A stretch of 64,000 nt of DNA, taken from positions 2,294,001-2,358,000 of the forward strand of contig CP155566.1 in assembly GCA_039696685.1 (NCBI GenBank). The letters are read 5' to 3'. Below the pieces are notes generated by a model. That model saw nothing but the letters and a program-made list of their open reading frames with translations. It did not search any database and was not told where the DNA came from. The DNA comes from Vibrio sp. CDRSL-10 TSBA. GTDB lineage: Bacteria > Pseudomonadota > Gammaproteobacteria > Enterobacterales > Vibrionaceae. A program made the position numbers and the translations under genes. Of the stretch, positions 1-64,000 are shown piece by piece (the stretch's first letter is position 1; each line of letters starts with the position of its first letter).

Positions 1-512
1 CCACCGAAACGGTAAACCAAGCCTAGCGTGGTTGTGTGCGCTTTGGCACGTACAACATCGTTATTGATATCACTCAGGTATTGATACTCAAGACGAACAC
101 CAAGATTGCTGGTCGCTGCATATTCCAGCCCCGCAGCACCTAAGTAGGAGTAGTCCGAAGAATTGCCGTAGAATACACGCGCACCACCAACTTTACCGTA
201 CAGATCGAGCGCGTCTGTCAGGCCAACGCTCAATTTGGGCGCAATGGTGAATGCTTCTGCGGTATCACGATCAATGCCCGCGCCATTAAATTTCCCTAAA
301 TAGTCGTACCCCCCCTCCAGAGCCAGCCAATCGGTGAAGTTATAACCGAGTAAAGCCCCTGCTGTAGTACCATCCAAGTCACATGATTCAGTATTATGGC
401 ACGCATCATCAAGCCAGGTTTTACCCACTTTAGCGCCAACATACAGATCTGCCATGGTGGCCGTTGATGCGACTAACATGGACGCGGATACCATTGCTGT
501 TAACTTTTTCAT
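1..512 (-). CDS. OmpA-like outer membrane beta-barrel protein (C-terminus off window)
   Basis: The reading frame starts at 512 with MKKLTAMVSASMLVAS, a clear signal peptide, and cleavage is likely after the ATMA that follows. It runs open to the window edge. The mature part begins DLYVGAKVGKTWLDD and shows alternating aromatic/polar beta-strand patterns (LLGYNFTDWLALEGGYDYLG, LEYQYLSDINND), as in the eight-strand OmpA transmembrane domain. AAGGA lies six bases before the ATG. Whether a peptidoglycan-binding OmpA C-domain follows cannot be seen. It would sit in the outer membrane. It could be a small OmpW/OmpX-like porin, but strand spacing and length favour the OmpA barrel. Confidence 0.8.
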   Translation of the reverse strand, partial: MKKLTAMVSASMLVASTATMADLYVGAKVGKTWLDDACHNTESCDLDGTTAGALLGYNFTDWLALEGGYDYLGKFNGAGIDRDTAEAFTIAPKLSVGLTDALDLYGKVGGARVFYGNSSDYSYLGAAGLEYAATSNLGVRLEYQYLSDINNDVVRAKAHTTTLGLVYRFG

Positions 513-957
513 AACCATTCCTTACGGTTCATTATTGTGATAGTAGGACTCGCGACTGAAACCTATAAATGGAATTTTTGACAACTGACTTACCATTAAA
601 TCGCAAACCTCATCATTTACTATAATAAACAACTCAAAAAGTTGCCTAATGAGTGAGAGGTATTCTTGTCAAAAGTGCAAATTAACGATAATTAAGTGTA
701 TCGACGGTTTGAATCAGCTTTACGGAAAATATAGAAGAATCGTTTAGGAAATAATGAACACTAAATATCTGACACTAAAACTCAACGCTTTGACACCATA
801 CTTTTAATCGGTCACGTTGAAGACACTCTTTAGTATGGAAGATATAATGTTTACGAACGTGGAGCCCATTTCGCGAATTTTTTGTAATACTACATTTCAT
901 AGCTTTTATGGGTTAACAATAATAAGCGCACAAAAGCTTTGAAACAGCAGAAACGCG
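513..957. other. Intergenic region between porin and ffs, no gene seen
   Basis: AT-rich stretch of about 445 bases between the porin start and the ffs terminator. It must contain the minus-strand porin promoter and leader, but no clean -35/-10 pair with 16-18 base spacing could be fixed. No convincing open frame, tRNA or repeat is visible. Confidence 0.5.
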
Positions 958-982
958 AAAAGCCGCTCATTGAGCGGCTTTT
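958..982 (-). terminator. Intrinsic terminator of ffs
   Basis: Perfect stem AGCCGCTCA/TGAGCGGCT. Read on the minus strand the stem is followed by TTTT. It lies just beyond the 3' end of the 4.5S RNA, so it is the expected rho-independent terminator of that transcript. Confidence 0.85.
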
Positions 983-989
983 CTGAATT

Positions 990-1098
990 GGGTGGAGGCC
1001 CCAGCCACATCCCGGCACACACATCATCCGCTGTGGCTGCTTCCTTCCGGACCTGACCAGGTTCACGAACTAGTGTTGCGGGAGGACCAAGGCCCCCA
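990..1098 (-). ncRNA. ffs: 4.5S RNA of the signal recognition particle
   Basis: On the minus strand the segment reads GGGGGCC at the 5' end and ends GGGGCCUCCACCC, so the two ends pair. The middle holds the conserved SRP domain IV sequence CAGGUCCGGAAGGAAGCAGC, with the GGAA tetraloop and asymmetric bulge, followed by a GUGUGCCGGGAUG strand close to that of E. coli ffs. The length of about 108 nt fits the bacterial 4.5S class. It binds Ffh and targets nascent membrane proteins to FtsY. Protein-coding frames overlapping it are not real. Confidence 0.95.
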
Positions 1099-1134
1099 TA
1101 GTTCACTTCAGCTTGTGGCCGAAGAGTGGGAAGG

Positions 1135-1163
1135 ATTATCAGGCATCCCTATCCTCATTGCAA
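1135..1163 (-). promoter_or_regulatory. Sigma70 promoter of ffs
   Basis: On the minus strand TTGCAA (1158-1163) and GATAAT (1135-1140) are separated by exactly 17 bases. Transcription would start near 1128, leaving a leader of about 30 bases before the mature 5' end at 1097. That agrees with the known 5' processing of 4.5S precursor by RNase P. Confidence 0.6.
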
Positions 1164-1231
1164 CCCCAAATCAGACCAAAAGCATTGATTTCATTTCAAC
1201 TGCCCAGCAATTGAGCGATTCGGGAATTGAA

Positions 1232-3245
1232 TCACAAGGCATGATAGAGCGCGTCGCTTGTATCATGACCTGCCCGGCTGCGTTTTTCATCATACATGGC
1301 ACCATCGGTTTGATGGATAACATCATGCAGCGACATATGCTTGCTGCGCCCGCTTGATACTCCAACGGCCGCCGTTACCTCAAAACTGATGTCACGTTCA
1401 GTGCAGATAAACAGAAAGCTCTGCAGTTTATTCACCACCGATGTCAGCTCTTCACCTTTTACATCGCCAATCAGCACAAACTCATCGCCACCGATTCGAT
1501 AAGCTTTACCACGCCAGACATGATTGATGCGGCTGGCCAGTTGTTTTAGTACCTTGTCACCGATTTCATGACCATAGGTGTCATTAATCGATTTAAAGTC
1601 ATTCAAATCCAAATATAGCAACGTGTTACTCGGCGAAACTCCACGTCGGTAGCGACGATACAAGGCTCGCCGGTTACGCAGTTTGGTCAGATTATCGGTA
1701 TCTGACACAAAGTGCAGATAACCCGCGATAAGCACTAAAAACACCACCAGAGATGCAAACAACCACTGACTATGCCGGGCAACACGTTGTTCAGTTAAAA
1801 GTGTCGCACGCCAATCCGGCTGATAGTCATAATGTTTAACGATTTTCTGCGAGTCGATAATTTTAATCGCACGGCTGATAAGCGGTGCGAGTGCGGCACC
1901 AAATGCATTTTTCGGAAACGCGATGCCGACATCATAAGTATAAAAACTGCCAATCAGCTCATCTTCAACAATAGATAAGAGCGAATGCGAGTGACGTAAT
2001 ACATTGTTGAAGTTACCCAGGCTGAGAAACAATGTAATCAACCTGCTTATCGACCAGAGCCTGAATCAGTTCATTTTGCGAATCGAAGGTCTGCAACGTT
2101 TTGTTTGGCAGCATGCGCATCATCAGCTCTTCGAAAAAATCGTTTTTCACCACACCGATGCGTTCAACGACCAACTCAGAGACATTGCTGTAGACGTTGT
2201 CTTTGTAGCCTTCACGTTTAACCATAATGGCCTGAGGGCTGTAATAACTGTCGCTGAAATAGACTTTCTCTTTGCGCGGCTCTGAGATAGTGATTGGCGC
2301 AATCATATCAATACGGGCCTGCTGGATGTCGTTGTACATGCTTTCCCAGGTTTCGTCGGCTTTGCTGACCAAATCGCATTTCAGTACCAGGAGATCGCAC
2401 GCCTGAAACAAAATATCCGCGCTGATACCACGTACAGAACCATCACTGGCGTAGTGAGCAAACTGAGGAATATTTTCCAGCTTAACCCGCAGCGGACGCT
2501 GTAAATTGATATCACTGTCGAGTACCGCCTGGCGCAGTGCCTGCTTGCGGATGTCGAACTGATATTTTTGTATCGATTCGCGCAGTAATTTTTGCACTTT
2601 CGCCGAATGAATATAGGCCTCGAACTGATTCAGTAACGCCCCGTGCTGGCCTTTCGGCACTACAATCGACACCGGCTGAATAGAGATATGGTCATTCAAT
2701 AGCTGGGCATCCATCCCCGCACTCAGCATAGGTTTGAGCTGATTGATGGCATCGATCACGCCATCCACTTCACCACTTTTGAGCATCGCCTGTGCATCTT
2801 TGGACCCGTCGTACTCGACCTGCTCAATATCTGGGTAGTTTTTCGCCACCAGCTCACCGTAAATCGTCCCTTTCGGAACACCAATGCGCTTAATCCCGGT
2901 TAGCGTCGCATTATTATGGCTGTATAAATAGGTGTATTCGATATTGGTGGGCGCAGAGTAATCAAACCGCTCAGCGCGCTCACTGGTGTAGGTAACATTG
3001 GCGGCAAAGTCAGTTTCGCCAGACTCAACGGATTTAAGAATCGCATCAAAACTGGGATAATTGACATATTGAATGTCGACATTGAACTGATACGCGATGG
3101 CATCAAACAGCACACGCGTGACTACATCGTCGGCTTCGGTAGCGACTAAATAGGGCGCGTCAGCATTTTGCTCTGCATGGACCGATACTGAACAGACGAA
3201 CAGCACCAGTCCCAAACAGGCACGAGTGACTAGAGTTTTAAGCAT
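1232..3245 (-). CDS. Membrane diguanylate cyclase with tandem periplasmic solute-binding-like domains (frame break at 2026-2030)
   Basis: A signal peptide (MLKTLVTRACLGLVLFVCSV) is followed by two SBP_bac_3-like modules, about residues 30-235 and 250-470. The first includes the FDYSAPT signature and the second VYFSDSYYSP. A membrane helix lies at about 495-513 and a C-terminal GGDEF domain follows, with an intact YRIGGDEFVLIG active site near 585-589. It should make c-di-GMP in response to a periplasmic ligand, possibly an amino acid by analogy with HisJ-type domains. The frame breaks at GTTTC (2026-2030). Deleting one T gives D-Y-I-V-L-S-L-G and a continuous 670-residue protein. The stop is about 130 bases before ffs on the same strand. 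Confidence 0.85.
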
Positions 3246-3372
3246 TGACGTTGATATAAATAAATTTTATTTTTAGTAGTAACTGATGATAACCATTTTT
3301 TAAGGATATGCATAAAGACTTATTTGAGGCCAGTTCATAACTTTGCACTGGCTTGGATTTTTCATGCATATT

Positions 3373-4110
3373 CTACAGCGGTTGTTCCTCATTACTTTTG
3401 AGGATGTAGTCGGTCATCCAGGCCGTTGCCAGCAGGCATAACCACACCACAAACACCGGATTGGGGACATCAATTTCCGGTGACAGAATCACAGCCATAA
3501 AGCCGACTGAAGGCAGTGTCCAGCACAGCAGCTTACCCCACTGGAATTTTTTCTGCTGGCTCAGGCTTTCGATCACAGCCACTAATCCGGTCAGGCACAA
3601 GGCAAGCACGGCAGCCATCTGCAGCCCGGAAACCCAAAGCGGAACGATCAGCGCTAACGGCCACCAACTGTGTTGCTGGGTTGGTTTCCAGCTTGCCGCT
3701 GACCACCAGATCATGCCCATCGCGAGGATCTGCACCATGGTCATCGCCGGTGTTCCTGACAGCCTCCCGGCCGACTGAGTGACCATGATGCCCACTTCAA
3801 GAGTAATCACAATCAATGCGCCAACCGCGATCACCGGCATATTACACGGGTGGGAAAACACCACCATCAACAACGGAAAAATGACCCACATACTGACTGA
3901 AAGCGAGGCAGGCTGATAAGGAATGGTTAACGCATAACCAAGTACGCCCAGCAACAAAATAACACCGCTGAAGCCGCTGCGGCTCAGCAGCCACAAAGCC
4001 GGAATGATAAACGCAATAAACGGCATGTCACCACCACTCAGGCCAAGTGCTCGCGCACAGACCATCGCCAGCAGTATTGTGGTGATGAACTGAAAAGTAG
4101 ACAATAGCAA
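3373..4110 (-). CDS. Multi-pass inner membrane protein of unknown function
   Basis: A 245-residue protein made almost wholly of hydrophobic helices, roughly eight by eye, with short loops and a charged C-terminus (ILKSNEEQPL). No ATG is available near the N-terminus. A TTG at 4108-4110 with AGGAG six bases upstream is the best start. It is divergent from the alkyltransferase-like gene. I do not recognise a family. The many Trp and Met residues and lack of a charged motif give no clue to a substrate. Confidence 0.65.
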   Translation of the reverse strand: MLLSTFQFITTILLAMVCARALGLSGGDMPFIAFIIPALWLLSRSGFSGVILLLGVLGYALTIPYQPASLSVSMWVIFPLLMVVFSHPCNMPVIAVGALIVITLEVGIMVTQSAGRLSGTPAMTMVQILAMGMIWWSAASWKPTQQHSWWPLALIVPLWVSGLQMAAVLALCLTGLVAVIESLSQQKKFQWGKLLCWTLPSVGFMAVILSPEIDVPNPVFVVWLCLLATAWMTDYILKSNEEQPL

Positions 4111-4171
4111 CGCCCGCTCCTTATCCTTTCCCTGGAATCCTTACCCTAGAATAAAATAGGACTTTGTTATT

Positions 4172-4477
4172 ATGGACCAATTTTTAATGCAGATCTTTGC
4201 CGTTATTCACCAAATTCCATGTGGAAAAGTCTCTACTTACGGTGATATTGCGCGCATGGCCGGCTATCCGGGTTACGCCCGCCATGTCGGCAAAGCACTT
4301 GGCAATCTGCCCGAGGACAGCACACTGCCTTGGTTTAGGGTCATCAACAGCAAAGGCCAGATTTCTCTGACCGGGCCGGACTGGGAACGGCAACGCGAGA
4401 AGCTGGTCGCAGAAGGTATCGCGGTCAGCAGTGCAGGTAAAATCTCACTGCGTCTGTTTCGCTGGCAACCGGATTAG
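4172..4477 (+). CDS. Alkyltransferase-like protein (ATL, MGMT fold without active cysteine)
   Basis: A 101-residue protein with the MGMT DNA-binding fold: IPCGKVSTYGDIARMAG, then RHVGKALGNLP. The active-site region reads PWFRVINSKGQIS. In O6-alkylguanine transferases this is PCHRV, so the nucleophilic cysteine is replaced by Trp. That is the hallmark of ATL proteins (E. coli YbaZ), which bind O6-alkylguanine and hand the lesion to nucleotide excision repair. Its TAG stop is immediately followed by the stop of the convergent ybaY-like gene. The ATL, ybaY, tesB order matches E. coli. Confidence 0.88.
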   Translation: MDQFLMQIFAVIHQIPCGKVSTYGDIARMAGYPGYARHVGKALGNLPEDSTLPWFRVINSKGQISLTGPDWERQREKLVAEGIAVSSAGKISLRLFRWQPD

Positions 4478-4960
4478 TTACTCAGTGCTGTCATTGTTAT
4501 GAATACGAATCAGGTTCATTTCAACCTGGTGCGTGCGCTTGTCGTCGGTAATCACACCATAATGACTGTCACTGATGAACATCAGACGACCATCCACTTC
4601 GATGCGGGCGCTGATTGAGTAGCGGTGTTTCGGGTCAATGTCAGCGCAATCATAAGGAATAGAAAACTCAAACGGCACCTGCTGCCCCCAGGTGGTAAAC
4701 TCCTGGGTTCCGAGCAGTTTGGCCGGCGCATCCGCTTTTGAAACATCGAACAGGGAAACCCGTACAATCGCGTTATCCGGCAGCGCAATACGCTCGCGAT
4801 AAGCCACAGTACCACTCACCGTATCGAGCACTTTATCGGGCATAACTTCGGCTTTTTCCAGGTCAGGCGTGGTTTGAAGCATACCATTATCAAACATCTG
4901 GCAGCCAAACAGCGCCGAACCAATAATAAAAGTTGACGTCAGAATCAGAACATTTTTCAT
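4478..4960 (-). CDS. ybaY: YbaY-family lipoprotein
   Basis: A 160-residue precursor with a lipoprotein signal ending in the lipobox LFGC (Cys about residue 20). The mature protein carries a beta-sandwich region (VSGTVAYRERIALPDNAIVRV, then PFEFSIPYD and YSISARIEVDGRLMFISDSHYGV) characteristic of the YbaY/YscW-like lipoprotein family. It lies divergent from tesB, as in E. coli, with about 137 bases between the starts. The role is unknown. YscW-type relatives are secretin pilotins, but no secretin is nearby, so that is not claimed. Confidence 0.85.
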   Translation of the reverse strand: MKNVLILTSTFIIGSALFGCQMFDNGMLQTTPDLEKAEVMPDKVLDTVSGTVAYRERIALPDNAIVRVSLFDVSKADAPAKLLGTQEFTTWGQQVPFEFSIPYDCADIDPKHRYSISARIEVDGRLMFISDSHYGVITDDKRTHQVEMNLIRIHNNDSTE

Positions 4961-5097
4961 AGTATTTTTATTTAGTTAGTAAGCCTACTTTCATTGTAGA
5001 TACCTTGAATTATAGTGTCACCTTTATGAGAAGGTCTTGACAAGCATTTGACCTAGTTCACAAAATAGTAGAGTAAAAACACAATAAGAGAGGCGCT

Positions 5098-5962
5098 ATG
5101 AGCAAACCATTACAAGAGCTGTTGAGTTTACTCCAGCTGGAAAAACTGGAAGAAGGGCTGTACCGCGGCGAAAGTGAAAACCTTGGCCTGCCACAGGTAT
5201 ACGGCGGACAAGTGATTGGTCAGGCACTCTCTGCTGCGCGCTATACCGTGGATGCGGGACGCACAGTACACTCTTTCCATAGCTACTTCCTTTATCCGGG
5301 CGACCCGGAAAAACCGATCATCTATGATGTCGAGAACCTGCGTGACGGACGTAGCTTTTCCACCCGCCGGGTCAAAGCAATCCAGAAACGGGCGCCCGAT
5401 CTTCTACCTCACCGCCTCATATCACGGTGAAGCACCGGGTTTTGAACATCAGAAAACCATGCCGGATGTGCCGGGGCCGGAAAACTTTGCTTCTGAATCT
5501 GAACTCGCGGAGCAGATTGCTCACCTGCTGCCGCCAAAAGTGAAAAAAATCTTGTGTGGTGAAAAGCCAATTGAAATGCGCCCGGTAACGGTGATTAACC
5601 CTCTCAAACCAGAAAAGGCAGAACCCAAACAGTATCTCTGGATTCGTGCCAATGGGGCCATGCCGGACAATCAGCTGATTCACCAGTATCTGCTGGCCTA
5701 CGCTTCCGACTGGGGCTTTTTGGTAACCGCCCTGCATCCGCATGAAGTCACGCTGATGACGCCTAAGTTCCAGGTTGCCACCATTGATCACTCTATCTGG
5801 TTCCACCGTCCGTTTAAAATGGATGAATGGTTGCTGTATGCGATTGAGAGCCCGACAGCCAGCAATACGCGCGGTCTGGTGCGGGGCGAAATATACAATC
5901 AGCAGGGCGATCTGGTCGCCAGTGCCGTACAGGAAGGAGTGATGCGATTTAAAGATCGCTAG
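5098..5962 (+). CDS. tesB: Acyl-CoA thioesterase II (frame break at 5385-5389)
   Basis: After repair it is a 287-residue double-hotdog thioesterase hydrolysing medium/long acyl-CoA to fatty acid and CoA. Family landmarks are [39 protein letters not shown], and YASDWGFL, whose Asp corresponds to catalytic Asp204 of E. coli TesB. The frame breaks at CAGAAACGGG. Removing one A gives A-I-Q-N-G-R-P-I-F-Y, the expected family sequence. AGAGG precedes the ATG. The break is judged a sequence error. Confidence 0.92.
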
Positions 5963-5981
5963 GCAGTCAGCTTTTTCATGC

Positions 5982-6012
5982 TTTACCTTACCCTTAGGGT
6001 AAACGTTACACT
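5982..6012 (+). promoter_or_regulatory. MerR-family-type promoter with 19-base spacer and central dyad
   Basis: TTTACC (-35, 5982-5987) and TACACT (-10, 6007-6012) are separated by 19 bases. The spacer carries the dyad TTACCC-TTA-GGGTAA (5988-6002). An over-long 19-20 base spacer filled by an inverted repeat is the hallmark of promoters untwisted by MerR-family activators (CueR, ZntR, CadR, SoxR). Expected start is near 6019, giving a leader of about 26 bases to the small gene at 6045. No MerR-type regulator gene is in the window. Confidence 0.6.
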
Positions 6013-6044
6013 GTTGGCTGAATTCACCTACTGGAGGCCATCTT

Positions 6045-6158
6045 ATGGGATGCTGTAATCAACCACCAAACGGCGGCAGCTCGGATATCAAACCGCTGCT
6101 CAAGGCGTTTGCCGGTCTGCTGATTTTCGTTCTGCTGCTCGCCTGGCTGTTTGGCTGA
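6045..6158 (+). CDS. 37-residue single-span membrane peptide starting MGCCNQPPNGG
   Basis: A small gene with a strong ribosome site (GGAGG at 6033-6037, seven bases before the ATG). The peptide has a polar Cys-Cys N-terminus (MGCCNQPPNGGSSD), two lysines, then one hydrophobic helix (AFAGLLIFVLLLAWLFG) to the stop. The vicinal cysteines and the MerR-type promoter just upstream suggest a role in a metal or thiol response, which is inference only. I recognise no named family. It is flanked by tesB (same strand) and the convergent Lrp-family gene. Confidence 0.7.
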   Translation: MGCCNQPPNGGSSDIKPLLKAFAGLLIFVLLLAWLFG

Positions 6159-6185
6159 CAATCTCAAGCCAGCGCCCGGGACAAG

Positions 6186-6647
6186 TTAAGACAGAGGCAG
6201 CTCGGTGGTGTATTTTAATGACTCCATCGCAAAGGTGGAGGTCACGTTATTGAGCCCGTCGACGCCGTTGACTAACTTCTTATAAAACTGGTCAAAGTGC
6301 TTCATGTCTTTGACCAGAACTTTCATCATGTAATCGTAGTCACCTGCCATGCGGTAAAACTCCATCACTTCCGGATAAGACTCAACGCTGCTGACAAAAC
6401 GCTGATACCATTCATGGGAGTGATCGCTGGTTTTAACCATCACAAACGCGATAAACGATAAGCCGAGCTTATCGGCATCGAGTAATGCCACCCGTTTGGT
6501 CAGTACACCACTCTCTTCGAGTTTTTTCAGCCGTTTCCAGCACGGCGTGGTGGTCAGGTTGACAGCATCAGCCAGATCATTGAGTGACAGGGTCGCATCC
6601 TGCTGCAACATGGCCAGAATTTGGCGGTCCACTTTATCCAGTTCCAT
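6186..6647 (-). CDS. Lrp/AsnC-family regulator, DecR/CyuR-like
   Basis: A 153-residue protein. The N-terminal helix-turn-helix ([20 protein letters not shown] ... [18 protein letters not shown]) is followed by the RAM ligand-binding domain ([20 protein letters not shown] ... [20 protein letters not shown]). Full length for the family. It is divergent from a PLP-dependent cysteine synthase-like gene and two genes from tesB. E. coli decR/cyuR (ybaO), a cysteine-responsive activator of cysteine breakdown, is also found near tesB-ybaY. A cysteine-sensing role for this protein is therefore plausible but inferred. Confidence 0.82.
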
Positions 6648-6660
6648 TACAACTTCACCA

Positions 6661-6683
6661 TTGGGAGAAAATTATTCTCCAAA
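6661..6683. promoter_or_regulatory. Lrp-type operator in the divergent intergenic region
   Basis: Inverted repeat GGAGAA-AATTA-TTCTCC (6664-6680). Its core AGAAAATTATTCT fits the E. coli Lrp consensus core AGHAWATTWTDCT. It lies 14 bases from the regulator's start and about 85 bases from the PLP gene, placed for autoregulation and control of the divergent gene. Confidence 0.5.
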
Positions 6684-6767
6684 CCTAGCAATCCATAGCC
6701 AATTTAGCCAAGCTTTTCTCGCAACAGGTGGGTAAATTATTTCCATTACCTGTTAAGGAGCACAGCT

Positions 6768-7835
6768 ATGCAACGCGATACCCAATGGACAACCGAGGCC
6801 ATCCGAATCCTCGAAGCTGATGTACAACGTACAGCAGATACTCACTTAATCAAGCTTGACCTGCCCTGTTTGGACGGTATCGATATTTATCTGAAGGACG
6901 AAAGTACCCACCCGACCGGCTCACTCAAGCACCGCCTGGCCCGTTCCCTGTTTCTGTATGCGATTTGCAATGGCTGGATTGGCCGTGATACGCCGATTAT
7001 TGAATCGTCTTCCGGCAGTACTGCTGTGTCTGAAGCCTATTTTGCCCGCCTGCTCGGACTGCCGTTTATTGCGGTCATGCCGGAATGCACCGCGCGCAAA
7101 AAGATTGAACAGATTGAATTTTATGGTGGTAAAGCGCATCTTGTCGCTCGTTCGGATCAGATTTATGCCGAATCGCGCCGGCTGGCAACGGAACTGGGCG
7201 GCCATTATATGGATCAGTTTACCTACGCGGAACGCGCGACGGACTGGCGCGGCAATAACAACATCGCTGACAGTATTTTCCGCCAGATGCAGCTTGAGCC
7301 GCATCCGGTGCCAAGCTGGATCGTAATGAGCGCCGGCACCGGCGGTACGTCCGCAACCATAGGGCGTTTTATCCGCTACCAGCAGCACACCACCAAACTG
7401 TGTGTGGTTGACCCCGAGCACTCGGTGTTTACCGACTATTACCGCACCCGCGATAGTCATCTGACCCGCGATTGTGGCAGCCGGATAGAAGGTATTGGCC
7501 GCCCGCGCGTGGAGCCAAGTTTTATCGCCGATGTAGTTGATGAAATGCGGGTCATTGATGATGCCGCCAGCATCGCTACCATCCACTGGCTTGAGCGCGT
7601 GATTGGCCGTAAAGCAGGAGCCTCGACCGGTACCAACTTGTACGGGGCATTACAACTGGCTAGTGACATGCAGCAAAAAGGTGAACAGGGCTCGATTGTG
7701 ACCCTGCTGTGTGACAGCGGCGAGCGCTATCTTGATACCTATTATAATCAGGCCTGGCTGGCTTCCCGTATCGGCGATCTAACGCCGTATTTGGCGCAAC
7801 TGGAAAGTTTTCAGGCCAGCGGTAAGCTGGCCTGA
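6768..7835 (+). CDS. PLP-dependent cysteine synthase-family enzyme, possible L-cysteine desulfhydrase
   Basis: A 355-residue fold-type II PLP enzyme. The PLP lysine lies in [11 protein letters not shown], the substrate loop is [12 protein letters not shown], and the phosphate-binding glycine loop is [13 protein letters not shown]. It is longer than CysK/CysM (about 300-325) and resembles the subgroup annotated as cysteine synthase or Cds1-type cysteine desulfhydrase. AAGGAG precedes the ATG. The divergent Lrp-family regulator and shared operator suggest cysteine-induced cysteine degradation, that is detoxification to pyruvate, sulfide and ammonia. Synthesis of cysteine cannot be excluded from sequence alone. 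Confidence 0.8.
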
Positions 7836-7903
7836 TAAAAGAAGCGAGAACGTTGAGCGCTCGCTGTTGTCGTTCTGCTTGCGGCGGGCTTTCAATCCTG
7901 TCG

Positions 7904-8344
7904 CTACAGCTCACGCTTACGGTAGCGCGCATTGAGGATATCCTCGATATGCTTTTGCTCTTTGCGCGCTTTGTCGTAATCCTGCTTCCTGCGCCAGCGA
8001 TCCAGTACCTGCTCAATACCTTTCACCCTTGCGTGACGACTGGCGAGCTCTTTTTGTACCGAGTGACACTGTGCTTCCATCACCGCTTGTTCCTGCTCGT
8101 GGTGCACCAGCAATTTTTGCAGCATGTGATCAACCCTGCTGAGATTCATCAGTACCGTACTGTTGAGCGCCGAGACCTGCCGGGTCGATTCGCCGTTGCC
8201 GGACTTTAGCTGCGCAAGTTGATCCAGCTGATTTTGCATATGCTGGTGACGCTGTCGCATGGTGTCGAGCTGCTGGCCGATACGATCCCGGCGTTTCTCT
8301 TCGACCTGCTGCAATTTACCGACTGCGCGAATTTTATCTTTCAT
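7904..8344 (-). CDS. fliJ: Lateral flagellar export chaperone FliJ
   Basis: A 146-residue, almost wholly alpha-helical coiled-coil protein rich in Gln/Glu/Arg (RDRIGQQLDTMRQRHQHMQN, later LDRWRRKQDYDKARKEQKH). FliJ is the general soluble component that links the FliI hexamer to FlhA in the export apparatus. ATG at 8344 is preferred over two GTG codons just upstream, with AGAGG five bases before it. It is the last gene of motY-lafK-fliEFGHIJ, 44 bases after fliI. A weak hairpin (AGCGAG/CTCGCT, 7842-7865) follows. Confidence 0.85.
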   Translation of the reverse strand: MKDKIRAVGKLQQVEEKRRDRIGQQLDTMRQRHQHMQNQLDQLAQLKSGNGESTRQVSALNSTVLMNLSRVDHMLQKLLVHHEQEQAVMEAQCHSVQKELASRHARVKGIEQVLDRWRRKQDYDKARKEQKHIEDILNARYRKREL

Positions 8345-8388
8345 CACCACCTCTTTCTGCCTGCTTACCCTGTATGATGCAGGATAAG

Positions 8389-9736
8389 CTACTGATTCTG
8401 AAACAGCTGTGCGAGCTGGGTCAGACTGGACGGATAATCGACCGCTTCACCGGCAGCCTGCTGCAAATAGGCTTTCAGTTGCGGATACATGGCAACCGCG
8501 CGATCCAGTTCACCATCCTGCCCCGGCTGATAACCGCCTAATGGCAGTAGCTCTTTGACCTGCAGATAATTTGAATAAAGCTGACGGAAACTGGTTCGAC
8601 ACAGTGACATGTGCCGGCTGAGTACAGGCCGACATACAACGGCTTATCGAGGCATTAATATCAATTGCCGGATAATGGCCCTGCTCGGCCAACTGACGTG
8701 ACAGCACGACGTGACCGTCAAGGATTGCCCGGGCTGAATCAACCACAGGGTCCTGCTGATCATCACCTTCCGCCAGCACGGTATAGATAGCGGTCAGACT
8801 ACCATCCGGGTTGTCACTGTTACCGGCCCGCTCTAGCAGTTGCGGCAGCACGCTGAACACCGACGGCGGATAACCGCGTGACGCCGGCGGCTCGCCGAGC
8901 GAGAGCGCGATTTCACGCTGCGCCATCGCATAACGGGTCAGAGAATCCATCAGCAGCAGCACATCTTTGCCCTGATCGCGGAAATACTCCGCGACCCGAT
9001 GGCATAATAAGGTTGAACGCAGGCGCATCAGGGGCGATTCGTCCGCCGGAGCTGCGATGATAATGGCCTTTTTACGTGCTTGTTCGCTCAGATTACGTTC
9101 AATGAATTCACGGACTTCGCGTCCGCGCTCGCCGATCAGGCCCACCACAATCACATCCGCTTCGGTGTTCTTAGTGATCATCCCCATCAGGACACTTTTA
9201 CCCACGCCGCTGCCCGCCATCAGACCGATACGCTGGCCTTTGCCGACCGTCAGTAAGCCATTGATCGTCCGTACACCCACATCCAGCGGCGTATCGACCG
9301 GACGACGTTTAAGCGGGTTAATTGGCTTTGGCTCAAGCGATACCCGCTCACCACCCCGCAGCGCAGGGCCGTCATCGAGCGGCTCACCAAGACCATTCAC
9401 CACCCGTCCCAGCCACTGGCTGCTGATCTGCACCATGCTGTCGCCTTCGAGCGGAATCACCTTAGCGCCGGCAAACAAGCCGCCCAAACGACGAATAGGC
9501 ATTAAATAGGCAACATTGTGATCGAAACCAACCACTTGCGCTTCGATCATGTCGCCTTCTGCCGTTTCAACCATGCAGCGCTGCTCGAGCTTAAACCGGC
9601 AGCCGACCGCCTGCAGCATCAGGCCGTTCACTTTGACCAGACGTCCGGTGACCCGAGCCACCGGTACCGAATCGAGTGATGCCAGAGCGTCGTTAAGCCG
9701 CTCTGACAACTGACCGGACGAAACCGAGCTACTCAT
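8389..9736 (-). CDS. fliI: Lateral flagellum-specific ATPase FliI (frame break at 8587-8591)
   Basis: A 448-residue F1-beta-like ATPase powering lateral type III export. Walker A is GSGVGKS at about 175-181, Walker B is VLLLMDSLTRYAMAQREI, and the family motif GYPPSVFSVLPQLLERAG is present. The C-terminal part is in another frame. Deleting one T in GTTTC (8587-8591) joins HVTVSNQ to FRQLYSNYLQVKELLPLGGY, as in other FliI proteins. Its ATG overlaps the fliH stop. The break is read as a sequence error. Confidence 0.93.
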
Positions 9737-10472
9737 GCTCAGCCTCTGGCGGGTTCACGACCTCTTCCAGCAAATGCTGCTTAACACTGTCCATACAGGT
9801 TTCCAGACGTGAATCGCAGCTGGCGTCCGCTTCGGCATCATCCGTCACCAGATGACAGCCTCCAGCCGGCAGCTCTTTGTTGGCGACCAGTTTCCAGCTT
9901 GAGGGCAGATCGGCATTCACCTGACGGATGCGATCCAGATCCTGCGGATTAAGATGCACGGTGACGCTTTCGGTTTTGCCCGGCATGGCATCAAGGGTCT
10001 CATCCACCAGCGACAAAATCTGCTGCGGCATCAGCGTCAGTTCTGCGCGAATGACCTGCTGCGCCACTTTCTGCACCAGTTCGCAAATCATATGGCGCTG
10101 CTGCTGCTCACGCTCAGCCTGCCAGTCAGACAGACGCTGATACAGCTCGTTTACCGGCTTAGCGGCCTCAAGAAACGCCTGCTTACCGGTCTGTTCGCCG
10201 GAGACAAACCCTTTCTGAAAGCCCTCTTTCTGACCTTCCAGCAGCCCTTGCTTCTGACCCTGTTCGACACCCTGACGTACGCCTTCATCGTAGCCCTGCT
10301 GCAAACCTTGCTGAAAGCCCGCTTCGAGTTGCTGCTGAACATCAACCTGACTGTCTGGCCATTCATCGTCCATGCCCGGCTCAGACTTAACTTTGACCGG
10401 CTGAGCCAGAGGCGGGAAACGGTGACGGCGATAGCTGCCACTTGGCAGACGCATAATTTTTTCCGTTGCCAT
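9729..10472 (-). CDS. fliH: Lateral flagellar assembly protein FliH
   Basis: A 247-residue regulator of FliI. A long run of GxxxG repeats occupies about residues 52-100 (GFQQGLQQGYDEGVRQGVEQ and on to GKQAF), a signature of FliH/YscL stalk proteins. The C-domain (VTVHLNPQDLDRIRQ ... GGCHLVTDDAEADAS) is the V-type ATPase E-subunit-like domain. It sits four bases after fliG and overlaps fliI, so it is translationally coupled. Confidence 0.93.
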   Translation of the reverse strand: MATEKIMRLPSGSYRRHRFPPLAQPVKVKSEPGMDDEWPDSQVDVQQQLEAGFQQGLQQGYDEGVRQGVEQGQKQGLLEGQKEGFQKGFVSGEQTGKQAFLEAAKPVNELYQRLSDWQAEREQQQRHMICELVQKVAQQVIRAELTLMPQQILSLVDETLDAMPGKTESVTVHLNPQDLDRIRQVNADLPSSWKLVANKELPAGGCHLVTDDAEADASCDSRLETCMDSVKQHLLEEVVNPPEAEHE

Positions 10473-10475
10473 GGC

Positions 10476-11495
10476 TTACTCCACCGTCGGTTCCTGATAA
10501 AGCAGCAGCTCAATTTCACCGGCATCATTGAGTTCGCGCACCGTTTGCATGATATCCTGACGTGCCTGTTCCACCCGACTCAGCGCCACTGCGCCGCGAG
10601 CCTGCATATCATCTTCGAGGGATTTCGCCATCCGCTGCGGCATGGAACGTTTGATTGCCTGTTGCAGGGTAATTTCCGCGCCTTTAAGCGCAATACTCCA
10701 CTGCTCAACCGCAATTTCCTGCACCAGACGGTCCATGGTCTCTTCGCGCTGACGTCCCAGCACCATGAAATCAAACATGTTCTGTTCAATTTCACTCACC
10801 ACTTGTTCGTCATGCAGTTTGAGCATTTCCATCAGGGTCGCGCGGTCACCTTCAAAGCGGTTAATAATATCCGCCACCTGCTTCACGCCGGACAACGGCG
10901 CACTTTGCGTCACGGAGACCTGCTCAATGCAGCGCTCAATCAGTTCGTTGAGATCGTTGGCGACCTGATGGTCGATATCCTGCAAACGCGCAATGCGGTA
11001 CAGCAACTCGTCCTGATAGTCAGACGGCAGATTTTTCAGCACCGCCGATGAGCTGTCCGGTGGCAGATAAGCGAGAAAAATCGCCTGCATCTGCGGGTGC
11101 TCATTGGCAATAAAGCGCGCCAGCACCTCAGCATCAACCCACTGCAAACGCTGCATGTTATTGCGAATTTCATCGCCATACAGATTGTTGAGCAGCCCTT
11201 TGGCCAGGTCATTACCCAGCGCTTTGCGCAGGGTATTTGACAGATACTCTTTCGATGCGCCGCGAATGCCACTGTGCTGACGAAAATCTTCAAAGAAGTG
11301 CTGAATAATATCCTTGGCACTGTCGCTCTTGATGCCACTCAGCTTGGCCATCGCACGGGTGACACGCTGAGTTTCATCACGGCTGAAATGACGCAGCACT
11401 TTGGCCGCCGCGTCTTCACCCATACCCAGCAGTACCAGCGCGGTCTGCTCGATATGGTTAAACTTCTGGTTCTGCGTTGACTGTGCTGTGCTCAT
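10476..11495 (-). CDS. fliG: Lateral flagellar motor switch protein FliG
   Basis: A 339-residue rotor protein contacting FliF (N-domain), FliM (middle domain with EHPQ: FIANEHPQMQAIFLAYLPPD) and the MotA loop (C-domain with charged torque helix, MDRLVQEIAVEQWSIALKGA and SMPQRMAKSLEDDM). Length is normal. Its start lies inside the 3' end of fliF (overlap 38 bases), so it is coupled to fliF. Confidence 0.95.
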   Translation of the reverse strand: MSTAQSTQNQKFNHIEQTALVLLGMGEDAAAKVLRHFSRDETQRVTRAMAKLSGIKSDSAKDIIQHFFEDFRQHSGIRGASKEYLSNTLRKALGNDLAKGLLNNLYGDEIRNNMQRLQWVDAEVLARFIANEHPQMQAIFLAYLPPDSSSAVLKNLPSDYQDELLYRIARLQDIDHQVANDLNELIERCIEQVSVTQSAPLSGVKQVADIINRFEGDRATLMEMLKLHDEQVVSEIEQNMFDFMVLGRQREETMDRLVQEIAVEQWSIALKGAEITLQQAIKRSMPQRMAKSLEDDMQARGAVALSRVEQARQDIMQTVRELNDAGEIELLLYQEPTVE

Positions 11496-13206
11496 TCACA
11501 TTTACCCACTGTTTCAGTACTTCTGCTACCCGTGCCGGTTCTTCATTGGCGATCAGTTGCAGGTGCTTCAATTGAATTTCCAACGGCGATCCCGGCGGTG
11601 GCAGCATATCGCTGGTCACATCCAGGCCAGTGCTGGCTTTAATACCTTTCTCTTCCAGACGACGGTTGAGTGCTTCTTCACGCTCGCGCTCTTCACGCGT
11701 CTGCAGATTTTCGTAATACGGCTCTTCCGGTGGCGGCGCCACGTCCAGTTCGCGATCGCGACGATCTGCGCCGGTCAGGTGCATGATCAGCGGACGAAGG
11801 ACAAAGAAGATCATTGCCAAACCAAGCAGGCCGCCAATCACGTAACGCAGTGGCTGCTGCACGGTCGGATCCTGCCACCATGGAATGCTTGGTGGTGCTT
11901 CGATTTCTACCGGAGTGAAGTTGAACGTCATCAGGCTCAGACTGTCGCCACGCTCGGCGTTAATCCCGACCGCATCCATCAGCATGGCGGAGATCTCAGT
12001 TTTCTGTTGATCGCTCCAGCCTTCCGTGCCGGGTGCCGCCGCCGAATTCAGCAGAACGGACACATTCAGCTTGCGCACCTGGCCTTGCTGATACTGAGTA
12101 CGGCGCACACTGCTGCCGACCGCATACTGACGATTCACTTCCAGACGGGCATTGCTGTTTTCACTGTCATTGGTCGGCTGCTCACCGGTCACCGGCGGCT
12201 GATTACTCAGTGAACCGGGAATTCCCAACGCAATCTGGTCAATCGAATTATTCTGGATGGTATGTTCGTTGCGGACCACAGGTGCGTTGTCGAGAATCTC
12301 TTGAGTCTCTTCCACGCGGCTGAAGTCCATATCAGCGGCAACCTGAACCCGGAAGTTGCTTGGTCCCACAATCGGCGTCAGCATATCCGACGCACGCTGA
12401 ATCACCTGCTTCTCGAGGTTTTTCTGATAGTCGAGATACTTGGCATTCACTTTACCGCTTTCGCCGGAAGCAACATCGGCACTCAGCAGGCGACCATACT
12501 GATCCACCACAGAGACGTGTTCTGGTTTCATCCCGGTCACACTGCCGACAATCAGATTGATGATCGCTTCAACCTGCTCTGGTTTGAGATCTTCCCCCGC
12601 TTTCAGCTCCAGCATCACAGAAGCTGACGGCGCTTCGGCATTCTGGCGCACAAACAGTGTCTGACGCGGAATCGCCAGATGAACGCGTGCATTGTTGACC
12701 GAGTTAAGAGCGATGATAGTACGTACTAACTCGCCTTCCAGACCATGCCGATAACGTGCCGTTTCCATAAACTGGCTGGTGCCGAGCGAGCTGTCATCTT
12801 TAAGCGAATCCAGCCCGGTTGGCAGCTTGGCCTTGATGCCTTTCGCGGCCAGTAACATACGCACCCGCGCCACATCCCCTTCCGGCACCAGAACCTGGCC
12901 GTTTTGCTCCTGCAGACGGTAGTTAATGCTTTCCGATTCCAGCAGAGAAACAATTTCGCCGACATCAAACTGCTCCTGCTGACCATACAGCGGACGAAAG
13001 CTTTGGGATGAACTCCATAGCGCCACCACAATGATCGCTGCCACAATCGCCGCCAGTACTGCCGACAATACCAGATTACGCTGGCTGCTCGACCACAGTT
13101 GCTTGGCCTTTCGGGTAATGTTTTCCATACCCGGCGCCGCTGAAGCTGTCGAGACTTGCGGACTGAGACTGGCCGAACCAGCCACTTGAGTAGAAAGTTC
13201 AGACAT
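11458..13206 (-). CDS. fliF: Lateral flagellar MS-ring protein FliF
   Basis: A 582-residue protein with two transmembrane segments, about 41-63 (NLVLSAVLAAIVAAIIVVAL) and about 453-471 (YVIGGLLGLAMIFFVLRPLI). The periplasmic ring-building motifs between them include ARVHLAIPRQTLFVR and SVVDQYGRLLS. It forms the membrane base ring on which the rotor and export gate assemble. The short cytoplasmic tail for FliG binding overlaps the fliG start. It follows fliE by two bases. Confidence 0.95.
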   Translation of the reverse strand: MSELSTQVAGSASLSPQVSTASAAPGMENITRKAKQLWSSSQRNLVLSAVLAAIVAAIIVVALWSSSQSFRPLYGQQEQFDVGEIVSLLESESINYRLQEQNGQVLVPEGDVARVRMLLAAKGIKAKLPTGLDSLKDDSSLGTSQFMETARYRHGLEGELVRTIIALNSVNNARVHLAIPRQTLFVRQNAEAPSASVMLELKAGEDLKPEQVEAIINLIVGSVTGMKPEHVSVVDQYGRLLSADVASGESGKVNAKYLDYQKNLEKQVIQRASDMLTPIVGPSNFRVQVAADMDFSRVEETQEILDNAPVVRNEHTIQNNSIDQIALGIPGSLSNQPPVTGEQPTNDSENSNARLEVNRQYAVGSSVRRTQYQQGQVRKLNVSVLLNSAAAPGTEGWSDQQKTEISAMLMDAVGINAERGDSLSLMTFNFTPVEIEAPPSIPWWQDPTVQQPLRYVIGGLLGLAMIFFVLRPLIMHLTGADRRDRELDVAPPPEEPYYENLQTREEREREEALNRRLEEKGIKASTGLDVTSDMLPPPGSPLEIQLKHLQLIANEEPARVAEVLKQWVNVNEHSTVNAEPEV

Positions 13207-13208
13207 GA

Positions 13209-13565
13209 TTACACCGGCATCTTCATAATGTCATCAAACGCTCCGACCACCTGATTACGAACCTGCAGCAGTCCATTAAAAGACAGGCTGGCCTTTTGGC
13301 TGGCAATCATCGCTCCGACCAGGTCATCACTTTTACCGGTTTCGACATCCGTCATCATTTGGCTCGCAACCGACTGGTGAGCGTTAACCCGGTCTAACAC
13401 ACTGGTCATCGCCGCCGAAAAAGAGAGCGGCTGATTGAGCGACGGCTCATCAACCGGATTCGGACGCACCACAAATTGCGGTGTCGCCATGTCACGCATC
13501 GCGTCCATTTTACCCAGCATCAGCTGCTCGGCTGACATTGCATTCGCTATCATTTGATTTGCCAT
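13209..13565 (-). CDS. fliE: Lateral flagellar hook-basal body protein FliE
   Basis: A 118-residue adaptor between the MS ring and the proximal rod. Typical features are SFSAAMTSVLDRVNAHQSVA and the C-terminal ASLSFNGLLQVRNQVVGAFDDIMKMPV. It lies 13 bases after lafK, so it belongs to the same transcript rather than having its own promoter. Confidence 0.92.
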   Translation of the reverse strand: MANQMIANAMSAEQLMLGKMDAMRDMATPQFVVRPNPVDEPSLNQPLSFSAAMTSVLDRVNAHQSVASQMMTDVETGKSDDLVGAMIASQKASLSFNGLLQVRNQVVGAFDDIMKMPV

Positions 13566-13578
13566 GTTTCCCCTTCCT

Positions 13579-14911
13579 TTAGGCGGCTGAACCTAATACT
13601 GACTGTAGATCGATTCCTTGCTCACGCATGGCGGCAAGTTTGTAGCGCAGAGCTCTGGTCGTCACACCCAGTGCGTTGGCGGTTTTAGTACGATTGCCAC
13701 CAAACTGACGTAATTTGTCCAGGATGTACTGATATTCCGCCTGCTTTTTCGCTTCAACGTGCCCCATCGTGGTATCGGTAACACTCGGCGCAGACGTTGC
13801 AGCATATTCGACGGGCAGCATGAGATCCTGCGCGGTGATGTAATCACCGTGGCGCATTACCAGTGCACGCTGAATAATGTTTTCCAGCTCCCGGATGTTC
13901 CCCGGCCAAGGGTACTGGCTGAGAGCCTGACGCGCGTCCTGAGATAGAAAACACTGGCTGCCATCCTGATACTTGTTAATAAAAAATTGGCTGATAGGCA
14001 GAATGTCCTCTTTGCGCTCCCGCAACGGAGGCCAGTGCAGCGGCAGAAACATCAAGACGATAGTAGAGATCTTCCCGAAACAAGCCTTTCTGTACCTGTT
14101 CACGCAAATCTTTATTGGTAGCGGCGATAACGCGAATATCGAGTTGAATTGCCTTGTGGCTGCCAACCCGCTCCACCTCACGCTCTTGCAGCACACGCAG
14201 TAGTTTGGCCTGTACCGCCGGAGACATTTCACCAATTTCATCCAGCAAAATGGTGCCGCCGTTGGCTTCTTCGAACTTGCCGCTTTGCGAGGCCAGCGCG
14301 CCGGTAAACGCCCCTTTAACATGGCCAAACAGCACCGCTTCCAGCATAGATTCCGGAATAGCCGCACAGTTAACCGCCACAAACGGGCCATCTGCGCGAC
14401 TCGATTGCTGATGGACATAACGCGCCAACACTTCTTTACCTGTACCGGATTCACCGGTAATCAACACACTGGCGCTGGTACAGGCGGCGCGATGAGCCAA
14501 CTGCAACACCTGTTTACTGCGCCAGGATTCAGCAACGATATTGGCCATCGGCTTACCTAAAGCTTCAACGCGGCGCAGCAGGTTCAGTAACTGAGCGGAC
14601 TCAAACGGACGCAGCAGGTAATCGGTCGCTCCGGCTTTCATCGTTTCCGCCGCAACGATACCTTGATCCTGATCGACGATCGCGATCGCCACGCCTGCCC
14701 CGGTCTGCTTCTGGTGGCACGCGACCCATTCGCGTACTCCCATATCCGGTAAGTTTGCACTAACAACGGTTATTGCTGCCGATTGCTCAAGCAATGCGCT
14801 GCGCCCGGTACGAACATGGCGCACGCGATAACCGGCTTCCATCAAGACATCAATCATAGGTTGAGCAAGATTGTCATTGGGCTCAACCAACAGAACATCT
14901 GACTTCGTCAT
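13579..14911 (-). CDS. lafK: Lateral flagellar sigma54-dependent activator LafK (frame break at 14046-14050)
   Basis: A 443-residue bacterial enhancer-binding protein, master regulator of the lateral system. The N-terminal receiver-like domain has Ser51 where the phospho-acceptor Asp is expected (VVSANLPDM) and Arg101 instead of the conserved Lys (YLLRPF), so it is probably not controlled by phosphorylation. AAA+ domain: Walker A GESGTGKE (153-160), GAFTGA (200-205, contacts sigma54), Walker [11 protein letters not shown] (about 221-230). A Fis-type helix-turn-helix ([20 protein letters not shown]) closes it. One T removed at GTTTC gives [20 protein letters not shown] overlap with motY. Confidence 0.92.
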
Positions 14912-15909
14912 TATTTGACCTTTATTTTATTGTTGGTATGCGCAGAATTGACCACGCTTTCGTTATCCCTGACTAAACGTATCGCGACCCGGCGGTTTTT
15001 CGCCCGCCCTTGTTCACTGTGATTACTGGCGAGCGGATAACGCGATCCATGCGCTCGAATCTGCACTTTCGCTCCATCCAATCCCAGGCTCTTTAGTGCC
15101 TCGGCGACTTGCTCAGCACGCTTGCGCGATACGGCCAGATTCGCCAAACGGGCACCGTCGCTATCGGTATGACCATCAATCAACACCTGGGTGACGCGCT
15201 TATCCAGACTGACATAACTCATCAGCGCCTTAAGCTGGCCGCGTTGGGCGGCCGTTACGTTTTGCTGCCCGGCCTGATAGTGCAACGTCATATCACGTGC
15301 TTCACGATAGGTGATTAACGGCAGTCGCTGACGACAATCGGCAAACTGATCCAGTGCGGACTGAATACGAATCGTCGGCAGAATCAACTTGAGCGAGGAG
15401 GAAGTCGCACTTCCACCCACGGAAACCGTCAACCACTTCCCGTTTTTCATTGAGTGAAGTATTCGCTCAACATCTGAACTAAATGAAAAACCACGCCCTG
15501 AATTTATCTGCCCTTGACTAATAGTGTCCGCTTGTAACGGCTTAATCCATGGTGGGGTTAATAAGCCAGCCTGTGCATATCTCCACCCAGGTTGATTACT
15601 ATTAAAACGATATTCTAAAGTAACATTATCTTTTTTATTTGAGCGGAAATAAAACTTCCCCTGCGGAACTTCCGTATGCATCAGTGTGCAATTAAAAGTA
15701 TCTCCTTTATATATCCATGAAGATTCATCCATGGGATAAATTATCTCATCTTCTGAATAAGAATTTGGAGATAATAATGTAGCTGTAGAAATAAAAGCCA
15801 GAGAACATAATTTAACCATGAAACTACAAAAGTATTTCTGACACTTTTTTGACACTTTCCTGTCATTCAAATATGCCATGGAATTATCATGGCTGGCATA
15901 CGCTTTCAT
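14911..15909 (-). CDS. motY: Lateral MotY-like T-ring protein with OmpA C-terminal domain
   Basis: The N-terminal half ([19 protein letters not shown] ... [11 protein letters not shown] ... WLTVSVGG) matches the MotY stator-recruiting domain. The C-terminal half is an OmpA-type peptidoglycan domain ([20 protein letters not shown], then [12 protein letters not shown]). It forms the periplasmic ring holding LafT/LafU stators and is first in the motY-lafK-fliE operon. Start is uncertain: ATG 15909 has GGAG eight bases upstream but gives a long n-region, while ATG 15819 would put the hydrophobic signal core directly at the N-terminus without a clear ribosome site. The first part is visibly AT-richer than its neighbours. 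Confidence 0.82.
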
Positions 15910-16378
15910 ACTGAAACTCCAATCTAGCCTTATGCCACAGCTTGGATGCAGCCTGTACAGAACAGACATACAAGTTGCGCATATGATTAAAAAAACAGCT
16001 TATTAGCTATACTTACTGGCTTCAGACGTTTTATTAAGCATATAAAGTTTATTCATATATATCACTTATTGAACAACACATAGTGATATGGACGAAACAA
16101 AATGCTGCCGCATGAATGTAGCAGCATATCTAAATCTTAATAAACTTTTAACAAATTCCCGTTCTTGGGCGTTTTTTGCATAATTATCTGTATATTATAA
16201 TCCTCACAAACTACCCGTTTTCTTTTATTTATTGAAGAATAAAACAGCCACTTCAAATCAACATGTGAACTAACCTCACAAAGTTATAATTAGATACTAA
16301 AAATAATTAAAATTTTCTGTATAGACTGTGCGCCATCGAGTAAACATCTCCACAATGTCAACGCACGGTAAAATATAA
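15910..16378. other. AT-rich divergent control region between motY and fliM operons
   Basis: About 470 bases with no credible gene. It must hold the promoters of motY-lafK-fliEFGHIJ (minus) and fliMNPQR-flhBA (plus). A hairpin ATGCTGC/GCAGCAT lies at 16102-16127. Two sigma54-like elements (TTGGGC near 16166 with TTGC at 16176-16179, and a minus-strand GG at 16108-16109 with GT at 16097-16098) are each one base short of the required spacing, so neither is called. Confidence 0.5.
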
Positions 16379-17197
16379 ATGGAAACACATATCCAGAACG
16401 CTATTCCCGAAGTGAGAACACTCAATGTGGAATTACTGGGAAAACCCATACATATCATTCGGGAAAAACTGGAAACCATTATCACCGAATCGTGTCACGG
16501 ATTAAGCGGTGAGCTGCAAACCTGGCTCAATACCCATCATATCGATGCCGAACTCAGCGCTGTGGAACTGCATACCCTAAAGCCCTCCGATATTGATAAA
16601 TCGGCGGTGACCCAATTTCGCCATCAGGACAGCGGCTGTCTGTTCGTCAGCCTTAACAGTGAGTTACTGATCAAACTGGCGGATCGTTTCTACGCTGCCA
16701 ACATGGAGCGCTCACAAAGCGTTATCACCAGCAGTGATTTACGCCTGCAAGAACGCATGGGAAAAATCACGACTCGCTGGATAGCCCCCGGTGACATGTG
16801 GCGCAGCGGTGACGGGGAAATCAGCAGTGGTGTGGGCCTGAAAGCAGAGATTACCCTGCGCTATCGTGACCACAGCGGCCTGCTAACTCTGATTTTTGAA
16901 AGCCAGCTGGTGCAGACCCTGATTAATCAATTGGACATCCAGCCCAACCAGCAATTAGCGCAACAATTTAACCGCTCTTTGCAGCAAACTCCGGTGCGCC
17001 TAACCGCCCTGTTGAGTAAGAAGACTATGCCGCTCAGTGATGTACTGAGCCTGGCACCCAACGATATTTTACCGATTGATCTACTGACTACCGTGCCGGT
17101 CAGCATTGGCGGTGAGCGCCTGTTCAGCGGGCGTATTGCCGAGCAGGATGAGCAACTGGTGCTGATTTTAAACCAAGATAAGGAATCCCTAAGATGA
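16379..17197 (+). CDS. fliM: Lateral flagellar motor switch protein FliM (short, divergent)
   Basis: A 272-residue C-ring protein, shorter than polar FliM (about 330-350). The C-terminal SPOA domain (LNRAVRR-equivalent PVRLTALLSKKTMPLSDVLS, then GDILPID-like NDILPIDLLTTVPVSIGGER) is clear, and the middle domain is degenerate. The N-terminus (METHIQNAIPEVRTLNVELL) lacks the EIDALL-type CheY-binding motif of polar FliM. It heads the fliMNPQR-flhBA operon and overlaps fliN by four bases. No strong ribosome site is seen before the ATG. Confidence 0.85.
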   Translation: METHIQNAIPEVRTLNVELLGKPIHIIREKLETIITESCHGLSGELQTWLNTHHIDAELSAVELHTLKPSDIDKSAVTQFRHQDSGCLFVSLNSELLIKLADRFYAANMERSQSVITSSDLRLQERMGKITTRWIAPGDMWRSGDGEISSGVGLKAEITLRYRDHSGLLTLIFESQLVQTLINQLDIQPNQQLAQQFNRSLQQTPVRLTALLSKKTMPLSDVLSLAPNDILPIDLLTTVPVSIGGERLFSGRIAEQDEQLVLILNQDKESLR

Positions 17198-17562
17198 GTG
17201 ACGTTTTGGACAACGTGAACTTTGACAGCGACGATCTCAATTTCGATGATTTTCACCTGGAAGATTTAGATGCTGACAGCGTGGTTGAAGCCCCGGCGAA
17301 AGTGGAACGTGATCTGAGTTTTTTCAAAAACATCCCGGTCACCGTCACTCTGGAAGTCGCCAGCAAGGAGATCGCACTGGGTGATCTGATGCAAGCCGGT
17401 GAAGGCAGTGTGATTGAACTGGATAAGCTCAACGGTGAACCGTTGGATGTGAAAGTCAACGGCTCCCTGCTTGGTCACGCTGAAGTCGTTGTCGTCAATG
17501 ACAAGTATGGCCTGCGTCTGATTGACGTGCTCGACAGCGCGCTAAGCTCTGTCGGTCAGTAA
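17194..17562 (+). CDS. fliN: Lateral flagellar motor switch protein FliN
   Basis: A 122-residue protein with an acidic N-terminal tail (DNVNFDSDDLNFDDFHLED) and the SPOA domain (FKNIPVTVTLEVASKEIALG ... GSVIELDKLNGEPLDVKVNG ... GHAEVVVVNDKYGLRLIDVL), which is the canonical FliN core. It forms the lower C-ring with FliM and docks FliH. ATGA overlap with fliM shows coupling. Confidence 0.95.
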   Translation: MSDVLDNVNFDSDDLNFDDFHLEDLDADSVVEAPAKVERDLSFFKNIPVTVTLEVASKEIALGDLMQAGEGSVIELDKLNGEPLDVKVNGSLLGHAEVVVVNDKYGLRLIDVLDSALSSVGQ

Positions 17563-17576
17563 CACAGGTTTCTTAC

Positions 17577-18336
17577 ATGATTCAACCGCGCTCCTTCCGC
17601 TGTCTGGGCCTTCTGGCGTTGGCACTGATATTGTTTTCAGTGCCGACTCTGGCCGCCGATAACGGCCTGACTCTGTTTACGGTCTCGGACGGCAATACCG
17701 AGCAAGAGTACAGCGTTAAACTGCAAATTCTGCTGCTGATGACTGCGCTCAGCTTTCTGCCCGCCTTTATCCTGATGGCCACCAGTTTCACCCGCATCAT
17801 CGTGGTGCTGGCAATATTGCGTCAGGCGCTTGGCCTGCAGCAAAGCCCACCCAACCGGGTTTCTGGTCGGAATTGCGCTGGCGCTGACCGTGCTGATTAT
17901 GCGCCCGGTGTGGAGCGACGTTTACGAACACGCGTTTAAGCCTTATGACCAGGGTGAAATCACCCTGATGCAAGCCTTTTCGACTGCAGAAAAACCGGTA
18001 CGTGATTTCATGCTGGCACAAACACAGCAAAGTTCACTCGAACAGATGCTGCGCATTGCCAACGAGCCACTCGATCAAAACCTGGACGATATTTCATTTG
18101 CCGTCGTGCTGCCGGCCTTTGTGATCAGTGAATTGAAAACTGCGTTCCAGATCGGTTTTATGCTGTTTATTCCGTTTTTAATCATTGACCTGGTGGTCGC
18201 CAGCGTACTGATGGCGATGGGTATGATGATGCTGTCACCGCTGATTGTGTCGCTGCCTTTCAAACTGGTGGTGTTTGTCTTGGTGGATGGCTGGGCAATG
18301 ACGGTCGGCACACTGTCCGCCAGTTTTGCCCAGTGA
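17577..18336 (+). CDS. fliP: Lateral flagellar export gate protein FliP (frame break at 17859-17863)
   Basis: A 252-residue core of the FliPQR export gate with a cleavable signal peptide (LALILFSVPTLAADN). Conserved membrane segments are MATSFTRIIVVLAILRQALG, FAVVLPAFVISELKTAFQIG and DLVVASVLMAMGMMMLSP. The frame breaks at CCGGGTTTCTGG. Removing one T gives PPNRVLVGIALALT, the expected QxPPNQVLVG-type motif. The break is a probable sequence error. fliQ follows 17 bases later. Confidence 0.94.
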
Positions 18337-18353
18337 CGTAAGGAACACACTGT

Positions 18354-18623
18354 ATGACACCTGAACTGGTAGTAAGCCTGATCTCCGATGCGGTTTGGAT
18401 GGTGATCCTGCTCGTTGCGGTATTGGTTGTACCCGGACTGATTGTCGGCCTGTGCGTCGCCGTATTTCAGGCCGCAACCCAGATTAACGAACAGACCCTG
18501 AGTTTCCTGCCGCGTCTGATGGTCACTCTGCTGATGGTCATCTTTGCCGGACACTGGATGCTGCGCAAAATCATGGAGCTGTTTGATTATCTGTTCCACA
18601 ACATACCGAGGATGATTGGCTAA
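18354..18623 (+). CDS. fliQ: Lateral flagellar export gate protein FliQ
   Basis: An 89-residue, two-helix membrane protein with the family pattern MTPELVVSLISDAVWMVILL, then GLCVAVFQAATQINEQTLSF. It is part of the FliPQR gate. Length is normal. Its stop overlaps the fliR start by one base (TAATG). Confidence 0.95.
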   Translation: MTPELVVSLISDAVWMVILLVAVLVVPGLIVGLCVAVFQAATQINEQTLSFLPRLMVTLLMVIFAGHWMLRKIMELFDYLFHNIPRMIG

Positions 18624-19399
18624 TGACGCTGACCTTTGCCGAGCTGTCGGCATGGATGGGGCAACTCTGGTGGCCGTTTTTCCGCATCGGCGCCGCGTTT
18701 ATCGCGATGCCTTTTTTTGGCGATAATCTGATCCCGGTCTGGGTGCGCAGCCTGCTGGCATTGTCGATCACCGTGATCACCGCGCCGCTGATGCCGGCCA
18801 TGCCGGCCGTTGACCTGTTTTCGATGACCTCGCTGTTTCTGGCGTTTGAACAAGTGATCTGGGGGCTGATGTTCGGCCTCATTCTGCATATGCTGTTCAC
18901 CGTGTTTACCATGCTCGGTCAGGTCGTCTCGCTGCAAATGGGCCTTGGCATGGCGATGATGAACGATCCAGTCAATGGTTTGTCCGTAGCGGTACTGGGC
19001 CGGCTGTTTCTGATTTTCTCAACCTTGCTGTTTCTGGCGCTGGAAGGTCACCTGCTGGTGATTGATGTGCTTATTCAGAGTTTTACCGTCTGGCCGGTTG
19101 GATCAGGCATTACCCTGCTTTCTCTGCAGGGAGTAATCCATAATTTCAGCTGGATGTTTTCCGCCGCGCTGGCACTGGCACTGCCAGCGATCGTATCCAT
19201 GCTGCTGGCTAACATCAGCTTCGGGGTAATGAACCGTGCTGCGCCCAGCCTCAACGTCTATGCTCTCGGCTTTCCGATGACCATGCTGCTGGGTTTGTTC
19301 AGTGTGCTGATTTCTGTTTCCGGGGTACCCGGCCGTTATACGTCGCTGGTGCATGACACGCTGCGCTTTCTTAACCAGTTTATGGCGGGGGGCGCATGA
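18623..19399 (+). CDS. fliR: Lateral flagellar export gate protein FliR
   Basis: A 258-residue protein with six or more membrane helices. Typical motifs are RIGAAFIAMPFFGDNLIPV, GQVVSLQMGLGMAMMNDP, NISFGVMNRAAPSLNVYALG and FPMTMLLGL. It completes the FliPQR gate. It overlaps both fliQ (TAATG) and flhB (ATGA), so the export genes are translationally coupled. Confidence 0.95.
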   Translation: MTLTFAELSAWMGQLWWPFFRIGAAFIAMPFFGDNLIPVWVRSLLALSITVITAPLMPAMPAVDLFSMTSLFLAFEQVIWGLMFGLILHMLFTVFTMLGQVVSLQMGLGMAMMNDPVNGLSVAVLGRLFLIFSTLLFLALEGHLLVIDVLIQSFTVWPVGSGITLLSLQGVIHNFSWMFSAALALALPAIVSMLLANISFGVMNRAAPSLNVYALGFPMTMLLGLFSVLISVSGVPGRYTSLVHDTLRFLNQFMAGGA

Positions 19400-20527
19400 G
19401 CGATTCAGCTTCTGCTCAGGACAAAACCGAGAAGGCCTCGCCGCAGAAAATCAAAAAAGCGCGCGAGCAGGGCCAGATCCCAAGAGCCAAAGAAACTGAC
19501 CACAGCCATGATTTTTCTTGCCGTGGTGGTCTATTTTTCCGCACAGATGTCGGCCATCTGGCAGGCGGTTTCCGGTGTGTTCCGCTACAACATGTCGCTG
19601 ACCAAACAAGATCTGGCCAATCCGATGCAGATGGTGGAACAGCTCGGCCATACCCTGGGTATCCTGATTGAACTCTTGCTGCCGCTGTTTATCGTCATCA
19701 TTGTGGTCACACTGGCCGGCAGTATGATTCTTGGCGGCTGGATGTTTCGCCCGGCCAATGTTCAGCCCAAGCTGAGCAAACTGAATCCAATAAGCGGTAT
19801 CGGGCGAATTTTCTCCAGCCGCTCAGTGGTTGACCTTATTAAGTCCAGCCTCAAAGTCAGTGTCATCTTTGCTTTGCTGTATGGCTACATGGATAACCAT
19901 TTACAGCCGCTTATTGGTATCCAGCGTCTGCCGTTAAACGAAGGTTTTGTGCTCATCATGCAGATCCTGTTTGATGGTCTGCTGCTGATGGGATTTGCCC
20001 TGCTGTTGTTTGGTTTTGTCGATGTGCCTTACCAGCGCTGGGAGCACCTCAAACAGTTAAAAATGAGCAAGCAAGAGCTGAAAGAAGAATACAAAAGTAA
20101 TGAAGGCCGTCCTGAGGTCAAACAGCGTATTCGTCAGATTCAGCAACAGTTTGCGCGGCGTAAGATTGACAAAATGGTACCGCAGGCAGATGTGGTGATC
20201 GTTAACCCGACCCACTACGCGGTCGCCATTAAATACGATACGTCAATGTCAGAAGCGCCGTTTGTGGTGGCCAAAGGGGTGGACGAAACCGCCATGCATA
20301 TCCAGCGCATCGCACGTGAAAACCAGGTGGAAATTATTAATTCTCCGCCGCTGACCCGATCGATTTATTACACCACTGCGATTGAGCAGGCAATTCCGAG
20401 CCAGCTTTACATCGCTGTGGCCCATATCCTGACCTACGTCCTGCAGCTGAAATCGTTCCGGCGCGGTAAAGGCCAAGAGCCGCTCCCGCTGCCGCATTTT
20501 ACGATTCCAAAACATCTGCAGCACTGA
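19396..20527 (+). CDS. flhB: Lateral flagellar export switch protein FlhB (frame break at 19492-19496)
   Basis: A 376-residue protein with four membrane helices and a cytoplasmic domain that auto-cleaves at the NPTH motif (VVIVNPTHYAVAIKYD, about residue 271) to switch export specificity from rod/hook to filament proteins. The N-terminus (DKTEKASPQKIKKAREQGQI) is typical. The frame breaks at GAAACTG (19492-19496). Removing one A gives AKELTTAMIFLAVVV, as in FlhB homologues. Confidence 0.94.
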
Positions 20528-20554
20528 TTAGCATTACAGAAAGGACTGATAACC

Positions 20555-22649
20555 ATGCTCAACTGGTTAAAACACTGGCAACACTCCGGCAAGGGCTATA
20601 TCGGCATTCCCCTTGTCCTGCTGATGGTACTGGCAATGGTGATCCTGCCGCTGCCACCACTGCTGCTGGACGCCCTGTTTACCTTTAACATTGTGCTGGC
20701 CATCCTGGTGCTGCTGGTCAGTACCACCGCCAAACGACCGCTCGATTTTTCCATCTTCCCGACCATTTTGCTGGTCGCGACCCTGCTGCGCCTGACTCTG
20801 AACGTCGCGTCGACCCGGATTGTCCTGCTCGAAGGCCATAATGGAGGTGACGCGGCAGGTAAAGTGATCCAGGCCTTTGGTGAAGTGGTGATCGGCGGCA
20901 ACTATGTAGTCGGTATGGTGGTGTTCATCATCCTGATGATCATTAACTTCGTGGTGATCACCAAAGGTGGAGAACGGATTTCTGAAGTATCGGCACGTTT
21001 CACCCTGGATGCTCTGCCAGGTAAACAGATGGCGATCGATGCCGATCTTAATGCCGGTCTGATTGATCAGGAAGCCGCCCGCCTGCGCCGCCGCGAAGTC
21101 GCCAACGAAGCCGACTTCCACGGTTCGATGGACGGTGCGTCTAAATTTGTGCGCGGTGACGCCGTCGCCGGTCTGATGATCCTGTTTATCAACATCATCG
21201 GCGGTATCAGCATTGGTGTGTTCGAGCATGGCCTGCCGGCATCCGAAGCGTTCAAAACCTACGCACTGCTGACTATCGGTGATGGTCTGGTGGCCCAGAT
21301 CCCGTCACTGCTGGTGGCGACTGCCGCTGCCATCATAGTGACCCGCATTAATGACAGCGACAACGACATGTCGCAAACCATGCACAAGCAGTTACTGGCC
21401 AGCCCGGCTACCCTGTATACCGTGGCCGGTATTATGGTGGTCATCGGTATCGTACCCGGCATGCCTCATCTGGCTTTCTTTGCCTTTGCTGCCGCCCTCG
21501 CGTTTGCAGGCTGGCGCCAGAGTAAACGCCCGGCCGATGAACATCAGCTCGATGAAGTGGCCGCCATTTCTCAGGCCATGCAGCAGGAATCACAAGGCCC
21601 GCTCGGCTGGGAAGATATTCCCCACGTGCATACGTTATCGCTGTCACTGGGTTATCGTCTGGTGCATCTGGTCAATAAAGAAACAAGGGGCACCGCTGAC
21701 CCAGCGGATTCGCGGCGTACGACGTAACCTCTCCGAGCAGGTCGGTTTTCTGCTGCCTGAGGTACGCATTCGCGATAATCTGAGTCTGAAACCAAATCAG
21801 TACACCATTGCCCTCAATGGCGAACAGATTGAACAAGGCTTTATCGAGCCGGATCGCCTGATGGCGATTGCGGTTGGCGAAACGTACGGTGAAATCGACG
21901 GTATTCTTGGCAGTGACCCGGCCTATCAGTTGCCGGCGGTATGGATTGAACACAGCCAGAAAGCGCGTGCGTTGAATATGGGCTATCAGGTAGTGGACGA
22001 CGCAACTGTGGTCGCGACCCATATCAGCAAAGTGATGAAAACCCACCTGGCCGAGCTGTTCCACCATGATGATGTCGAAGCCATGAACCAGCGTCTGACG
22101 GCTCAGGCACCCAAGTTGGCAGAAGCACTGGGCGCTGCGCTGAGACCGGCTCAGCAGCTCAAGGTGTACCGCCAGTTGCTGCTCGATCAGGTGCCGCTGA
22201 AAGACGTACGTACCATTGCCAATACCATGCTGGAGTCTTCGGAAAACACCAAAGACCCGATTCTGCTGGCCGCCGATGTGCGCTGTGCGTTGCGCCGCAC
22301 CCTGATTAATCTGCTGGCGGGACAAAAAAACGAAATCCCGGTTTATGCCTTGTCGGATGAACTGGAAAAAATGCTGATGACGTCGCTGCACCAGGCACAA
22401 GCCAGTGGCAGCGTCATGCTGGACAGCTTCCCGATCGAGCCGAATATTCTTGGTCAGTTCCAGCAAAATCTGCCGCTGATCCGTCAGCAGCTCAAGCAGC
22501 AGGGCATGACCCCCATCTTGCTGGTGATGCCGCAGTTGCGTCCGCTTATCGCACGTTATGCGCGAACCTTCTCGCAAGGTTTAGCGGTGTTGTCATACAA
22601 TGAAATCCCAGAGAATAAACAAATCAACGTGGTAGGAAACCTTGGCTAA
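20555..22649 (+). CDS. flhA: Lateral flagellar export gate protein FlhA (frame break at 21680-21684)
   Basis: A 697-residue export gate protein. The N-terminal half has about eight helices with the FHIPEP motif region (PTILLVATLLRLTLNVASTR, FTLDALPGKQMAIDADLNAG, then GSMDGASKFVRGDAVAGLMI). The C-terminal cytoplasmic domain binds export chaperones. The frame breaks at AAAGAAACAAGG. Removing one A restores HLVNKEQGAPLTQRIRGVRR. The stop overlaps the start of the next gene. The AGGAAACC there is a ribosome site and part of V-V-G-N-L-G, not another break. Confidence 0.94.
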
Positions 22650-23454
22650 TCTCACTTCACATCATGCGCTGTTTCATTATCTGCGCGATCTTATTGAACA
22701 GTATGTCGTCACGGAGGACGACATGCTGGTGTTCGAAGCGTTTAAGTGCAACGATATCCGACATGCCTGCCAGGCGATACGTCACGCGGGCAACGCAGAA
22801 GTCGAATATCAGCACCTGACCCTGCGCTTTGGCAGTCGCGGCGAGCAAAGTGTGTATCAGTTTCAGCTTTCACCACATATGACCTACTGTCTTGATCTGT
22901 TCAGCCTGTACCTTGCTTTGCGTCAGACCCACTTTCAAATGGAAACCTTCCATCCCGATTTAATCAGCAATGTGGTGGTTCCCATCCGTACTGATGCTCT
23001 GTTGTGGCCGCCCGGCTTTGAATTTTTACAGCAGATTCTGCGCTATCACGCTCTGGCTTTTTCCCATGTTGTCCCTTCCCTGCAGATCAATTTTAATCAA
23101 CCTTTGCCGCTTGAAATCGACAACCTGGTTAGCAAGATGCGCAGCCAGACCTACGCTTTATGGTTTGAGCTCTACACTCACGCCGAACACTTCGAACAAG
23201 TGATCCGCTTTAAGCCGGATATGATCAAACTGGCGGTATCACTGGAAGACAAACAGGATCGCAGCGAACTGCTGCCACTGATGCGCTTTCTGCGCCGCTA
23301 TCACCTTCCCTGGGTCGCCGGCAGAGTCGCCAGCCAAAAAGAGCTGAATCACTACAAATTACTGGGCGCCAGCTACTATTTCGGCTATTTCAGCGATATT
23401 CCCACCTCATTGAGCTTTAAAACATTTGATGAAGCCGATAACGACGCTTGGTAA
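22642..23454 (+). CDS. Degenerate EAL-like domain protein coupled to flhA
   Basis: A 270-residue protein starting at TTG 22642 (AGGA seven bases upstream) and overlapping the flhA stop by eight bases. The last third resembles the end of EAL phosphodiesterases: FKPDMIKLAVSLED, then YHLPWVAGRVASQKELNHYK and LLGASYYFGYF, which parallel the VAEGVET...ELG-D-QGY-F pattern. The catalytic glutamates are lost (AGRVA in place of AEGVE) and no EALxR motif is visible, so it is probably non-enzymatic. The position between flhA and the flagellin suggests a lateral-flagellum role. Function unknown. Confidence 0.6.
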   Translation: MANLTSHHALFHYLRDLIEQYVVTEDDMLVFEAFKCNDIRHACQAIRHAGNAEVEYQHLTLRFGSRGEQSVYQFQLSPHMTYCLDLFSLYLALRQTHFQMETFHPDLISNVVVPIRTDALLWPPGFEFLQQILRYHALAFSHVVPSLQINFNQPLPLEIDNLVSKMRSQTYALWFELYTHAEHFEQVIRFKPDMIKLAVSLEDKQDRSELLPLMRFLRRYHLPWVAGRVASQKELNHYKLLGASYYFGYFSDIPTSLSFKTFDEADNDAW

Positions 23455-23682
23455 ACCATCGGCATATTACTGTTACGCTGTTGGTTTTTGCCGCACTTGA
23501 AGGTCAACAGCGCTCAAATTCGCTCCATTTCTGGAACACAACTCACCTAAAGCCATCCTTTTCACGACTTTTCGCTAAATTTTTATTTTTTTAATTAATA
23601 GCCGGGGAAAAGCGTCCGCCTCTAGTGATTGAACCGGGAAACTTCCCAAGCCTGAATACAGTTATCAACCAAGGAGACTACG

Positions 23683-24556
23683 ATGGCTCTATCAATGCAC
23701 ACTAACTACGCTTCACTAGTGACTCAAAACACTATCAACAGCACAAGCAACCTGCTGAACACCGCGATGGAGCGTCTGAGCACTGGTTACCGCATCAACT
23801 CAGCAGCTGATGATGCAGCTGGCCTGCAAATCTCTACCCGTCTGGATGCGCAAACTCGTGGTATGAATGTAGCGATGCGTAACGCACAAGATGGTCAGTC
23901 TATGATGCAAACCGCTGAAGGTTCTATGGATGAGATGACCAACATCGTTTACCGTATGAACGACCTGGCAACTCAGGCATCGAACGGTTTCTCTGACGGA
24001 TACTGACCGTACTGCTCTGGATACTGAATACCAGCAACTGGGTGAAGAGCTGGCGAACATCATGGATACCACCAGCTTCGGTGGTAACAAACTGCTGCAA
24101 ACTGGCGGCGGTACGTTTGAAGCAGCAGCGGTGAACTTCCAGATCGGCACTCAAGCCGGTGACCAACTGGCAGTCGACGTAAGCACTGAAGTTCAGGCTA
24201 TCAACACAGCTGTAGGTACTTCAGGAGCTCTGGCACTGGGTGACCTGACTTCTGAAGCTAATGCACAAGCTGCTCTGACAACGCTAACTGGCGCAGACGG
24301 TGAAGCCGGTCTGTTGGGTCAAATCGGTGAAGCACGTTCTGCATTCGGTGCCAACATCAACCGTCTTGATCACACCATTGCTAACCTGGGCAACATGGTA
24401 GAAAACACTTCTGCAGCGAAAGGCCGCATCACGGATGCTGACTTTGCCGTTGAATCGTCAAACATGACTAAGAACCAGATGCTGATGCAGGCAGGTACTA
24501 CTGTTCTGTCTCAGACTAACCAAATGCCAAGCATGGCAATGTCACTGCTGCGCTAA
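23683..24556 (+). CDS. lafA: Lateral flagellin LafA (frame break at 23987-23991)
   Basis: A 290-residue flagellin of the lateral filament. The conserved D0/D1 N-terminus is present ([15 protein letters not shown] [54 protein letters not shown]), as is the C-terminus ([18 protein letters not shown], then [20 protein letters not shown]). The variable middle is short, as in lateral flagellins. The frame breaks at GGTTTCTC. Removing one T gives [23 protein letters not shown] precedes the ATG. Single gene with its own terminator, so strong independent expression is expected (sigma28/LafS by family knowledge). Confidence 0.95.
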
Positions 24557-24591
24557 GCGTTTTAAGCCACACAATCTGAATGTTTGTGTTT

Positions 24592-24619
24592 GCCTCCCGC
24601 ACGGCGGGGGGCTTTTTTT
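24592..24619 (+). terminator. Intrinsic terminator of lafA
   Basis: Nine-pair G+C-rich stem (GCCTCCCGC / GCGGGGGGC with one G-U pair) with a three-base loop, followed by TTTTTTT. It lies about 35 bases after the lafA stop. Confidence 0.9.
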
Positions 24620-24716
24620 AGTTTCCCGGATTGAAACAGCGCCTCTCCTCCACCTTCCGACATTTATTTATTACCGAGGAATCACAGAGGCGCTTTTTTC
24701 TCCTCCGGCCAGTCTC

Positions 24717-24761
24717 CCTTCTTTTTCCACGCACTACTCCTTCTTTTTCCCACGCACTACT
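24717..24761. repeat. Tandem direct repeat, two copies of 22/23 bases
   Basis: Two adjacent copies of CCTTCTTTTTCCACGCACT plus ACT. The copies lie at 24717-24738 and 24739-24761 and differ only by one extra C in the second copy. Confidence 0.85.
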
Positions 24762-24970
24762 GTAGGCCACTTCAATCTGAGCGACTTCGCGTACCTCTGC
24801 ACCCACACATTTAATGCCCATAGGTTTAATCCCTGCTCATTTCTGGTCGCATTACTAGCGGGACAACCGCTTTGTGACTGAGGAATCAGCGGAACTACCG
24901 ATCAGGAAAACCCACTTCCGCTTTGCAAAGCAGATATCAATAAGCTTTTGTTTTTAAATAGACAAACCAA

Positions 24971-24986
24971 TGGCACGCATTTTGTA
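24971..24986 (+). promoter_or_regulatory. Sigma54 promoter upstream of fliD (lafB) operon
   Basis: TGGCAC (-24, 24971-24976), five bases GCATT, then TTGTA (-12). GG (24972-24973) and GT (24984-24985) are exactly ten bases apart, as sigma54 requires. The -12 dinucleotide is GT rather than the commoner GC. Expected start is near 24997, about 70 bases before the fliD ATG. It is nearly identical to the flgB promoter at 42562-42579, so LafK is the likely activator of both. Confidence 0.7.
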
Positions 24987-25065
24987 ATCAGACAAAGATT
25001 CTATTCATGGCGTGAATTCTGGCAGGCCAGTCGTGGCGGCAGACCGAGCAACAGGGAGACTCCAA

Positions 25066-26403
25066 ATGAGTTCATTAGATCCAATTACAATGGCAACACA
25101 ATTGGCGACATTTGATGTGCAGTCATTTCAGCAGCGCTATCAGACCCAGGCCAATCAGTACCAGTCACAGCTCAAAGCGCTGGGCGATATTGAAAGTGCA
25201 CTGCAAGAGTTCCGCACCACCATCAATGAGATGAACAGCTCGACCAGCAGCATCCTGCAAAACAGCGCGACCGTTTCGCAGGATGGCTTTTTCTCCGCCA
25301 CAGCGGATGCCGGCGCGCTGTCCGGCAGCTACCAGATTTTTGTCGAACAACTGGCAACTGCCCATCAGATTTCCGCAGGCATGCCCGCAAACCTAGACGC
25401 CACCACTTTGGTGCCAACCACGGGCACGCTCGATTTTAGTGTGAACGGCGAAACCATGAGCCTGGATCTTTCTACCGTCGACACCGATGGTGACGGCACC
25501 GCCACGGTCGCAGATCTAGTTTCAGCGATTAACAACGACAGCACCAACCCGGGTGTAAACGCTACGCTGGTACGCTCTAACGGACAAACCTACTTCATGC
25601 TCTCCAGCACGGAAACCGGTGTCGCCAACAGCATCAATGTCTCCGCCAGTGGCACCGGTCAGACCTGGTTTGAAGACGCATTCAGTAACGTCACCGAAAT
25701 CAGTGCCGCCCAGGATGCAACCATCTGGCTTGGCGCACAAGGCACTGGCCTGCAGCTTACCAACAGCAGCAACACCTTCAGTGGCGTCATTGACGGGGTC
25801 GACCTGACGGTCAGTCAGGCACAAACCAGCGGTGAAGCACCGTTAACCCTGTCGGTCGGTGCTGACGATGAAGCGACCAAAGAGCAGATGAACGGCTTTA
25901 TCGATGCTTACAACAGCTTGATCAACAAAATCGATTCACTGACCGGTATCGGCGATGAAAATACCAGCCGCGGTGCGCTGGCCAGTGATCCGACGGTGCG
26001 TTCCATCAAGAGCCAGATTCAGAGCATGGTCCGTGGTCAGTTTGACGGCATGCGCCTTAGCGACCTTGGTCTTGAAATCAGTCGTGACGGCAAGATGAGT
26101 ATAGATAACGATAAGTTTGAACAGGCACAAAGCACCAATGGCGCGGCACTGGAGTCGTTCTTCAACGGTGACGGCAATCTGTTCGACAGTATGGATGAGC
26201 TGCTTAATCCCTATCTGAAATTTTCCGGCAGCCTGTTTGCGTCGCGTAAAGACTCTCTGCAGCAAAGCATTGATCGTATCGATGACAAGCAAGCCAGCCT
26301 GGAACGCAAATATGACATGGCGTACGACCGCTACCTCAGACAGTTTACTCAAATGAACCAACTAATGACCCAGATGAACCAGACCATGTCGATGTTCAGC
26401 TAA
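25066..26403 (+). CDS. fliD: Lateral filament cap protein FliD (LafB)
   Basis: A 445-residue capping protein that folds LafA at the filament tip. The N-terminal FliD domain begins SSLDPITMATQLATFDVQSF. The C-terminal domain contains NGFIDAYNSLINKID, GDENTSRGALASDPTVRSIK and GLEISRDGKMSIDN. The coiled-coil end (DKQASLERKYDMAYDRYLRQ) is typical. ATG 25066 with GGGAG upstream is chosen over an earlier in-frame GTG. It is the first gene of the fliDSTKLA-motAB operon. Confidence 0.93.
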   Translation: MSSLDPITMATQLATFDVQSFQQRYQTQANQYQSQLKALGDIESALQEFRTTINEMNSSTSSILQNSATVSQDGFFSATADAGALSGSYQIFVEQLATAHQISAGMPANLDATTLVPTTGTLDFSVNGETMSLDLSTVDTDGDGTATVADLVSAINNDSTNPGVNATLVRSNGQTYFMLSSTETGVANSINVSASGTGQTWFEDAFSNVTEISAAQDATIWLGAQGTGLQLTNSSNTFSGVIDGVDLTVSQAQTSGEAPLTLSVGADDEATKEQMNGFIDAYNSLINKIDSLTGIGDENTSRGALASDPTVRSIKSQIQSMVRGQFDGMRLSDLGLEISRDGKMSIDNDKFEQAQSTNGAALESFFNGDGNLFDSMDELLNPYLKFSGSLFASRKDSLQQSIDRIDDKQASLERKYDMAYDRYLRQFTQMNQLMTQMNQTMSMFS

Positions 26404-26424
26404 AGCGGGTCGGGAGATCTTTTT

Positions 26425-26811
26425 ATGTTAATGGATTCAGGCTACGACTCTTACCAACAGGTCGATCTGGACGCACAAGCCGCAGCAGCCACCCCGCATC
26501 AGTTGGTGGTGATGCTGATTGACGGTCTGCTGGATGAAGTGGAACGCGTGCGCGGCCACATCCAAATGGGCCGCCTGGCCGCGAAAGGCACCGGCATTAA
26601 TAAATGCATGAATATCCTGATTGGCCTGGATAGCGCACTTGATTTAGACAACGGCGGCGAGCTGGCGCAAAACCTTCACCAACTGTATGACTTTTGTCAG
26701 GTCGAATTATATCAGGCCAGCGTAAACAACGACTTCGAACGACTCGGCGCCGTTGAAAGCGTGATGGAAAACATCAAACAGGGATGGATGAATTTTGGTC
26801 AACAGGCATAA
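26425..26811 (+). CDS. fliS: Lateral flagellin export chaperone FliS (LafC)
   Basis: A 128-residue protein starting MLMDSGYDSYQQVDLDAQAA, followed by ATPHQLVVMLIDGLLDEVER (the family TPhxLixMLydGai region) and a helical bundle. It binds the C-terminus of LafA and prevents premature polymerisation. It overlaps the next gene by 17 bases. Confidence 0.92.
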   Translation: MLMDSGYDSYQQVDLDAQAAAATPHQLVVMLIDGLLDEVERVRGHIQMGRLAAKGTGINKCMNILIGLDSALDLDNGGELAQNLHQLYDFCQVELYQASVNNDFERLGAVESVMENIKQGWMNFGQQA

Positions 26812-27109
26812 GGTCTCGCCGGAGCGCTTCCGGCACCTGGCCCAGAGAATAAAGATTGCCGCCAAACTCGAGGACTGGCGGGCACTGGCCCGCTGTGACA
26901 GCGAGTTACGCGAGTTACTGCACAGCCACAAACCCTTTCTGAACGAATCTTCGTTGGCAGACGTCATCAATGAGGTAAAAAGCGAGCATCAGCTCGCCTT
27001 TCACGCATTACAGACAGCCACTAAAGCACTCGAGTCAGAAATGGAAACCGTGAACGCCCAGCAGGAACGGGCCCTCGCCTACCAACTGGCGATGACGATG
27101 GAGATGTAA
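26795..27109 (+). CDS. Small FliT-like flagellar chaperone (LafD/LafX position)
   Basis: A 104-residue helical protein between fliS and fliK, the place of fliT/lafD in lateral clusters. It starts at TTG 26795 inside fliS, as no ATG is available before residue 80. Mostly charged helices (RIKIAAKLEDWRALARCDSE, then LQTATKALESEMETVNAQQE) are compatible with the FliT helix bundle. FliT proteins chaperone FliD. The assignment rests mainly on position and helical character, not on a clear motif. Confidence 0.65.
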   Translation: MVNRHKVSPERFRHLAQRIKIAAKLEDWRALARCDSELRELLHSHKPFLNESSLADVINEVKSEHQLAFHALQTATKALESEMETVNAQQERALAYQLAMTMEM

Positions 27110-27111
27110 CG

Positions 27112-28195
27112 ATGCAAAGTGTCAAAACTATACCTAGCAGCCAAACGATGCCAAGCAGCCAAAAGATGCAAAGTGTGACGCCTGCCCAGACATCAGCGGC
27201 GCAGCACAAGCAAAGCGCCAACCGCAGCGAAATCAAACAAGCGCGTCAGTTTGACGGCCAGTCGTCCGGCCCGGCAGACAGTTTTCGTCTGGCGCCAAAT
27301 TCGACGGCGCAAATCGCAACGATGGCGCCGGCAGAGAGCGAAGAAGCGATCACGGATAGCACCGACTCAGAACAAGAGATGTCTGATCTGATGCAGCAGC
27401 TGTTCGCTGTCGTTGCCGTACCGAGTGATAAACCGGTAATGACCTCTCAGGCTCTGGCAGCAGGCGCTTTACAAAGCAGTCAAACGGGCTTTGAGAGCGC
27501 AATGTCCGCCGGCAATTCTGCAGCCTCACTCAACCAGAGTACAACCGGCTCAGCGGCTCAGGCTTCGGCACTCAGTTCACAGCTGCTGTCCGGGTTAACC
27601 GGCGACCAGGACATGCCTCTTCATAAAACCGCATCGCTCAGCCAGGATAACCTGCAGTCCGTGCCACCTGCCGCCGCAACCACAAGCGTGACAACTGCAA
27701 CGACAACAGCCTTGTCGTCAGCACTGACCGGTTCGACAGCCAGCAGCAACGGCGGCGCAGAATGGGCCAGTGTCCGCATTGACACCCAGGCCGGTAAGTG
27801 GGGCGAACAAATGCTGCAGGTTTCTGCAGGATCGGGTAACCCTGCAAGCGCAGCAAAATCTGCAGGAAGCCAAAATCAGGCTTGATCCGCCCGACCTGGG
27901 TAAGCTGGATTTGACGGTGCGGGTTGAAGGTGATCGTCTCAGCGTACAAATCCACGCCAACAGTGCCGCCACCCGTGAAGCTCTGCTGCAGGTTTCTGAC
28001 CGTTTACGCGCGGAATTACAGAACCAGAACTTCGTTCACGTCGATGTGAATGTCGGCTCAGAGCGTGGCGGTCAGTCGCAACATCAATCCGATGCGCAGG
28101 AGGACAATACTCCGACGGTTTTCGCCGCCCGTAACAGTGATTCATCTACGCCCAACCTTTCGATGTCTGAGCACTGGCTCAGTACTCAGGCCTGA
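27112..28195 (+). CDS. fliK: Lateral hook-length control protein FliK (LafE) (frame break at 27820-27824)
   Basis: A 360-residue protein. The N-terminal two thirds are low-complexity, rich in Ser/Thr/Ala/Gln, the expected molecular ruler. The C-terminal domain carries the FliK signature (RVTLQAQQNLQEAKIRLDPP, then DLGKLDLTVRVEGDRLSVQI). The frame breaks at CAGGTTTCTGCAGG. Removing one T gives QMLQVLQDRVTLQAQQ. The early sequence contains short repeats (SSQTMPSSQKMQSV). It acts with FlhB to switch export after hook completion. Confidence 0.9.
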
Positions 28196-28216
28196 GGCTA
28201 ATAGCAGGAAAAAATC

Positions 28217-28714
28217 ATGACCAAAAAGCAACTCACTCTTATTTTTATCATCATGCTGGTGGCCAGTATTCTTGTCTCAGCCGCTACCGTATTCGGTGGT
28301 CTGTGGTACATGAAACAACAATCTTCCAATCAGTCTGCAGAAGAGTGGCTGAGCGATACCCCGCTCTCCTTCCTGACCGAAGACAACAGCGCGGAAAAAG
28401 CGCCGAGTTATCATTCGCTGGAAAAGGTGGTACTGAGCGTCAAAGGTAAGCAGCAGAACCACTTCCTGATGCTGGAGCTGGCGGTCGAGACACGCAACCC
28501 GGAGAAAATCGCCAACATCAATGATTACATGCCGGTGGTCGAAAACTCACTGATCAAACTGTTCAGCGATAAAACCTATGAAGATCTGCAAGCTGACGGT
28601 GCGGTGGATCATCTGCAACGAGAGGTCAAACAGACCATACTGACCGCGTTTGACAAAACCCCGCTCATCCGCAACATCGATGACGTCCTGCTGACCAAAT
28701 ACGTCGTACAGTAA
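28217..28714 (+). CDS. fliL: Lateral flagellar FliL-like stator-supporting protein (LafF)
   Basis: A 165-residue protein with one N-terminal helix (LTLIFIIMLVASILVSAATV) and a periplasmic FliL domain (YHSLEKVVLSVKGKQQNHFL, later VENSLIKLFSDKTYEDLQAD and NIDDVLLTKYVVQ). FliL proteins ring the stator units and stabilise torque. Position between fliK and fliA matches the lafEFS order of other lateral systems. Confidence 0.88.
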   Translation: MTKKQLTLIFIIMLVASILVSAATVFGGLWYMKQQSSNQSAEEWLSDTPLSFLTEDNSAEKAPSYHSLEKVVLSVKGKQQNHFLMLELAVETRNPEKIANINDYMPVVENSLIKLFSDKTYEDLQADGAVDHLQREVKQTILTAFDKTPLIRNIDDVLLTKYVVQ

Positions 28715-28724
28715 GGACACTGAT

Positions 28725-29453
28725 ATGTTGGATATGCAATATCAGGACAGCTATGACATCTCAGATGATATCGCTTCCCCCACGTTACCGATTGATGAAA
28801 ACCGTCTGCTGAGCCAGTTTCAGCATCTGGTTAAACGGGTTTCCAACCAGCTACGCGTGCATGCCACGACCCATTGCAGCATTGAAGACATGCAGCAAAT
28901 CGGTCTGATTGGCCTGCTTGAAGCCGGTCGTCGCTACGGCAACCTCGACGATCCTAATTTTCCCGCCTTTGCGGTATGCCGGATTCGCGGTGCCATTCTG
29001 GACGAACTGCGCCGACTCGACTGGCGTTCGCGTAAAACCCGCCAGCAGGCGCACCAGCTGAACGATGTCACCCGGGATCTGACCCGTAAGCTGGGTCGTC
29101 AACCCAATGACCAGGAAATAATCCTGGCCTTGGGTAGCGATGAAAAAGACTACTACGCCCGTCTCAACGCCTCACTGGCCGGTGAAATGCAAAGCCTGGA
29201 TCAGCTGCTGGAAAACGGGATTGAACAGGTCGCCGAAGGCCGTGATGACGGCATGAGGCAAGAAAACCTGCGCCGCAGTCTGGAACAAGCGGTCAGTCAG
29301 TTGTCGAAGCGCGATCAACTGCTGCTGACTCTGTTTTACCAACACGAACTGAACTTACACGAAATTGCGCTCGTGCTTGATCTGACGCCTCCGCGCATCT
29401 GTCAACTGCATAAACAGGCGCTCAAACAACTTAATCTCTATATGTCCTCTTAG
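28725..29453 (+). CDS. fliA: Lateral flagellar sigma28 factor FliA (LafS)
   Basis: A 242-residue sigma factor. Region 2 is present (HCSIEDMQQIGLIGLLEAGR, FAVCRIRGAILDELRRLDW), region 3 follows (RKTRQQAHQLNDVTRDLTRK), and region 4 has a helix-turn-helix (LLLTLFYQHELNLHEIALVL, LTPPRICQLHKQALKQL). It directs late lateral genes (LafA and others) once FlgM is exported. The gene is in the sigma54-driven operon, consistent with a LafK then LafS cascade. Confidence 0.95.
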   Translation: MLDMQYQDSYDISDDIASPTLPIDENRLLSQFQHLVKRVSNQLRVHATTHCSIEDMQQIGLIGLLEAGRRYGNLDDPNFPAFAVCRIRGAILDELRRLDWRSRKTRQQAHQLNDVTRDLTRKLGRQPNDQEIILALGSDEKDYYARLNASLAGEMQSLDQLLENGIEQVAEGRDDGMRQENLRRSLEQAVSQLSKRDQLLLTLFYQHELNLHEIALVLDLTPPRICQLHKQALKQLNLYMSS

Positions 29454-29462
29454 GAGTCAGTT

Positions 29463-30320
29463 ATGCAAAAGTTTCTTGGCGCCATTACCATCCTGATGTG
29501 TGTTTTTGGCGGCTATATGTGGGCCGGCGGTAATCTGGGCGCCATCTGGCAGCCTGCCGAGTATCTGATTATATTCGGCGCGGCGCTCGGTGCGACCATC
29601 ATCGGTAACCCGCCGCACGTGATTAAAGAGATGCGCCGTCAGCTGCGTCAGTTACTGTCGCCGCCGAAAAACGAACAAGACTACTACATGGAGTTGATGG
29701 CGGTATTGCAGGTACTGCTGGAAACCGTACGCAGCGGTGGCTTTAAATCGCTCGACCGCCATATTGAAAACCCGGACCAAAGCCCGATCTTTTCTCGCTA
29801 CCCTCTTATCGCGGCAGATAATCGTCTGGTCTCTTTCATTGCCGACAATTTACGTTTAATGGCAATGGGACAAATGTCGCCTCATGAACTTGAGGGGTTA
29901 CTTGAGCAGGAAATCGAAGCGATTCAGACCGATTTACTGCTGCCGTCCCGTTCTTTGCAGCGCACCGCAGAAGCCCTGCCCGGGTTTGGCATTCTGGCGG
30001 CCGTAGGCGGCATTATTATCACCATGCAGGCCATCGACGGTTCAATCGCCATGATTGGTTACCATGTCGCTGCGGCGCTGGTCGGTACGTTTGTCGGCAT
30101 CTTCGGCTGCTACTGCTGCTTTGACCCGGCTAGTAATGCAATGGCGCAGCGAGTCAAACGTGACATGACCGCTTATGAGTGCGTACGTGCAACGCTGGTT
30201 GCTTACGTGGCGAAAAAACCGACTTTGCTGGCCATTGATGCCGGCCGTAAACACATCCAGCTAGACATTAAACCGACCTTCAGTGATATGGAGAAATGGC
30301 TGGCGGAACAGGAGGCATAA
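29463..30320 (+). CDS. motA: Lateral flagellar stator protein MotA (LafT)
   Basis: A 285-residue, four-helix stator subunit. Typical motifs are [19 protein letters not shown] in the helix 2/loop region, the large cytoplasmic loop with charged residues for FliG contact ([20 protein letters not shown]), and [20 protein letters not shown] with the conserved Pro. With LafU it forms the (by family knowledge proton-driven) lateral stator. Stop overlaps motB (TAATG). Confidence 0.95.
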
Positions 30321-31318
30321 TGCAGAAACAGGAGCACGTGGTTTTCAAGCGCGCAAAAGGTGGTCATGACGAAGAGCATCATGGCGGCGCATGGAAAGTC
30401 GCGTTTGCCGATTTCATGATAGCGCTGATGGCGCTGTTTCTGGTTCTGTGGGTCATGCAAGTGGTCGATAAGGAAGAGCGCAAAGCAATTGTCGCCCATC
30501 TGCACAGCTCAAGCGTCTTTGATCGAAGTTACGGTAACCCGTTTGATACTTCGCAAAGCATCTCGCCGATCGATCTGGCCGCCGATTCATCTGTGGTCAG
30601 CAAGCATGATTCTAATCACACCGTGACTTCATTTAATAATGGTAACGGTGAAGGTCCGGAGTCGGATGCTCTGCTGCCCGGCACCTTTGATACCCAGGCC
30701 CAGCTCGCGACGCTGGCCAAAGTGGTTGAGGAGATGATGCGGCAAATCAATGCGCAGGGGAACGTTAATGTTTCGGTGACCCCGCAAGGTTTACGCATCG
30801 TGTTACAAGATGACTTTAAGCAGAATATGTTCAGCCGCGGCGGTAGCGAAATCACGCCGTTTTTTGAAGATCTCCTGCTGGCTCTGGCACCGGTGTTTAA
30901 ACGGGTTGAAAACCCGTTGATCATCAGTGGCCATACCGACGCCACTGCGTTTAAACAACGCTTTGGCAGTAAAACGAACTGGGAACTGTCGGCGAACCGC
31001 GCCAATGTTGCGCGTCAGACACTGGTCGCTGGCGGAATGCCGGACCAACGTGTACTGCAGGTGACCGGGATGTCAGACCGGGCGCTGCTTAATCCGGATG
31101 AGCCGGATGGCAGTGAGAACCGCCGGATTGAACTGTTTGTCCTGACCACACCAGCCGCTAAAGTGCTGGAAACCTTCTTCGGTGATAAACAACCGGGCGA
31201 ACTGGACAAAGCCCGTGATGAGGCTCAGTTCAATCAGCCGGTTCGTCGTGAGCCCGCGATCAGCCATCAGCAAGAGGTCAGGCTTGAGATCAGTGCCGAA
31301 GACCAAGCAGACTCTTAA
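30320..31318 (+). CDS. motB: Lateral flagellar stator protein MotB (LafU)
   Basis: A 332-residue protein with an N-terminal Arg/Lys/His-rich tail and a single helix holding the essential ion-carrying Asp ([18 protein letters not shown]). The C-terminal OmpA/MotB peptidoglycan-binding domain contains [28 protein letters not shown] and [14 protein letters not shown] 30320 with GGAGG upstream. Last gene of the operon; two hairpins follow the stop. Confidence 0.95.
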
Positions 31319-31319
31319 A

Positions 31320-31370
31320 ACGGTCTGACACAGGACCGTCATAACCTGCCCTGTTGATTCAGGGCAGGTT
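31320..31370 (+). terminator. Tandem hairpins after the fliD-motB operon
   Basis: Hairpin 1 is ACGGTC/GACCGT (31320-31325/31334-31339). Hairpin 2 is AACCTGCCCTG/CAGGGCAGGTT, 11 perfect pairs with a six-base loop (31343-31370). Neither is followed by a T run, so they may stabilise the 3' end or attenuate rather than fully terminate. Confidence 0.5.
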
Positions 31371-31395
31371 CCATCAGCATGATTCAGAGAACGTT

Positions 31396-31683
31396 ATGCC
31401 GCAGCTAACCCGACACACCAATCACAAAGACAGCTTAAAGAAAGCCTTTCTATGGCTGATTGTGCTTGATTACTGTCTGCTGGCCCTGTTTCTGACCCAA
31501 CTGACCAACCTGACCCTGCATGCCGGCACCAGCATCAGCTTACTGCTGCTGATCTACAACATACTGCTCAGTTTCCTCTGTTTTCAGCGCACCAGTCAGC
31601 GGGATTCCTACATTATCTATCCGACGATCTCGGCGACACTGCTGGCGTTTATTTGTTTCCTCTATTTCTTCTTTCTTATCTAA
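31396..31683 (+). CDS. Small membrane protein of unknown function
   Basis: A 95-residue protein with a basic N-terminus (MPQLTRHTNHKDSLKKAF) followed by about three hydrophobic helices (LWLIVLDYCLLALFLTQLTN, SISLLLLIYNILLSFLCF, ISATLLAFICFLYFFFLI). Ribosome site is weak (AGAG). It sits between lafU and an NlpE-like gene, inside the flagellar locus, but has no recognisable flagellar motif. No family recognised. Confidence 0.55.
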   Translation: MPQLTRHTNHKDSLKKAFLWLIVLDYCLLALFLTQLTNLTLHAGTSISLLLLIYNILLSFLCFQRTSQRDSYIIYPTISATLLAFICFLYFFFLI

Positions 31684-31811
31684 TTCACAGAAATCTAACA
31701 ACTTCCTGACCGCACCGGTAGAAAGCATGACCACGCACTGACGGTTCTGACATGAGTTTGGTGAATAATCTTTTCAACCCTGTCCACACAACAAATAGAT
31801 AAGGATAAAAG

Positions 31812-32324
31812 ATGAAAAAAGCGATGTTCGCCCTGAGTGCACTGACGTTTATTTTGGCTGGCTGTGACACTGCGGAAAACGCGGCAACGCAACAAGCAGA
31901 ACCGGTTGCCGATACCCTGCCAAGTAAAGTCAGCGATTCAATTGCAACGGTAACCGACAGTGTTTCTTCAGCGGCTAATGCAGTGACTGAATCGATTGAA
32001 GATGGCGACGCAGCCAACTGGCAAGGCACCTATCAAGGCACTCTTCCTTGTGCTGACTGCGCAGGTATCGACTACACCCTGACTCTGAACGAAGACCAGA
32101 GCTACAGCCTGGTGCAGGCTTATCAGGGTAAAGAAGGCGCAGAGCCAACCACTTCTGAAGGTAAATTCCACTGGAACGACACCGGCAGCGTGATTACTCT
32201 GGAAGATGGTTCAGAGACACCAAACCAGTACTTTGTTGGTGATGATATGCTGATGAAACTGGACATCAATGGTGAGAAAGTGACCGGCGATATGGCGGCA
32301 CTGTACAATCTGCAAAAGCAGTAA
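31812..32324 (+). CDS. NlpE N-terminal domain lipoprotein
   Basis: A 170-residue lipoprotein precursor with lipobox LAGC (Cys about residue 18), a low-complexity Ala/Ser/Thr/Asp linker to about residue 70, then an NlpE-N domain: WQGTYQGTLPCADCAGIDY, with the CxxC pair of NlpE, and FHWNDTGSVITLEDG. NlpE proteins signal envelope stress or surface contact to Cpx in E. coli, and copper links are also reported. No CpxA/R gene is present here. AAGGA precedes the ATG. It is embedded in the lateral locus without a flagellar gene's signature. Confidence 0.8.
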   Translation: MKKAMFALSALTFILAGCDTAENAATQQAEPVADTLPSKVSDSIATVTDSVSSAANAVTESIEDGDAANWQGTYQGTLPCADCAGIDYTLTLNEDQSYSLVQAYQGKEGAEPTTSEGKFHWNDTGSVITLEDGSETPNQYFVGDDMLMKLDINGEKVTGDMAALYNLQKQ

Positions 32325-32409
32325 TCATCTGACAAATACAGCAATCAATCGGTAAAACAGTCATCGATCGCTGAAAACAGCTACCCGTGCTGTATTCGGA
32401 TGTAATAAT

Positions 32410-32433
32410 AACGCCGGCCCATGGGCCGGCGTT
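32410..32433. terminator. Bidirectional terminator hairpin between nlpE-like gene and lafW-like gene
   Basis: A perfect 24-base palindrome, AACGCCGGCCC pairing with GGGCCGGCGTT around a central AT. It lies between convergent genes (stops at 32324 and 32482). T-rich sequence follows on both strands (ACTGTTTATT and ATTATTAC). Confidence 0.75.
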
Positions 32434-32481
32434 ACTGTTTATTCTGTAATGAAACGCTTTATCCTGCAACGAAACTTATCT

Positions 32482-33522
32482 TCAGCGCAGCAGTGCCACA
32501 ACCGTATGACGACGTACATTAGCCTGCGCGTTAAGCACCTGATAAGTAGCGGTAAACGTATCACCAGCAGCATAAAAGCTTTCCAGCTTATCTGCCACGC
32601 CACCCACCGACAACACCTGATTTTGCTCACGCAGCGTCTGCATCTGACTACTCAGTTCACTGTGATAACTGCGTGCCTGATCCAGACTGACCTGCACCTG
32701 TTGCAAATGCTGATTGACCTTAGCAATGGTCTTTTTGATGCCGTCACGTGAACCGAGATCAAAGCGCAATTCAGCAATACCATCCGGCTCGGATTTCAGC
32801 GTCAGGGTATTCGCCTGCCCGGCCGGGAAACGGTGTCCCTGTCCGGTGACCATCACCTTTTGCTTCATCTGCTTATAGGCCGCGTCCGAGGCCTCAAACA
32901 CGATATTGCCATCACTGCCCAGAGAAGCTCGCATCCCGAGCGGGATCAGGCTGCGATCCAGCATTTTTACCGTTTTACTGCCATCGGTACGACCATCAAA
33001 CTGCATCAGCACCGACTGACCCTGCGGAAAATCCAGACGAATCTGCTCAGCCTTATCCTGCAAACGCTGTACATTAAGCCCCGGTACGGAAAAGCGCCGC
33101 AGATCGCCTTGGTTCAGTTGCAGTTTCAGCTCATTACTCACCACTCGCTGACCATCAAAGCGGGCTTGTTCAAGCGTGCTGTCGAGCTGCATTTTAGAAC
33201 GGGTCAAGGTCTCTTTCAGATTGGGGACCCGATCCACGCCCTGTGTCACAGCCTGAGTGAGACTGCGCTTAATATTCGTAAGTTCTTTGCCGGCAACCTG
33301 CAGGGTTTTCGTCGCGATCTGCACCAATGTGGCTTGTTGCTGCCCGGCAGTCAGCCGGAGTGCAGAAATGGAATAGGCTGACGGTGGGTCAGCCTGGAAA
33401 GTGCGGTTACGCGGTGGATTAAAACGCGGACTTTGTGTCGTGCGGGAGGGAGTAATACTCGCCTGATCCTGCCCGGTCAGACGTATTCCCTGACCGCGCA
33501 CTTCCACTGTACTCATGACCAT
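32482..33522 (-). CDS. Putative hook-associated/flagellin-like protein downstream of flgL (LafW-like)
   Basis: A 346-residue protein 11 bases after flgL and last in the flg operon. The C-terminus (SFYAAGDTFTATYQVLNAQA followed by NVRRHTVVALLR) resembles the terminal helix of flagellin/FlgL/FlgK proteins (Q-x-N-V-x-x-x-T-x-x-LL-R). A coiled coil precedes it (NQHLQQVQVSLDQARSYHSE). The N-terminus (STVEVRGQGIRLTGQDQASI) is not flagellin-like. E. coli Flag-2 and Aeromonas lateral loci carry lafW, a presumed hook-associated protein, after flgL; this may be its equivalent. Function otherwise unknown. Confidence 0.6.
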   Translation of the reverse strand: MVMSTVEVRGQGIRLTGQDQASITPSRTTQSPRFNPPRNRTFQADPPSAYSISALRLTAGQQQATLVQIATKTLQVAGKELTNIKRSLTQAVTQGVDRVPNLKETLTRSKMQLDSTLEQARFDGQRVVSNELKLQLNQGDLRRFSVPGLNVQRLQDKAEQIRLDFPQGQSVLMQFDGRTDGSKTVKMLDRSLIPLGMRASLGSDGNIVFEASDAAYKQMKQKVMVTGQGHRFPAGQANTLTLKSEPDGIAELRFDLGSRDGIKKTIAKVNQHLQQVQVSLDQARSYHSELSSQMQTLREQNQVLSVGGVADKLESFYAAGDTFTATYQVLNAQANVRRHTVVALLR

Positions 33523-33533
33523 AGTGTTAACCT

Positions 33534-34434
33534 CTAAATCCGGTCAAACAGCGACAGACCGTCAATTTTGACGTAACTGGCCTGAGTCGCCTGCAGTGCG
33601 GCCATGAAGTTACTCAGACGCACTGACGCTTCACCGTAATCCAATGCCGACAGATCGCTGGTGACCTTATCCACGAACAACTTGTTTTCACCATGAGCAC
33701 TGTCAAGCAGATCCAGGTTATTCTGCCGTCCCCCCAGTTTCGGTAATGGCCGCCAGGACATTATCCATCGTGCCATCCACAGCGTTGAGTGTCGTCGCGA
33801 CCTGGTTTTGAAAATTGGCCGTCGGCGCCTCAAATTCAGCAATCAGGTCATTGATCGAGTTGAGTACATTACTGCCCCCGCCTAAATCGAGCAGATCGCG
33901 GGCAGTCATATTGGACTCCATGCTCACCCCTTTGGCCACCGTAACTACGCGTTTATCCGCATTGCCCTGAATTACATAAGCCCCCGCACTCTCGTCCAGT
34001 GCCGCAGTATTGCTGGCGGTACCGGAAAACAGATAAGCGCCCTCTTCATCCTGAGCATTAAAAGAAGAGGCAACTGAGTCACGCAGACTATGCAGTTCCG
34101 TCACAATCGCGGTGCGGTCAGCATCAGTCAGGGTATCATTAGCGCCCCACAAAATGCGGTCCCGAATGTTCATCAGGCTGCTGTTCGCCGCATCCAGATA
34201 CACTTCCTGACTCGACAAGGTGGTTTTGACATTGGCGATATTGCTCTGATACTGGCTGATGGCACTGTCTTCACGATCCAGGTTGAGCAACTTAATCGAG
34301 GCCATCGGATCATCCGACAGTTTAGTCAGGCGATCACCGGTCGCCATCTGCTGCATCACAGTACCCAGACCGGCATTATTGGTCTGCAGGCTCTGCAACA
34401 TCATCTGACTGAATTGAGTGTCACTGATTCTCAT
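33534..34434 (-). CDS. flgL: Lateral hook-filament junction protein FlgL (frame break at 33737-33741)
   Basis: A 299-residue protein with the N-terminal flagellin-like helix (MRISDTQFSQMMLQSLQTNN, then GDRLTKLSDDPMASIKLLNL) and AYLFSGTASNT of the FlgL family. The C-terminus ends ASYVKIDGLSLFDRI. The frame breaks at CCGAAACTGGGG (minus strand). Removing one A gives AITELGGRQNNLDLLDSAHG. Ten bases follow flgK. Confidence 0.92.
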
Positions 34435-34443
34435 CCTGACTCC

Positions 34444-35818
34444 TTAAAATAACTGTAATACGGTATCGAATAGCTGATTGGCGGTACTGATCACCTTCAT
34501 ATTGGCATTGTGCGCATTAGCAAAGGTCATCAGATTGGCCGCCTCTTCATCGCTGTTGACGGCACTGACGTTATCGCGTTTGGCGATAGCCTGCTCATTC
34601 ATAGTGGTTTTCGCCTGAGAATCAGATTCGGCCTGACGCGCTTTAATGGCGACTTCTCCTACCATACTGGTAAACGCATCATTGAGTGACTGAGCGCCGA
34701 AACCAGCAATGGTAAAGGTTTGACTGCCTATCGCAATCAGCGCCTGAAGATTGTCACTGTTGCCGGGATTTCCGTCACCGGACAGTGCCAGTTCAGTGGC
34801 GGTGATATCCGTCATGGTCAGGCTGGCTGCCGGGTTATCGGGGTCGTAACTGAACAAGGCTTTACCAGGCATACCATCCAAATCCAGCCCCAGGGCCAGC
34901 TCTGAATTAAAGGCATCCGCCATTGACTGCGCCATGTCATCCACGGCAGTCATGTAGGGTTTCAGCACCTGAGTCTGGTAGTCGTTCAACGCGCCGATTT
35001 CCCCGCCCAGTTGACCGGGGATGGCAAAACTCTGATTACCGAAGACCACCTGCATGTTCGCCATATAGGCGTCACTGCTGTCCGGAACAGCCTGTAAAGT
35101 ACCGGATTCAGAACCCATCACCAACGGCTGACCGTTACTGAGAGAAATCTGCATACTGCCGTTGGCCTGATTGGTGGTTTTGACCTCGACCATCTGCGAC
35201 AAATCACCCACCAGCGCATCGCGCGTATCCATCAGCTGAGCCGGGTTACCGCCGGTCCCCTGCAGCTCAACGATCTGCTGGTTAATATCGGCAATGTTGC
35301 TCAGCAGGCTGTTGACCTGGCTGACCGCCGCACTGCGCTGATCACTCATATCCTGATGCTGGTTATACAGCGACTCAGTCAGGGTATTAAAGCGGCGCGA
35401 CAGCGCTTCCGCTTCATTGATAATCTGCTGGCGCAGCGGAGTCGATTCGGGTTTGGTCGAGGCATCATGCAGCGCCGCAAACAAGCTATCGAGCCCTGCG
35501 GAGAGGCTGAAACCGTCCGCACCCAGCGTATTTTCAATCTGACTCATATTGGTGGTATAACGCGAGGCATAGGCCGATTCACTGCCGGTCGACCAGGTCT
35601 GTTTGACCAGAAACTGATCGGTCACGCGACGAATGCTGGTCACCTGAACCCCCATCCCCGCGCTTAAACTGTCATATTTGCCGCCACCGACCGAGGCCAT
35701 CAGGGCTTGCTGGCGGCTGTACCCGGGCGTATTGACATTCGCCACGTTTCTGCGCGGTAACATCGAGCGCGATGCGGTTCGCGTTCAGTCCGGTTAAAGC
35801 TATGTTAGTCAAGTTCAT
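34444..35818 (-). CDS. flgK: Lateral hook-filament junction protein FlgK (frame break at 35746-35750)
   Basis: A 457-residue protein. After deleting one A in CAGAAACGTGG the N-terminus reads TNIALTGLNANRIALDVTAQ followed by NVANVNTPGYSRQ, the canonical rod/hook signature. The central region contains DQFLVKQTWSTGSESAYASR and LNTLTESLYNQHQDMSDQRS-like helices, and the end (NMKVISTANQLFDTVLQLF) is the conserved D0 helix. It overlaps the flgJ stop by 14 bases. Confidence 0.92.
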
Positions 35819-36392
35819 GTCCGATCTCGCTCCATGGTCGAATCAGTGGCTGAGCGAAGGCCGTATTGACCATCACTTTGCTGTTTTGCTCTGCGTCTAA
35901 GGCGGCACGAAGCGGAGCCGGGTTAAGTTCTGCCTGTAATCCGGCTGCATTTTGTGATTCCGCTTCCGGGATGGAAAACATCACGCTTTCTACCGGTACG
36001 GTATCTGCGTCAATCGCGGTAAATGAACTGTCATTGACTGAATTGGCTTGCACCGCACTGAGACCTGCGGCCGGTCCCAGCTGGCGCACCAGCATATCAG
36101 CGATTCCGGCGTTGTTCTTCTTGGCCAGTTCAATCGCCAGCTGGCCATCGTACATATCGCGAAATACCCCCTGCTGCTGGGAGGAAAACGGGCTGTCCTG
36201 GTCAGCCAGCGCATCGCTGCTGCTGCGCATCTGGCGCAACACCAACTGCAGGAACATGGCTTCAAACTGGCCGGCCACCTTTTGCAACGCCTCACCTTTG
36301 TCCGCGGCATGTTTGATATTGGCCAGTGCGCTGTTGTCATGATAAAGCACGGCATCGCCGGCTACGGATTGGTTGGAATGGTCAATTTTCAT
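35805..36392 (-). CDS. flgJ: Lateral rod-capping protein FlgJ lacking the muramidase domain
   Basis: A 195-residue protein containing only the N-terminal rod-binding domain: KVAGQFEAMFLQLVLRQMRS, then SSQQQGVFRDMYDGQLAIEL and MLVRQLGPAA. Polar/enteric FlgJ (about 310 residues) carries a C-terminal glucosaminidase, absent here and replaced by about 80 low-complexity residues. Cell-wall opening must therefore be done by another enzyme; a lytic transglycosylase at 44367 is the candidate. TGATG overlap with flgI. Confidence 0.93.
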   Translation of the reverse strand: MKIDHSNQSVAGDAVLYHDNSALANIKHAADKGEALQKVAGQFEAMFLQLVLRQMRSSSDALADQDSPFSSQQQGVFRDMYDGQLAIELAKKNNAGIADMLVRQLGPAAGLSAVQANSVNDSSFTAIDADTVPVESVMFSIPEAESQNAAGLQAELNPAPLRAALDAEQNSKVMVNTAFAQPLIRPWSEIGHELD

Positions 36393-37514
36393 CAGATCAC
36401 CACCAGTTCGGCATTCAGGGCACCGGCTTCATGCAGAGCCTGTAAAATGGACATCAGATCGGTCGGCGTTGCACCCAGGCTGTTCACCGCATCGACTATG
36501 GTATTGAGCTCAGTGCCTGCCGGCCAGATCATCATCTGTGCCTGCTCTTCAGTAATATCCACATTCGACTGGTCGACGGTTTGGGTCTGGCCGCCGGAAA
36601 GCGCGTTTGGCTGACTGACCTGCTGTGACTCGCTGATGCTGACCGTCAGGTTGCCATGACTTACCGCTGCTTCGCCAACCTTGACGTTTCTTACCGATCA
36701 CTACGGTGCCGGTGCGGGAGTTAAACACAATACGTGCGGGTTTACGGCCTTCCACCACACTCATCTCTTCCAGCATCGACATCATGATGACGCGTTGCTG
36801 AGTGTCCTGCGGCGCGCGCATTTCAACCCGGCCTTTGTTAATCGCAACCGCGACTTTGGGGCCAAACGTATCGTTAATTTCACGGGCGATATTTTTCGCC
36901 GTGGTAAAGCTCGCTTCACGCAAGTTGAGCGTCACCGTATCGCGCTGGTTGAAGTCGGTCGGGATCTCGCGCTCCAGCGTCGCGCCATTGGGCACGCGCC
37001 CCGTTGTTGGGGTATTGATGGCAATACTGCTGCCACTGCGCCCCTGGGCCGACACACCGCCAACAACGACATTGCCCTGGGCAACCGCGTACACTTCGCC
37101 GTCAACACCACGTAGCGGCGTCATCAGCAGCGTACCGCCACGCAGGCTTTTCGCATCACCAATCGACGACACGACGATATCCAGCGTCTGGCCCGGCCCG
37201 GCCATAGGATCAACTGAAGCGGTGACGCTCACTGAAGCCACGTTGCGCAGTTTAGGATCGGAGGATTCATCAATCTGCACCCCGAACTGGCGCAGCATAT
37301 TAGTGATGGACTGGGAGGTAAATTCAACCTGGTTCCGGTCACCCTGACCGTCCAGCCCCACCACCAGACCATAACCAACCAACTGGTTTTGACGAATGCC
37401 CTGAATATCAACCAGATCCATCAGCGGAATAGCGACTTCCGCTTTTACTCCCGGCGTCAGGCCCAGGCTCAGCACCAGCAACAGCGTGGTCAAAAATGCG
37501 TTGTGTTTTGTCAT
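36392..37514 (-). CDS. flgI: Lateral flagellar P-ring protein FlgI (frame break at 36686-36690)
   Basis: A 373-residue periplasmic P-ring protein with a signal peptide ([18 protein letters not shown]) and conserved [40 protein letters not shown] and [14 protein letters not shown]. The end of the gene is in another frame. Removing one A in AAGAAACGTC gives [20 protein letters not shown] and the normal C-terminus ending [12 protein letters not shown] 37514 overlaps the flgH stop and is preferred over an ATG inside flgH. Confidence 0.93.
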
Positions 37515-38185
37515 CAGAATGGCATCCATGGACTGTTAAAGAATTGCGTCAGCCAACCGGAGGCATTACTGTCTGCCAGCGCACCGCGACCGGAGTACGT
37601 AATACGTGCATCGCCGATACGCTGGGAAGAGATTTGGTTGCTGCGGCTGATGTCATCCACACGCACAATGCCGGTCAGACGAATAAACTCATCCCCCTGA
37701 TTGAGGCGAATCCACTTTTCACCGCGAATACGAATCACGCCGTTAGGTAAAACCTCACTCACAGTGACCGTAATCGCACCCTGCAAACGGTTGCCCTGCG
37801 AGCTGGACGCACTGCCGTCAAAAGCGCGATTGCCATCAATCGAGGCGGAAACATCGTCAAACGTTTTGGCACCAATAATCGGCGCCGCCAGGCCAACACT
37901 GGAGGATTTACCATACTGGGTATCGGCACTTTTACTCGATTGAGTCGACTCAGACAGCTGCACGGTCAGGACATCGCCGACCCGATAGGCCCGGCGGTCC
38001 TGAAACAGAGTCATCGCATAGTGATGGCGATAAAGGCTGCCGGACTGAGCCTCTGGCAGAGAGTAATCGAGCTCCGGCGGACCATATTTTTCTTCGTCCG
38101 GTGACGGCAGACCAAACTCCTCCCGTCCGGCACAACCAGCCAGCACTAATACACTCAGTAATCCGGCTTTGCTCAGCTTTGTCAT
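37514..38185 (-). CDS. flgH: Lateral flagellar L-ring lipoprotein FlgH
   Basis: A 223-residue lipoprotein precursor with lipobox VLAGC, then the L-ring core (SLYRHHYAMTLFQDRRAYRV, GDVLTVQLSESTQSSKSADT) and the C-terminal GWLTQFFNSPWMPF. It forms the outer-membrane bushing with FlgI. ATG 38185 with an AAGG-rich site is preferred; an in-frame ATG at 38200 has a poorer site. Confidence 0.93.
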   Translation of the reverse strand: MTKLSKAGLLSVLVLAGCAGREEFGLPSPDEEKYGPPELDYSLPEAQSGSLYRHHYAMTLFQDRRAYRVGDVLTVQLSESTQSSKSADTQYGKSSSVGLAAPIIGAKTFDDVSASIDGNRAFDGSASSSQGNRLQGAITVTVSEVLPNGVIRIRGEKWIRLNQGDEFIRLTGIVRVDDISRSNQISSQRIGDARITYSGRGALADSNASGWLTQFFNSPWMPF

Positions 38186-38213
38186 TACCTTTTCCTTCAT
38201 CGCTCACTGCCCC

Positions 38214-39000
38214 TTACATTGACTGCGCAACGAAACTGCAGCATGTCATCGGCGGCCGAGACCACCTTGGCATTCATCTCGTAGGCGCGCTGAGTGGTGA
38301 TCATATCCACCATTTCTTCCACGACTTCGACGTTTGAGCCTTCCAGCACACCTTGCTTGATGCTGCCAACGCCGTCTTCACCCGCCACAACCTCATCAGC
38401 AACACCACTGGCTTCCGTTTCACGGAACAGGTTACCGCCTACCGCTTCCAGACCAGCCGGATTGATGAAACGCGCCAGCGTGATCTGACCGATCTGCTGT
38501 GGCGCCGGATCGCCGGCACTGGTCACACTGACCGTACCGTCCACGCCGACCGACAGAGAAGTGGCGTTATCCGGAATCTGAATCTGTGGTTGCAACGGCA
38601 GGCCCTGGCTGTTGACCATCAGGCCTTCCGAGTTGACGTGAAACTGGCCGTTGCGGCTATACATGATTTCGCCGTCAGAGTTTTCAATCTGAAAAAAGCC
38701 CTGGCCCATTACCGCCAGGTCCATATCCTGACCGGTGTTTTGAGTGTTGCCCTGGGTAAAGACTTTTTGGGTGCCGACCACGCGCACACCGCTACCCAGC
38801 TGAACCCCGGTTGGCAGCTCATTGACCTGATCGACCTGCGCGCCCGGCTGACGCTGGATGCTGTAGAACAGATCCTCAAACACCACCCGATCGCGTTTGA
38901 AACCAACGGTATTGACGTTCGCCAGGTTGTTGGAAATGGCGGTCATCTTGGTGTCCTGAGCCGCCATACCGGTTTTACTGACCCATAATGCTGAATGCAT
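38214..39000 (-). CDS. flgG: Lateral distal rod protein FlgG (frame break at 38232-38236)
   Basis: A 261-residue distal rod protein: MHSALWVSKTGMAAQDTKMT, ISNNLANVNTVGFKRDRVVF, LAVMGQGFFQI and EMVDMITTQRAYEMNAKVVS. Uncorrected, the last residues read QFRCAVNVRGSER and run past the normal end. Removing one T in GTTTC gives DDMLQFVAQSM and a stop at 38214, matching the usual FlgG length of about 260. Confidence 0.94.
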
Positions 39001-39025
39001 GGAAAGTTCTCCTTCGTGTGAGCGC

Positions 39026-39757
39026 TTAGCTGTTGCTCATTAATCGGTTACCGGCCTGGGCCAGGGTTTCAGCACTTTTCATCATGCGGATTTGCATTTC
39101 GAAATTACGCGTCAGAGACATGACGCTCACCAGCTCATCAATCGCCGAAACGTTACTGCCTTCAATATGTTCCGGCGCCAGTTGCACCGTATCATCGGCC
39201 GCAAACGGGGCACCGTTCACGCTGTGCAGTAGTGCATCACTCTCTTTTTGTAATTGAGCCGGCTCCGGCTTAACCCGCTTTAAAGTGCCAACTTCAATTT
39301 CAGCACCACCACCCGGCGGCACCACCGAGATCACGCCGCGTTCACTCACTTCCACCGTTTGAAAATCCGGCAGCACCATAGGCCCGTTTTCACCGATGAC
39401 GGCAAAACCGTTGATGGTCAGTGCACCATTAACATCAACCGAAATATTACCGGCGCGGGTATAAGCTTCACCGCCATCCGGGGTCTGTACGGTCAGGTAA
39501 CCGTCGCCCATGATCGCCACATCCAGTGCGCGGCCGGTTTTGACCACATCACCGCTGTCAAAACGGGTCGTGCCCGAGTTGGTGACCACCATGGTACGGC
39601 CGTCGAATCCCGCGCCCTGCAACGGCACACTGCGTACCCGCTCCATATCGGCCCGGAACCCCGCCGTATCGGCGTTCGACAAGTTGTTGGAGCGCACATG
39701 CTGGGCTTTGAGAACCCGGCTCGCGCCTGACGTTGCAGTAAACAGCAAACTATCCAT
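39026..39757 (-). CDS. flgF: Lateral proximal rod protein FlgF
   Basis: A 243-residue rod protein: AQHVRSNNLSNADTAGFRAD at the N-terminus, LDVAIMGDGYLTVQTPDGGE, and C-terminal DELVSVMSLTRNFEMQIRMM with KSAETLAQAGNRLMSNS. It contains the normal flagellar basal-body rod domains at both ends. Eleven bases follow flgE. Confidence 0.93.
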   Translation of the reverse strand: MDSLLFTATSGASRVLKAQHVRSNNLSNADTAGFRADMERVRSVPLQGAGFDGRTMVVTNSGTTRFDSGDVVKTGRALDVAIMGDGYLTVQTPDGGEAYTRAGNISVDVNGALTINGFAVIGENGPMVLPDFQTVEVSERGVISVVPPGGGAEIEVGTLKRVKPEPAQLQKESDALLHSVNGAPFAADDTVQLAPEHIEGSNVSAIDELVSVMSLTRNFEMQIRMMKSAETLAQAGNRLMSNS

Positions 39758-39768
39758 GTTCAGCTCCG

Positions 39769-41013
39769 TTAGATTGAATTGAACAGAACTTGCATCAGTT
39801 CATCTTCAGTGGAGATGGTTTTGGCGTTCGCCTGATAGTTACGCTGTGCGGTCATCAGGCCAACCAACTCACCGGTCAAATCAACGTTCGAACCTTCCAG
39901 CGCGCCCGGCGTCAGATCGCCCAGCGTACCGGTGCCCGGTACACCCACTGTCGGGTTACCCGAACCAAAACTTTGCGTCCAGGCCGTGCCGCTGACCTTG
40001 GTCAGGCCCTGCGGGTTAGCGAAATTGGCCAGCACCACCTGACCTTGCAGCTGTGACTCACCGTTGGTGTACGTGGCGTAAACCATGCCGTTATTTTCAA
40101 CCCGTACTCCGGCCAGCTCTCCCGAGGTGTAACCGTTCGGATTGTTGGTACTGACACCAAAGTCAGCGCCAAACTGGGTGCTGCCGGTCAGTGACACATC
40201 AATGCTCATGGTTTCGGCACCAGCGGCCGGAAAAGTGACGTTAAACGCGCTGACCGGAGAGTTGAGCGTACCGTCGGTATTGAAGGTGACCGGAACAGTG
40301 TCAACCACTGAGCCGCCGTCCACCTGGACATTCACTTCCCAGCTGTTGGCATCGGTTTTGGTAAAATACTGGGTGACGGTGTGGCTGTTACCCAGCGAGT
40401 CAAATACTTGCGAGGTGTATGACGAGTTGAACGAGGTTGGATCGTTGGGGTCAAAAGCCACCGCTGTCGAGTCATAAGCCGGATCCGCCGGGTCCAGAGC
40501 AGGATTACCTGCCGGAACCAGATTGATCGCGCTGGCGCTGGCATCAAAGTTAGCCACAAACTGCAGCGAATCAGTCGCACGCGCCGCCAGAGAAGACGTC
40601 GCAATTTGCACATCCCCCACAGTCCCTGTCATCAGGTTGTTGTTAGCATCCACGCTGTAGCCCTGCAATTTGGCACCGGTGTTGCCCACAACGTAGTTGT
40701 TGCTGTCGGTACCGAACACACCGGCACGGGTGTACAAGGTTTGTCCCATGCTGTCTTTGGTAACGAAAAAGCCGCTGCCGTTAATAGCCAGATCCATTGC
40801 ACGACCGGTGCCGCTGATTGAACCGTTTTCATCAAAGTTCTGGGAAATTGACGCCACTTCCACACCACCCGGCTGCATTCCGTTGTAAACGGCAGAGAAT
40901 TCGGTGCGCGAGCCTTTAAAACCATAAGTGGAAGCGTTGGCAATGTTGTGACTGATGGTGTTCAGTTCCGAGTTGGATGCATCTAAGCCACTCAGCGCAA
41001 TGTTTAAACTCAT
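39769..41013 (-). CDS. flgE: Lateral hook protein FlgE
   Basis: A 414-residue hook subunit. N-terminus SLNIALSGLDASNSELNTIS with HNIANASTYGFKGSRTEFSA. The central variable region is Asn/Thr/Ala-rich with calcium-binding-like DPADPAYD and FDPNDPTSF stretches. C-terminus LVGLMTAQRNYQANAKTIST ends EDELMQVLFNSI. Full length for a hook protein. Follows flgD by 27 bases. Confidence 0.95.
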   Translation of the reverse strand: MSLNIALSGLDASNSELNTISHNIANASTYGFKGSRTEFSAVYNGMQPGGVEVASISQNFDENGSISGTGRAMDLAINGSGFFVTKDSMGQTLYTRAGVFGTDSNNYVVGNTGAKLQGYSVDANNNLMTGTVGDVQIATSSLAARATDSLQFVANFDASASAINLVPAGNPALDPADPAYDSTAVAFDPNDPTSFNSSYTSQVFDSLGNSHTVTQYFTKTDANSWEVNVQVDGGSVVDTVPVTFNTDGTLNSPVSAFNVTFPAAGAETMSIDVSLTGSTQFGADFGVSTNNPNGYTSGELAGVRVENNGMVYATYTNGESQLQGQVVLANFANPQGLTKVSGTAWTQSFGSGNPTVGVPGTGTLGDLTPGALEGSNVDLTGELVGLMTAQRNYQANAKTISTEDELMQVLFNSI

Positions 41014-41040
41014 AAAATAACCTCTGTGTCCTTAAGGGGG

Positions 41041-41724
41041 TTAAGCACCAAATTGGGTGATCTGATAAAAAGGAATACTGCCAAGACCGGCAATATTGAC
41101 CAGCGGCGAACCGCCGTTACTCGGAATGCGTACCTGCTCGACAGCGCCGGCCAGTAACACGTTCGGACTGGCCTGGCCATCCTGAACCTCGACCGTCACC
41201 TGATAACTGCCTGGTTTCAGGCCCAGCTCCTGGGGATCAATAGTGAAATCGACATCGCCGGCCGGATGAGCACCGAGCGGCAGCTTGGTGCTTTGACCAA
41301 ACTCATCAGTGATAACCAGATTGACCTGACTCGACGCGTACTCGAGTTCGACTTTGCCACTTTGTGGCGCTTCTGCACCGAGCTCAAACTGGTTACCGGA
41401 CACCAGCACTGTCTGACCGACCAGACCTGCGGTACTCAGTACCTGCATGTTATCCAGCAGTACCATGCTGTTTTGCATCAGGCTGGTCATGTTCTCTGTG
41501 CTCTGCACCTGAGAAAACTGCGCCAGCTGACTGACGTATTCGGTGCCATCCAGCGGGTTGAGCGGATCCTGATTCTGGATCTGCGCCACCATCAGGCTGA
41601 TAAATTCATTTTGCAGCGACGATGCCGAGTTAGCATCGACACCATTAGCCGCAATAGCGCCGCCGGTTGTAGTGGCAGCGCCACTGGTATCAGCTGATAA
41701 AGCATTAAACTGTGCAATCGTCAT
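41041..41724 (-). CDS. flgD: Lateral hook cap/scaffold protein FlgD
   Basis: A 227-residue hook cap. The conserved N-terminal domain contains LQNEFISLMVAQIQNQDPLN, PLDGTEYVSQLAQFSQVQST. The C-terminal domain has an Ig-like/tudor part (GKVELEYASSQVNLVITDEF, YQVTVEVQDGQ). It is needed for hook assembly and then displaced. Overlaps the flgC stop (TAATG). Confidence 0.94.
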   Translation of the reverse strand: MTIAQFNALSADTSGAATTTGGAIAANGVDANSASSLQNEFISLMVAQIQNQDPLNPLDGTEYVSQLAQFSQVQSTENMTSLMQNSMVLLDNMQVLSTAGLVGQTVLVSGNQFELGAEAPQSGKVELEYASSQVNLVITDEFGQSTKLPLGAHPAGDVDFTIDPQELGLKPGSYQVTVEVQDGQASPNVLLAGAVEQVRIPSNGGSPLVNIAGLGSIPFYQITQFGA

Positions 41725-42158
41725 TAGCTGCCCTGCCCCAGACGCAGCAGCCCCTGCTGCATACTCTTCACATTGGAGAGCACTTCAACGTTAGTCTCGA
41801 AACTGCGGGTCGCCGACATCATATCGGCCATTTCCGCCACCACATCAACATCCGGGTAATAGACATAACCTTCGCCGTCCGCCAGCGGGTTACTCGGTTC
41901 AAAACGTTTTTCCGCTTCACCCTGCGCTTTGACCACATCGACAATGCGTACTTCCGCACTCGGATAATCATCTTCGCCTGCGGTCAGTTGACTCTTGTTA
42001 TATACCGTCGCAAACACCGGCTTGAGCGCCCGATAGGCATCATCCGGGTTAGCCGACACGGCATCGGCGTTCGCCAGATTACTGGCCACCGTGTTCAGAC
42101 GCACGGTCTGAGCATTCATTGCCGAGCCGGCAATGGAATAGATATCAGTAAATGCCAT
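41724..42158 (-). CDS. flgC: Lateral proximal rod protein FlgC
   Basis: A 144-residue rod protein with the basal-body rod motif (NAQTVRLNTVASNLANADAV) and the C-terminal VVAEMADMMSATRSFETNVE, NVKSMQQGLLRLGQGS. Usual length. Two bases after flgB. Confidence 0.95.
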   Translation of the reverse strand: MAFTDIYSIAGSAMNAQTVRLNTVASNLANADAVSANPDDAYRALKPVFATVYNKSQLTAGEDDYPSAEVRIVDVVKAQGEAEKRFEPSNPLADGEGYVYYPDVDVVAEMADMMSATRSFETNVEVLSNVKSMQQGLLRLGQGS

Positions 42159-42160
42159 GA

Positions 42161-42523
42161 TTAACGTCCTTCAATTGCTTTGGCTAAACCACTGAATTTC
42201 ATATTGAGAAATGTCAGGCTGGTTTGGAAATCCATACTGTTCTGCGTGAATTTGCCCTGCTCGACACCCAGCTCAACCGTATTACCGTCTTTGCTGTTCT
42301 GATAAGGAATTGCATATTGAGTTTTAACCAGCAATTCCGGGACTTCCGGGTTCACTCCGTGCAGACCCGCGCCGCGCATCGCGGTGGTGAAACTCAGGTC
42401 TCTGGCGAGGTATCCCGGGGTATCAACATTTGCTAGGTTACTCGCGAGGACTTTGGTACGCTGAACCCGAAAATTCAGAGCCTCGGGATGAACTCCTAAC
42501 GCGCTTTCAAATGAAATTGCCAT
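42161..42523 (-). CDS. flgB: Lateral proximal rod protein FlgB
   Basis: A 120-residue rod protein: RVQRTKVLASNLANVDTPGY, LARDLSFTTAMRG, and C-terminal FTQNSMDFQTSLTFLNMKFS. First gene of flgBCDEFGHIJKL, with a sigma54 promoter 40-56 bases upstream and a GGAAG site before the ATG. Confidence 0.95.
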   Translation of the reverse strand: MAISFESALGVHPEALNFRVQRTKVLASNLANVDTPGYLARDLSFTTAMRGAGLHGVNPEVPELLVKTQYAIPYQNSKDGNTVELGVEQGKFTQNSMDFQTSLTFLNMKFSGLAKAIEGR

Positions 42524-42561
42524 GCATCTTCCTTACAAGTTGGCTCAAGTAGCCCTGAGAA

Positions 42562-42579
42562 GAAACAAGATGCATGCCA
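42562..42579 (-). promoter_or_regulatory. Sigma54 promoter of the flgB operon
   Basis: On the minus strand: TGGCATGCATCTTGTTTC. The -24 GG and -12 GT are ten bases apart. It matches the fliD promoter at TGGCA-Y-GCAT-Y-TTGT, a shared 15-base pattern. Expected start is near 42553, about 30 bases before flgB. It lies in the narrow region divergent from flgA. LafK is the expected activator. Confidence 0.7.
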
Positions 42580-42601
42580 CAAAATAAAACATTTAATATC
42601 A

Positions 42602-43441
42602 ATGATTTACAAAAAAATAAGGAAGACGCGCTTCCGCACATCGGAAGCAAGCGCAAGGCAAGGGGAAACAGCCTCAGAGCAACAACACATCAGGTCAACA
42701 CCAACAAAGCAGACCCGTTCCGGCTTCGTGTTGGGTGCAATGTTGCTGCTCATCAGCCTGGCCTTCAGCCAGCCTGTAAGTGCCAATCCGCAACAGGAAC
42801 CTTTAATACGCCATGCTGTGGAATCTGCACTGCAGCAGGAAACAGAGCAGACAGCGGCGCTACATCAATGGCCTGACTATCAAACCAACTGGGAGATCTG
42901 GGTCCCGGGTGCGGCCAGTCACCTGCCGCAATGTCCTGGTAAGCTTGTCGTCACCGGACGCGATAACCAGTTGCTGCCGGTCGGACGTCTGAAACGTCAG
43001 GTCAGCTGTGACAGCGGCTCAACGTCGTGGCACATCAATGTCACCATCAAAGCGTCACTGACGTTACCTGTGGTGGTCACTCAAACCGCCTTGTCACGAG
43101 GTCAGGCGCTGGATGCCTCCATGTTGCTACTGGAAAAACGGACCTTGGACAGGGCAGATGAATTTTTCACCAACATCCGCGATACGATCGGAATGGAAGT
43201 ATCAAGAAGAGTACGCAGCGGCGACATTCTCAGCCCGACGCTAGTCAGCAAGCCGCCTTTGGTTCTTAAGGGGAATCAGGTGGTCATCATCGCTGCTAAA
43301 AACGGTATCAACGCCAGTACCAAAGGCGTCGCACTGGAAGATGGAGGCCAAGGAGACCAGATTGAGGTGCAAAACAGCACGTCACACAAAGTCATTCATG
43401 CCGTGGTCAGCGGCCTGAATCAGGTCCGAACCCAATTCTGA
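42602..43441 (+). CDS. flgA: Lateral P-ring assembly chaperone FlgA (start uncertain)
   Basis: A 279-residue frame. From about residue 42 a signal peptide is clear (FVLGAMLLLISLAFSQPVSA), then the FlgA SAF-like domain (VVTQTALSRGQALDASMLLL, IGMEVSRRVRSGDILSPTLV, GNQVVIIAAKNGINASTKGV, VVSGLNQVRTQF). The first 40 residues are an unusual basic extension. If the GGGAAAC at 42663-42667 is another false insertion, the frame would instead open at ATG 42574. The true start cannot be fixed here. Divergent from flgB. Confidence 0.85.
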   Translation: MIYKKIRKTRFRTSEASARQGETASEQQHIRSTPTKQTRSGFVLGAMLLLISLAFSQPVSANPQQEPLIRHAVESALQQETEQTAALHQWPDYQTNWEIWVPGAASHLPQCPGKLVVTGRDNQLLPVGRLKRQVSCDSGSTSWHINVTIKASLTLPVVVTQTALSRGQALDASMLLLEKRTLDRADEFFTNIRDTIGMEVSRRVRSGDILSPTLVSKPPLVLKGNQVVIIAAKNGINASTKGVALEDGGQGDQIEVQNSTSHKVIHAVVSGLNQVRTQF

Positions 43442-43620
43442 CTGTGCGGAATTTATTGACTCAAGGTAACATTTTTGGCACGCAGCACTCGAATGGCAGC
43501 GCGGATTTCGGGTACAAAACCGCGCGATAACTTTTTCTTACCAAAATGGCCGTCAGATTTAATTCGGCACGGCGGCTGGTCGCCTATCGGTATTGACGAC
43601 GAAGATTGAGGACCCCAGCT

Positions 43621-43903
43621 ATGAAAATTGACAAAGTCTCCGGTGGACACGTACCGCAAACGGCGCTGCAACAGAGCAGTAAACAACCGCTGCAAACTCA
43701 AAGTGCCACTCAGACCAACGAAACCGGCGATGAATGCCAACACCGTTGCTCTGGATAAAGCTCAGACCGAACTGGCTCAGCTTCCGGATGTGGACATGGC
43801 TAAAGTGGAACAGGTGCGTACGATGCTGGCTAAAGGCGAGTTAAGTCTGGACAGCAAAGCATTAAGTCAGGCACTGATGCAATTTCATACTGGCCACGAA
43901 TAA
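43621..43903 (+). CDS. flgM: Lateral anti-sigma28 factor FlgM (frame break at 43720-43724)
   Basis: After removing one A in CGAAACCGG it is a 93-residue FlgM: MKIDKVSGGHVPQTALQQSS at the N-terminus, and the sigma28-binding C-terminal half VDMAKVEQVRTMLAKGELSL, DSKALSQALMQFHTG. It would hold LafS (28725-29453) inactive until exported through the finished hook. About 180 bases separate it from flgA, so it may have its own promoter. A GCGCGG/CCGCGC hairpin lies at 43499-43525 in that gap. Confidence 0.9.
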
Positions 43904-43926
43904 CGCGTCAAGAAAGGGAAGCAGTC

Positions 43927-44370
43927 ATGGCCTTAAACCGCGGACAACTCATCCAGAGCTTTTTGTACACGATCAGCGAAGATGTCAGAATGTATCGTCA
44001 GCTACATCAACTGCTGCAGCAGCAAAAAGCACTCTATCTGCAGTTTGACGGCGAGTCTCTCGGCAACAATATTCGTCAGCAGGTTCCGCTGCTCAATCAG
44101 CTCAACCGCAACGCCACACAGCGCTCACAGTGCCTGCAACGCCTGGCGTTACCTAATGACCCGGCCGGCGTGAAACATCTGTTTGGTGCACTGCCTCAGC
44201 ATTTACAGGAACGGGTACGCAAGCAATGGCGTGCACTGAATACGATGATCGAACAGTGCCAGCACCTCAATCAGAGCAACGGCCACAGCTCAGCCATGCT
44301 GCACGAATTGCTGGCAGAAATGACCAACCCGTCTCCGACCTATCAGGAGCGCAGCAGCGCGACACTATGA
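43927..44370 (+). CDS. flgN: Lateral flagellar chaperone FlgN
   Basis: A 147-residue alpha-helical protein following flgM by 23 bases, with GGGAAG upstream. Its sequence (QLHQLLQQQKALYLQFDGES, LLNQLNRNATQRSQCLQRL) fits FlgN, the export chaperone of FlgK and FlgL. Its stop overlaps the transglycosylase ATG. Confidence 0.88.
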   Translation: MALNRGQLIQSFLYTISEDVRMYRQLHQLLQQQKALYLQFDGESLGNNIRQQVPLLNQLNRNATQRSQCLQRLALPNDPAGVKHLFGALPQHLQERVRKQWRALNTMIEQCQHLNQSNGHSSAMLHELLAEMTNPSPTYQERSSATL

Positions 44371-45098
44371 ATCAATGCTCCCTGTTGTACCGCCTTTCCC
44401 ACTCCAAGTTGTGTCGGTTAGCCGGGAGTATCCTTTTTGTCATGCTGGTGCTTCCGCTGACCAACGCCCAGAGCGCCGCCCAAACCTTTCAGCAGCAAAT
44501 TGATCGCCAGCACGAGGTATTATCACCTTATCAGACGCAGATTGCCGCTCGCTTCGACCTGTATCAACCTCTGCTCGGGCATATATTCACCCAGCTTAAA
44601 AAGCGCAGCCTGCCACCTCAATTAGCTCTGCTGCCGATGCTCGAATCGTCTTTGAACCCTGACGCGATTTCCCATGCAGGTGCTCGGGGTCTGTGGCAAT
44701 TGATGCCCGCCACAGCAAAGCGCTTTGGTCTTACGATGCCCCCGCAGGATCAACGCCTGGATGTATTTCACAGTACCGATGCGGCGCTTAAGTATCTGAC
44801 ATTTTTGTATAACAAATTTAGCGGCGACCTGGCACTGACCATAGCAGCCTACAATGCCGGTGAAGGCCGCGTTGCCCGCGCGATAGCGCGAGCCAACAGC
44901 CGTGAGTTTGAACACTTAATCCTGCCAGCTGAAACCCGCCAGTACGTGGCGCGTTTTTATGCTCTCAACGGGCTGGTTGATGTGGATAAGCTCGATAGCC
45001 GGAGCTTTAGCCCGCTGATGTTGTTCAGCAGCCAACCCAGCATCACCCGTCAGCCGCTGATTGACCTTCAGCCTCTGCCCCCTCTGGTCAAATTGTAA
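44367..45098 (+). CDS. Secreted lytic transglycosylase coupled to flgN
   Basis: A 243-residue protein with a signal peptide (LCRLAGSILFVMLVLPLTNA) and a family 1 SLT/MltD-type domain. The catalytic Glu is in LLPMLESSLNPDAIS, followed by GARGLWQLMPATAKRFGL and TIAAYNAGEGRVARAI. It cleaves peptidoglycan glycan strands. No LysM domain. The ATGA overlap with flgN ties it to the lateral-flagellum operon, and FlgJ here has no muramidase domain, so it is the likely enzyme making room for the rod. Confidence 0.88.
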   Translation: MNQCSLLYRLSHSKLCRLAGSILFVMLVLPLTNAQSAAQTFQQQIDRQHEVLSPYQTQIAARFDLYQPLLGHIFTQLKKRSLPPQLALLPMLESSLNPDAISHAGARGLWQLMPATAKRFGLTMPPQDQRLDVFHSTDAALKYLTFLYNKFSGDLALTIAAYNAGEGRVARAIARANSREFEHLILPAETRQYVARFYALNGLVDVDKLDSRSFSPLMLFSSQPSITRQPLIDLQPLPPLVKL

Positions 45099-45131
45099 CG
45101 GGCAAAGCCCCTTCATCATTGTCCAGCGACC

Positions 45132-45159
45132 ACAAAAAAGCCGCCAGGACAGGCGGCTT
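45132..45159 (-). terminator. Terminator of the DUF1244 gene
   Basis: Stem AAGCCGCC/GGCGGCTT with six-base loop. On the minus strand it is followed by TTTTTT. It lies eight bases beyond the DUF1244 stop; on the plus strand it could also block readthrough from the transglycosylase. Confidence 0.85.
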
Positions 45160-45166
45160 GGGAAGA

Positions 45167-45484
45167 TTATTTTTTCTGACGCGCTTCAAACGCGGCCAGC
45201 TGCTCCGGCGTCGCCGCTGGTTGATGATTGGCTTTCCACTCATCGTAGGTCATACCGTACACACGCTCACGAGCGTCATCAATATCCAGATCTAATCCCA
45301 TTTGTTCCGCTTCTGCCAGGTACCATTTGCTGAAACAGTTACGGCAGAAGCCCGCCAGAATCATGAGGTCGATATTCTGCACATCTTTGTTGTTATCCAG
45401 ATGCGCCAGCAAACGGCGGAACACCGCTGCATCCATTTTATCCTGCTGTTCTTGGGTCAGATCTTTATGTTTAAATTCGGCCAC
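45167..45484 (-). CDS. DUF1244 family protein
   Basis: A 105-residue protein of the conserved DUF1244 family: DKMDAAVFRRLLAHLDNNKD, MILAGFCRNCFSKWYLAEAE, RERVYGMTYDEWKANHQ. The CRNC cysteine pair is conserved in the family by recollection. GTG 45484 with AGGAAAG upstream is the best start; a longer frame exists but lacks a site. Function unknown. Confidence 0.85.
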   Translation of the reverse strand: MAEFKHKDLTQEQQDKMDAAVFRRLLAHLDNNKDVQNIDLMILAGFCRNCFSKWYLAEAEQMGLDLDIDDARERVYGMTYDEWKANHQPAATPEQLAAFEARQKK

Positions 45485-45633
45485 GGGACTTTCCTTTCTT
45501 GTTGTCTGCCTGCCACCGGCCAAAGCAGACCGGTCACAGAGGTGTATCTGTCATTTATAACACGCTGCCAGTTATTTATAAAACTCACACCGCTATTTTA
45601 AAACGGATAAAGTCATTATAAAACAAGCAAACA

Positions 45634-45660
45634 AAAACGCCCGGGACAAGCCCGGGCGTT
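45634..45660 (-). terminator. Terminator of the Tim44-domain gene
   Basis: Perfect ten-pair stem AACGCCCGGG/CCCGGGCGTT with loop ACAAG. On the minus strand it is followed by TTTTG. It lies about 30 bases past the corrected stop of the Tim44-like gene. Confidence 0.85.
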
Positions 45661-45688
45661 GAGATTCAGTCGTTGTGACTCAGAGAAA

Positions 45689-46565
45689 TCAGCCCTGAAT
45701 ACCAACAATCAGCCATGGTGCATTCGGCGTTGTCAGGTCACGTTTCCAGGTGCCAGATGTCTTCGATATCCTCTTCGATACCTTCACCCGCATCACGGTA
45801 ACGGCCGCTAAACTGCAGGCTCAGCTGCGCTTTGCTCGCATCATAATCAGCACGTACGATTTCTGCATCCACATACATCACGTCGGTCTGCGGAGCCGTG
45901 TCAATCTTGGCACGCTCTTCTTTCAGGTCTTCAAACAGGCTTGGTGACACATATTCCTCAATGGTGTGCAGCTGGTTGTGGTTCCAGGCACCTTGCAGAA
46001 TACGGTAATGCTCACGCGCACCGTTGATGAACGCGACGCGATCGAAACCGGCCGGTAAATTGTGCGGTACATCGCTTTGCATCGTGCTACCAAAACCACC
46101 TGCAGGTGCTTGCGGCTGCTCAAAGTTGTGCACATTCGGCTGTTCAAACTGGTTGCGGTTCATTCCGCCAAACGCCGGTTGCTGCTGGTTCATACTGCCC
46201 TGCTTGGCCCCCAACACTCCGCGCATCAGTTTAAAGATCACGAAAGCAATCAGACCCATGATCAGGATATCCATAAACTGGATACCTTCAAAAGCGCCAC
46301 CGAAGAAGGCAGCCAGCAAACCACCAGCCAGAAGGCCGCCCAGCAGACCACCCATTAATCCTTTTTTAGAGGAATTCTGTGCTGTTTGTGTGCCGTTTTG
46401 TTGTTTTAGCGAATTGGTCGGTTGGCTACTTTGCGTCGGCGCAGGCGATGTGTTGTAGCTTTTACCAAATGACTTACCGCCACCAAATTTTTTGGCAGCA
46501 TCCGCCACTGGGGTAAACGCAACAGAAACCATCACTAATGCGACCAGAGAAAACAGACGTTTCAT
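45689..46565 (-). CDS. Tim44-like domain membrane protein (frame break at 45742-45746)
   Basis: A 291-residue protein after repair. The N-terminus has a signal (MKRLFSLVALVMVSVAFTPV), a Ser/Gln/Asn-rich linker, glycine-rich hydrophobic segments (GLMGGLLGGLLAGGLLAAFF, FMDILIMGLIAFVIFKLM), then a C-terminal Tim44-like domain (FINGAREHYRILQGAWNHNQ, YVSPSLFEDLKEERAKID). Uncorrected it ends at DIWHLET. Removing one A in GGAAACGTG gives DIWHLERDLTTPNAPWLIVG and a stop at 45689. Widespread in proteobacteria; role unknown. Confidence 0.87.
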
Positions 46566-46970
46566 ACTTATCCTTAGCTCGTTACTGGTAATGGCCCTTA
46601 ACAGGACCCTAAACCTATTTTGATACCGGGTCATCATAGCGGCTTCAATATCACAATCAAACATTTTGCTTTTGCTGACTTGTATCAGGATATTGCAAAC
46701 TTCGTTCGGACATAGTGAACCATTTACTGTGTTAGGTTGTCTAATCGCCATCAACAGCCTTTGATTTTCAAAGCGTTGCTGTAAATTTTCATGTATCCCG
46801 AACGGAACTCAACCGACAAGCGATGTTACAAACGGCAGCAATAAAGCCGACTTCGCTGCAAAAATCCGTTGTACACGCTTTCAAAAGCACATGCTTATTG
46901 AGAGATTAGTTGACGCTCCATCGGGGGGTTATTAGAATAATTGAACATTGTTCATTAAGTGTTATTCCAC
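46566..46970. other. Intergenic region between Tim44-like gene and tetR
   Basis: About 405 bases, divergent promoter region. No open frame with a ribosome site was found. The only clear element is the TetR-type operator at 46942-46954. Confidence 0.5.
46942..46954. promoter_or_regulatory. Probable TetR operator
   Basis: Perfect 13-base inverted repeat TGAACA-T-TGTTCA, 16 bases before the tetR ATG and overlapping the expected promoter (ATTAGAATAA just upstream). Placement suggests autorepression, and with it control of the downstream acyltransferase gene. Confidence 0.55.
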
Positions 46971-47562
46971 ATGGCAAGACGAAACGACCATACACGAGAC
47001 GAGCTGATTGCGTTGACCCTCAATACGGTAAAAGAATTTCTCCACACGCACTCTCACCACGAACTGAGCCTGCGTAAAATCGCGACAATGATCGGCTATG
47101 TGCCGAGTACATTAGTGAACGTGTTTGGTAATTACAATCTGCTGCTGCTTCATGTGGTGGCACAAACGCTGGACGAAACTGGCTACCGAAGCCAAAGCCG
47201 TAGTGACCCAGAGTAAAGATCCGGCTCAGGCACTTTATCAGCTCGCTTACTGCTATCACGACTTTGCCAAGAAAAATCCTTATCGCTGGCAGTTAATCTT
47301 TGCCCATAATATGAATGGCGAACAGTTGCCTGAGTGGCAGTCGCAGCGGATTGAACACATGACCAGCATGCTGGAAGGACTGCTACACGTCATGGCCCCT
47401 CAGCGTACCGACAGTGAAATTCTGCGCACCAGCCGGGTTTTGTGGTCAGGAGTGCATGGAATCACCCTGCTGAGTGTAGACGACAAATTCTTCGCTGCTG
47501 AGCCTGTCGATGGCAAGGCATTGATTGAAGACCTACTCTCTAACTATCTGGCCAACTGGTAA
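46971..47562 (+). CDS. TetR-family regulator with WHG C-terminal domain (frame break at 47175-47179)
   Basis: A 196-residue repressor after repair. The N-terminal helix-turn-helix is HHELSLRKIATMIGYVPSTL followed by VNVFGNYNLLLLHV. The C-terminal domain contains the TetR WHG-type motif (RVLWSGVHGITLLSVDDKFF). Removing one A in GACGAAACTGG gives AQTLDELATEAKAVVTQSKD. ATG 46971 preferred over an earlier GTG. The stop is 16 bases before the MFS/acyltransferase gene, so both form an operon. Confidence 0.87.
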
Positions 47563-47578
47563 GCATCAAGGAAACGTA

Positions 47579-49450
47579 ATGCCACATTCTCAAACGTCAC
47601 TGTTAACCCAGCGGCGTTTTCTACCCTATTTTATTACCCAATTCTTTGGCGCATTCAACGACAATATTTTTAAAAACGTATTGTTACTGCTGGTTGCCTT
47701 TGCAGGCTCCGGTGCTCTGCCGGTATCCAGTGATCTGTTTATCAACCTGGCTGCCGGCTTATTCATTCTGCCTTTTTTCCTGTTTTCCGCCTCTGCTGGC
47801 GTGCTGGCCGACAAATACGAAAAGTCCGCCTTTATCCGTAAAGTAAAGTTGGCAGAGATTGCCATCATGTGTGTCGGTGCTCTTGGGTTGGTGACGGAAA
47901 GTTATGGTCTGTTGTTGTTTATCCTGTTTTTGATGGGTACTCAATCTGCTTTTTTCGGGCCGGTAAAATACGCATTACTGCCACAGCAGCTTAAATCTCA
48001 GGAATTAGTCCCTGGCAATGCGCTGGTCGAAACCGGCACTTTTTTAGCTATTTTGCTCGGTACGCTGGGAGCCGGCATCATCGCGTCTGCAGAACATGCG
48101 CGCTACATCGCTGCCGGCGCCGTATTGCTGTTTGCTCTGTTCGGCTACCTCGCCAGCCGCGCTATTCCTGAAGCGCCGGCCAGCGCACCGGATCTCAAAT
48201 TTCGTTGGCGGCCGATTCAGCTGACCCGCCAGACTCTGGCTATCGCACGCAGTGACCGCACTATTTTTCAGTCGATGATGGCGATCAGTTGGTTCTGGTT
48301 TCTTGGCGCCGCTTACCTGACCCAGTTTCCCAACTTCACCAAACTGTTTCTCAATGGTACCGAAAGTTCGGTCTCTTTCTTACTGGCCCTGTTTTCTATC
48401 GGTATTGCGGCCGGATCACTGGCTTGCGACAAAATGTCCGGCCACCGGATTGATGTTGGTATCGTGCCGCTCGGCAGCCTGGGGATCAGTATTTTCGGCT
48501 ACCTGATGGCAAGCAGCATTCCCGATGATTTACCGCTCTTCCAGCAATTCAGCGAATTTGTCAGCTACACCCCTTTATGGCCATTGTATATTTATCTGTT
48601 GTTACTGGGCGTATCCGGCGGGATCTTTATCGTGCCGCTGTATGCCATGATGCAGCAACGCGCCAAAGCGAGCGAGCGTGCTCAGGTCATCGCAGCACTC
48701 AATATTTACAACTCACTGTTTATGGTCGGCAGCGCGCTGCTCGGCATTGTCTGTTTATCACTGCTGAACCTGAGCATAGTGCAGCTGTTTATCCTGTTGT
48801 CTGTGATGAATGTGCTGATGGCGGTCTACCTGTTTCTGCAAGTGCCGATTTTTGTGGTGCGTTTTCTGGTCTGGGCACTGACTCATACTATTTACCGTGT
48901 CCGGCATAAAAACCTGCATCATTTACCACAGCAAGGCGGTGCTCTGATCGTGTGTAACCATGTCAGCTATATGGATGCCCTGCTGCTGAGTGCAGTTTGT
49001 CCGCGCCTGATTCGCTTTGTGATGCACGAAGAGTACGCCAATATCCGCATTGCGCGCCGTTTCCTCAAGCGGGCCGGCGTGATCCCGATAGACTCCGATG
49101 ACCGCGCCTCGATCCGCCGTGCATTTACCGAGGTAGAACAAGCTTTGCAACAAGGTCATCTGGTATGCATTTTCCCGGAAGGCCGCCTGACCGAAGATGG
49201 CGAAATGAATCCGTTTATGCGCGGTATCGACCTGATACTAAGACGCAGCCCGGTGCCGGTAATTCCGATGGCGATTAAAGGGCTGTGGGGCAGTTTCTTC
49301 AGCCGTTATAAAGGTCGCGCCTGCAGCAGTCTGCCCAGTCGTTTCCGCTCACGGATTGAAATCGAAGCCGGCAGCGCCGTTGCCGCCTGCGACGCTAACA
49401 CTCAAATGATGCACGCCAAAGTCGCGGCCCTGCGTGGTGACTGGAAGTAG
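47579..49450 (+). CDS. MFS transporter fused to PlsC-type 1-acylglycerol-phosphate acyltransferase
   Basis: A 623-residue fusion. Residues 1-420 are a 12-helix MFS domain of the LplT lysophospholipid-flippase type (FFGAFNDNIFKNVLLLLVAF, FGPVKYALLPQQLK). Residues about 440-620 are a PlsC acyltransferase with NHVSYMD (NHx4D catalytic motif) and FPEGRLTEDGEMNPF. It resembles Aas/LplT systems that re-import and reacylate lysophospholipids, but lacks the acyl-ACP synthetase part. AAGGAAAC precedes ATG 47579. The upstream TetR gene likely controls it. Confidence 0.88.
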   Translation: MPHSQTSLLTQRRFLPYFITQFFGAFNDNIFKNVLLLLVAFAGSGALPVSSDLFINLAAGLFILPFFLFSASAGVLADKYEKSAFIRKVKLAEIAIMCVGALGLVTESYGLLLFILFLMGTQSAFFGPVKYALLPQQLKSQELVPGNALVETGTFLAILLGTLGAGIIASAEHARYIAAGAVLLFALFGYLASRAIPEAPASAPDLKFRWRPIQLTRQTLAIARSDRTIFQSMMAISWFWFLGAAYLTQFPNFTKLFLNGTESSVSFLLALFSIGIAAGSLACDKMSGHRIDVGIVPLGSLGISIFGYLMASSIPDDLPLFQQFSEFVSYTPLWPLYIYLLLLGVSGGIFIVPLYAMMQQRAKASERAQVIAALNIYNSLFMVGSALLGIVCLSLLNLSIVQLFILLSVMNVLMAVYLFLQVPIFVVRFLVWALTHTIYRVRHKNLHHLPQQGGALIVCNHVSYMDALLLSAVCPRLIRFVMHEEYANIRIARRFLKRAGVIPIDSDDRASIRRAFTEVEQALQQGHLVCIFPEGRLTEDGEMNPFMRGIDLILRRSPVPVIPMAIKGLWGSFFSRYKGRACSSLPSRFRSRIEIEAGSAVAACDANTQMMHAKVAALRGDWK

Positions 49451-49459
49451 CTTGGTGCG

Positions 49460-49529
49460 ACTTTCCGTTCACCAATTTCCGCTCACGACTTTCCGTTCAT
49501 TACTTTCAGTTCGCTGCTTTCCGTTCACG
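49460..49529. repeat. Five tandem copies of a 14-base degenerate repeat
   Basis: Units ACTTTCCGTTCACC, AATTTCCGCTCACG, ACTTTCCGTTCATT, ACTTTCAGTTCGCT, GCTTTCCGTTCACG follow head to tail without gaps, just after the acyltransferase stop and before its terminator hairpin. Confidence 0.85.
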
Positions 49530-49532
49530 AAG

Positions 49533-49563
49533 AACAAGCGTTCAGTTTAGCTGAACGCTTGTT
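49533..49563 (+). terminator. Hairpin terminator after the acyltransferase gene
   Basis: Perfect 13-pair stem AACAAGCGTTCAG/CTGAACGCTTGTT with loop TTTAG. No long T run follows. It separates the acyltransferase from the yeiH-like gene. Confidence 0.65.
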
Positions 49564-49634
49564 CAAAACATTAAGACTTTCTGACCATCAGCAATGGGTT
49601 ACAATCAGTTTCCACTTCGCTCAAGGTCAATCCT

Positions 49635-50582
49635 ATGTCGTGCAACTCACTGCCTGTTAAGCTGAGATATCTGCCTTTTGTGCTGGTTCTGCTGGCCTGT
49701 ATCACGCCTTATCTTACCTCTCCCACTGCGCTGATACTGGGGTTCCTGCTGGCGACGTTGGGTTGGGTTCCAGGCGGACTGCCACTTGCGAAGATCACCA
49801 AAAGATTGCTGGCTTACTCGATTGTCGGCCTCGGTTTTGGCATCCCGTTGCAGGAAGCACTCAGCGTGACCAGCGACGGTATCGGCCTGATTGTGGCAAG
49901 TATTTGCGGTACTCTGCTGCTTGGTACCCTGCTGGCACGGCTTATCGGCCTGAATGCCACCGCCGGTCATCTTATTGCCTCGGGGACCGCCATTTGTGGC
50001 GGCAGTGCTATTGCGGCCGTGGCTCCGGCAGTCAATGCCGATGACGATCAAACCGCAGTGGCCCTGGGTACGGTATTTCTGCTCAATTCACTGGCGCTGT
50101 TCGTGTTTCCGCTTATCGGCCATGCCCTCAATCTTGATCAGCATACCTTTGGTACCTGGGCGGCCATCGCCATTCATGATACGTCATCGGTGGTCGGCGC
50201 TGCTTCAGCGTACGGTGAAGAGGCGCTAAAAACGGCCACCACACTCAAGCTGGCGCGCGCATTGTGGATTGTGCCGGTTGCCCTGCTCAGTGCCTGGATG
50301 TTTCGCAGTGAATCGAAAAAAGTGACCATCCCGTATTTCATTCTCTTTTACTGCGCGGCGATAGGATTCAGCGATCAGTTGCCGCAGTTTGAGGTGGTAT
50401 ATCAGCAGATTTTCGGCCTGGCCAAGCAAGCCCTGGTGGTGTGTCTGTTCTTGATTGGCTGCAGCTTGTCGGTCCGGCGTTTACGCGCTGCCGGTGCCAA
50501 GCCGCTGTTGTTCGGTATTGTACTCTGGATAGTTATATCGACTTCGTCTCTGGCTTGGCTGCTGAGCCAGACAAACGGGTAA
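49635..50582 (+). CDS. YeiH-family (UPF0324) membrane transporter
   Basis: A 315-residue protein with about ten helices and the conserved UPF0324 signature [20 protein letters not shown], plus [20 protein letters not shown] and [17 protein letters not shown]. Family members are annotated as putative sulfate exporters; the substrate is not certain. Ends overlapping a possible small convergent gene. ATG follows CAAGG. Confidence 0.85.
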
Positions 50583-50724
50583 CTGGAGAGCGCTGTACTT
50601 CCCAGGCGACGACCAGCACCAACAGGAAAGCACTTAACTCAGCCACCGAACGCGGCCAGCCATCCTGGGTCAGGGCAATCAGCAATTGCAGGGCGATGAC
50701 GCCAACAAGTAAGCCTTTCTTCAT
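50533..50724 (-). CDS. Possible small membrane protein, convergent with yeiH-like gene
   Basis: A 63-residue frame from ATG 50724: [20 protein letters not shown], then [20 protein letters not shown] and a polar tail. Two hydrophobic helices give a plausible membrane protein. The ribosome site is weak and the last 50 bases overlap the end of the yeiH-like gene, so it is only a candidate. It points the same way as menE but lies downstream of it. Confidence 0.4.
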
Positions 50725-50801
50725 GGTCAGATAATCCCGAATCTTTATAAATCCGGGTTCATTATGCCCAACCGTTATAAGAAGCAAAATTCTGTTTTGG
50801 T

Positions 50802-52301
50802 CTAACTCATAACCCGATATCGGGTCTGATGATGCGCCAGCCATTGCTTCAGGGCCTGGCGCGATACTTTAATGCCGCTGTTCATCAGTTGCTCCGGCAT
50901 AGTGAAATAAGCCACCGGCCACTTGAATTTCTCAAGCTTCCCTTCGCACCAGGCTGCCCCTTGCTCCAGCGAAAATTCCGCTTGTGCGCTATGCACTACC
51001 GCAACCGGTCTGGCGCCAAATTCGTCATCTTCAACTGCCACTACCATCGCCAGCTGCACTTCCGGATGACGGCTGAGCACGGCCTCAATTTCTTCACAGT
51101 GAATGTTTTCACCGCCGGAAATAAACTGATTGTCGGCGCGTCCGATAATCACCAGTTGCTCATCCTGCCATGCGCCGAGATCTTTACTGTCAAACCATCC
51201 GTCCGGCTCAGCGACAGGATGCAAAATCCCTTGATGGTAATAACCTCTGGCCAGGGTTTCGCCACCAATGTAAATCCGCTGGCCGCGCAGTTGTACCTGG
51301 CGTCCGGCTAATACATGTCCGGCTCCGCTGTGCCCGTCTACCCGTTTCGCCGTAACGGTTGAGGCAGCTTCTGTCATGCCATAGCCAAGCCAGGTTTCAA
51401 TGCCCGTTTCCGCAGCCTGCTGCGCCAGCCGGACCGGAATATGGCTGCCACCAAGTAACACATGAGTCAGGCTGAGTTCGATTCCGGCATCCAGCAGCCG
51501 TTTGAGTTGGGTCGGCACCAGAGACGCGTGCGTAACCTGAGCCATGTCACAAGCCAGATCAGCGCTGCCAATTTTCAGGCAGCCGCCGGCCAGCAGCCAG
51601 CGGTAAACAATCGCCAGACCGGAAACGTGATAGAGCGGTAAGCTAAGCAGCCAGGTATCTTCAGCGCTGAACACAAACTCCTGCAATAAGCCCTGCGCGG
51701 AAGCCAGATGCTGGGCATGAGTGTGCGCCACCGCCTTAGGAGTGCCGGTTGAACCGGAGGTAAAAATCAAAGTGGCCAGGTTGTCAGCCTGATAGAGATC
51801 GCCATGCCACTCAACCGAACGGCCAGCAGATTCAGTAACGTGTAATGCCTGGGGTATCTGAATGAAATTGACGGCTCTGTCTGTCTGACAACAATCTGTC
51901 TGAGAAGAATCACTCTGCGAAGAATCAATGTGCAACAAATCAGACAGCCGGGAAACTTCGGCCCCGGGAGCCAGCCAGAGGTGGGGCTTTTGATGCGCGC
52001 TATAAAGCGCGTCCAGTTTGAGGAGCAAAGCCTGCGCAGGCTGAGGCATAGTCAGGGCACAAATGACGCCACGCGACGCCGCGGCCAGTAACCACAGCAA
52101 CGTATGCGGATGATTTTTACCAACCAGTGTCAGCACGTCTCCGCTCTGTAAACCTTGCAGATGAAGTGCCTGAGCATACTGCTCAATACGCTCAGCCAGC
52201 TGCTGCCAGGTTAACGATTCTTGCTCAAGACGCAGCGCCACCTTATCCGGCGTGCGCTGCTGCCATTGTTGCCAAGGGGTCATGCGTGGTGCGACTGCCA
52301 C
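50802..52301 (-). CDS. menE: o-Succinylbenzoate-CoA ligase
   Basis: An ANL-superfamily adenylating enzyme that activates o-succinylbenzoate to its CoA ester in menaquinone synthesis. Motifs: LIFTSGSTGTPKAVAHT (A3 P-loop), LGYGMTEAAST, GWFDSKDLGAW, GRADNQFISGGENIH, and GIKVSRQALKQWL with the catalytic Lys. About 493-499 residues. A GTG at 52301 has AGGAG five bases upstream, while ATG 52283 overlaps the menC stop as ATGA; either start is possible. A Ser/Asp/Gln-rich insertion (SSQSDSSQTDCCQTD) is unusual. Confidence 0.92.
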   Translation of the reverse strand: MAVAPRMTPWQQWQQRTPDKVALRLEQESLTWQQLAERIEQYAQALHLQGLQSGDVLTLVGKNHPHTLLWLLAAASRGVICALTMPQPAQALLLKLDALYSAHQKPHLWLAPGAEVSRLSDLLHIDSSQSDSSQTDCCQTDRAVNFIQIPQALHVTESAGRSVEWHGDLYQADNLATLIFTSGSTGTPKAVAHTHAQHLASAQGLLQEFVFSAEDTWLLSLPLYHVSGLAIVYRWLLAGGCLKIGSADLACDMAQVTHASLVPTQLKRLLDAGIELSLTHVLLGGSHIPVRLAQQAAETGIETWLGYGMTEAASTVTAKRVDGHSGAGHVLAGRQVQLRGQRIYIGGETLARGYYHQGILHPVAEPDGWFDSKDLGAWQDEQLVIIGRADNQFISGGENIHCEEIEAVLSRHPEVQLAMVVAVEDDEFGARPVAVVHSAQAEFSLEQGAAWCEGKLEKFKWPVAYFTMPEQLMNSGIKVSRQALKQWLAHHQTRYRVMS

Positions 52302-53276
52302 ACCAGCTCCTGATCCTGCAGTGTCTGCACTGGCAGTTCACAACCCGGCCAGGCGGTTTCAAGCTGCGCCTGATAAAGACCTATGGTATCCAGCCCAGGA
52401 ATTTCATCCGGTAACAACCATTTGGACAGGCGGGCTAACTGGGTCAGACCCAGACTCGATTCCAGGCTGGAACTGACCACCACCTGAAGATTGAGTGCTC
52501 TGGCTTTCTCAACCAGACGAATACAGAAAGGTACGGAACCAATCACGGTCGGTTTAATAATGATGGTTTTGGCGCCGGTCAGCTCTTCGAGACGAAAATC
52601 ATCCATCCGTACTGCCTGCTGCAGCGTCTCATCCCAGGCAATCGCGATCCCGGTATCGATGGCAAACGACAGGCTCTCACTCGGTGAATGGCACGGTTTC
52701 TTCGATATAAGTAATCCGGCCACGACGTGACGGAGCGACATACTGAGCGAATTTAGCCGCTTTTTCTTTGTTCCAGGCGCGATTGGCATCGAGACGCAAA
52801 GTCAGATCCGGCATGGATTCGAGAAACAGGTTAACCAGCATGCCGTCACGTACCGGCTCATACAGGCCAACCTTAATTTTAGCGACCTTTTTACCAGGCA
52901 TAGCTTCCAGTTGCGGGATCAGTTCATCCGGGTCGCCGGTGCACAGCGGTGCGGCCTGATATTGCCCATCTTGGGGCAACTCACCAGCCAGTTCCAGCTC
53001 AGCCATAGACACACCAAATGCCACAGACGGAAATAATTCATCCAGTCCAAGCGGTTGCCCTTTAACCCACAGTTCCAGCTGTTCCTTAGCCAGGGCTCCC
53101 GCCTCGTCAATGGTTTCGACGCTAAATCCTTTTAACGGCGCGACTTCACCACGCCCTATTCGGCCATTTTCCTGAAGTTCGACAATGAAGCCTTCACGTT
53201 CGGTTAATTTCTCTTCACGAAGAATGACGCCGCTATCCATCGGCAGACGATAACGGTACAGTTTTGCGCTGCGCAT
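52280..53276 (-). CDS. menC: o-Succinylbenzoate synthase (frame break at 52696-52700)
   Basis: A 331-residue enolase-superfamily enzyme that dehydrates SHCHC to o-succinylbenzoate. Metal and catalytic motifs: AKIKVG (Lys pair), [21 protein letters not shown] and [10 protein letters not shown]. Uncorrected the N-terminal frame stops after [10 protein letters not shown]. Removing one A in GAAGAAACCG gives [21 protein letters not shown] 53276 ([13 protein letters not shown]). It is separated from menB by a terminator. Confidence 0.93.
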
Positions 53277-53371
53277 ATCCAACCTAACTCTGTTGTTATT
53301 CCTGGATGTTCCCACTGTCGGCACGGAATGCGCCAAGACAATGACATCACATAGGGTTATACGTCGTAAGC

Positions 53372-53400
53372 AAAAAGCGGCCCACTTTTGCGCGGACCGC
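53372..53400 (-). terminator. Terminator after menB
   Basis: On the minus strand a seven-pair stem GCGGTCC/GGGCCGC (one G-U pair) followed by TTTTT, about ten bases beyond the menB stop. It separates menFDHB from menCE. Confidence 0.75.
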
Positions 53401-53407
53401 AGTGATT

Positions 53408-54274
53408 TTACGGGTTACGCGGGAATTTATTGAAGTCCGGGCGGCGTTTTTCGTTAAACGCGTTACGGCCTTCCTGGCCTTCATCTGTCATATAGAACAG
53501 CATGGTGGCGTTACCAGCCAGTTCCTGCAGGCCAGCCTGACCATCACAGTCCGCGTTCAGTGCGGCTTTGAGACAGCGTAGCGCCATCGGGCTGTGTTGC
53601 AGGACTTCACGGCACCAACGTACGGTTTCTTTTTCCAGATCCTGCAATGGCACCACAGTATTGACCAGGCCCATATCCAGCGCTTCCTGGGCGTCATAGA
53701 ACCGACACAGGAACCAGATTTCACGAGCTTTCTTCTGACCGACAATCCGCGCCATGTAAGAAGCGCCCCAGCCACCGTCAAAAGAGCCGACTTTAGGCCC
53801 GGTCTGACCAAACTGGGCGTTTTCTGCGGCAATCGTCAGGTCACACATCATATGCAGTACGTGACCACCACCAACGGCCCAGCCGGCTACAGAAGCAATC
53901 ACAGGTTTCGGGCAGGTCCGGATCTGACGCTGAAAGTCGAGCACATTGAGATGGTGGGTGCCCGATTCATCTCGGTAACCGCCGTAATCGCCACGAATTT
54001 TCTGGTCACCGCCCGAGCAGAATGCATCTTCACCCAGGCCGGTTAAAATGATCACACCAACATTTTCATCGTAGCGTGCATCCGCCAGCGCATTGATCAT
54101 CTCTTTGACGGTCTGCGGACGAAACGCATTGCGTACCTGAGGGCGGGCAATGGTAATTTTGGCGATGCCATCCGGCGACTTGTGATAATCGATATCTTCA
54201 TAAACTGAGCCGCAATCATGCCATTCGACCGGTGCATAAAGTTCTTGTTCTGAAATGCCTACTGTTTTAGCCAT
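53408..54274 (-). CDS. menB: 1,4-Dihydroxy-2-naphthoyl-CoA synthase
   Basis: A 288-residue crotonase-fold enzyme closing the second naphthoquinone ring. N-terminus [20 protein letters not shown]. Motifs: [56 protein letters not shown] (oxyanion hole) and [21 protein letters not shown]-terminus [16 protein letters not shown] is the MenB signature. ATG 54274 gives the usual MAKTVG start; a second ATG at 54286 is also in frame. Overlaps the menH stop. Confidence 0.95.
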
Positions 54275-55101
54275 GCTGATTCCCATTGTTGTCACTCGCT
54301 GTTGATGACAGCGAGCCAATTAAACGCTGAATGATCAGGGCGAACGCCTCAGGCTGCTCATGATGAACATTGTGCCCGGCCTGCCCGACCTGACTGAAGC
54401 TCAGCCCGCTTTGTGTTGCGAGCTGCGAAAATTTGCTGTCCCGTTCACCACACACATAATGCATCTTTAAGCGGGTTCGTTGCAGTGCCGGCAGCAGGTA
54501 AGGCTGGGTTGCCAGCGAGGTTGATAACAGCATACCTGCCACTGCCTGACCAAGATTAGCACTGCGTTTGGTGATTAAGGTTTGTCTTTGCGCATGGTTT
54601 AGTGAACTAAATACCGCTTGTTGATACCAATCGCTTAATACCTGTGCAATCGGTTCGTGCGCGAAACGCATCGCCCAGCGACTGTCATTAATCCAGCGCT
54701 GCTGCCGTTTCTTGATCGGTTTGCAGGCCAAAATTACCACCTTCAATCAGCAAGCCTGTGAGGTTACAGCCACTGAACCAGCCACACGCGGCCCCTGCCA
54801 TGGCAATGCGTCCGCCAAGTGAATAGCCGACCAGCCATATCGGGCGCTTTCCCCCGGCGCGGCGGACAATGGTTTGTGCCACCTGTTCACAGCATTGCTG
54901 TAAATCGTCACAGCAAATCGCTTGGCTGTGACCATGTCCGGGCAAATCAATAGCCAACCAGTCTGCATCCGGTAGACGATCCAATACCGGCTGCCAGTCA
55001 TGTGTGCTGCCGAGCAAGCCATGCAGAAACACCAGCAACGGCCGTTCTACCGCCGATGGCGTGTTATCTGAGCAATGACCGGACGAGCGACTATAGAGCA
55101 T
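54267..55101 (-). CDS. menH: SHCHC synthase, alpha/beta hydrolase (frame break at 54707-54711)
   Basis: A 277-residue hydrolase that eliminates pyruvate from SEPHCHC. Motifs: [18 protein letters not shown], the nucleophile elbow [10 protein letters not shown] (Ser), the [13 protein letters not shown] loop and the C-terminal [15 protein letters not shown] with the catalytic His. Removing one A in CAAGAAACGGC gives [23 protein letters not shown] 55101 overlaps the end of menD. Confidence 0.92.
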
Positions 55102-56839
55102 GAATCTGTGCACTGATCTGTTGGATGTGTCGGGCGGCCTGCTGCGGCTGCGTGACAACCTCCACCAGCAACGTCCCCTGTCCCGATTCAAAATGGGCGT
55201 CGATTACGGTTTGATAATGCGCCAGAGTTTGCGGGCGGGCATAAGCCAGACCAAACTGCTTGGCCGCGAACTCAAACTGCATGCCGTGTGGCATCTGATA
55301 CAAGGCCTGACGCTCCTGCTCAGGCACCGGCAGCAGATCAAAAATCGCCCCGCCATCGTTATTAGTCACCACAATCACAACCGGCTGCGAAGTTTGACGC
55401 AGCAAAGCGAGTGAATTGAGATCGTACAGCAGTGAAGTGTCACCAAGCAGAATCATTAACGGCTGGTTAAGCGCGCGCTGCACACCGGCTGCACTGGCGA
55501 CTAGGCCATCGATACCCGATGCACCGCGGTTGGAATAGACTTCACGGCCATCAAGTCTGCTCAGCATATCGGTCAGACGGACAATCAGGCTGTTACCGAT
55601 AAAAAGCGGCACCAAGGGCGCGCGCTGACTGAGATCGAGCGCAACAGCGACTTCGGTCAGACTATCGGCAGAGCCGTTCAATCCGTCGCCAGACAAAGTT
55701 GATGCAGCCAGTTGCGCGGTTGCACCGGCCATGTGGCGCAGTTCATCTGCCCAGCCACGGCCGGCGTTGTTAAGCGGCTGCTTTACTGAGCGCTGCGCGG
55801 CGGCGGACTGAATCGAAACCCAGTCACGGATATTAGCCACCCAGTGCTGCTGCGGCAGGTGAGACGGGTTGTTACGGCCGGCATCCGGCGACACATACCA
55901 ATAGTCGCAATCAAAGGCGCTGATTTGACGTTGCAGCCACTGATTAAGCCGTTTAGATACCACTCTGGCGCCAAACTGAAGCACCACCTGGCACTCACTC
56001 AAGCGGGCACTGGCTGTGGCATTTTGCAGCCACAAATCATAATGTGCCCACTCACTGCTGACACCGGACTGGGTATCACACAGCACCGGCCAGCCGAGCT
56101 GGCGGGCAAAATGCAGCGCCGCCTGAGCCTGACACCGCGGCAAAGAGCCGATAATCACCAGACCTTTACGATTAAACGATGTGGCCTCGAGTGGCGTGAC
56201 GTGAGTCTCCGGCATCAGACGCAGAGTATAGGGCACATCTGCATTGTGCCAGTCGGCTACCCGCGCAAGATAATCGCTGTATAAGTCCGCAGATGAAGTC
56301 GAATAAAGCGGCTCGGGGAACGGGCAGTTAATATGTACTGCGCCGCCATACTGCGCCTGTTTGAACATTGCATCATCAAGGGCACTGAGCAGCCAGCTCA
56401 AGGGCAGGTGCACACCCGGACTGGGTAAATTCATCGCCGCAGTGACATGGGAAGAGAAAATGCCGACCTGATCGATCGCCTGGTTAGCTCCACAACCGAC
56501 TAACTCAACCGGCCGGTCTGCGGTTAACACCACCAGCTTTTCTCCGGTCAGGCCGGATTCGGCAATCGCCGGCAACAAGTTGGCGACCGCGGTGCCTGAC
56601 GTGACGATCACCGCCACCGGCTTGGTACTGGCTTTGGCCAGTCCCAGAGCTAAAAAGCCTAACCCGCGTTCATCAAAGTGAGTATGCAGAGTCAGATTGG
56701 GATGCGCGGCGGCTTCCAGTGTCAGCGGTGTCGAACGAGAGCCGGGCGCGACGCACACATCACTGACCCCGAAGTGGGTCAGCTCTTCAAGCAAGGTCCG
56801 GCTCCAGATCCGGTTAAGCTGTGCCTGATCGTGGCTCAT
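55091..56839 (-). CDS. menD: SEPHCHC synthase (ThDP enzyme)
   Basis: A 582-residue thiamine-diphosphate enzyme that joins 2-oxoglutarate to isochorismate. Motifs: VCVAPGSRSTPLTLEAAAHP, HTHFDERGLGFLALGLAKAS, ESGLTGEKLVVLTADRP, GDTSLLYDLNSLALLRQ (ThDP/metal site) and NNDGGAIFDLLPVPEQE. Full length and unbroken. Start overlaps the menF stop (ATGA). Confidence 0.96.
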   Translation of the reverse strand: MSHDQAQLNRIWSRTLLEELTHFGVSDVCVAPGSRSTPLTLEAAAHPNLTLHTHFDERGLGFLALGLAKASTKPVAVIVTSGTAVANLLPAIAESGLTGEKLVVLTADRPVELVGCGANQAIDQVGIFSSHVTAAMNLPSPGVHLPLSWLLSALDDAMFKQAQYGGAVHINCPFPEPLYSTSSADLYSDYLARVADWHNADVPYTLRLMPETHVTPLEATSFNRKGLVIIGSLPRCQAQAALHFARQLGWPVLCDTQSGVSSEWAHYDLWLQNATASARLSECQVVLQFGARVVSKRLNQWLQRQISAFDCDYWYVSPDAGRNNPSHLPQQHWVANIRDWVSIQSAAAQRSVKQPLNNAGRGWADELRHMAGATAQLAASTLSGDGLNGSADSLTEVAVALDLSQRAPLVPLFIGNSLIVRLTDMLSRLDGREVYSNRGASGIDGLVASAAGVQRALNQPLMILLGDTSLLYDLNSLALLRQTSQPVVIVVTNNDGGAIFDLLPVPEQERQALYQMPHGMQFEFAAKQFGLAYARPQTLAHYQTVIDAHFESGQGTLLVEVVTQPQQAARHIQQISAQIHAL

Positions 56840-58144
56840 GAGGCAACTCCCAGCGGCAGATTGTCACTGATCAAACTGAGCAGAGTGGACATCTTCTTGT
56901 CCAGCTCCTGCCACTCATAGTGAGCTTCTGAGCCTGGTACAATCCCGGCCCCGGCATAAAGTTGGACTTCATTTTCCAGCACCAGAGCACTGCGGATTGC
57001 GACACAAAATTCTGCCTGCTGATGGCTGAAATAGCCCATCGAACCGGCATACCAGCCGCGGGCAAAAGGTTCATGCCGGGTAATAAAATCCAGCGCCGGT
57101 TTACGCGGCAGTCCTGCCACAGCAGCGGTCGGCTGCAAAGCACTCAACAGCTGTACGCCATTCACCCCGGGTTGCAAATTGGCGTGAATCGCCCGCTTCA
57201 AGTGCTGCACTTTACTCAGGCGCACCAGGTGCGGTTTCCGGATCGACATCGATAGATTCAGCATGTGGCGTAAGACGTTCAATAATGTCATCCACCACCA
57301 CCTGATTCTCATGCAGATTCTTGCGATCTTGGGTCAACCAGTTCGCCAGTTCCAGATCATGAGCGGCATTAGCACCGCGCCCGATAGTCCCGGCCAGCGC
57401 TTCGGTATACAGCTCCTGACTGTGGCGTAAATAGAGCCGCTCGGGCGTCGAGCCCATAAAACAGTGTTTACTGTCCAGCGCCAGCATAAAGTGAAAACTG
57501 TGATGGTTTTGCTGCGCACTGGCTTTCAGCAACTGAGCGGCACTGAGCGGGCCATCGAGAGTTAAACGGGTCTGACGGGCAAGGACGACTTTTTTAAAGT
57601 CCTGTTTTTCAATACCGTCTAACACGTCCTGTACCAGTTGCGCCCAGCCGGACTCACTCGGTGCATGCCGGACCTGTCTCACTTCACGGTGAATGGCAGG
57701 TAACGGTTTAACTTCCGCCACCAACTTGTTGAGGGTGGCAAGTGTCCGGGCCGATTCCTGATTGACATTCGCCGCCAGCAGCCAGGTATTATCCACCCGC
57801 ATCAGTTCAACCTGAGGCAAAAAGAAAAATGACGACATGCAGCGCTGGTTTTTATCGGTATGACCGTCAAACGATCGTCCGCCCCAAACGCGTTGATTCT
57901 CACCGACAATGGCATAGGCCGGTGCCGGATCGGTAAAAGTATATAACTGCCCGAGCGCAATCACTTCCTCGCGGCTATCTCGTGACTGCCAGTAAAATTT
58001 AGGGTAGACCGGTTGGGCTTCAAGCCAATCGATAAGCGCGAATGGCGGCTTTCCTGCCAGCACCTGAGTGAAACGGACGTCGTTTTCCTGCGCGTCGTGG
58101 ATTTGCTCTATTAAGTGAGCAATGGCTTGATAAAAATTCAACAA
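56836..58144 (-). CDS. menF: Isochorismate synthase (frame break at 57234-57238)
   Basis: A 435-residue chorismate-utilising enzyme, first step towards menaquinone. Motifs: WGGRSFDGH, DFKKVVLARQTRL, HCFMGSTPERLYLR, EALAGTIGRGAN, QPTAAVAGLPRKPAL, GYFSHQQAEFCVAIRSAL and AGIVPGSEAHYEWQELDKKM. The frame breaks in CCGGAAACCG. Removing one A gives DVDPEPHLVRLSKVQHLKRA. Head of menFDHB; the promoter lies in the 314-base region shared with alaA. Confidence 0.93.
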
Positions 58145-58458
58145 AACGACCTCGACTTAGCTGAGACTCGATGTAACACGGTTACTCTATTGAGAGAACC
58201 CACTAAAATCAAGGGTATATCGTATCTTTTCCCACCAATTCTGCGTGCCACAGCCACATTGTACACATAAATTCATTACCTTAACGAATGTAAGGTCATA
58301 AAAACTTTCGGACAGCTTATCTAAGCTCTGAATTGAGCAACTTGGGGTACTGACAAAATTTAACCTCGAAAGGACAATATGGCCTAGATTTATATCCTAA
58401 AAAAAGGCAATCTGTAGAGGTTTAATAAACAAATTTCATCATTTTCAGGAACAAGACA
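58145..58458. other. Divergent promoter region between menF and alaA
   Basis: About 314 AT-rich bases. No gene seen. It must hold the promoters of menFDHB (minus) and alaA (plus). No clear operator or riboswitch could be fixed. Confidence 0.5.
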
Positions 58459-59673
58459 ATGCAAAATATCGGGATGTCGTCAAAACTCGATAATGTCTGC
58501 TATGACATTCGAGGACCAGTGCTCAAACATGCTAAGCGCATGGAAGAAGAAGGGCAGAAAATACTAAAGCTTAATATCGGCAACCCGGCCCCGTTTGGTT
58601 TCGACGCCCCGGATGAAATCCTGGTCGACGTAATTCGCAATCTGCCAACCTCGCAAGGTTACTGTGATTCCAAAGGTATCTACTCGGCACGTAAAGCAGT
58701 CGTTCAGCACTACCAGAAAAAAGGCATCCGCTCTCTGGATGTCGAAGATGTTTATATCGGCAACGGCGCATCCGAACTGATCGTGATGGCGATGCAGGCG
58801 CTGCTGAACAACGGTGATGAAATGCTGGTTCCTGCCCCGGATTACCCGCTCTGGACCGCCGCTGTTGCGCTGTCCGGCGGTAAAGCGGTGCACTACCTGT
58901 GTGATGAGCAAGCCGACTGGTATCCGTCACTCGACGACATCAAGAAAAAGATTACGCCGAACACGCGTGGCATCGTCCTGATCAACCCGAACAACCCGAC
59001 CGGCGCGGTATACAGCCGTGACTTCCTACTGGAAGTTATTGAAATCGCACGTAAGCATAAACTGATTATCTTTGCAGACGAAATCTATGACAAAGTCCTG
59101 TACGACGGTGCGACCCACACGTCGGTGGCGACGCTGACCGAAGATGTCCTGGTTGTGACCTTCAATGGCCTGTCCAAAGCCTACCGTGTTTGTGGTTTCC
59201 GTGGCGGCTGGATGTTCCTGACCGGACCAAAACATCAGGCCAGCGGCTATATCTCCGGATTGGATATGCTGGCCTCGATGCGTTTGTGTGCCAACGTACC
59301 AATGCAGCACGCGATCCAGACTGCTCTGGGCGGCTATCAGAGTATCAATGAATTGATCCTGCCGGGCGGACGTCTGCTTGAGCAGCGTGACCGAGCCTGG
59401 GAACTGATTAACCAGATCCCGGGGGTATCGTGTGTGAAGCCGAAAGGCGCTATGTATCTGTTCCCGAAAATTGATACCAAAAAATACAGCATTAAAGACG
59501 ATCAGCGCATGGTACTCGACTTCCTGAAACAGGAAAAAGTCCTGCTGGTACAGGGTACCGGCTTCAACTGGCCGAAACCGGACCACGTACGCATCGTGAC
59601 CCTGCCGCATGTTGAAGATCTGGAAGTGGCGATCGGCCGTTTTGAGCGTTTCCTGAGCACTTACAGCCAATAA
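58459..59673 (+). CDS. alaA: Alanine/valine-pyruvate class I aminotransferase AlaA
   Basis: A 404-residue fold-type I PLP aminotransferase close to E. coli AlaA (YfbQ). Motifs: KRMEEEGQKILKLNIGNPAP at the N-terminus, NPNNPTGAVYSRDFL, IFADEIYDKVLYDG and the PLP lysine in FNGLSKAYRVCGFRGGWM; HVRIVTLPHVEDLE near the end. It makes alanine from pyruvate and glutamate. Unbroken. The alaA-yfbR order is shared with E. coli. Confidence 0.94.
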   Translation: MQNIGMSSKLDNVCYDIRGPVLKHAKRMEEEGQKILKLNIGNPAPFGFDAPDEILVDVIRNLPTSQGYCDSKGIYSARKAVVQHYQKKGIRSLDVEDVYIGNGASELIVMAMQALLNNGDEMLVPAPDYPLWTAAVALSGGKAVHYLCDEQADWYPSLDDIKKKITPNTRGIVLINPNNPTGAVYSRDFLLEVIEIARKHKLIIFADEIYDKVLYDGATHTSVATLTEDVLVVTFNGLSKAYRVCGFRGGWMFLTGPKHQASGYISGLDMLASMRLCANVPMQHAIQTALGGYQSINELILPGGRLLEQRDRAWELINQIPGVSCVKPKGAMYLFPKIDTKKYSIKDDQRMVLDFLKQEKVLLVQGTGFNWPKPDHVRIVTLPHVEDLEVAIGRFERFLSTYSQ

Positions 59674-59705
59674 CGCTTTCCTCTTCCTTTCCTGATCAGT
59701 TAGGC

Positions 59706-59744
59706 TTAAAAGGCTCTCTTTTCTAAACTAAAAGAGAGCCTTTT
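59706..59744 (+). terminator. Terminator of alaA
   Basis: Long stem AAAAGGCTCTCTTTT/AAAAGAGAGCCTTTT around CTAAACT, followed by GTTTTATT. About 35 bases after the alaA stop. Confidence 0.9.
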
Positions 59745-59779
59745 GTTTTATTCAGCGATCAACCAGGATGTCGAGCGTT

Positions 59780-60365
59780 ATGAAAGAAAGCCATTTTTTT
59801 GCCCACCTCGCCCGTATGAAACTCATTCAGCGCTGGCCACTGATGCGTTCCGTTTCCAAAGAGAACATCTCCGAACACAGCCTGCAGGTAGCGTTTGTCG
59901 CCCATGCACTGGCCGTGATTAAGAATAAAAAATTCGGCGGACAACTCAATCCCGAGCGGATTGCGATTCTGGCCATGTATCATGACTCGAGTGAAGTGCT
60001 GACCGGCGACCTGCCAACACCTATCAAATACTTCAATCCGGACATCGCCAAAGAGTACAAAAAAATCGAAGCAGCCGCAGAAACGTCGCCTGCTGTCAAT
60101 GCTGCCGGAAGAATTTCACGACGATTTTGCGCCTTTTCTGGTCTCCGATGCAGCGCATGCCGAGGATTCCGCGATCGTCAAACAAGCCGACTGCCTGTGC
60201 GCTTATCTGAAATGTCTGGAAGAGCTCAGCGCCGGTAACCACGAATTTGCTCTGGCCAAAAAACGTCTCGATGTGACGCTGCGTGAGCGCTACACCGAAG
60301 AAATGGATTATTTTCTGCAAACCTTTGCCCCCAGCTTTGAATTAACACTGGACGAGATAAGCTAA
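59780..60365 (+). CDS. yfbR: 5'-Deoxynucleotidase YfbR (frame break at 60080-60084)
   Basis: A 194-residue HD-domain phosphohydrolase that removes phosphate from deoxynucleoside monophosphates. HD residues lie in [15 protein letters not shown] and [20 protein letters not shown], with the second metal Asp in [17 protein letters not shown]. Removing one A in GCAGAAACGTC gives [23 protein letters not shown] 59780 ([15 protein letters not shown]) matches the E. coli start. Confidence 0.92.
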
Positions 60366-60410
60366 CTCGCTGTAGTTTTTATAAAAACCGTGTCATATCG
60401 GGAGCAATCA

Positions 60411-61739
60411 ATGCAGGTAACCATCAGTTCAGACTGGCAAGAGCGCAACAATGACGAACATAAAATTCGTCGCAATGATCATCGGAGTCCGTATCAGCGT
60501 GATCGGGCCCGTATTCTTCACTCGGCCGCGTTTCGCCGCTTACAGGCCAAAACCCAGGTGCACGGCACCAGTTTGAACGATTTCCACCGCACCCGGCTGA
60601 CCCACTCGCTGGAAGCCTCGCAAATCGGCACCGGTATTGTCGCGCAGATAAAACTCAAGCAGCCTCAGTTTCGTGATTTACTGCCGTCAGACAGCCTGAT
60701 TGACTCGCTGTGCCTGGCGCATGATATCGGCCATCCGCCTTACGGCCATGGCGGTGAAATCGCACTCAACTATATGATGCGTGAGCACGGTGGCTTTGAG
60801 GGCAATGCGCAGACGTTTCGTATCGTCACCTGTCTTGAACCCTATACCGAGCATCACGGCATGAACCTGTCACGTCGTACCCTGCTCGGCCTGCTCAAAT
60901 ACCCGGCGCTGCTCAGCCGCACCCGGGCGGAAAAACTCCCGGAATCTGTTCCGCACCAGCGTCAGCTGAAAGCCAAAGACTGGGCGCCGGCCAAAGGGGT
61001 CTACAACTGTGACAGTGCAATTCTGAATTGGGTACTGGCTCCGCTCAGCGCCCATGACCGTAAACTGCTGGGCGAAATGCGTGCAGAAACCCGCTCGCCT
61101 TATCAGCACCAGAAGACACGTTTTAAATCCCTCGATTGCTCAATTATGGAGCTGGCCGATGATATTGCCTACGGCGTGCATGATCTGGAAGATGCAATTG
61201 TGCTCGGCATGGTCACGCAGACCCAGTGGCAACAGGCCGCGGCCAGCCAGTTAGCTTTGTGCGGTGATGAGTGGTTTGCTGAGCATATTGAAGCATTGAG
61301 CAGCATGCTGTTTTCCGGCCAGCATCATGTGCGTAAAGATGCGATTGGCGGCATCGTGAATGCCCTGCTGACCAGTGTCAGCGTCCAGCCGGTTGATGCC
61401 GCGTTCGACAGCGATCTTCTGGCATTTAACGCCTATCTGGAGCCGAACATGCATAACGCGCTGGAAGTGCTGAAAAGCTTCGTCAGTCAGTACGTTATCC
61501 AGGTACCGCAGGTGCAACGCTTTGAATACAAAGGTCAGCAGATCATTATGGATTTGTTTGAAGCCCTGGCCGCCGACCCGGAACGTCTGTTACCGGAGGC
61601 AACTCAGGAGAAATGGCGCACCGCAGAGCATGCCTCAGAAGACGGAATGCGGGTCATCTGCGATTACATTGCTGCGATGACCGACGGCTACGCTCAGCGC
61701 CTGCATCAGCAGCTGTTTTCCGCCCACGTTAATTACTAA
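60411..61739 (+). CDS. dgt: dGTPase-like HD-domain triphosphohydrolase
   Basis: A 442-residue dNTP triphosphohydrolase. N-terminal RSPYQRDRARILHSAAFRRL, QAKTQVHGTSLNDFHRTRLT, then HSLEASQIG and SLCLAHDIGHPPYGHGGEIA (H...HD metal site), and MELADDIAYGVHDLEDAIVL. It hydrolyses dGTP (and possibly other dNTPs) to nucleoside and triphosphate. ATG 60411 with GGGAG upstream. Follows yfbR by 45 bases, so both dNTP-metabolism genes may be co-transcribed. Related enzymes can restrict phages; not claimed here. Confidence 0.92.
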   Translation: MQVTISSDWQERNNDEHKIRRNDHRSPYQRDRARILHSAAFRRLQAKTQVHGTSLNDFHRTRLTHSLEASQIGTGIVAQIKLKQPQFRDLLPSDSLIDSLCLAHDIGHPPYGHGGEIALNYMMREHGGFEGNAQTFRIVTCLEPYTEHHGMNLSRRTLLGLLKYPALLSRTRAEKLPESVPHQRQLKAKDWAPAKGVYNCDSAILNWVLAPLSAHDRKLLGEMRAETRSPYQHQKTRFKSLDCSIMELADDIAYGVHDLEDAIVLGMVTQTQWQQAAASQLALCGDEWFAEHIEALSSMLFSGQHHVRKDAIGGIVNALLTSVSVQPVDAAFDSDLLAFNAYLEPNMHNALEVLKSFVSQYVIQVPQVQRFEYKGQQIIMDLFEALAADPERLLPEATQEKWRTAEHASEDGMRVICDYIAAMTDGYAQRLHQQLFSAHVNY

Positions 61740-61759
61740 AACAAATGACTGAATGAAGG

Positions 61760-61781
61760 CAAGGGGCATCTGTGCCCCTTG
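61760..61781. terminator. Bidirectional terminator between dgt and tapT
   Basis: Nine-pair stem CAAGGGGCA/TGCCCCTTG with loop TCTG. TTATT follows on the plus strand. It abuts the convergent tapT stop. Confidence 0.75.
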
Positions 61782-62390
61782 TTATTCCTTATTGAGGTAA
61801 TTACGCTCAAACACACCGGGCGGCATTTGCTGAATCTGGTAGTCGATCATGGTATCAAATGCCGACATCAGCGGCGAAAAGTCCTGTTCAGGTTGCAGGC
61901 TCTGCAGCAAATGATAGCCCGCTTCCACGGTTGATAACGCATTCTCACTCGGCGCTTTACGAATCCGGTAGTTGCCCTTGAGATCTTTGGGCAGATGCAA
62001 GGCGGGTAAGTGATGAAGCTGGGTGTTAACCTGCCACATCTTAAAGGCTTTTTTCCAGGTACCATCCAGCACAATCACCCGTATCGGCCGCTCGGCTTCT
62101 AAACTAAGTTGTTCGCTGGATTGCGACTGCTCACTCGGATACAACACAAAATGCTGCACGCTGGTGTCAGCCAGCAGACGATTGAGTTCCTCATGCTGAC
62201 GGAAATCTTCACCAACCAGCAGGCGGCAGTTCGCCAGCGACAGACTGAGGATACGCGCGGTACCCATGGCGCGATGTTCTTCTGTCGGATGCTGAAGAAT
62301 GATAAGCTCCACCTGTGAATCGATCGGCACTATCGCAGCGCAGATACAGGCTTTATGTGCTTTACCGCACCGGGAACAATAACGGGACAT
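61782..62390 (-). CDS. tapT: tRNA-uridine aminocarboxypropyltransferase, DTW domain
   Basis: A 202-residue DTW-domain protein: N-terminal zinc-type cysteines (YCSRCGKAHKACICAAI), GTARILSLSLANCRLLVGED and the name-giving VIVLDGTWKKAFKMW (D-x-T-W), then IRKAPSENALSTVEAGYHLL. E. coli TapT (YfiP) makes acp3U47 in tRNAs from SAM. Divergent from the rhombosortase with only three bases between the starts. Confidence 0.9.
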   Translation of the reverse strand: MSRYCSRCGKAHKACICAAIVPIDSQVELIILQHPTEEHRAMGTARILSLSLANCRLLVGEDFRQHEELNRLLADTSVQHFVLYPSEQSQSSEQLSLEAERPIRVIVLDGTWKKAFKMWQVNTQLHHLPALHLPKDLKGNYRIRKAPSENALSTVEAGYHLLQSLQPEQDFSPLMSAFDTMIDYQIQQMPPGVFERNYLNKE

Positions 62391-62393
62391 ATT

Positions 62394-62939
62394 GTGAATT
62401 TATACCTGTGGCTAGTCATAATCAGTATGGTCTGTGTCGGACTGCAGTTCGAACCGCTCTCCTCTGCCGCAGCCTGGCAGTTAAACGCCATTCAACACGG
62501 CCAATGGTGGCGCATCCTAACAGGAAACTTCACCCATACCAACTTTGCTCATCTGGCGATGAATCTGGCCGGGTTATGGCTCATCAGCTATATCTTCAAG
62601 CCCACAGTCCAGCTATTACTGCCCACCCTTGTGCTTATCAGCCTCTGGGTCGGTATTGCGGTATTAATGACAGACATGAGTTCCTACGTCGGTCTGTCCG
62701 GCACCCTGCACGGACTGTTTGCCTGTTGCGCTCTGCAAGAAGCCAGGCAGGGACGGCGCAGCAGTTGGCTGCTGGTTGCCGGCGTGATCGCCAAAGTGGT
62801 CTGGGAGCAGTGCTACGGCAGTTCACTCGGCACTGAAGCCCTGATCCAAGCCCGGGTAGCAACCGAGGCGCACCTGGCTGGGGTACTGGGTGGCTTGCTG
62901 CTGGCGCTGAGTACTAAAAAAACGTTAAGAATGCCCTAA
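62394..62939 (+). CDS. rrtA: Rhombosortase (rhomboid-family intramembrane serine protease)
   Basis: A 181-residue, about six-helix rhomboid. Motifs: QHGQWWRILTGNFTHTNFAH with LAMNLAGLWL, the nucleophile YVGLSGTLHGLFACCALQEA (GLSG, Ser), and the His in ATEAHLAGVLGGLLL. It matches the compact rhombosortase type that processes GlyGly-CTERM proteins in Vibrio. No in-frame ATG is suitable; GTG 62394 is the best start. Overlaps the convergent deaminase end by 15 bases. Confidence 0.83.
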   Translation: MNLYLWLVIISMVCVGLQFEPLSSAAAWQLNAIQHGQWWRILTGNFTHTNFAHLAMNLAGLWLISYIFKPTVQLLLPTLVLISLWVGIAVLMTDMSSYVGLSGTLHGLFACCALQEARQGRRSSWLLVAGVIAKVVWEQCYGSSLGTEALIQARVATEAHLAGVLGGLLLALSTKKTLRMP

Positions 62940-63365
62940 ATAAGGTGACAAGAAAGTACTGACTTCTTCACCGCACATCCCGACCTCTACAGTGATCCCG
63001 GCATTTTTCAGCATCTCAATACCCATGCCATTATTTCGCGGGTCCGGATCTAACATTGCAACCACAATGTGCCGAATTCCGCTATTCACCAGAGTCACCG
63101 CACAAGCCGGTGTTCTGCCAACAAACGAACATGGCTCCAGAGTTACATAAGCGGTTACGCCTTCACGACTGCCCCTTAGTTGATTGAGAGCCTCAACTTC
63201 TGCATGATTATCACCAACAGCCTGAGTAAATCCTTCAGCAATAATTTCGCCATTTCTGACTAAAACACAGCCTACCGGTGGATTGGGTCTGCATTGAGGC
63301 AATGCCAGTTGTGAGATGGCTAATGCTCTTTGCATAAATATTCGTTGTTTGTCTGAAGTGTGCAT
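62925..63365 (-). CDS. Stand-alone RibD-like deaminase
   Basis: A 146-residue cytidine-deaminase-fold protein equal to only the N-terminal domain of RibD: FMQRALAISQLALPQCRPNP, PVGCVLVRNGEIIAEGFTQA, zinc motif NHAEVEAL and TLEPCSFVGRTPAC, then MLDPDPRNNGMGIEMLKNAG. The RibD reductase domain is missing and the protein ends naturally. Not in a riboflavin operon here, so the substrate is uncertain (pyrimidine deaminase or a related pterin/flavin precursor). Confidence 0.85.
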   Translation of the reverse strand: MHTSDKQRIFMQRALAISQLALPQCRPNPPVGCVLVRNGEIIAEGFTQAVGDNHAEVEALNQLRGSREGVTAYVTLEPCSFVGRTPACAVTLVNSGIRHIVVAMLDPDPRNNGMGIEMLKNAGITVEVGMCGEEVSTFLSPYLGHS

Positions 63366-63400
63366 GGTTTTTTCTTCCTCTTTGACGGATCAGACTGCGA

Positions 63401-64000
63401 CTAACCCACTTCCACCACTGCCGGGTTAAACACCGGACTGTTAATAATGATCTGCTCCAGACGGCGTGTCGCTTCATTGATTTTAGGTGAAGTAAACAGG
63501 GTCACTTCCATATCCGGCAGCTCCGGCAGGTCGCTTAAAATCACCAGATCGTCTTCCAGTGTATGATAAGGCATCACGGCAATCCCTACTCCGGCACGTA
63601 CCGCCGCCAGAACACCAGAGCGGCTTTGACTGGTAAACGCAATCCTATAAGGCATTCTGGCTTTTTCCAGCGCAGAACAGGCATATTGACGATGCTGACA
63701 ACCTTCATAAAACACCACCAGCGGCAGCACTTCATGGGTATGGACAAAGTGATCTTTCGAGCCAATCCAGACTAATTCATCACGCCGCAGCCGGGTTCCG
63801 CCTTGCGTTTCCGGCCAGCATTTCAACTAACGCGATATCGAGCTTACCTTTATCCAGTAAGTCAACCAGATGATCGGGACGGTAGTCGCAGAAAGCTTCC
63901 AGTTCGGCCTCCGGATAACTGAGGATAAAGTCCTGCAGAATCGGGGCCAGTGTCTGGCTGGCATACTGGTCATGCGTTCCCAACCGCACTACCCCGTCAA
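63401..64000 (-). CDS. LysR-family regulator, C-terminal part (start off window; frame break at 63807-63811)
   Basis: The visible part is the LysR substrate-binding domain: DGVVRLGTHDQYASQTLAPI at the window edge, DYRPDHLVDLLDKGKLDIAL, DELVWIGSKDHFVHTHEVLP, VLAAVRAGVGIAVMPYHTLE, and the end EQIIINSPVFNPAVVEVG. Removing one A in CCGGAAACGC gives LAGTQGGTRLRRDELVW. The helix-turn-helix is beyond position 64000. Target genes unknown. Confidence 0.88.

What the first reader, a model, noticed from the sequence alone, without database searches (positions are those of the whole stretch)
2026..63811. Twenty-one frame breaks, all cured by removing one A/T from GAAAC/GTTTC
Breaks lie at pentamers starting 2026, 5385, 8587, 14046, 17859, 19492, 21680, 23987, 27820, 33737, 35746, 36686, 38232, 43720, 45742, 47175, 52696, 54707, 57234, 60080 and 63807. 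In every case the pentamer is GAAAC or its complement GTTTC. Deleting one base gives GAAC/GTTC, restores family-conserved residues, and makes all 20 complete genes a multiple of three long. Essential-type and unrelated genes are hit equally. Read toward C, the next base is never A (GTTC followed by C, G or T). Many GAAC/GTTC sites elsewhere are untouched, so only a subset is affected. This is a motif-specific sequencing or assembly error, not gene decay.
Basis: seen in the sequence. Interest (0 to 1): 0.8.

Follow-up and report, generated by a model that had tools for sequence, protein, structure and literature searches.

The report
Sulfur-marked DNA misread as frameshifts
The many apparently broken genes in this Vibrio genome assembly are almost certainly reading errors, most likely made where the cell's own sulfur-based (phosphorothioate) defence mark sits on the DNA, so the errors may be an accidental map of that mark.

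Summary
All 21 pentamers are where stated. Homologues support a break at 20 of 21 sites; the 21st (63807) splits a LysR-type regulator between two frames. The pattern extends beyond the window: a frameshift-aware gene model on 859 kb (17.5% of the genome) found 165 breaks, 148 with GAAAC/GTTTC in the interval (15 expected), all 148 in one shift class.

It is not gene biology. Sense GAAAC and GTTTC are about equal (66:75), most such pentamers are harmless, and homologues are one base shorter at the site.

The likely cause is DNA chemistry. GAAC/GTTC is a phosphorothioate motif of Dnd systems. I looked for dndC on that ground and found dndBCDE with dptFGH. Flanking bases partly follow the published in vivo preference. 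A second dnd+ Vibrio assembly shows the same signature at other sites.

Against: the platform, reads and chemistry are unknown, 36 other sampled dnd+ genomes lack the signature, and published per-site modification is below 40%. I read it as a phosphorothioate-caused long-read consensus error, probably nanopore.

The parts
2026..2030 (.). break site in a solute-binding/GGDEF protein
5385..5389 (.). break site in an acyl-CoA thioesterase gene
8587..8591 (.). break site near the 3' end of ORF 8510-9736 (minus)
   Evidence: one ORF; 3 of 3 pieces
14046..14050 (.). break site in a sigma-54-type activator gene
17859..17863 (.). break site in fliP
19492..19496 (.). break site near the 5' end of an unscanned gene
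   Evidence: one homologous piece; not seen or by the gene model
21680..21684 (.). break site in the flhA-type (FHIPEP) gene
23987..23991 (.). break site in a flagellin gene
   Evidence: a tie
27820..27824 (.). break site in the hook-length control (fliK-type) gene
33737..33741 (.). break site in a flagellin-type gene
   Evidence: unclear
35746..35750 (.). break site near the 5' end of flgK
   Evidence: (one ORF)
36686..36690 (.). break site in an unscanned gene of the flagellar cluster
38232..38236 (.). break site near the 3' end of ORF 38197-39000 (minus)
   Evidence: 2 of 3 pieces; not seen or by the gene model
43720..43724 (.). break site in an unscanned gene
   Evidence: one ORF; unclear
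45742..45746 (.). break site at the end of a Tim44-like gene
47175..47179 (.). break site in a TetR-type regulator gene
52696..52700 (.). break site in menC
   Evidence: adjacent gene-model break
54707..54711 (.). break site in an alpha/beta-hydrolase gene of the men cluster
   Evidence: unclear
57234..57238 (.). break site in a chorismate-binding (menF-type) gene
60080..60084 (.). break site in a yfbR-type 5'-deoxynucleotidase gene
63807..63811 (.). break site in a LysR-type regulator gene that runs past the window end
   Evidence: no homologue

Best explanation
The strain has a Dnd (DndBCDE-DptFGH) system that replaces a backbone oxygen by sulfur (phosphorothioate) on both strands at a subset of GAAC/GTTC sites, chosen partly by neighbouring bases (A favoured and T avoided before GAAC; G favoured and A avoided after). 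The genome was assembled from long reads of native DNA, most likely nanopore, without effective short-read polishing. At strongly modified sites the disturbed signal makes the consensus one base too long inside the two-A/two-T run, so intact genes look frameshifted. Shown here: the breaks, their motif, direction, strand symmetry and spread over the sampled genome, the dnd genes, the flank bias, a second genome with the same signature. Inferred: that the DNA carries sulfur, that sulfur causes the extra base, and that the platform was nanopore.
For: One motif and one shift class in 148 of 165 breaks, 9.8-fold over expectation, no other pentamer class above 1.44. Sense-strand symmetry 66:75. dndC was sought because of the motif and found; dndB, C, D, E and dptF, G, H identified; only 41 of 329 Vibrionaceae genomes, this one included, have DndC at E <= 1e-60. 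DndC 68-70% identical to that of E. coli B7A. Flanks at 141 sites against 6136 intact motifs: A/C before GAAC 114 of 141 against 2725 of 6136, G/T after it 97 of 141 against 2925 of 6136, the direction given by EcoWI-seq for modified sites. Replicate genome G134, dnd+: 21 of 24 breaks with motif, same shift; none of 9 site comparisons shared between the two genomes. dndD and dptH themselves carry such a break here, dndC in G134, so real breaks would have silenced the system. Nanopore reads err at phosphorothioate GAAC/GTTC in Salmonella, 3.9-4.4% of motifs flagged (passages), against 4.6% affected here.
Against: No reads, platform or chemistry were available. 18 closed and 10 draft dnd+ Vibrionaceae and 8 closed dnd+ genomes of other families lack the signature (1 motif break among 15); two dnd+ E. 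coli stretches of 40 kb and the B7A dnd region have no motif break. G134 was picked from dnd+ genomes, and 2 of 20 closed dnd+ against 0 of 15 dnd- genomes is no significant association. PT-IC-seq puts per-site modification below 40% in E. coli B7A and Salmonella Cerro 87 and finds no flank preference at 360 high-frequency sites (passages); an in vitro study finds no flank effect. In my data C at -1 and T at +1, part of the published preference, are not enriched, and positions -5, -4, +3 and +4 also differ. A basecaller's own context bias could mimic the flank effect.
Confidence: 0.82

Rival explanations
1. It is a consensus error at GAAC/GTTC from another cause: a base methylation at an overlapping motif, or a basecaller weakness in this k-mer without any modification. 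The dnd genes are a coincidence.
For: Modification-mediated nanopore errors from methyltransferase-linked motifs are described (PMC10687267, passages). A putative methyltransferase (TIGR04096) lies beside dndB. Most dnd+ genomes lack the signature.
Against: The 4-base core is exactly a known phosphorothioate motif and dndC, present in 41 of 329 relatives, was found on prediction. TIGR04096 occurs in 55 of 329 genomes, among them sampled ones without the signature. A pure k-mer weakness should also appear in the 15 dnd- closed genomes; one motif break was seen there.
Confidence: 0.14
2. Real insertions: a mutator or decaying genome in which GAAC/GTTC runs gain a base.
For: The assembled sequence does carry the longer form, and two separate assemblies do so.
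Against: 17 of 165 breaks only lie outside the motif; decay would give many lesion types. Genes of basic cell functions and the dnd genes themselves are hit. A mutator would not be expected to respect flanking bases that match phosphorothioate choice.
Confidence: 0.03
3. Programmed ribosomal frameshifting or transcriptional slippage at GAAAC/GTTTC.
For: All breaks are of one shift class at one motif.
Against: Sense GAAAC 66 and GTTTC 75: a ribosome or RNA polymerase would favour one strand. 2294 GAAAC/GTTTC lie in the sample and 148 breaks hold one. Homologues are shorter at the site.
Confidence: 0.01

Closest known systems
Modification-mediated nanopore consensus errors (PMC10687267; passages seen)
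   Same: Errors confined to a short motif in strains with a particular modification or defence system; other genomes unaffected.
   Different: There the errors are at GCAGC and GCTGG and are handled as mismatches; here an extra base at GAAC/GTTC, and the suspected mark is on the backbone.
Nanopore detection of phosphorothioate in Salmonella Cerro 87 (PMC9069010; passages and one section seen)
   Same: GAAC/GTTC, read errors at modified sites, 3.9-4.4% of motifs flagged.
   Different: Works on read-level error rates against amplified DNA; the parts I saw do not describe a fixed one-base lengthening in an assembly.
Dnd system of E. coli B7A
   Same: dndBCDE and dptH present in L121; DndC 68-70% identical in amino acids.
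   Different: B7A's dndBCDE lies beside an ATP-dependent nuclease and a DUF262 gene; here dptFGH and a second DndB-like gene lie beside it. No motif break in the 19-kb B7A stretch. Published per-site modification in B7A is low.

Membership tests
Dnd phosphorothioate system (GAAC/GTTC type) | dndB, dndC, dndD, dndE present | tested here: met
   L019: dndB, dndC, dndE whole, dndD in two pieces.
Dnd phosphorothioate system (GAAC/GTTC type) | DptFGH restriction partner | tested here: met
   dptF, dptG, and dptH in two pieces.
Dnd phosphorothioate system (GAAC/GTTC type) | cysteine desulfurase (DndA or IscS) | not tested
   No search made.
Dnd phosphorothioate system (GAAC/GTTC type) | target GAAC/GTTC with the published flank preference | tested here: inconclusive
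   Indirect: break sites show A at -1, G at +1, C at -2, G at +2 enriched; C at -1 and T at +1 not.
Dnd phosphorothioate system (GAAC/GTTC type) | sulfur in the DNA backbone | not testable with these tools
   Needs chemistry or signal data.
Modification-mediated sequencing error | errors confined to one short motif, on both strands | tested here: met
   148 of 165 breaks; sense 66:75.
Modification-mediated sequencing error | the genome encodes a modification system for that motif | tested here: met
   dnd genes; their motif in this strain is inferred from B7A-like DndC.
Modification-mediated sequencing error | error absent from amplified DNA and short reads | not testable with these tools
   No reads available.
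Programmed ribosomal frameshift | slip signal on the mRNA strand | tested here: not met
   Sense GAAAC 66, GTTTC 75.
Programmed ribosomal frameshift | site kept in orthologues | tested here: not met
   Homologue one base shorter in 9 of 9 comparisons between G000 and G134 and mostly at 17 of 20 window sites.
Pseudogenes by mutation | mixed lesions, not one motif and one direction | tested here: not met
   148 of 165 breaks share motif and shift class.

The most novel reading that the evidence does not exclude
The assembly errors are a fossil map of phosphorothioate: in this lineage a chosen subset of GAAC/GTTC (about 5%, set largely by an A before and a G after GAAC) is sulfur-modified in most DNA molecules, unlike the below-40% modification reported for E. 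coli B7A and Salmonella Cerro 87, and public long-read assemblies can be mined for Dnd activity and target choice without new experiments.
Probability: 0.35. Interest if true: 0.65.

Novelty: new variant of a known kind. Interest (0 to 1): 0.5.

Why it matters
Roughly 1,600 false gene breaks (an extrapolation) in one public genome distort gene counts, completeness scores and pseudogene studies, and at least one other Vibrio assembly has the same fault. If phosphorothioate is the cause, the faults show which sites carry the mark, bearing on why only a small part of these short motifs is modified, where published mapping and in vitro work disagree.

Tried and rejected
Programmed frameshifting: rejected on strand symmetry and on the many harmless pentamers. 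Gene decay: rejected because one motif and one shift class account for 148 of 165 breaks and homologues lack the extra base. The TIGR04096 methyltransferase beside dndB as sole cause: it occurs in 55 of 329 genomes, among them sampled ones without the signature.

Led nowhere: E. coli. 204 of 5426 complete genomes have dndC; the 60 of 204 records listed name all four dnd genes; two 40-kb stretches show no annotated pseudogene among 37 and 43 features and no motif break. RefSeq may screen out heavily frameshifted assemblies (recalled), so this says little. G289, picked with G134 for its contamination score, gave no motif break in 80 kb. Eight dnd+ genomes of other families gave none.

A first version of the gene model over-called at gene edges and was replaced. 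The 17 breaks without the motif were printed but not examined one by one. The G134 count changes slightly with training: 21 of 24 in 260 kb, 20 of 25 in 300 kb. Seven of the 165 intervals hold two motifs; the flank counts use the 141 with exactly one.

Papers: nine searches listed none on fixed insertions at phosphorothioate sites in assemblies; only the held open-access library was searched. Seen: PMC9069010 passages and section 17; PMC9521924 passages and section 11; passages of PMC10687267, PMC4515589, PMC6459556 and PMC9650216; PMC12506013, a term search without any passage; all others only as search listings.
Full report
Claim.

Identity. menD of the window is at most 67% identical in amino acids to named Vibrio (V. 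injensis; V. cincinnatiensis and V. metschnikovii 66%, V. furnissii 65%). The genome, G000, has 4.90 Mb in 2 contigs, 95.9% complete, 4.55% contaminated, and shares its genus with most genomes listed; I take it for a Vibrio (inference).

The 21 sites. The pentamers are as listed. Relatives' ORFs switch frame at 18 of 21 sites, always by 1 modulo 3. Homologous DNA is mostly one base shorter at 17 of the 20 sites that have a homologue. Union: 20 of 21. Site 63807 rests on two overlapping open frames whose pieces match the two domains of a LysR regulator. Pieces on either side of a site match adjoining parts of one profile: FHIPEP 1-351 and 347-656, chorismate-binding 2-140 and 137-257, FliP 1-42 and 34-191, YfbR-like 1-98 and 103-182. 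Of the 30 pieces scanned in those calls, 6 had no family match.

Extent. A gene model that allows frame shifts at a cost and gives a 95% interval (padded by 4 bases) was run on 859 kb of G000, window included: 17.5% of the genome. It found 165 breaks; 148 intervals hold GAAAC/GTTTC and all 148 are in the one-extra-base class. Random placement gives a mean of 15, maximum 25 of 165 in 200 trials. The 17 other breaks have mixed shift classes. The model finds 11 of the 21 window sites, so the true number is nearer 1,600 genome-wide, an extrapolation. Both contigs are hit: 25 in 160 kb and 123 in 699 kb. In 16 loci of relatives (329 kb) it found 1 break, without the motif.

Not gene biology. On the sense strand the 141 unambiguous sites are 66 GAAAC and 75 GTTTC; the cause acts on duplex DNA, not on a messenger. 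The sample holds 2294 such pentamers, so the pentamer itself is harmless.

Cause. GAAC/GTTC is the phosphorothioate motif of E. coli B7A and Salmonella Cerro 87. On that ground I searched the genome for dndC and found it. L019 holds dptF, dptG, dptH (two pieces), dndE, dndD (two pieces), dndC, dndB and a putative methyltransferase. DndC is 68-70% identical to that of B7A; 41 of 329 Vibrionaceae genomes have DndC at this threshold. The gene model places breaks with the motif in dndD and dptH; real breaks there should have silenced the system.

Flanks. At 141 sites against 6136 intact motifs, GAAC orientation: -2 C 0.37 vs 0.30, T 0.035 vs 0.25; -1 A 0.60 vs 0.21, T 0.02 vs 0.38; +1 G 0.43 vs 0.22, A 0.11 vs 0.32; +2 G 0.47 vs 0.35. 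EcoWI-seq reports C at -2, A or C at -1, T or G at +1 and G at +2 (section read). The directions agree, but C at -1 (0.21 vs 0.23) and T at +1 (0.26 vs 0.25) are not enriched here, and -5, -4, +3, +4 also differ towards G+C. PT-IC-seq saw no flank preference at 360 high-frequency B7A sites and an in vitro study saw no flank effect.

Second genome. Of 9 closed dnd+ Vibrionaceae first sampled, G134 stood out: 21 of 24 breaks in 260 kb hold the motif, all one-extra-base; 20 of 25 in 300 kb after re-training. Its dndC aligns in two pieces that meet at the motif, a break the gene model did not call. At 17 unambiguous G134 sites A stands before GAAC in 9 and T in 1 (background 0.21 and 0.40). In 9 of 9 comparisons (8 distinct sites) the other genome is one base shorter: the sites are not inherited.

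Absences. 18 other closed dnd+ Vibrionaceae, 540 kb: 8 breaks, 1 with motif; 10 draft dnd+ genomes, 200 kb: 1 and 0; 10 dnd- closed genomes, 200 kb: 1 and 1; 5 more dnd- genomes, 100 kb: 2 and 0; 8 dnd+ genomes of other families, 320 kb: 6 and 0. A 20-kb sample misses a G134-like genome one time in five. Since G134 came from dnd+ genomes, 2 of 20 closed dnd+ against 0 of 15 dnd- proves no association. The case rests on the motif, the successful prediction and the partial flank match. Some of these dnd+ genomes carry a distant DndC type (35-38% identical) that need not use GAAC/GTTC.

Main difficulty. Per-site modification is below 40% in the two studied bacteria. A wrong consensus needs either higher modification here or a consensus step that leans to the longer form.

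Verdict. A sequencing artefact (about 0.96), most likely caused by the strain's phosphorothioate mark (0.82). Modification-caused long-read error is a known kind; a fixed extra base at the phosphorothioate motif, frequent enough to fragment genes across a genome, was not in the listings of the nine searches named in Tried and rejected.

Noticed in passing
L019:9433-11186 (G000:C2, about 1204433-1206186): Between dptH and dndE lie a 192-aa ORF without family and a 383-aa second DndB-like protein (Pfam DndB, PADLOC DpdB).
   Followed up: partly
L019:16513-18540: Putative phosphorothioation-associated methyltransferase (TIGR04096) beside dndB; 55 of 329 Vibrionaceae genomes carry the family but only 41 carry DndC at the thresholds used.
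   Followed up: partly
L019:18679-19699: Two adjoining ORFs match the two halves of a sulphur-transport profile, next to the dnd cluster; whether one gene split or two genes was not examined.
   Followed up: no
window 8500-45000: A flagellar cluster with MotY-type, FliF, FliG, FliP, FlhA-type, hook and two flagellin-type genes; a second FliF-like gene lies elsewhere in the genome, in two pieces.
   Followed up: no
E. coli GMF065, MS1685, KE55, 2024CK-00474 chromosomes: Each has two places matching dnd genes.
   Followed up: no
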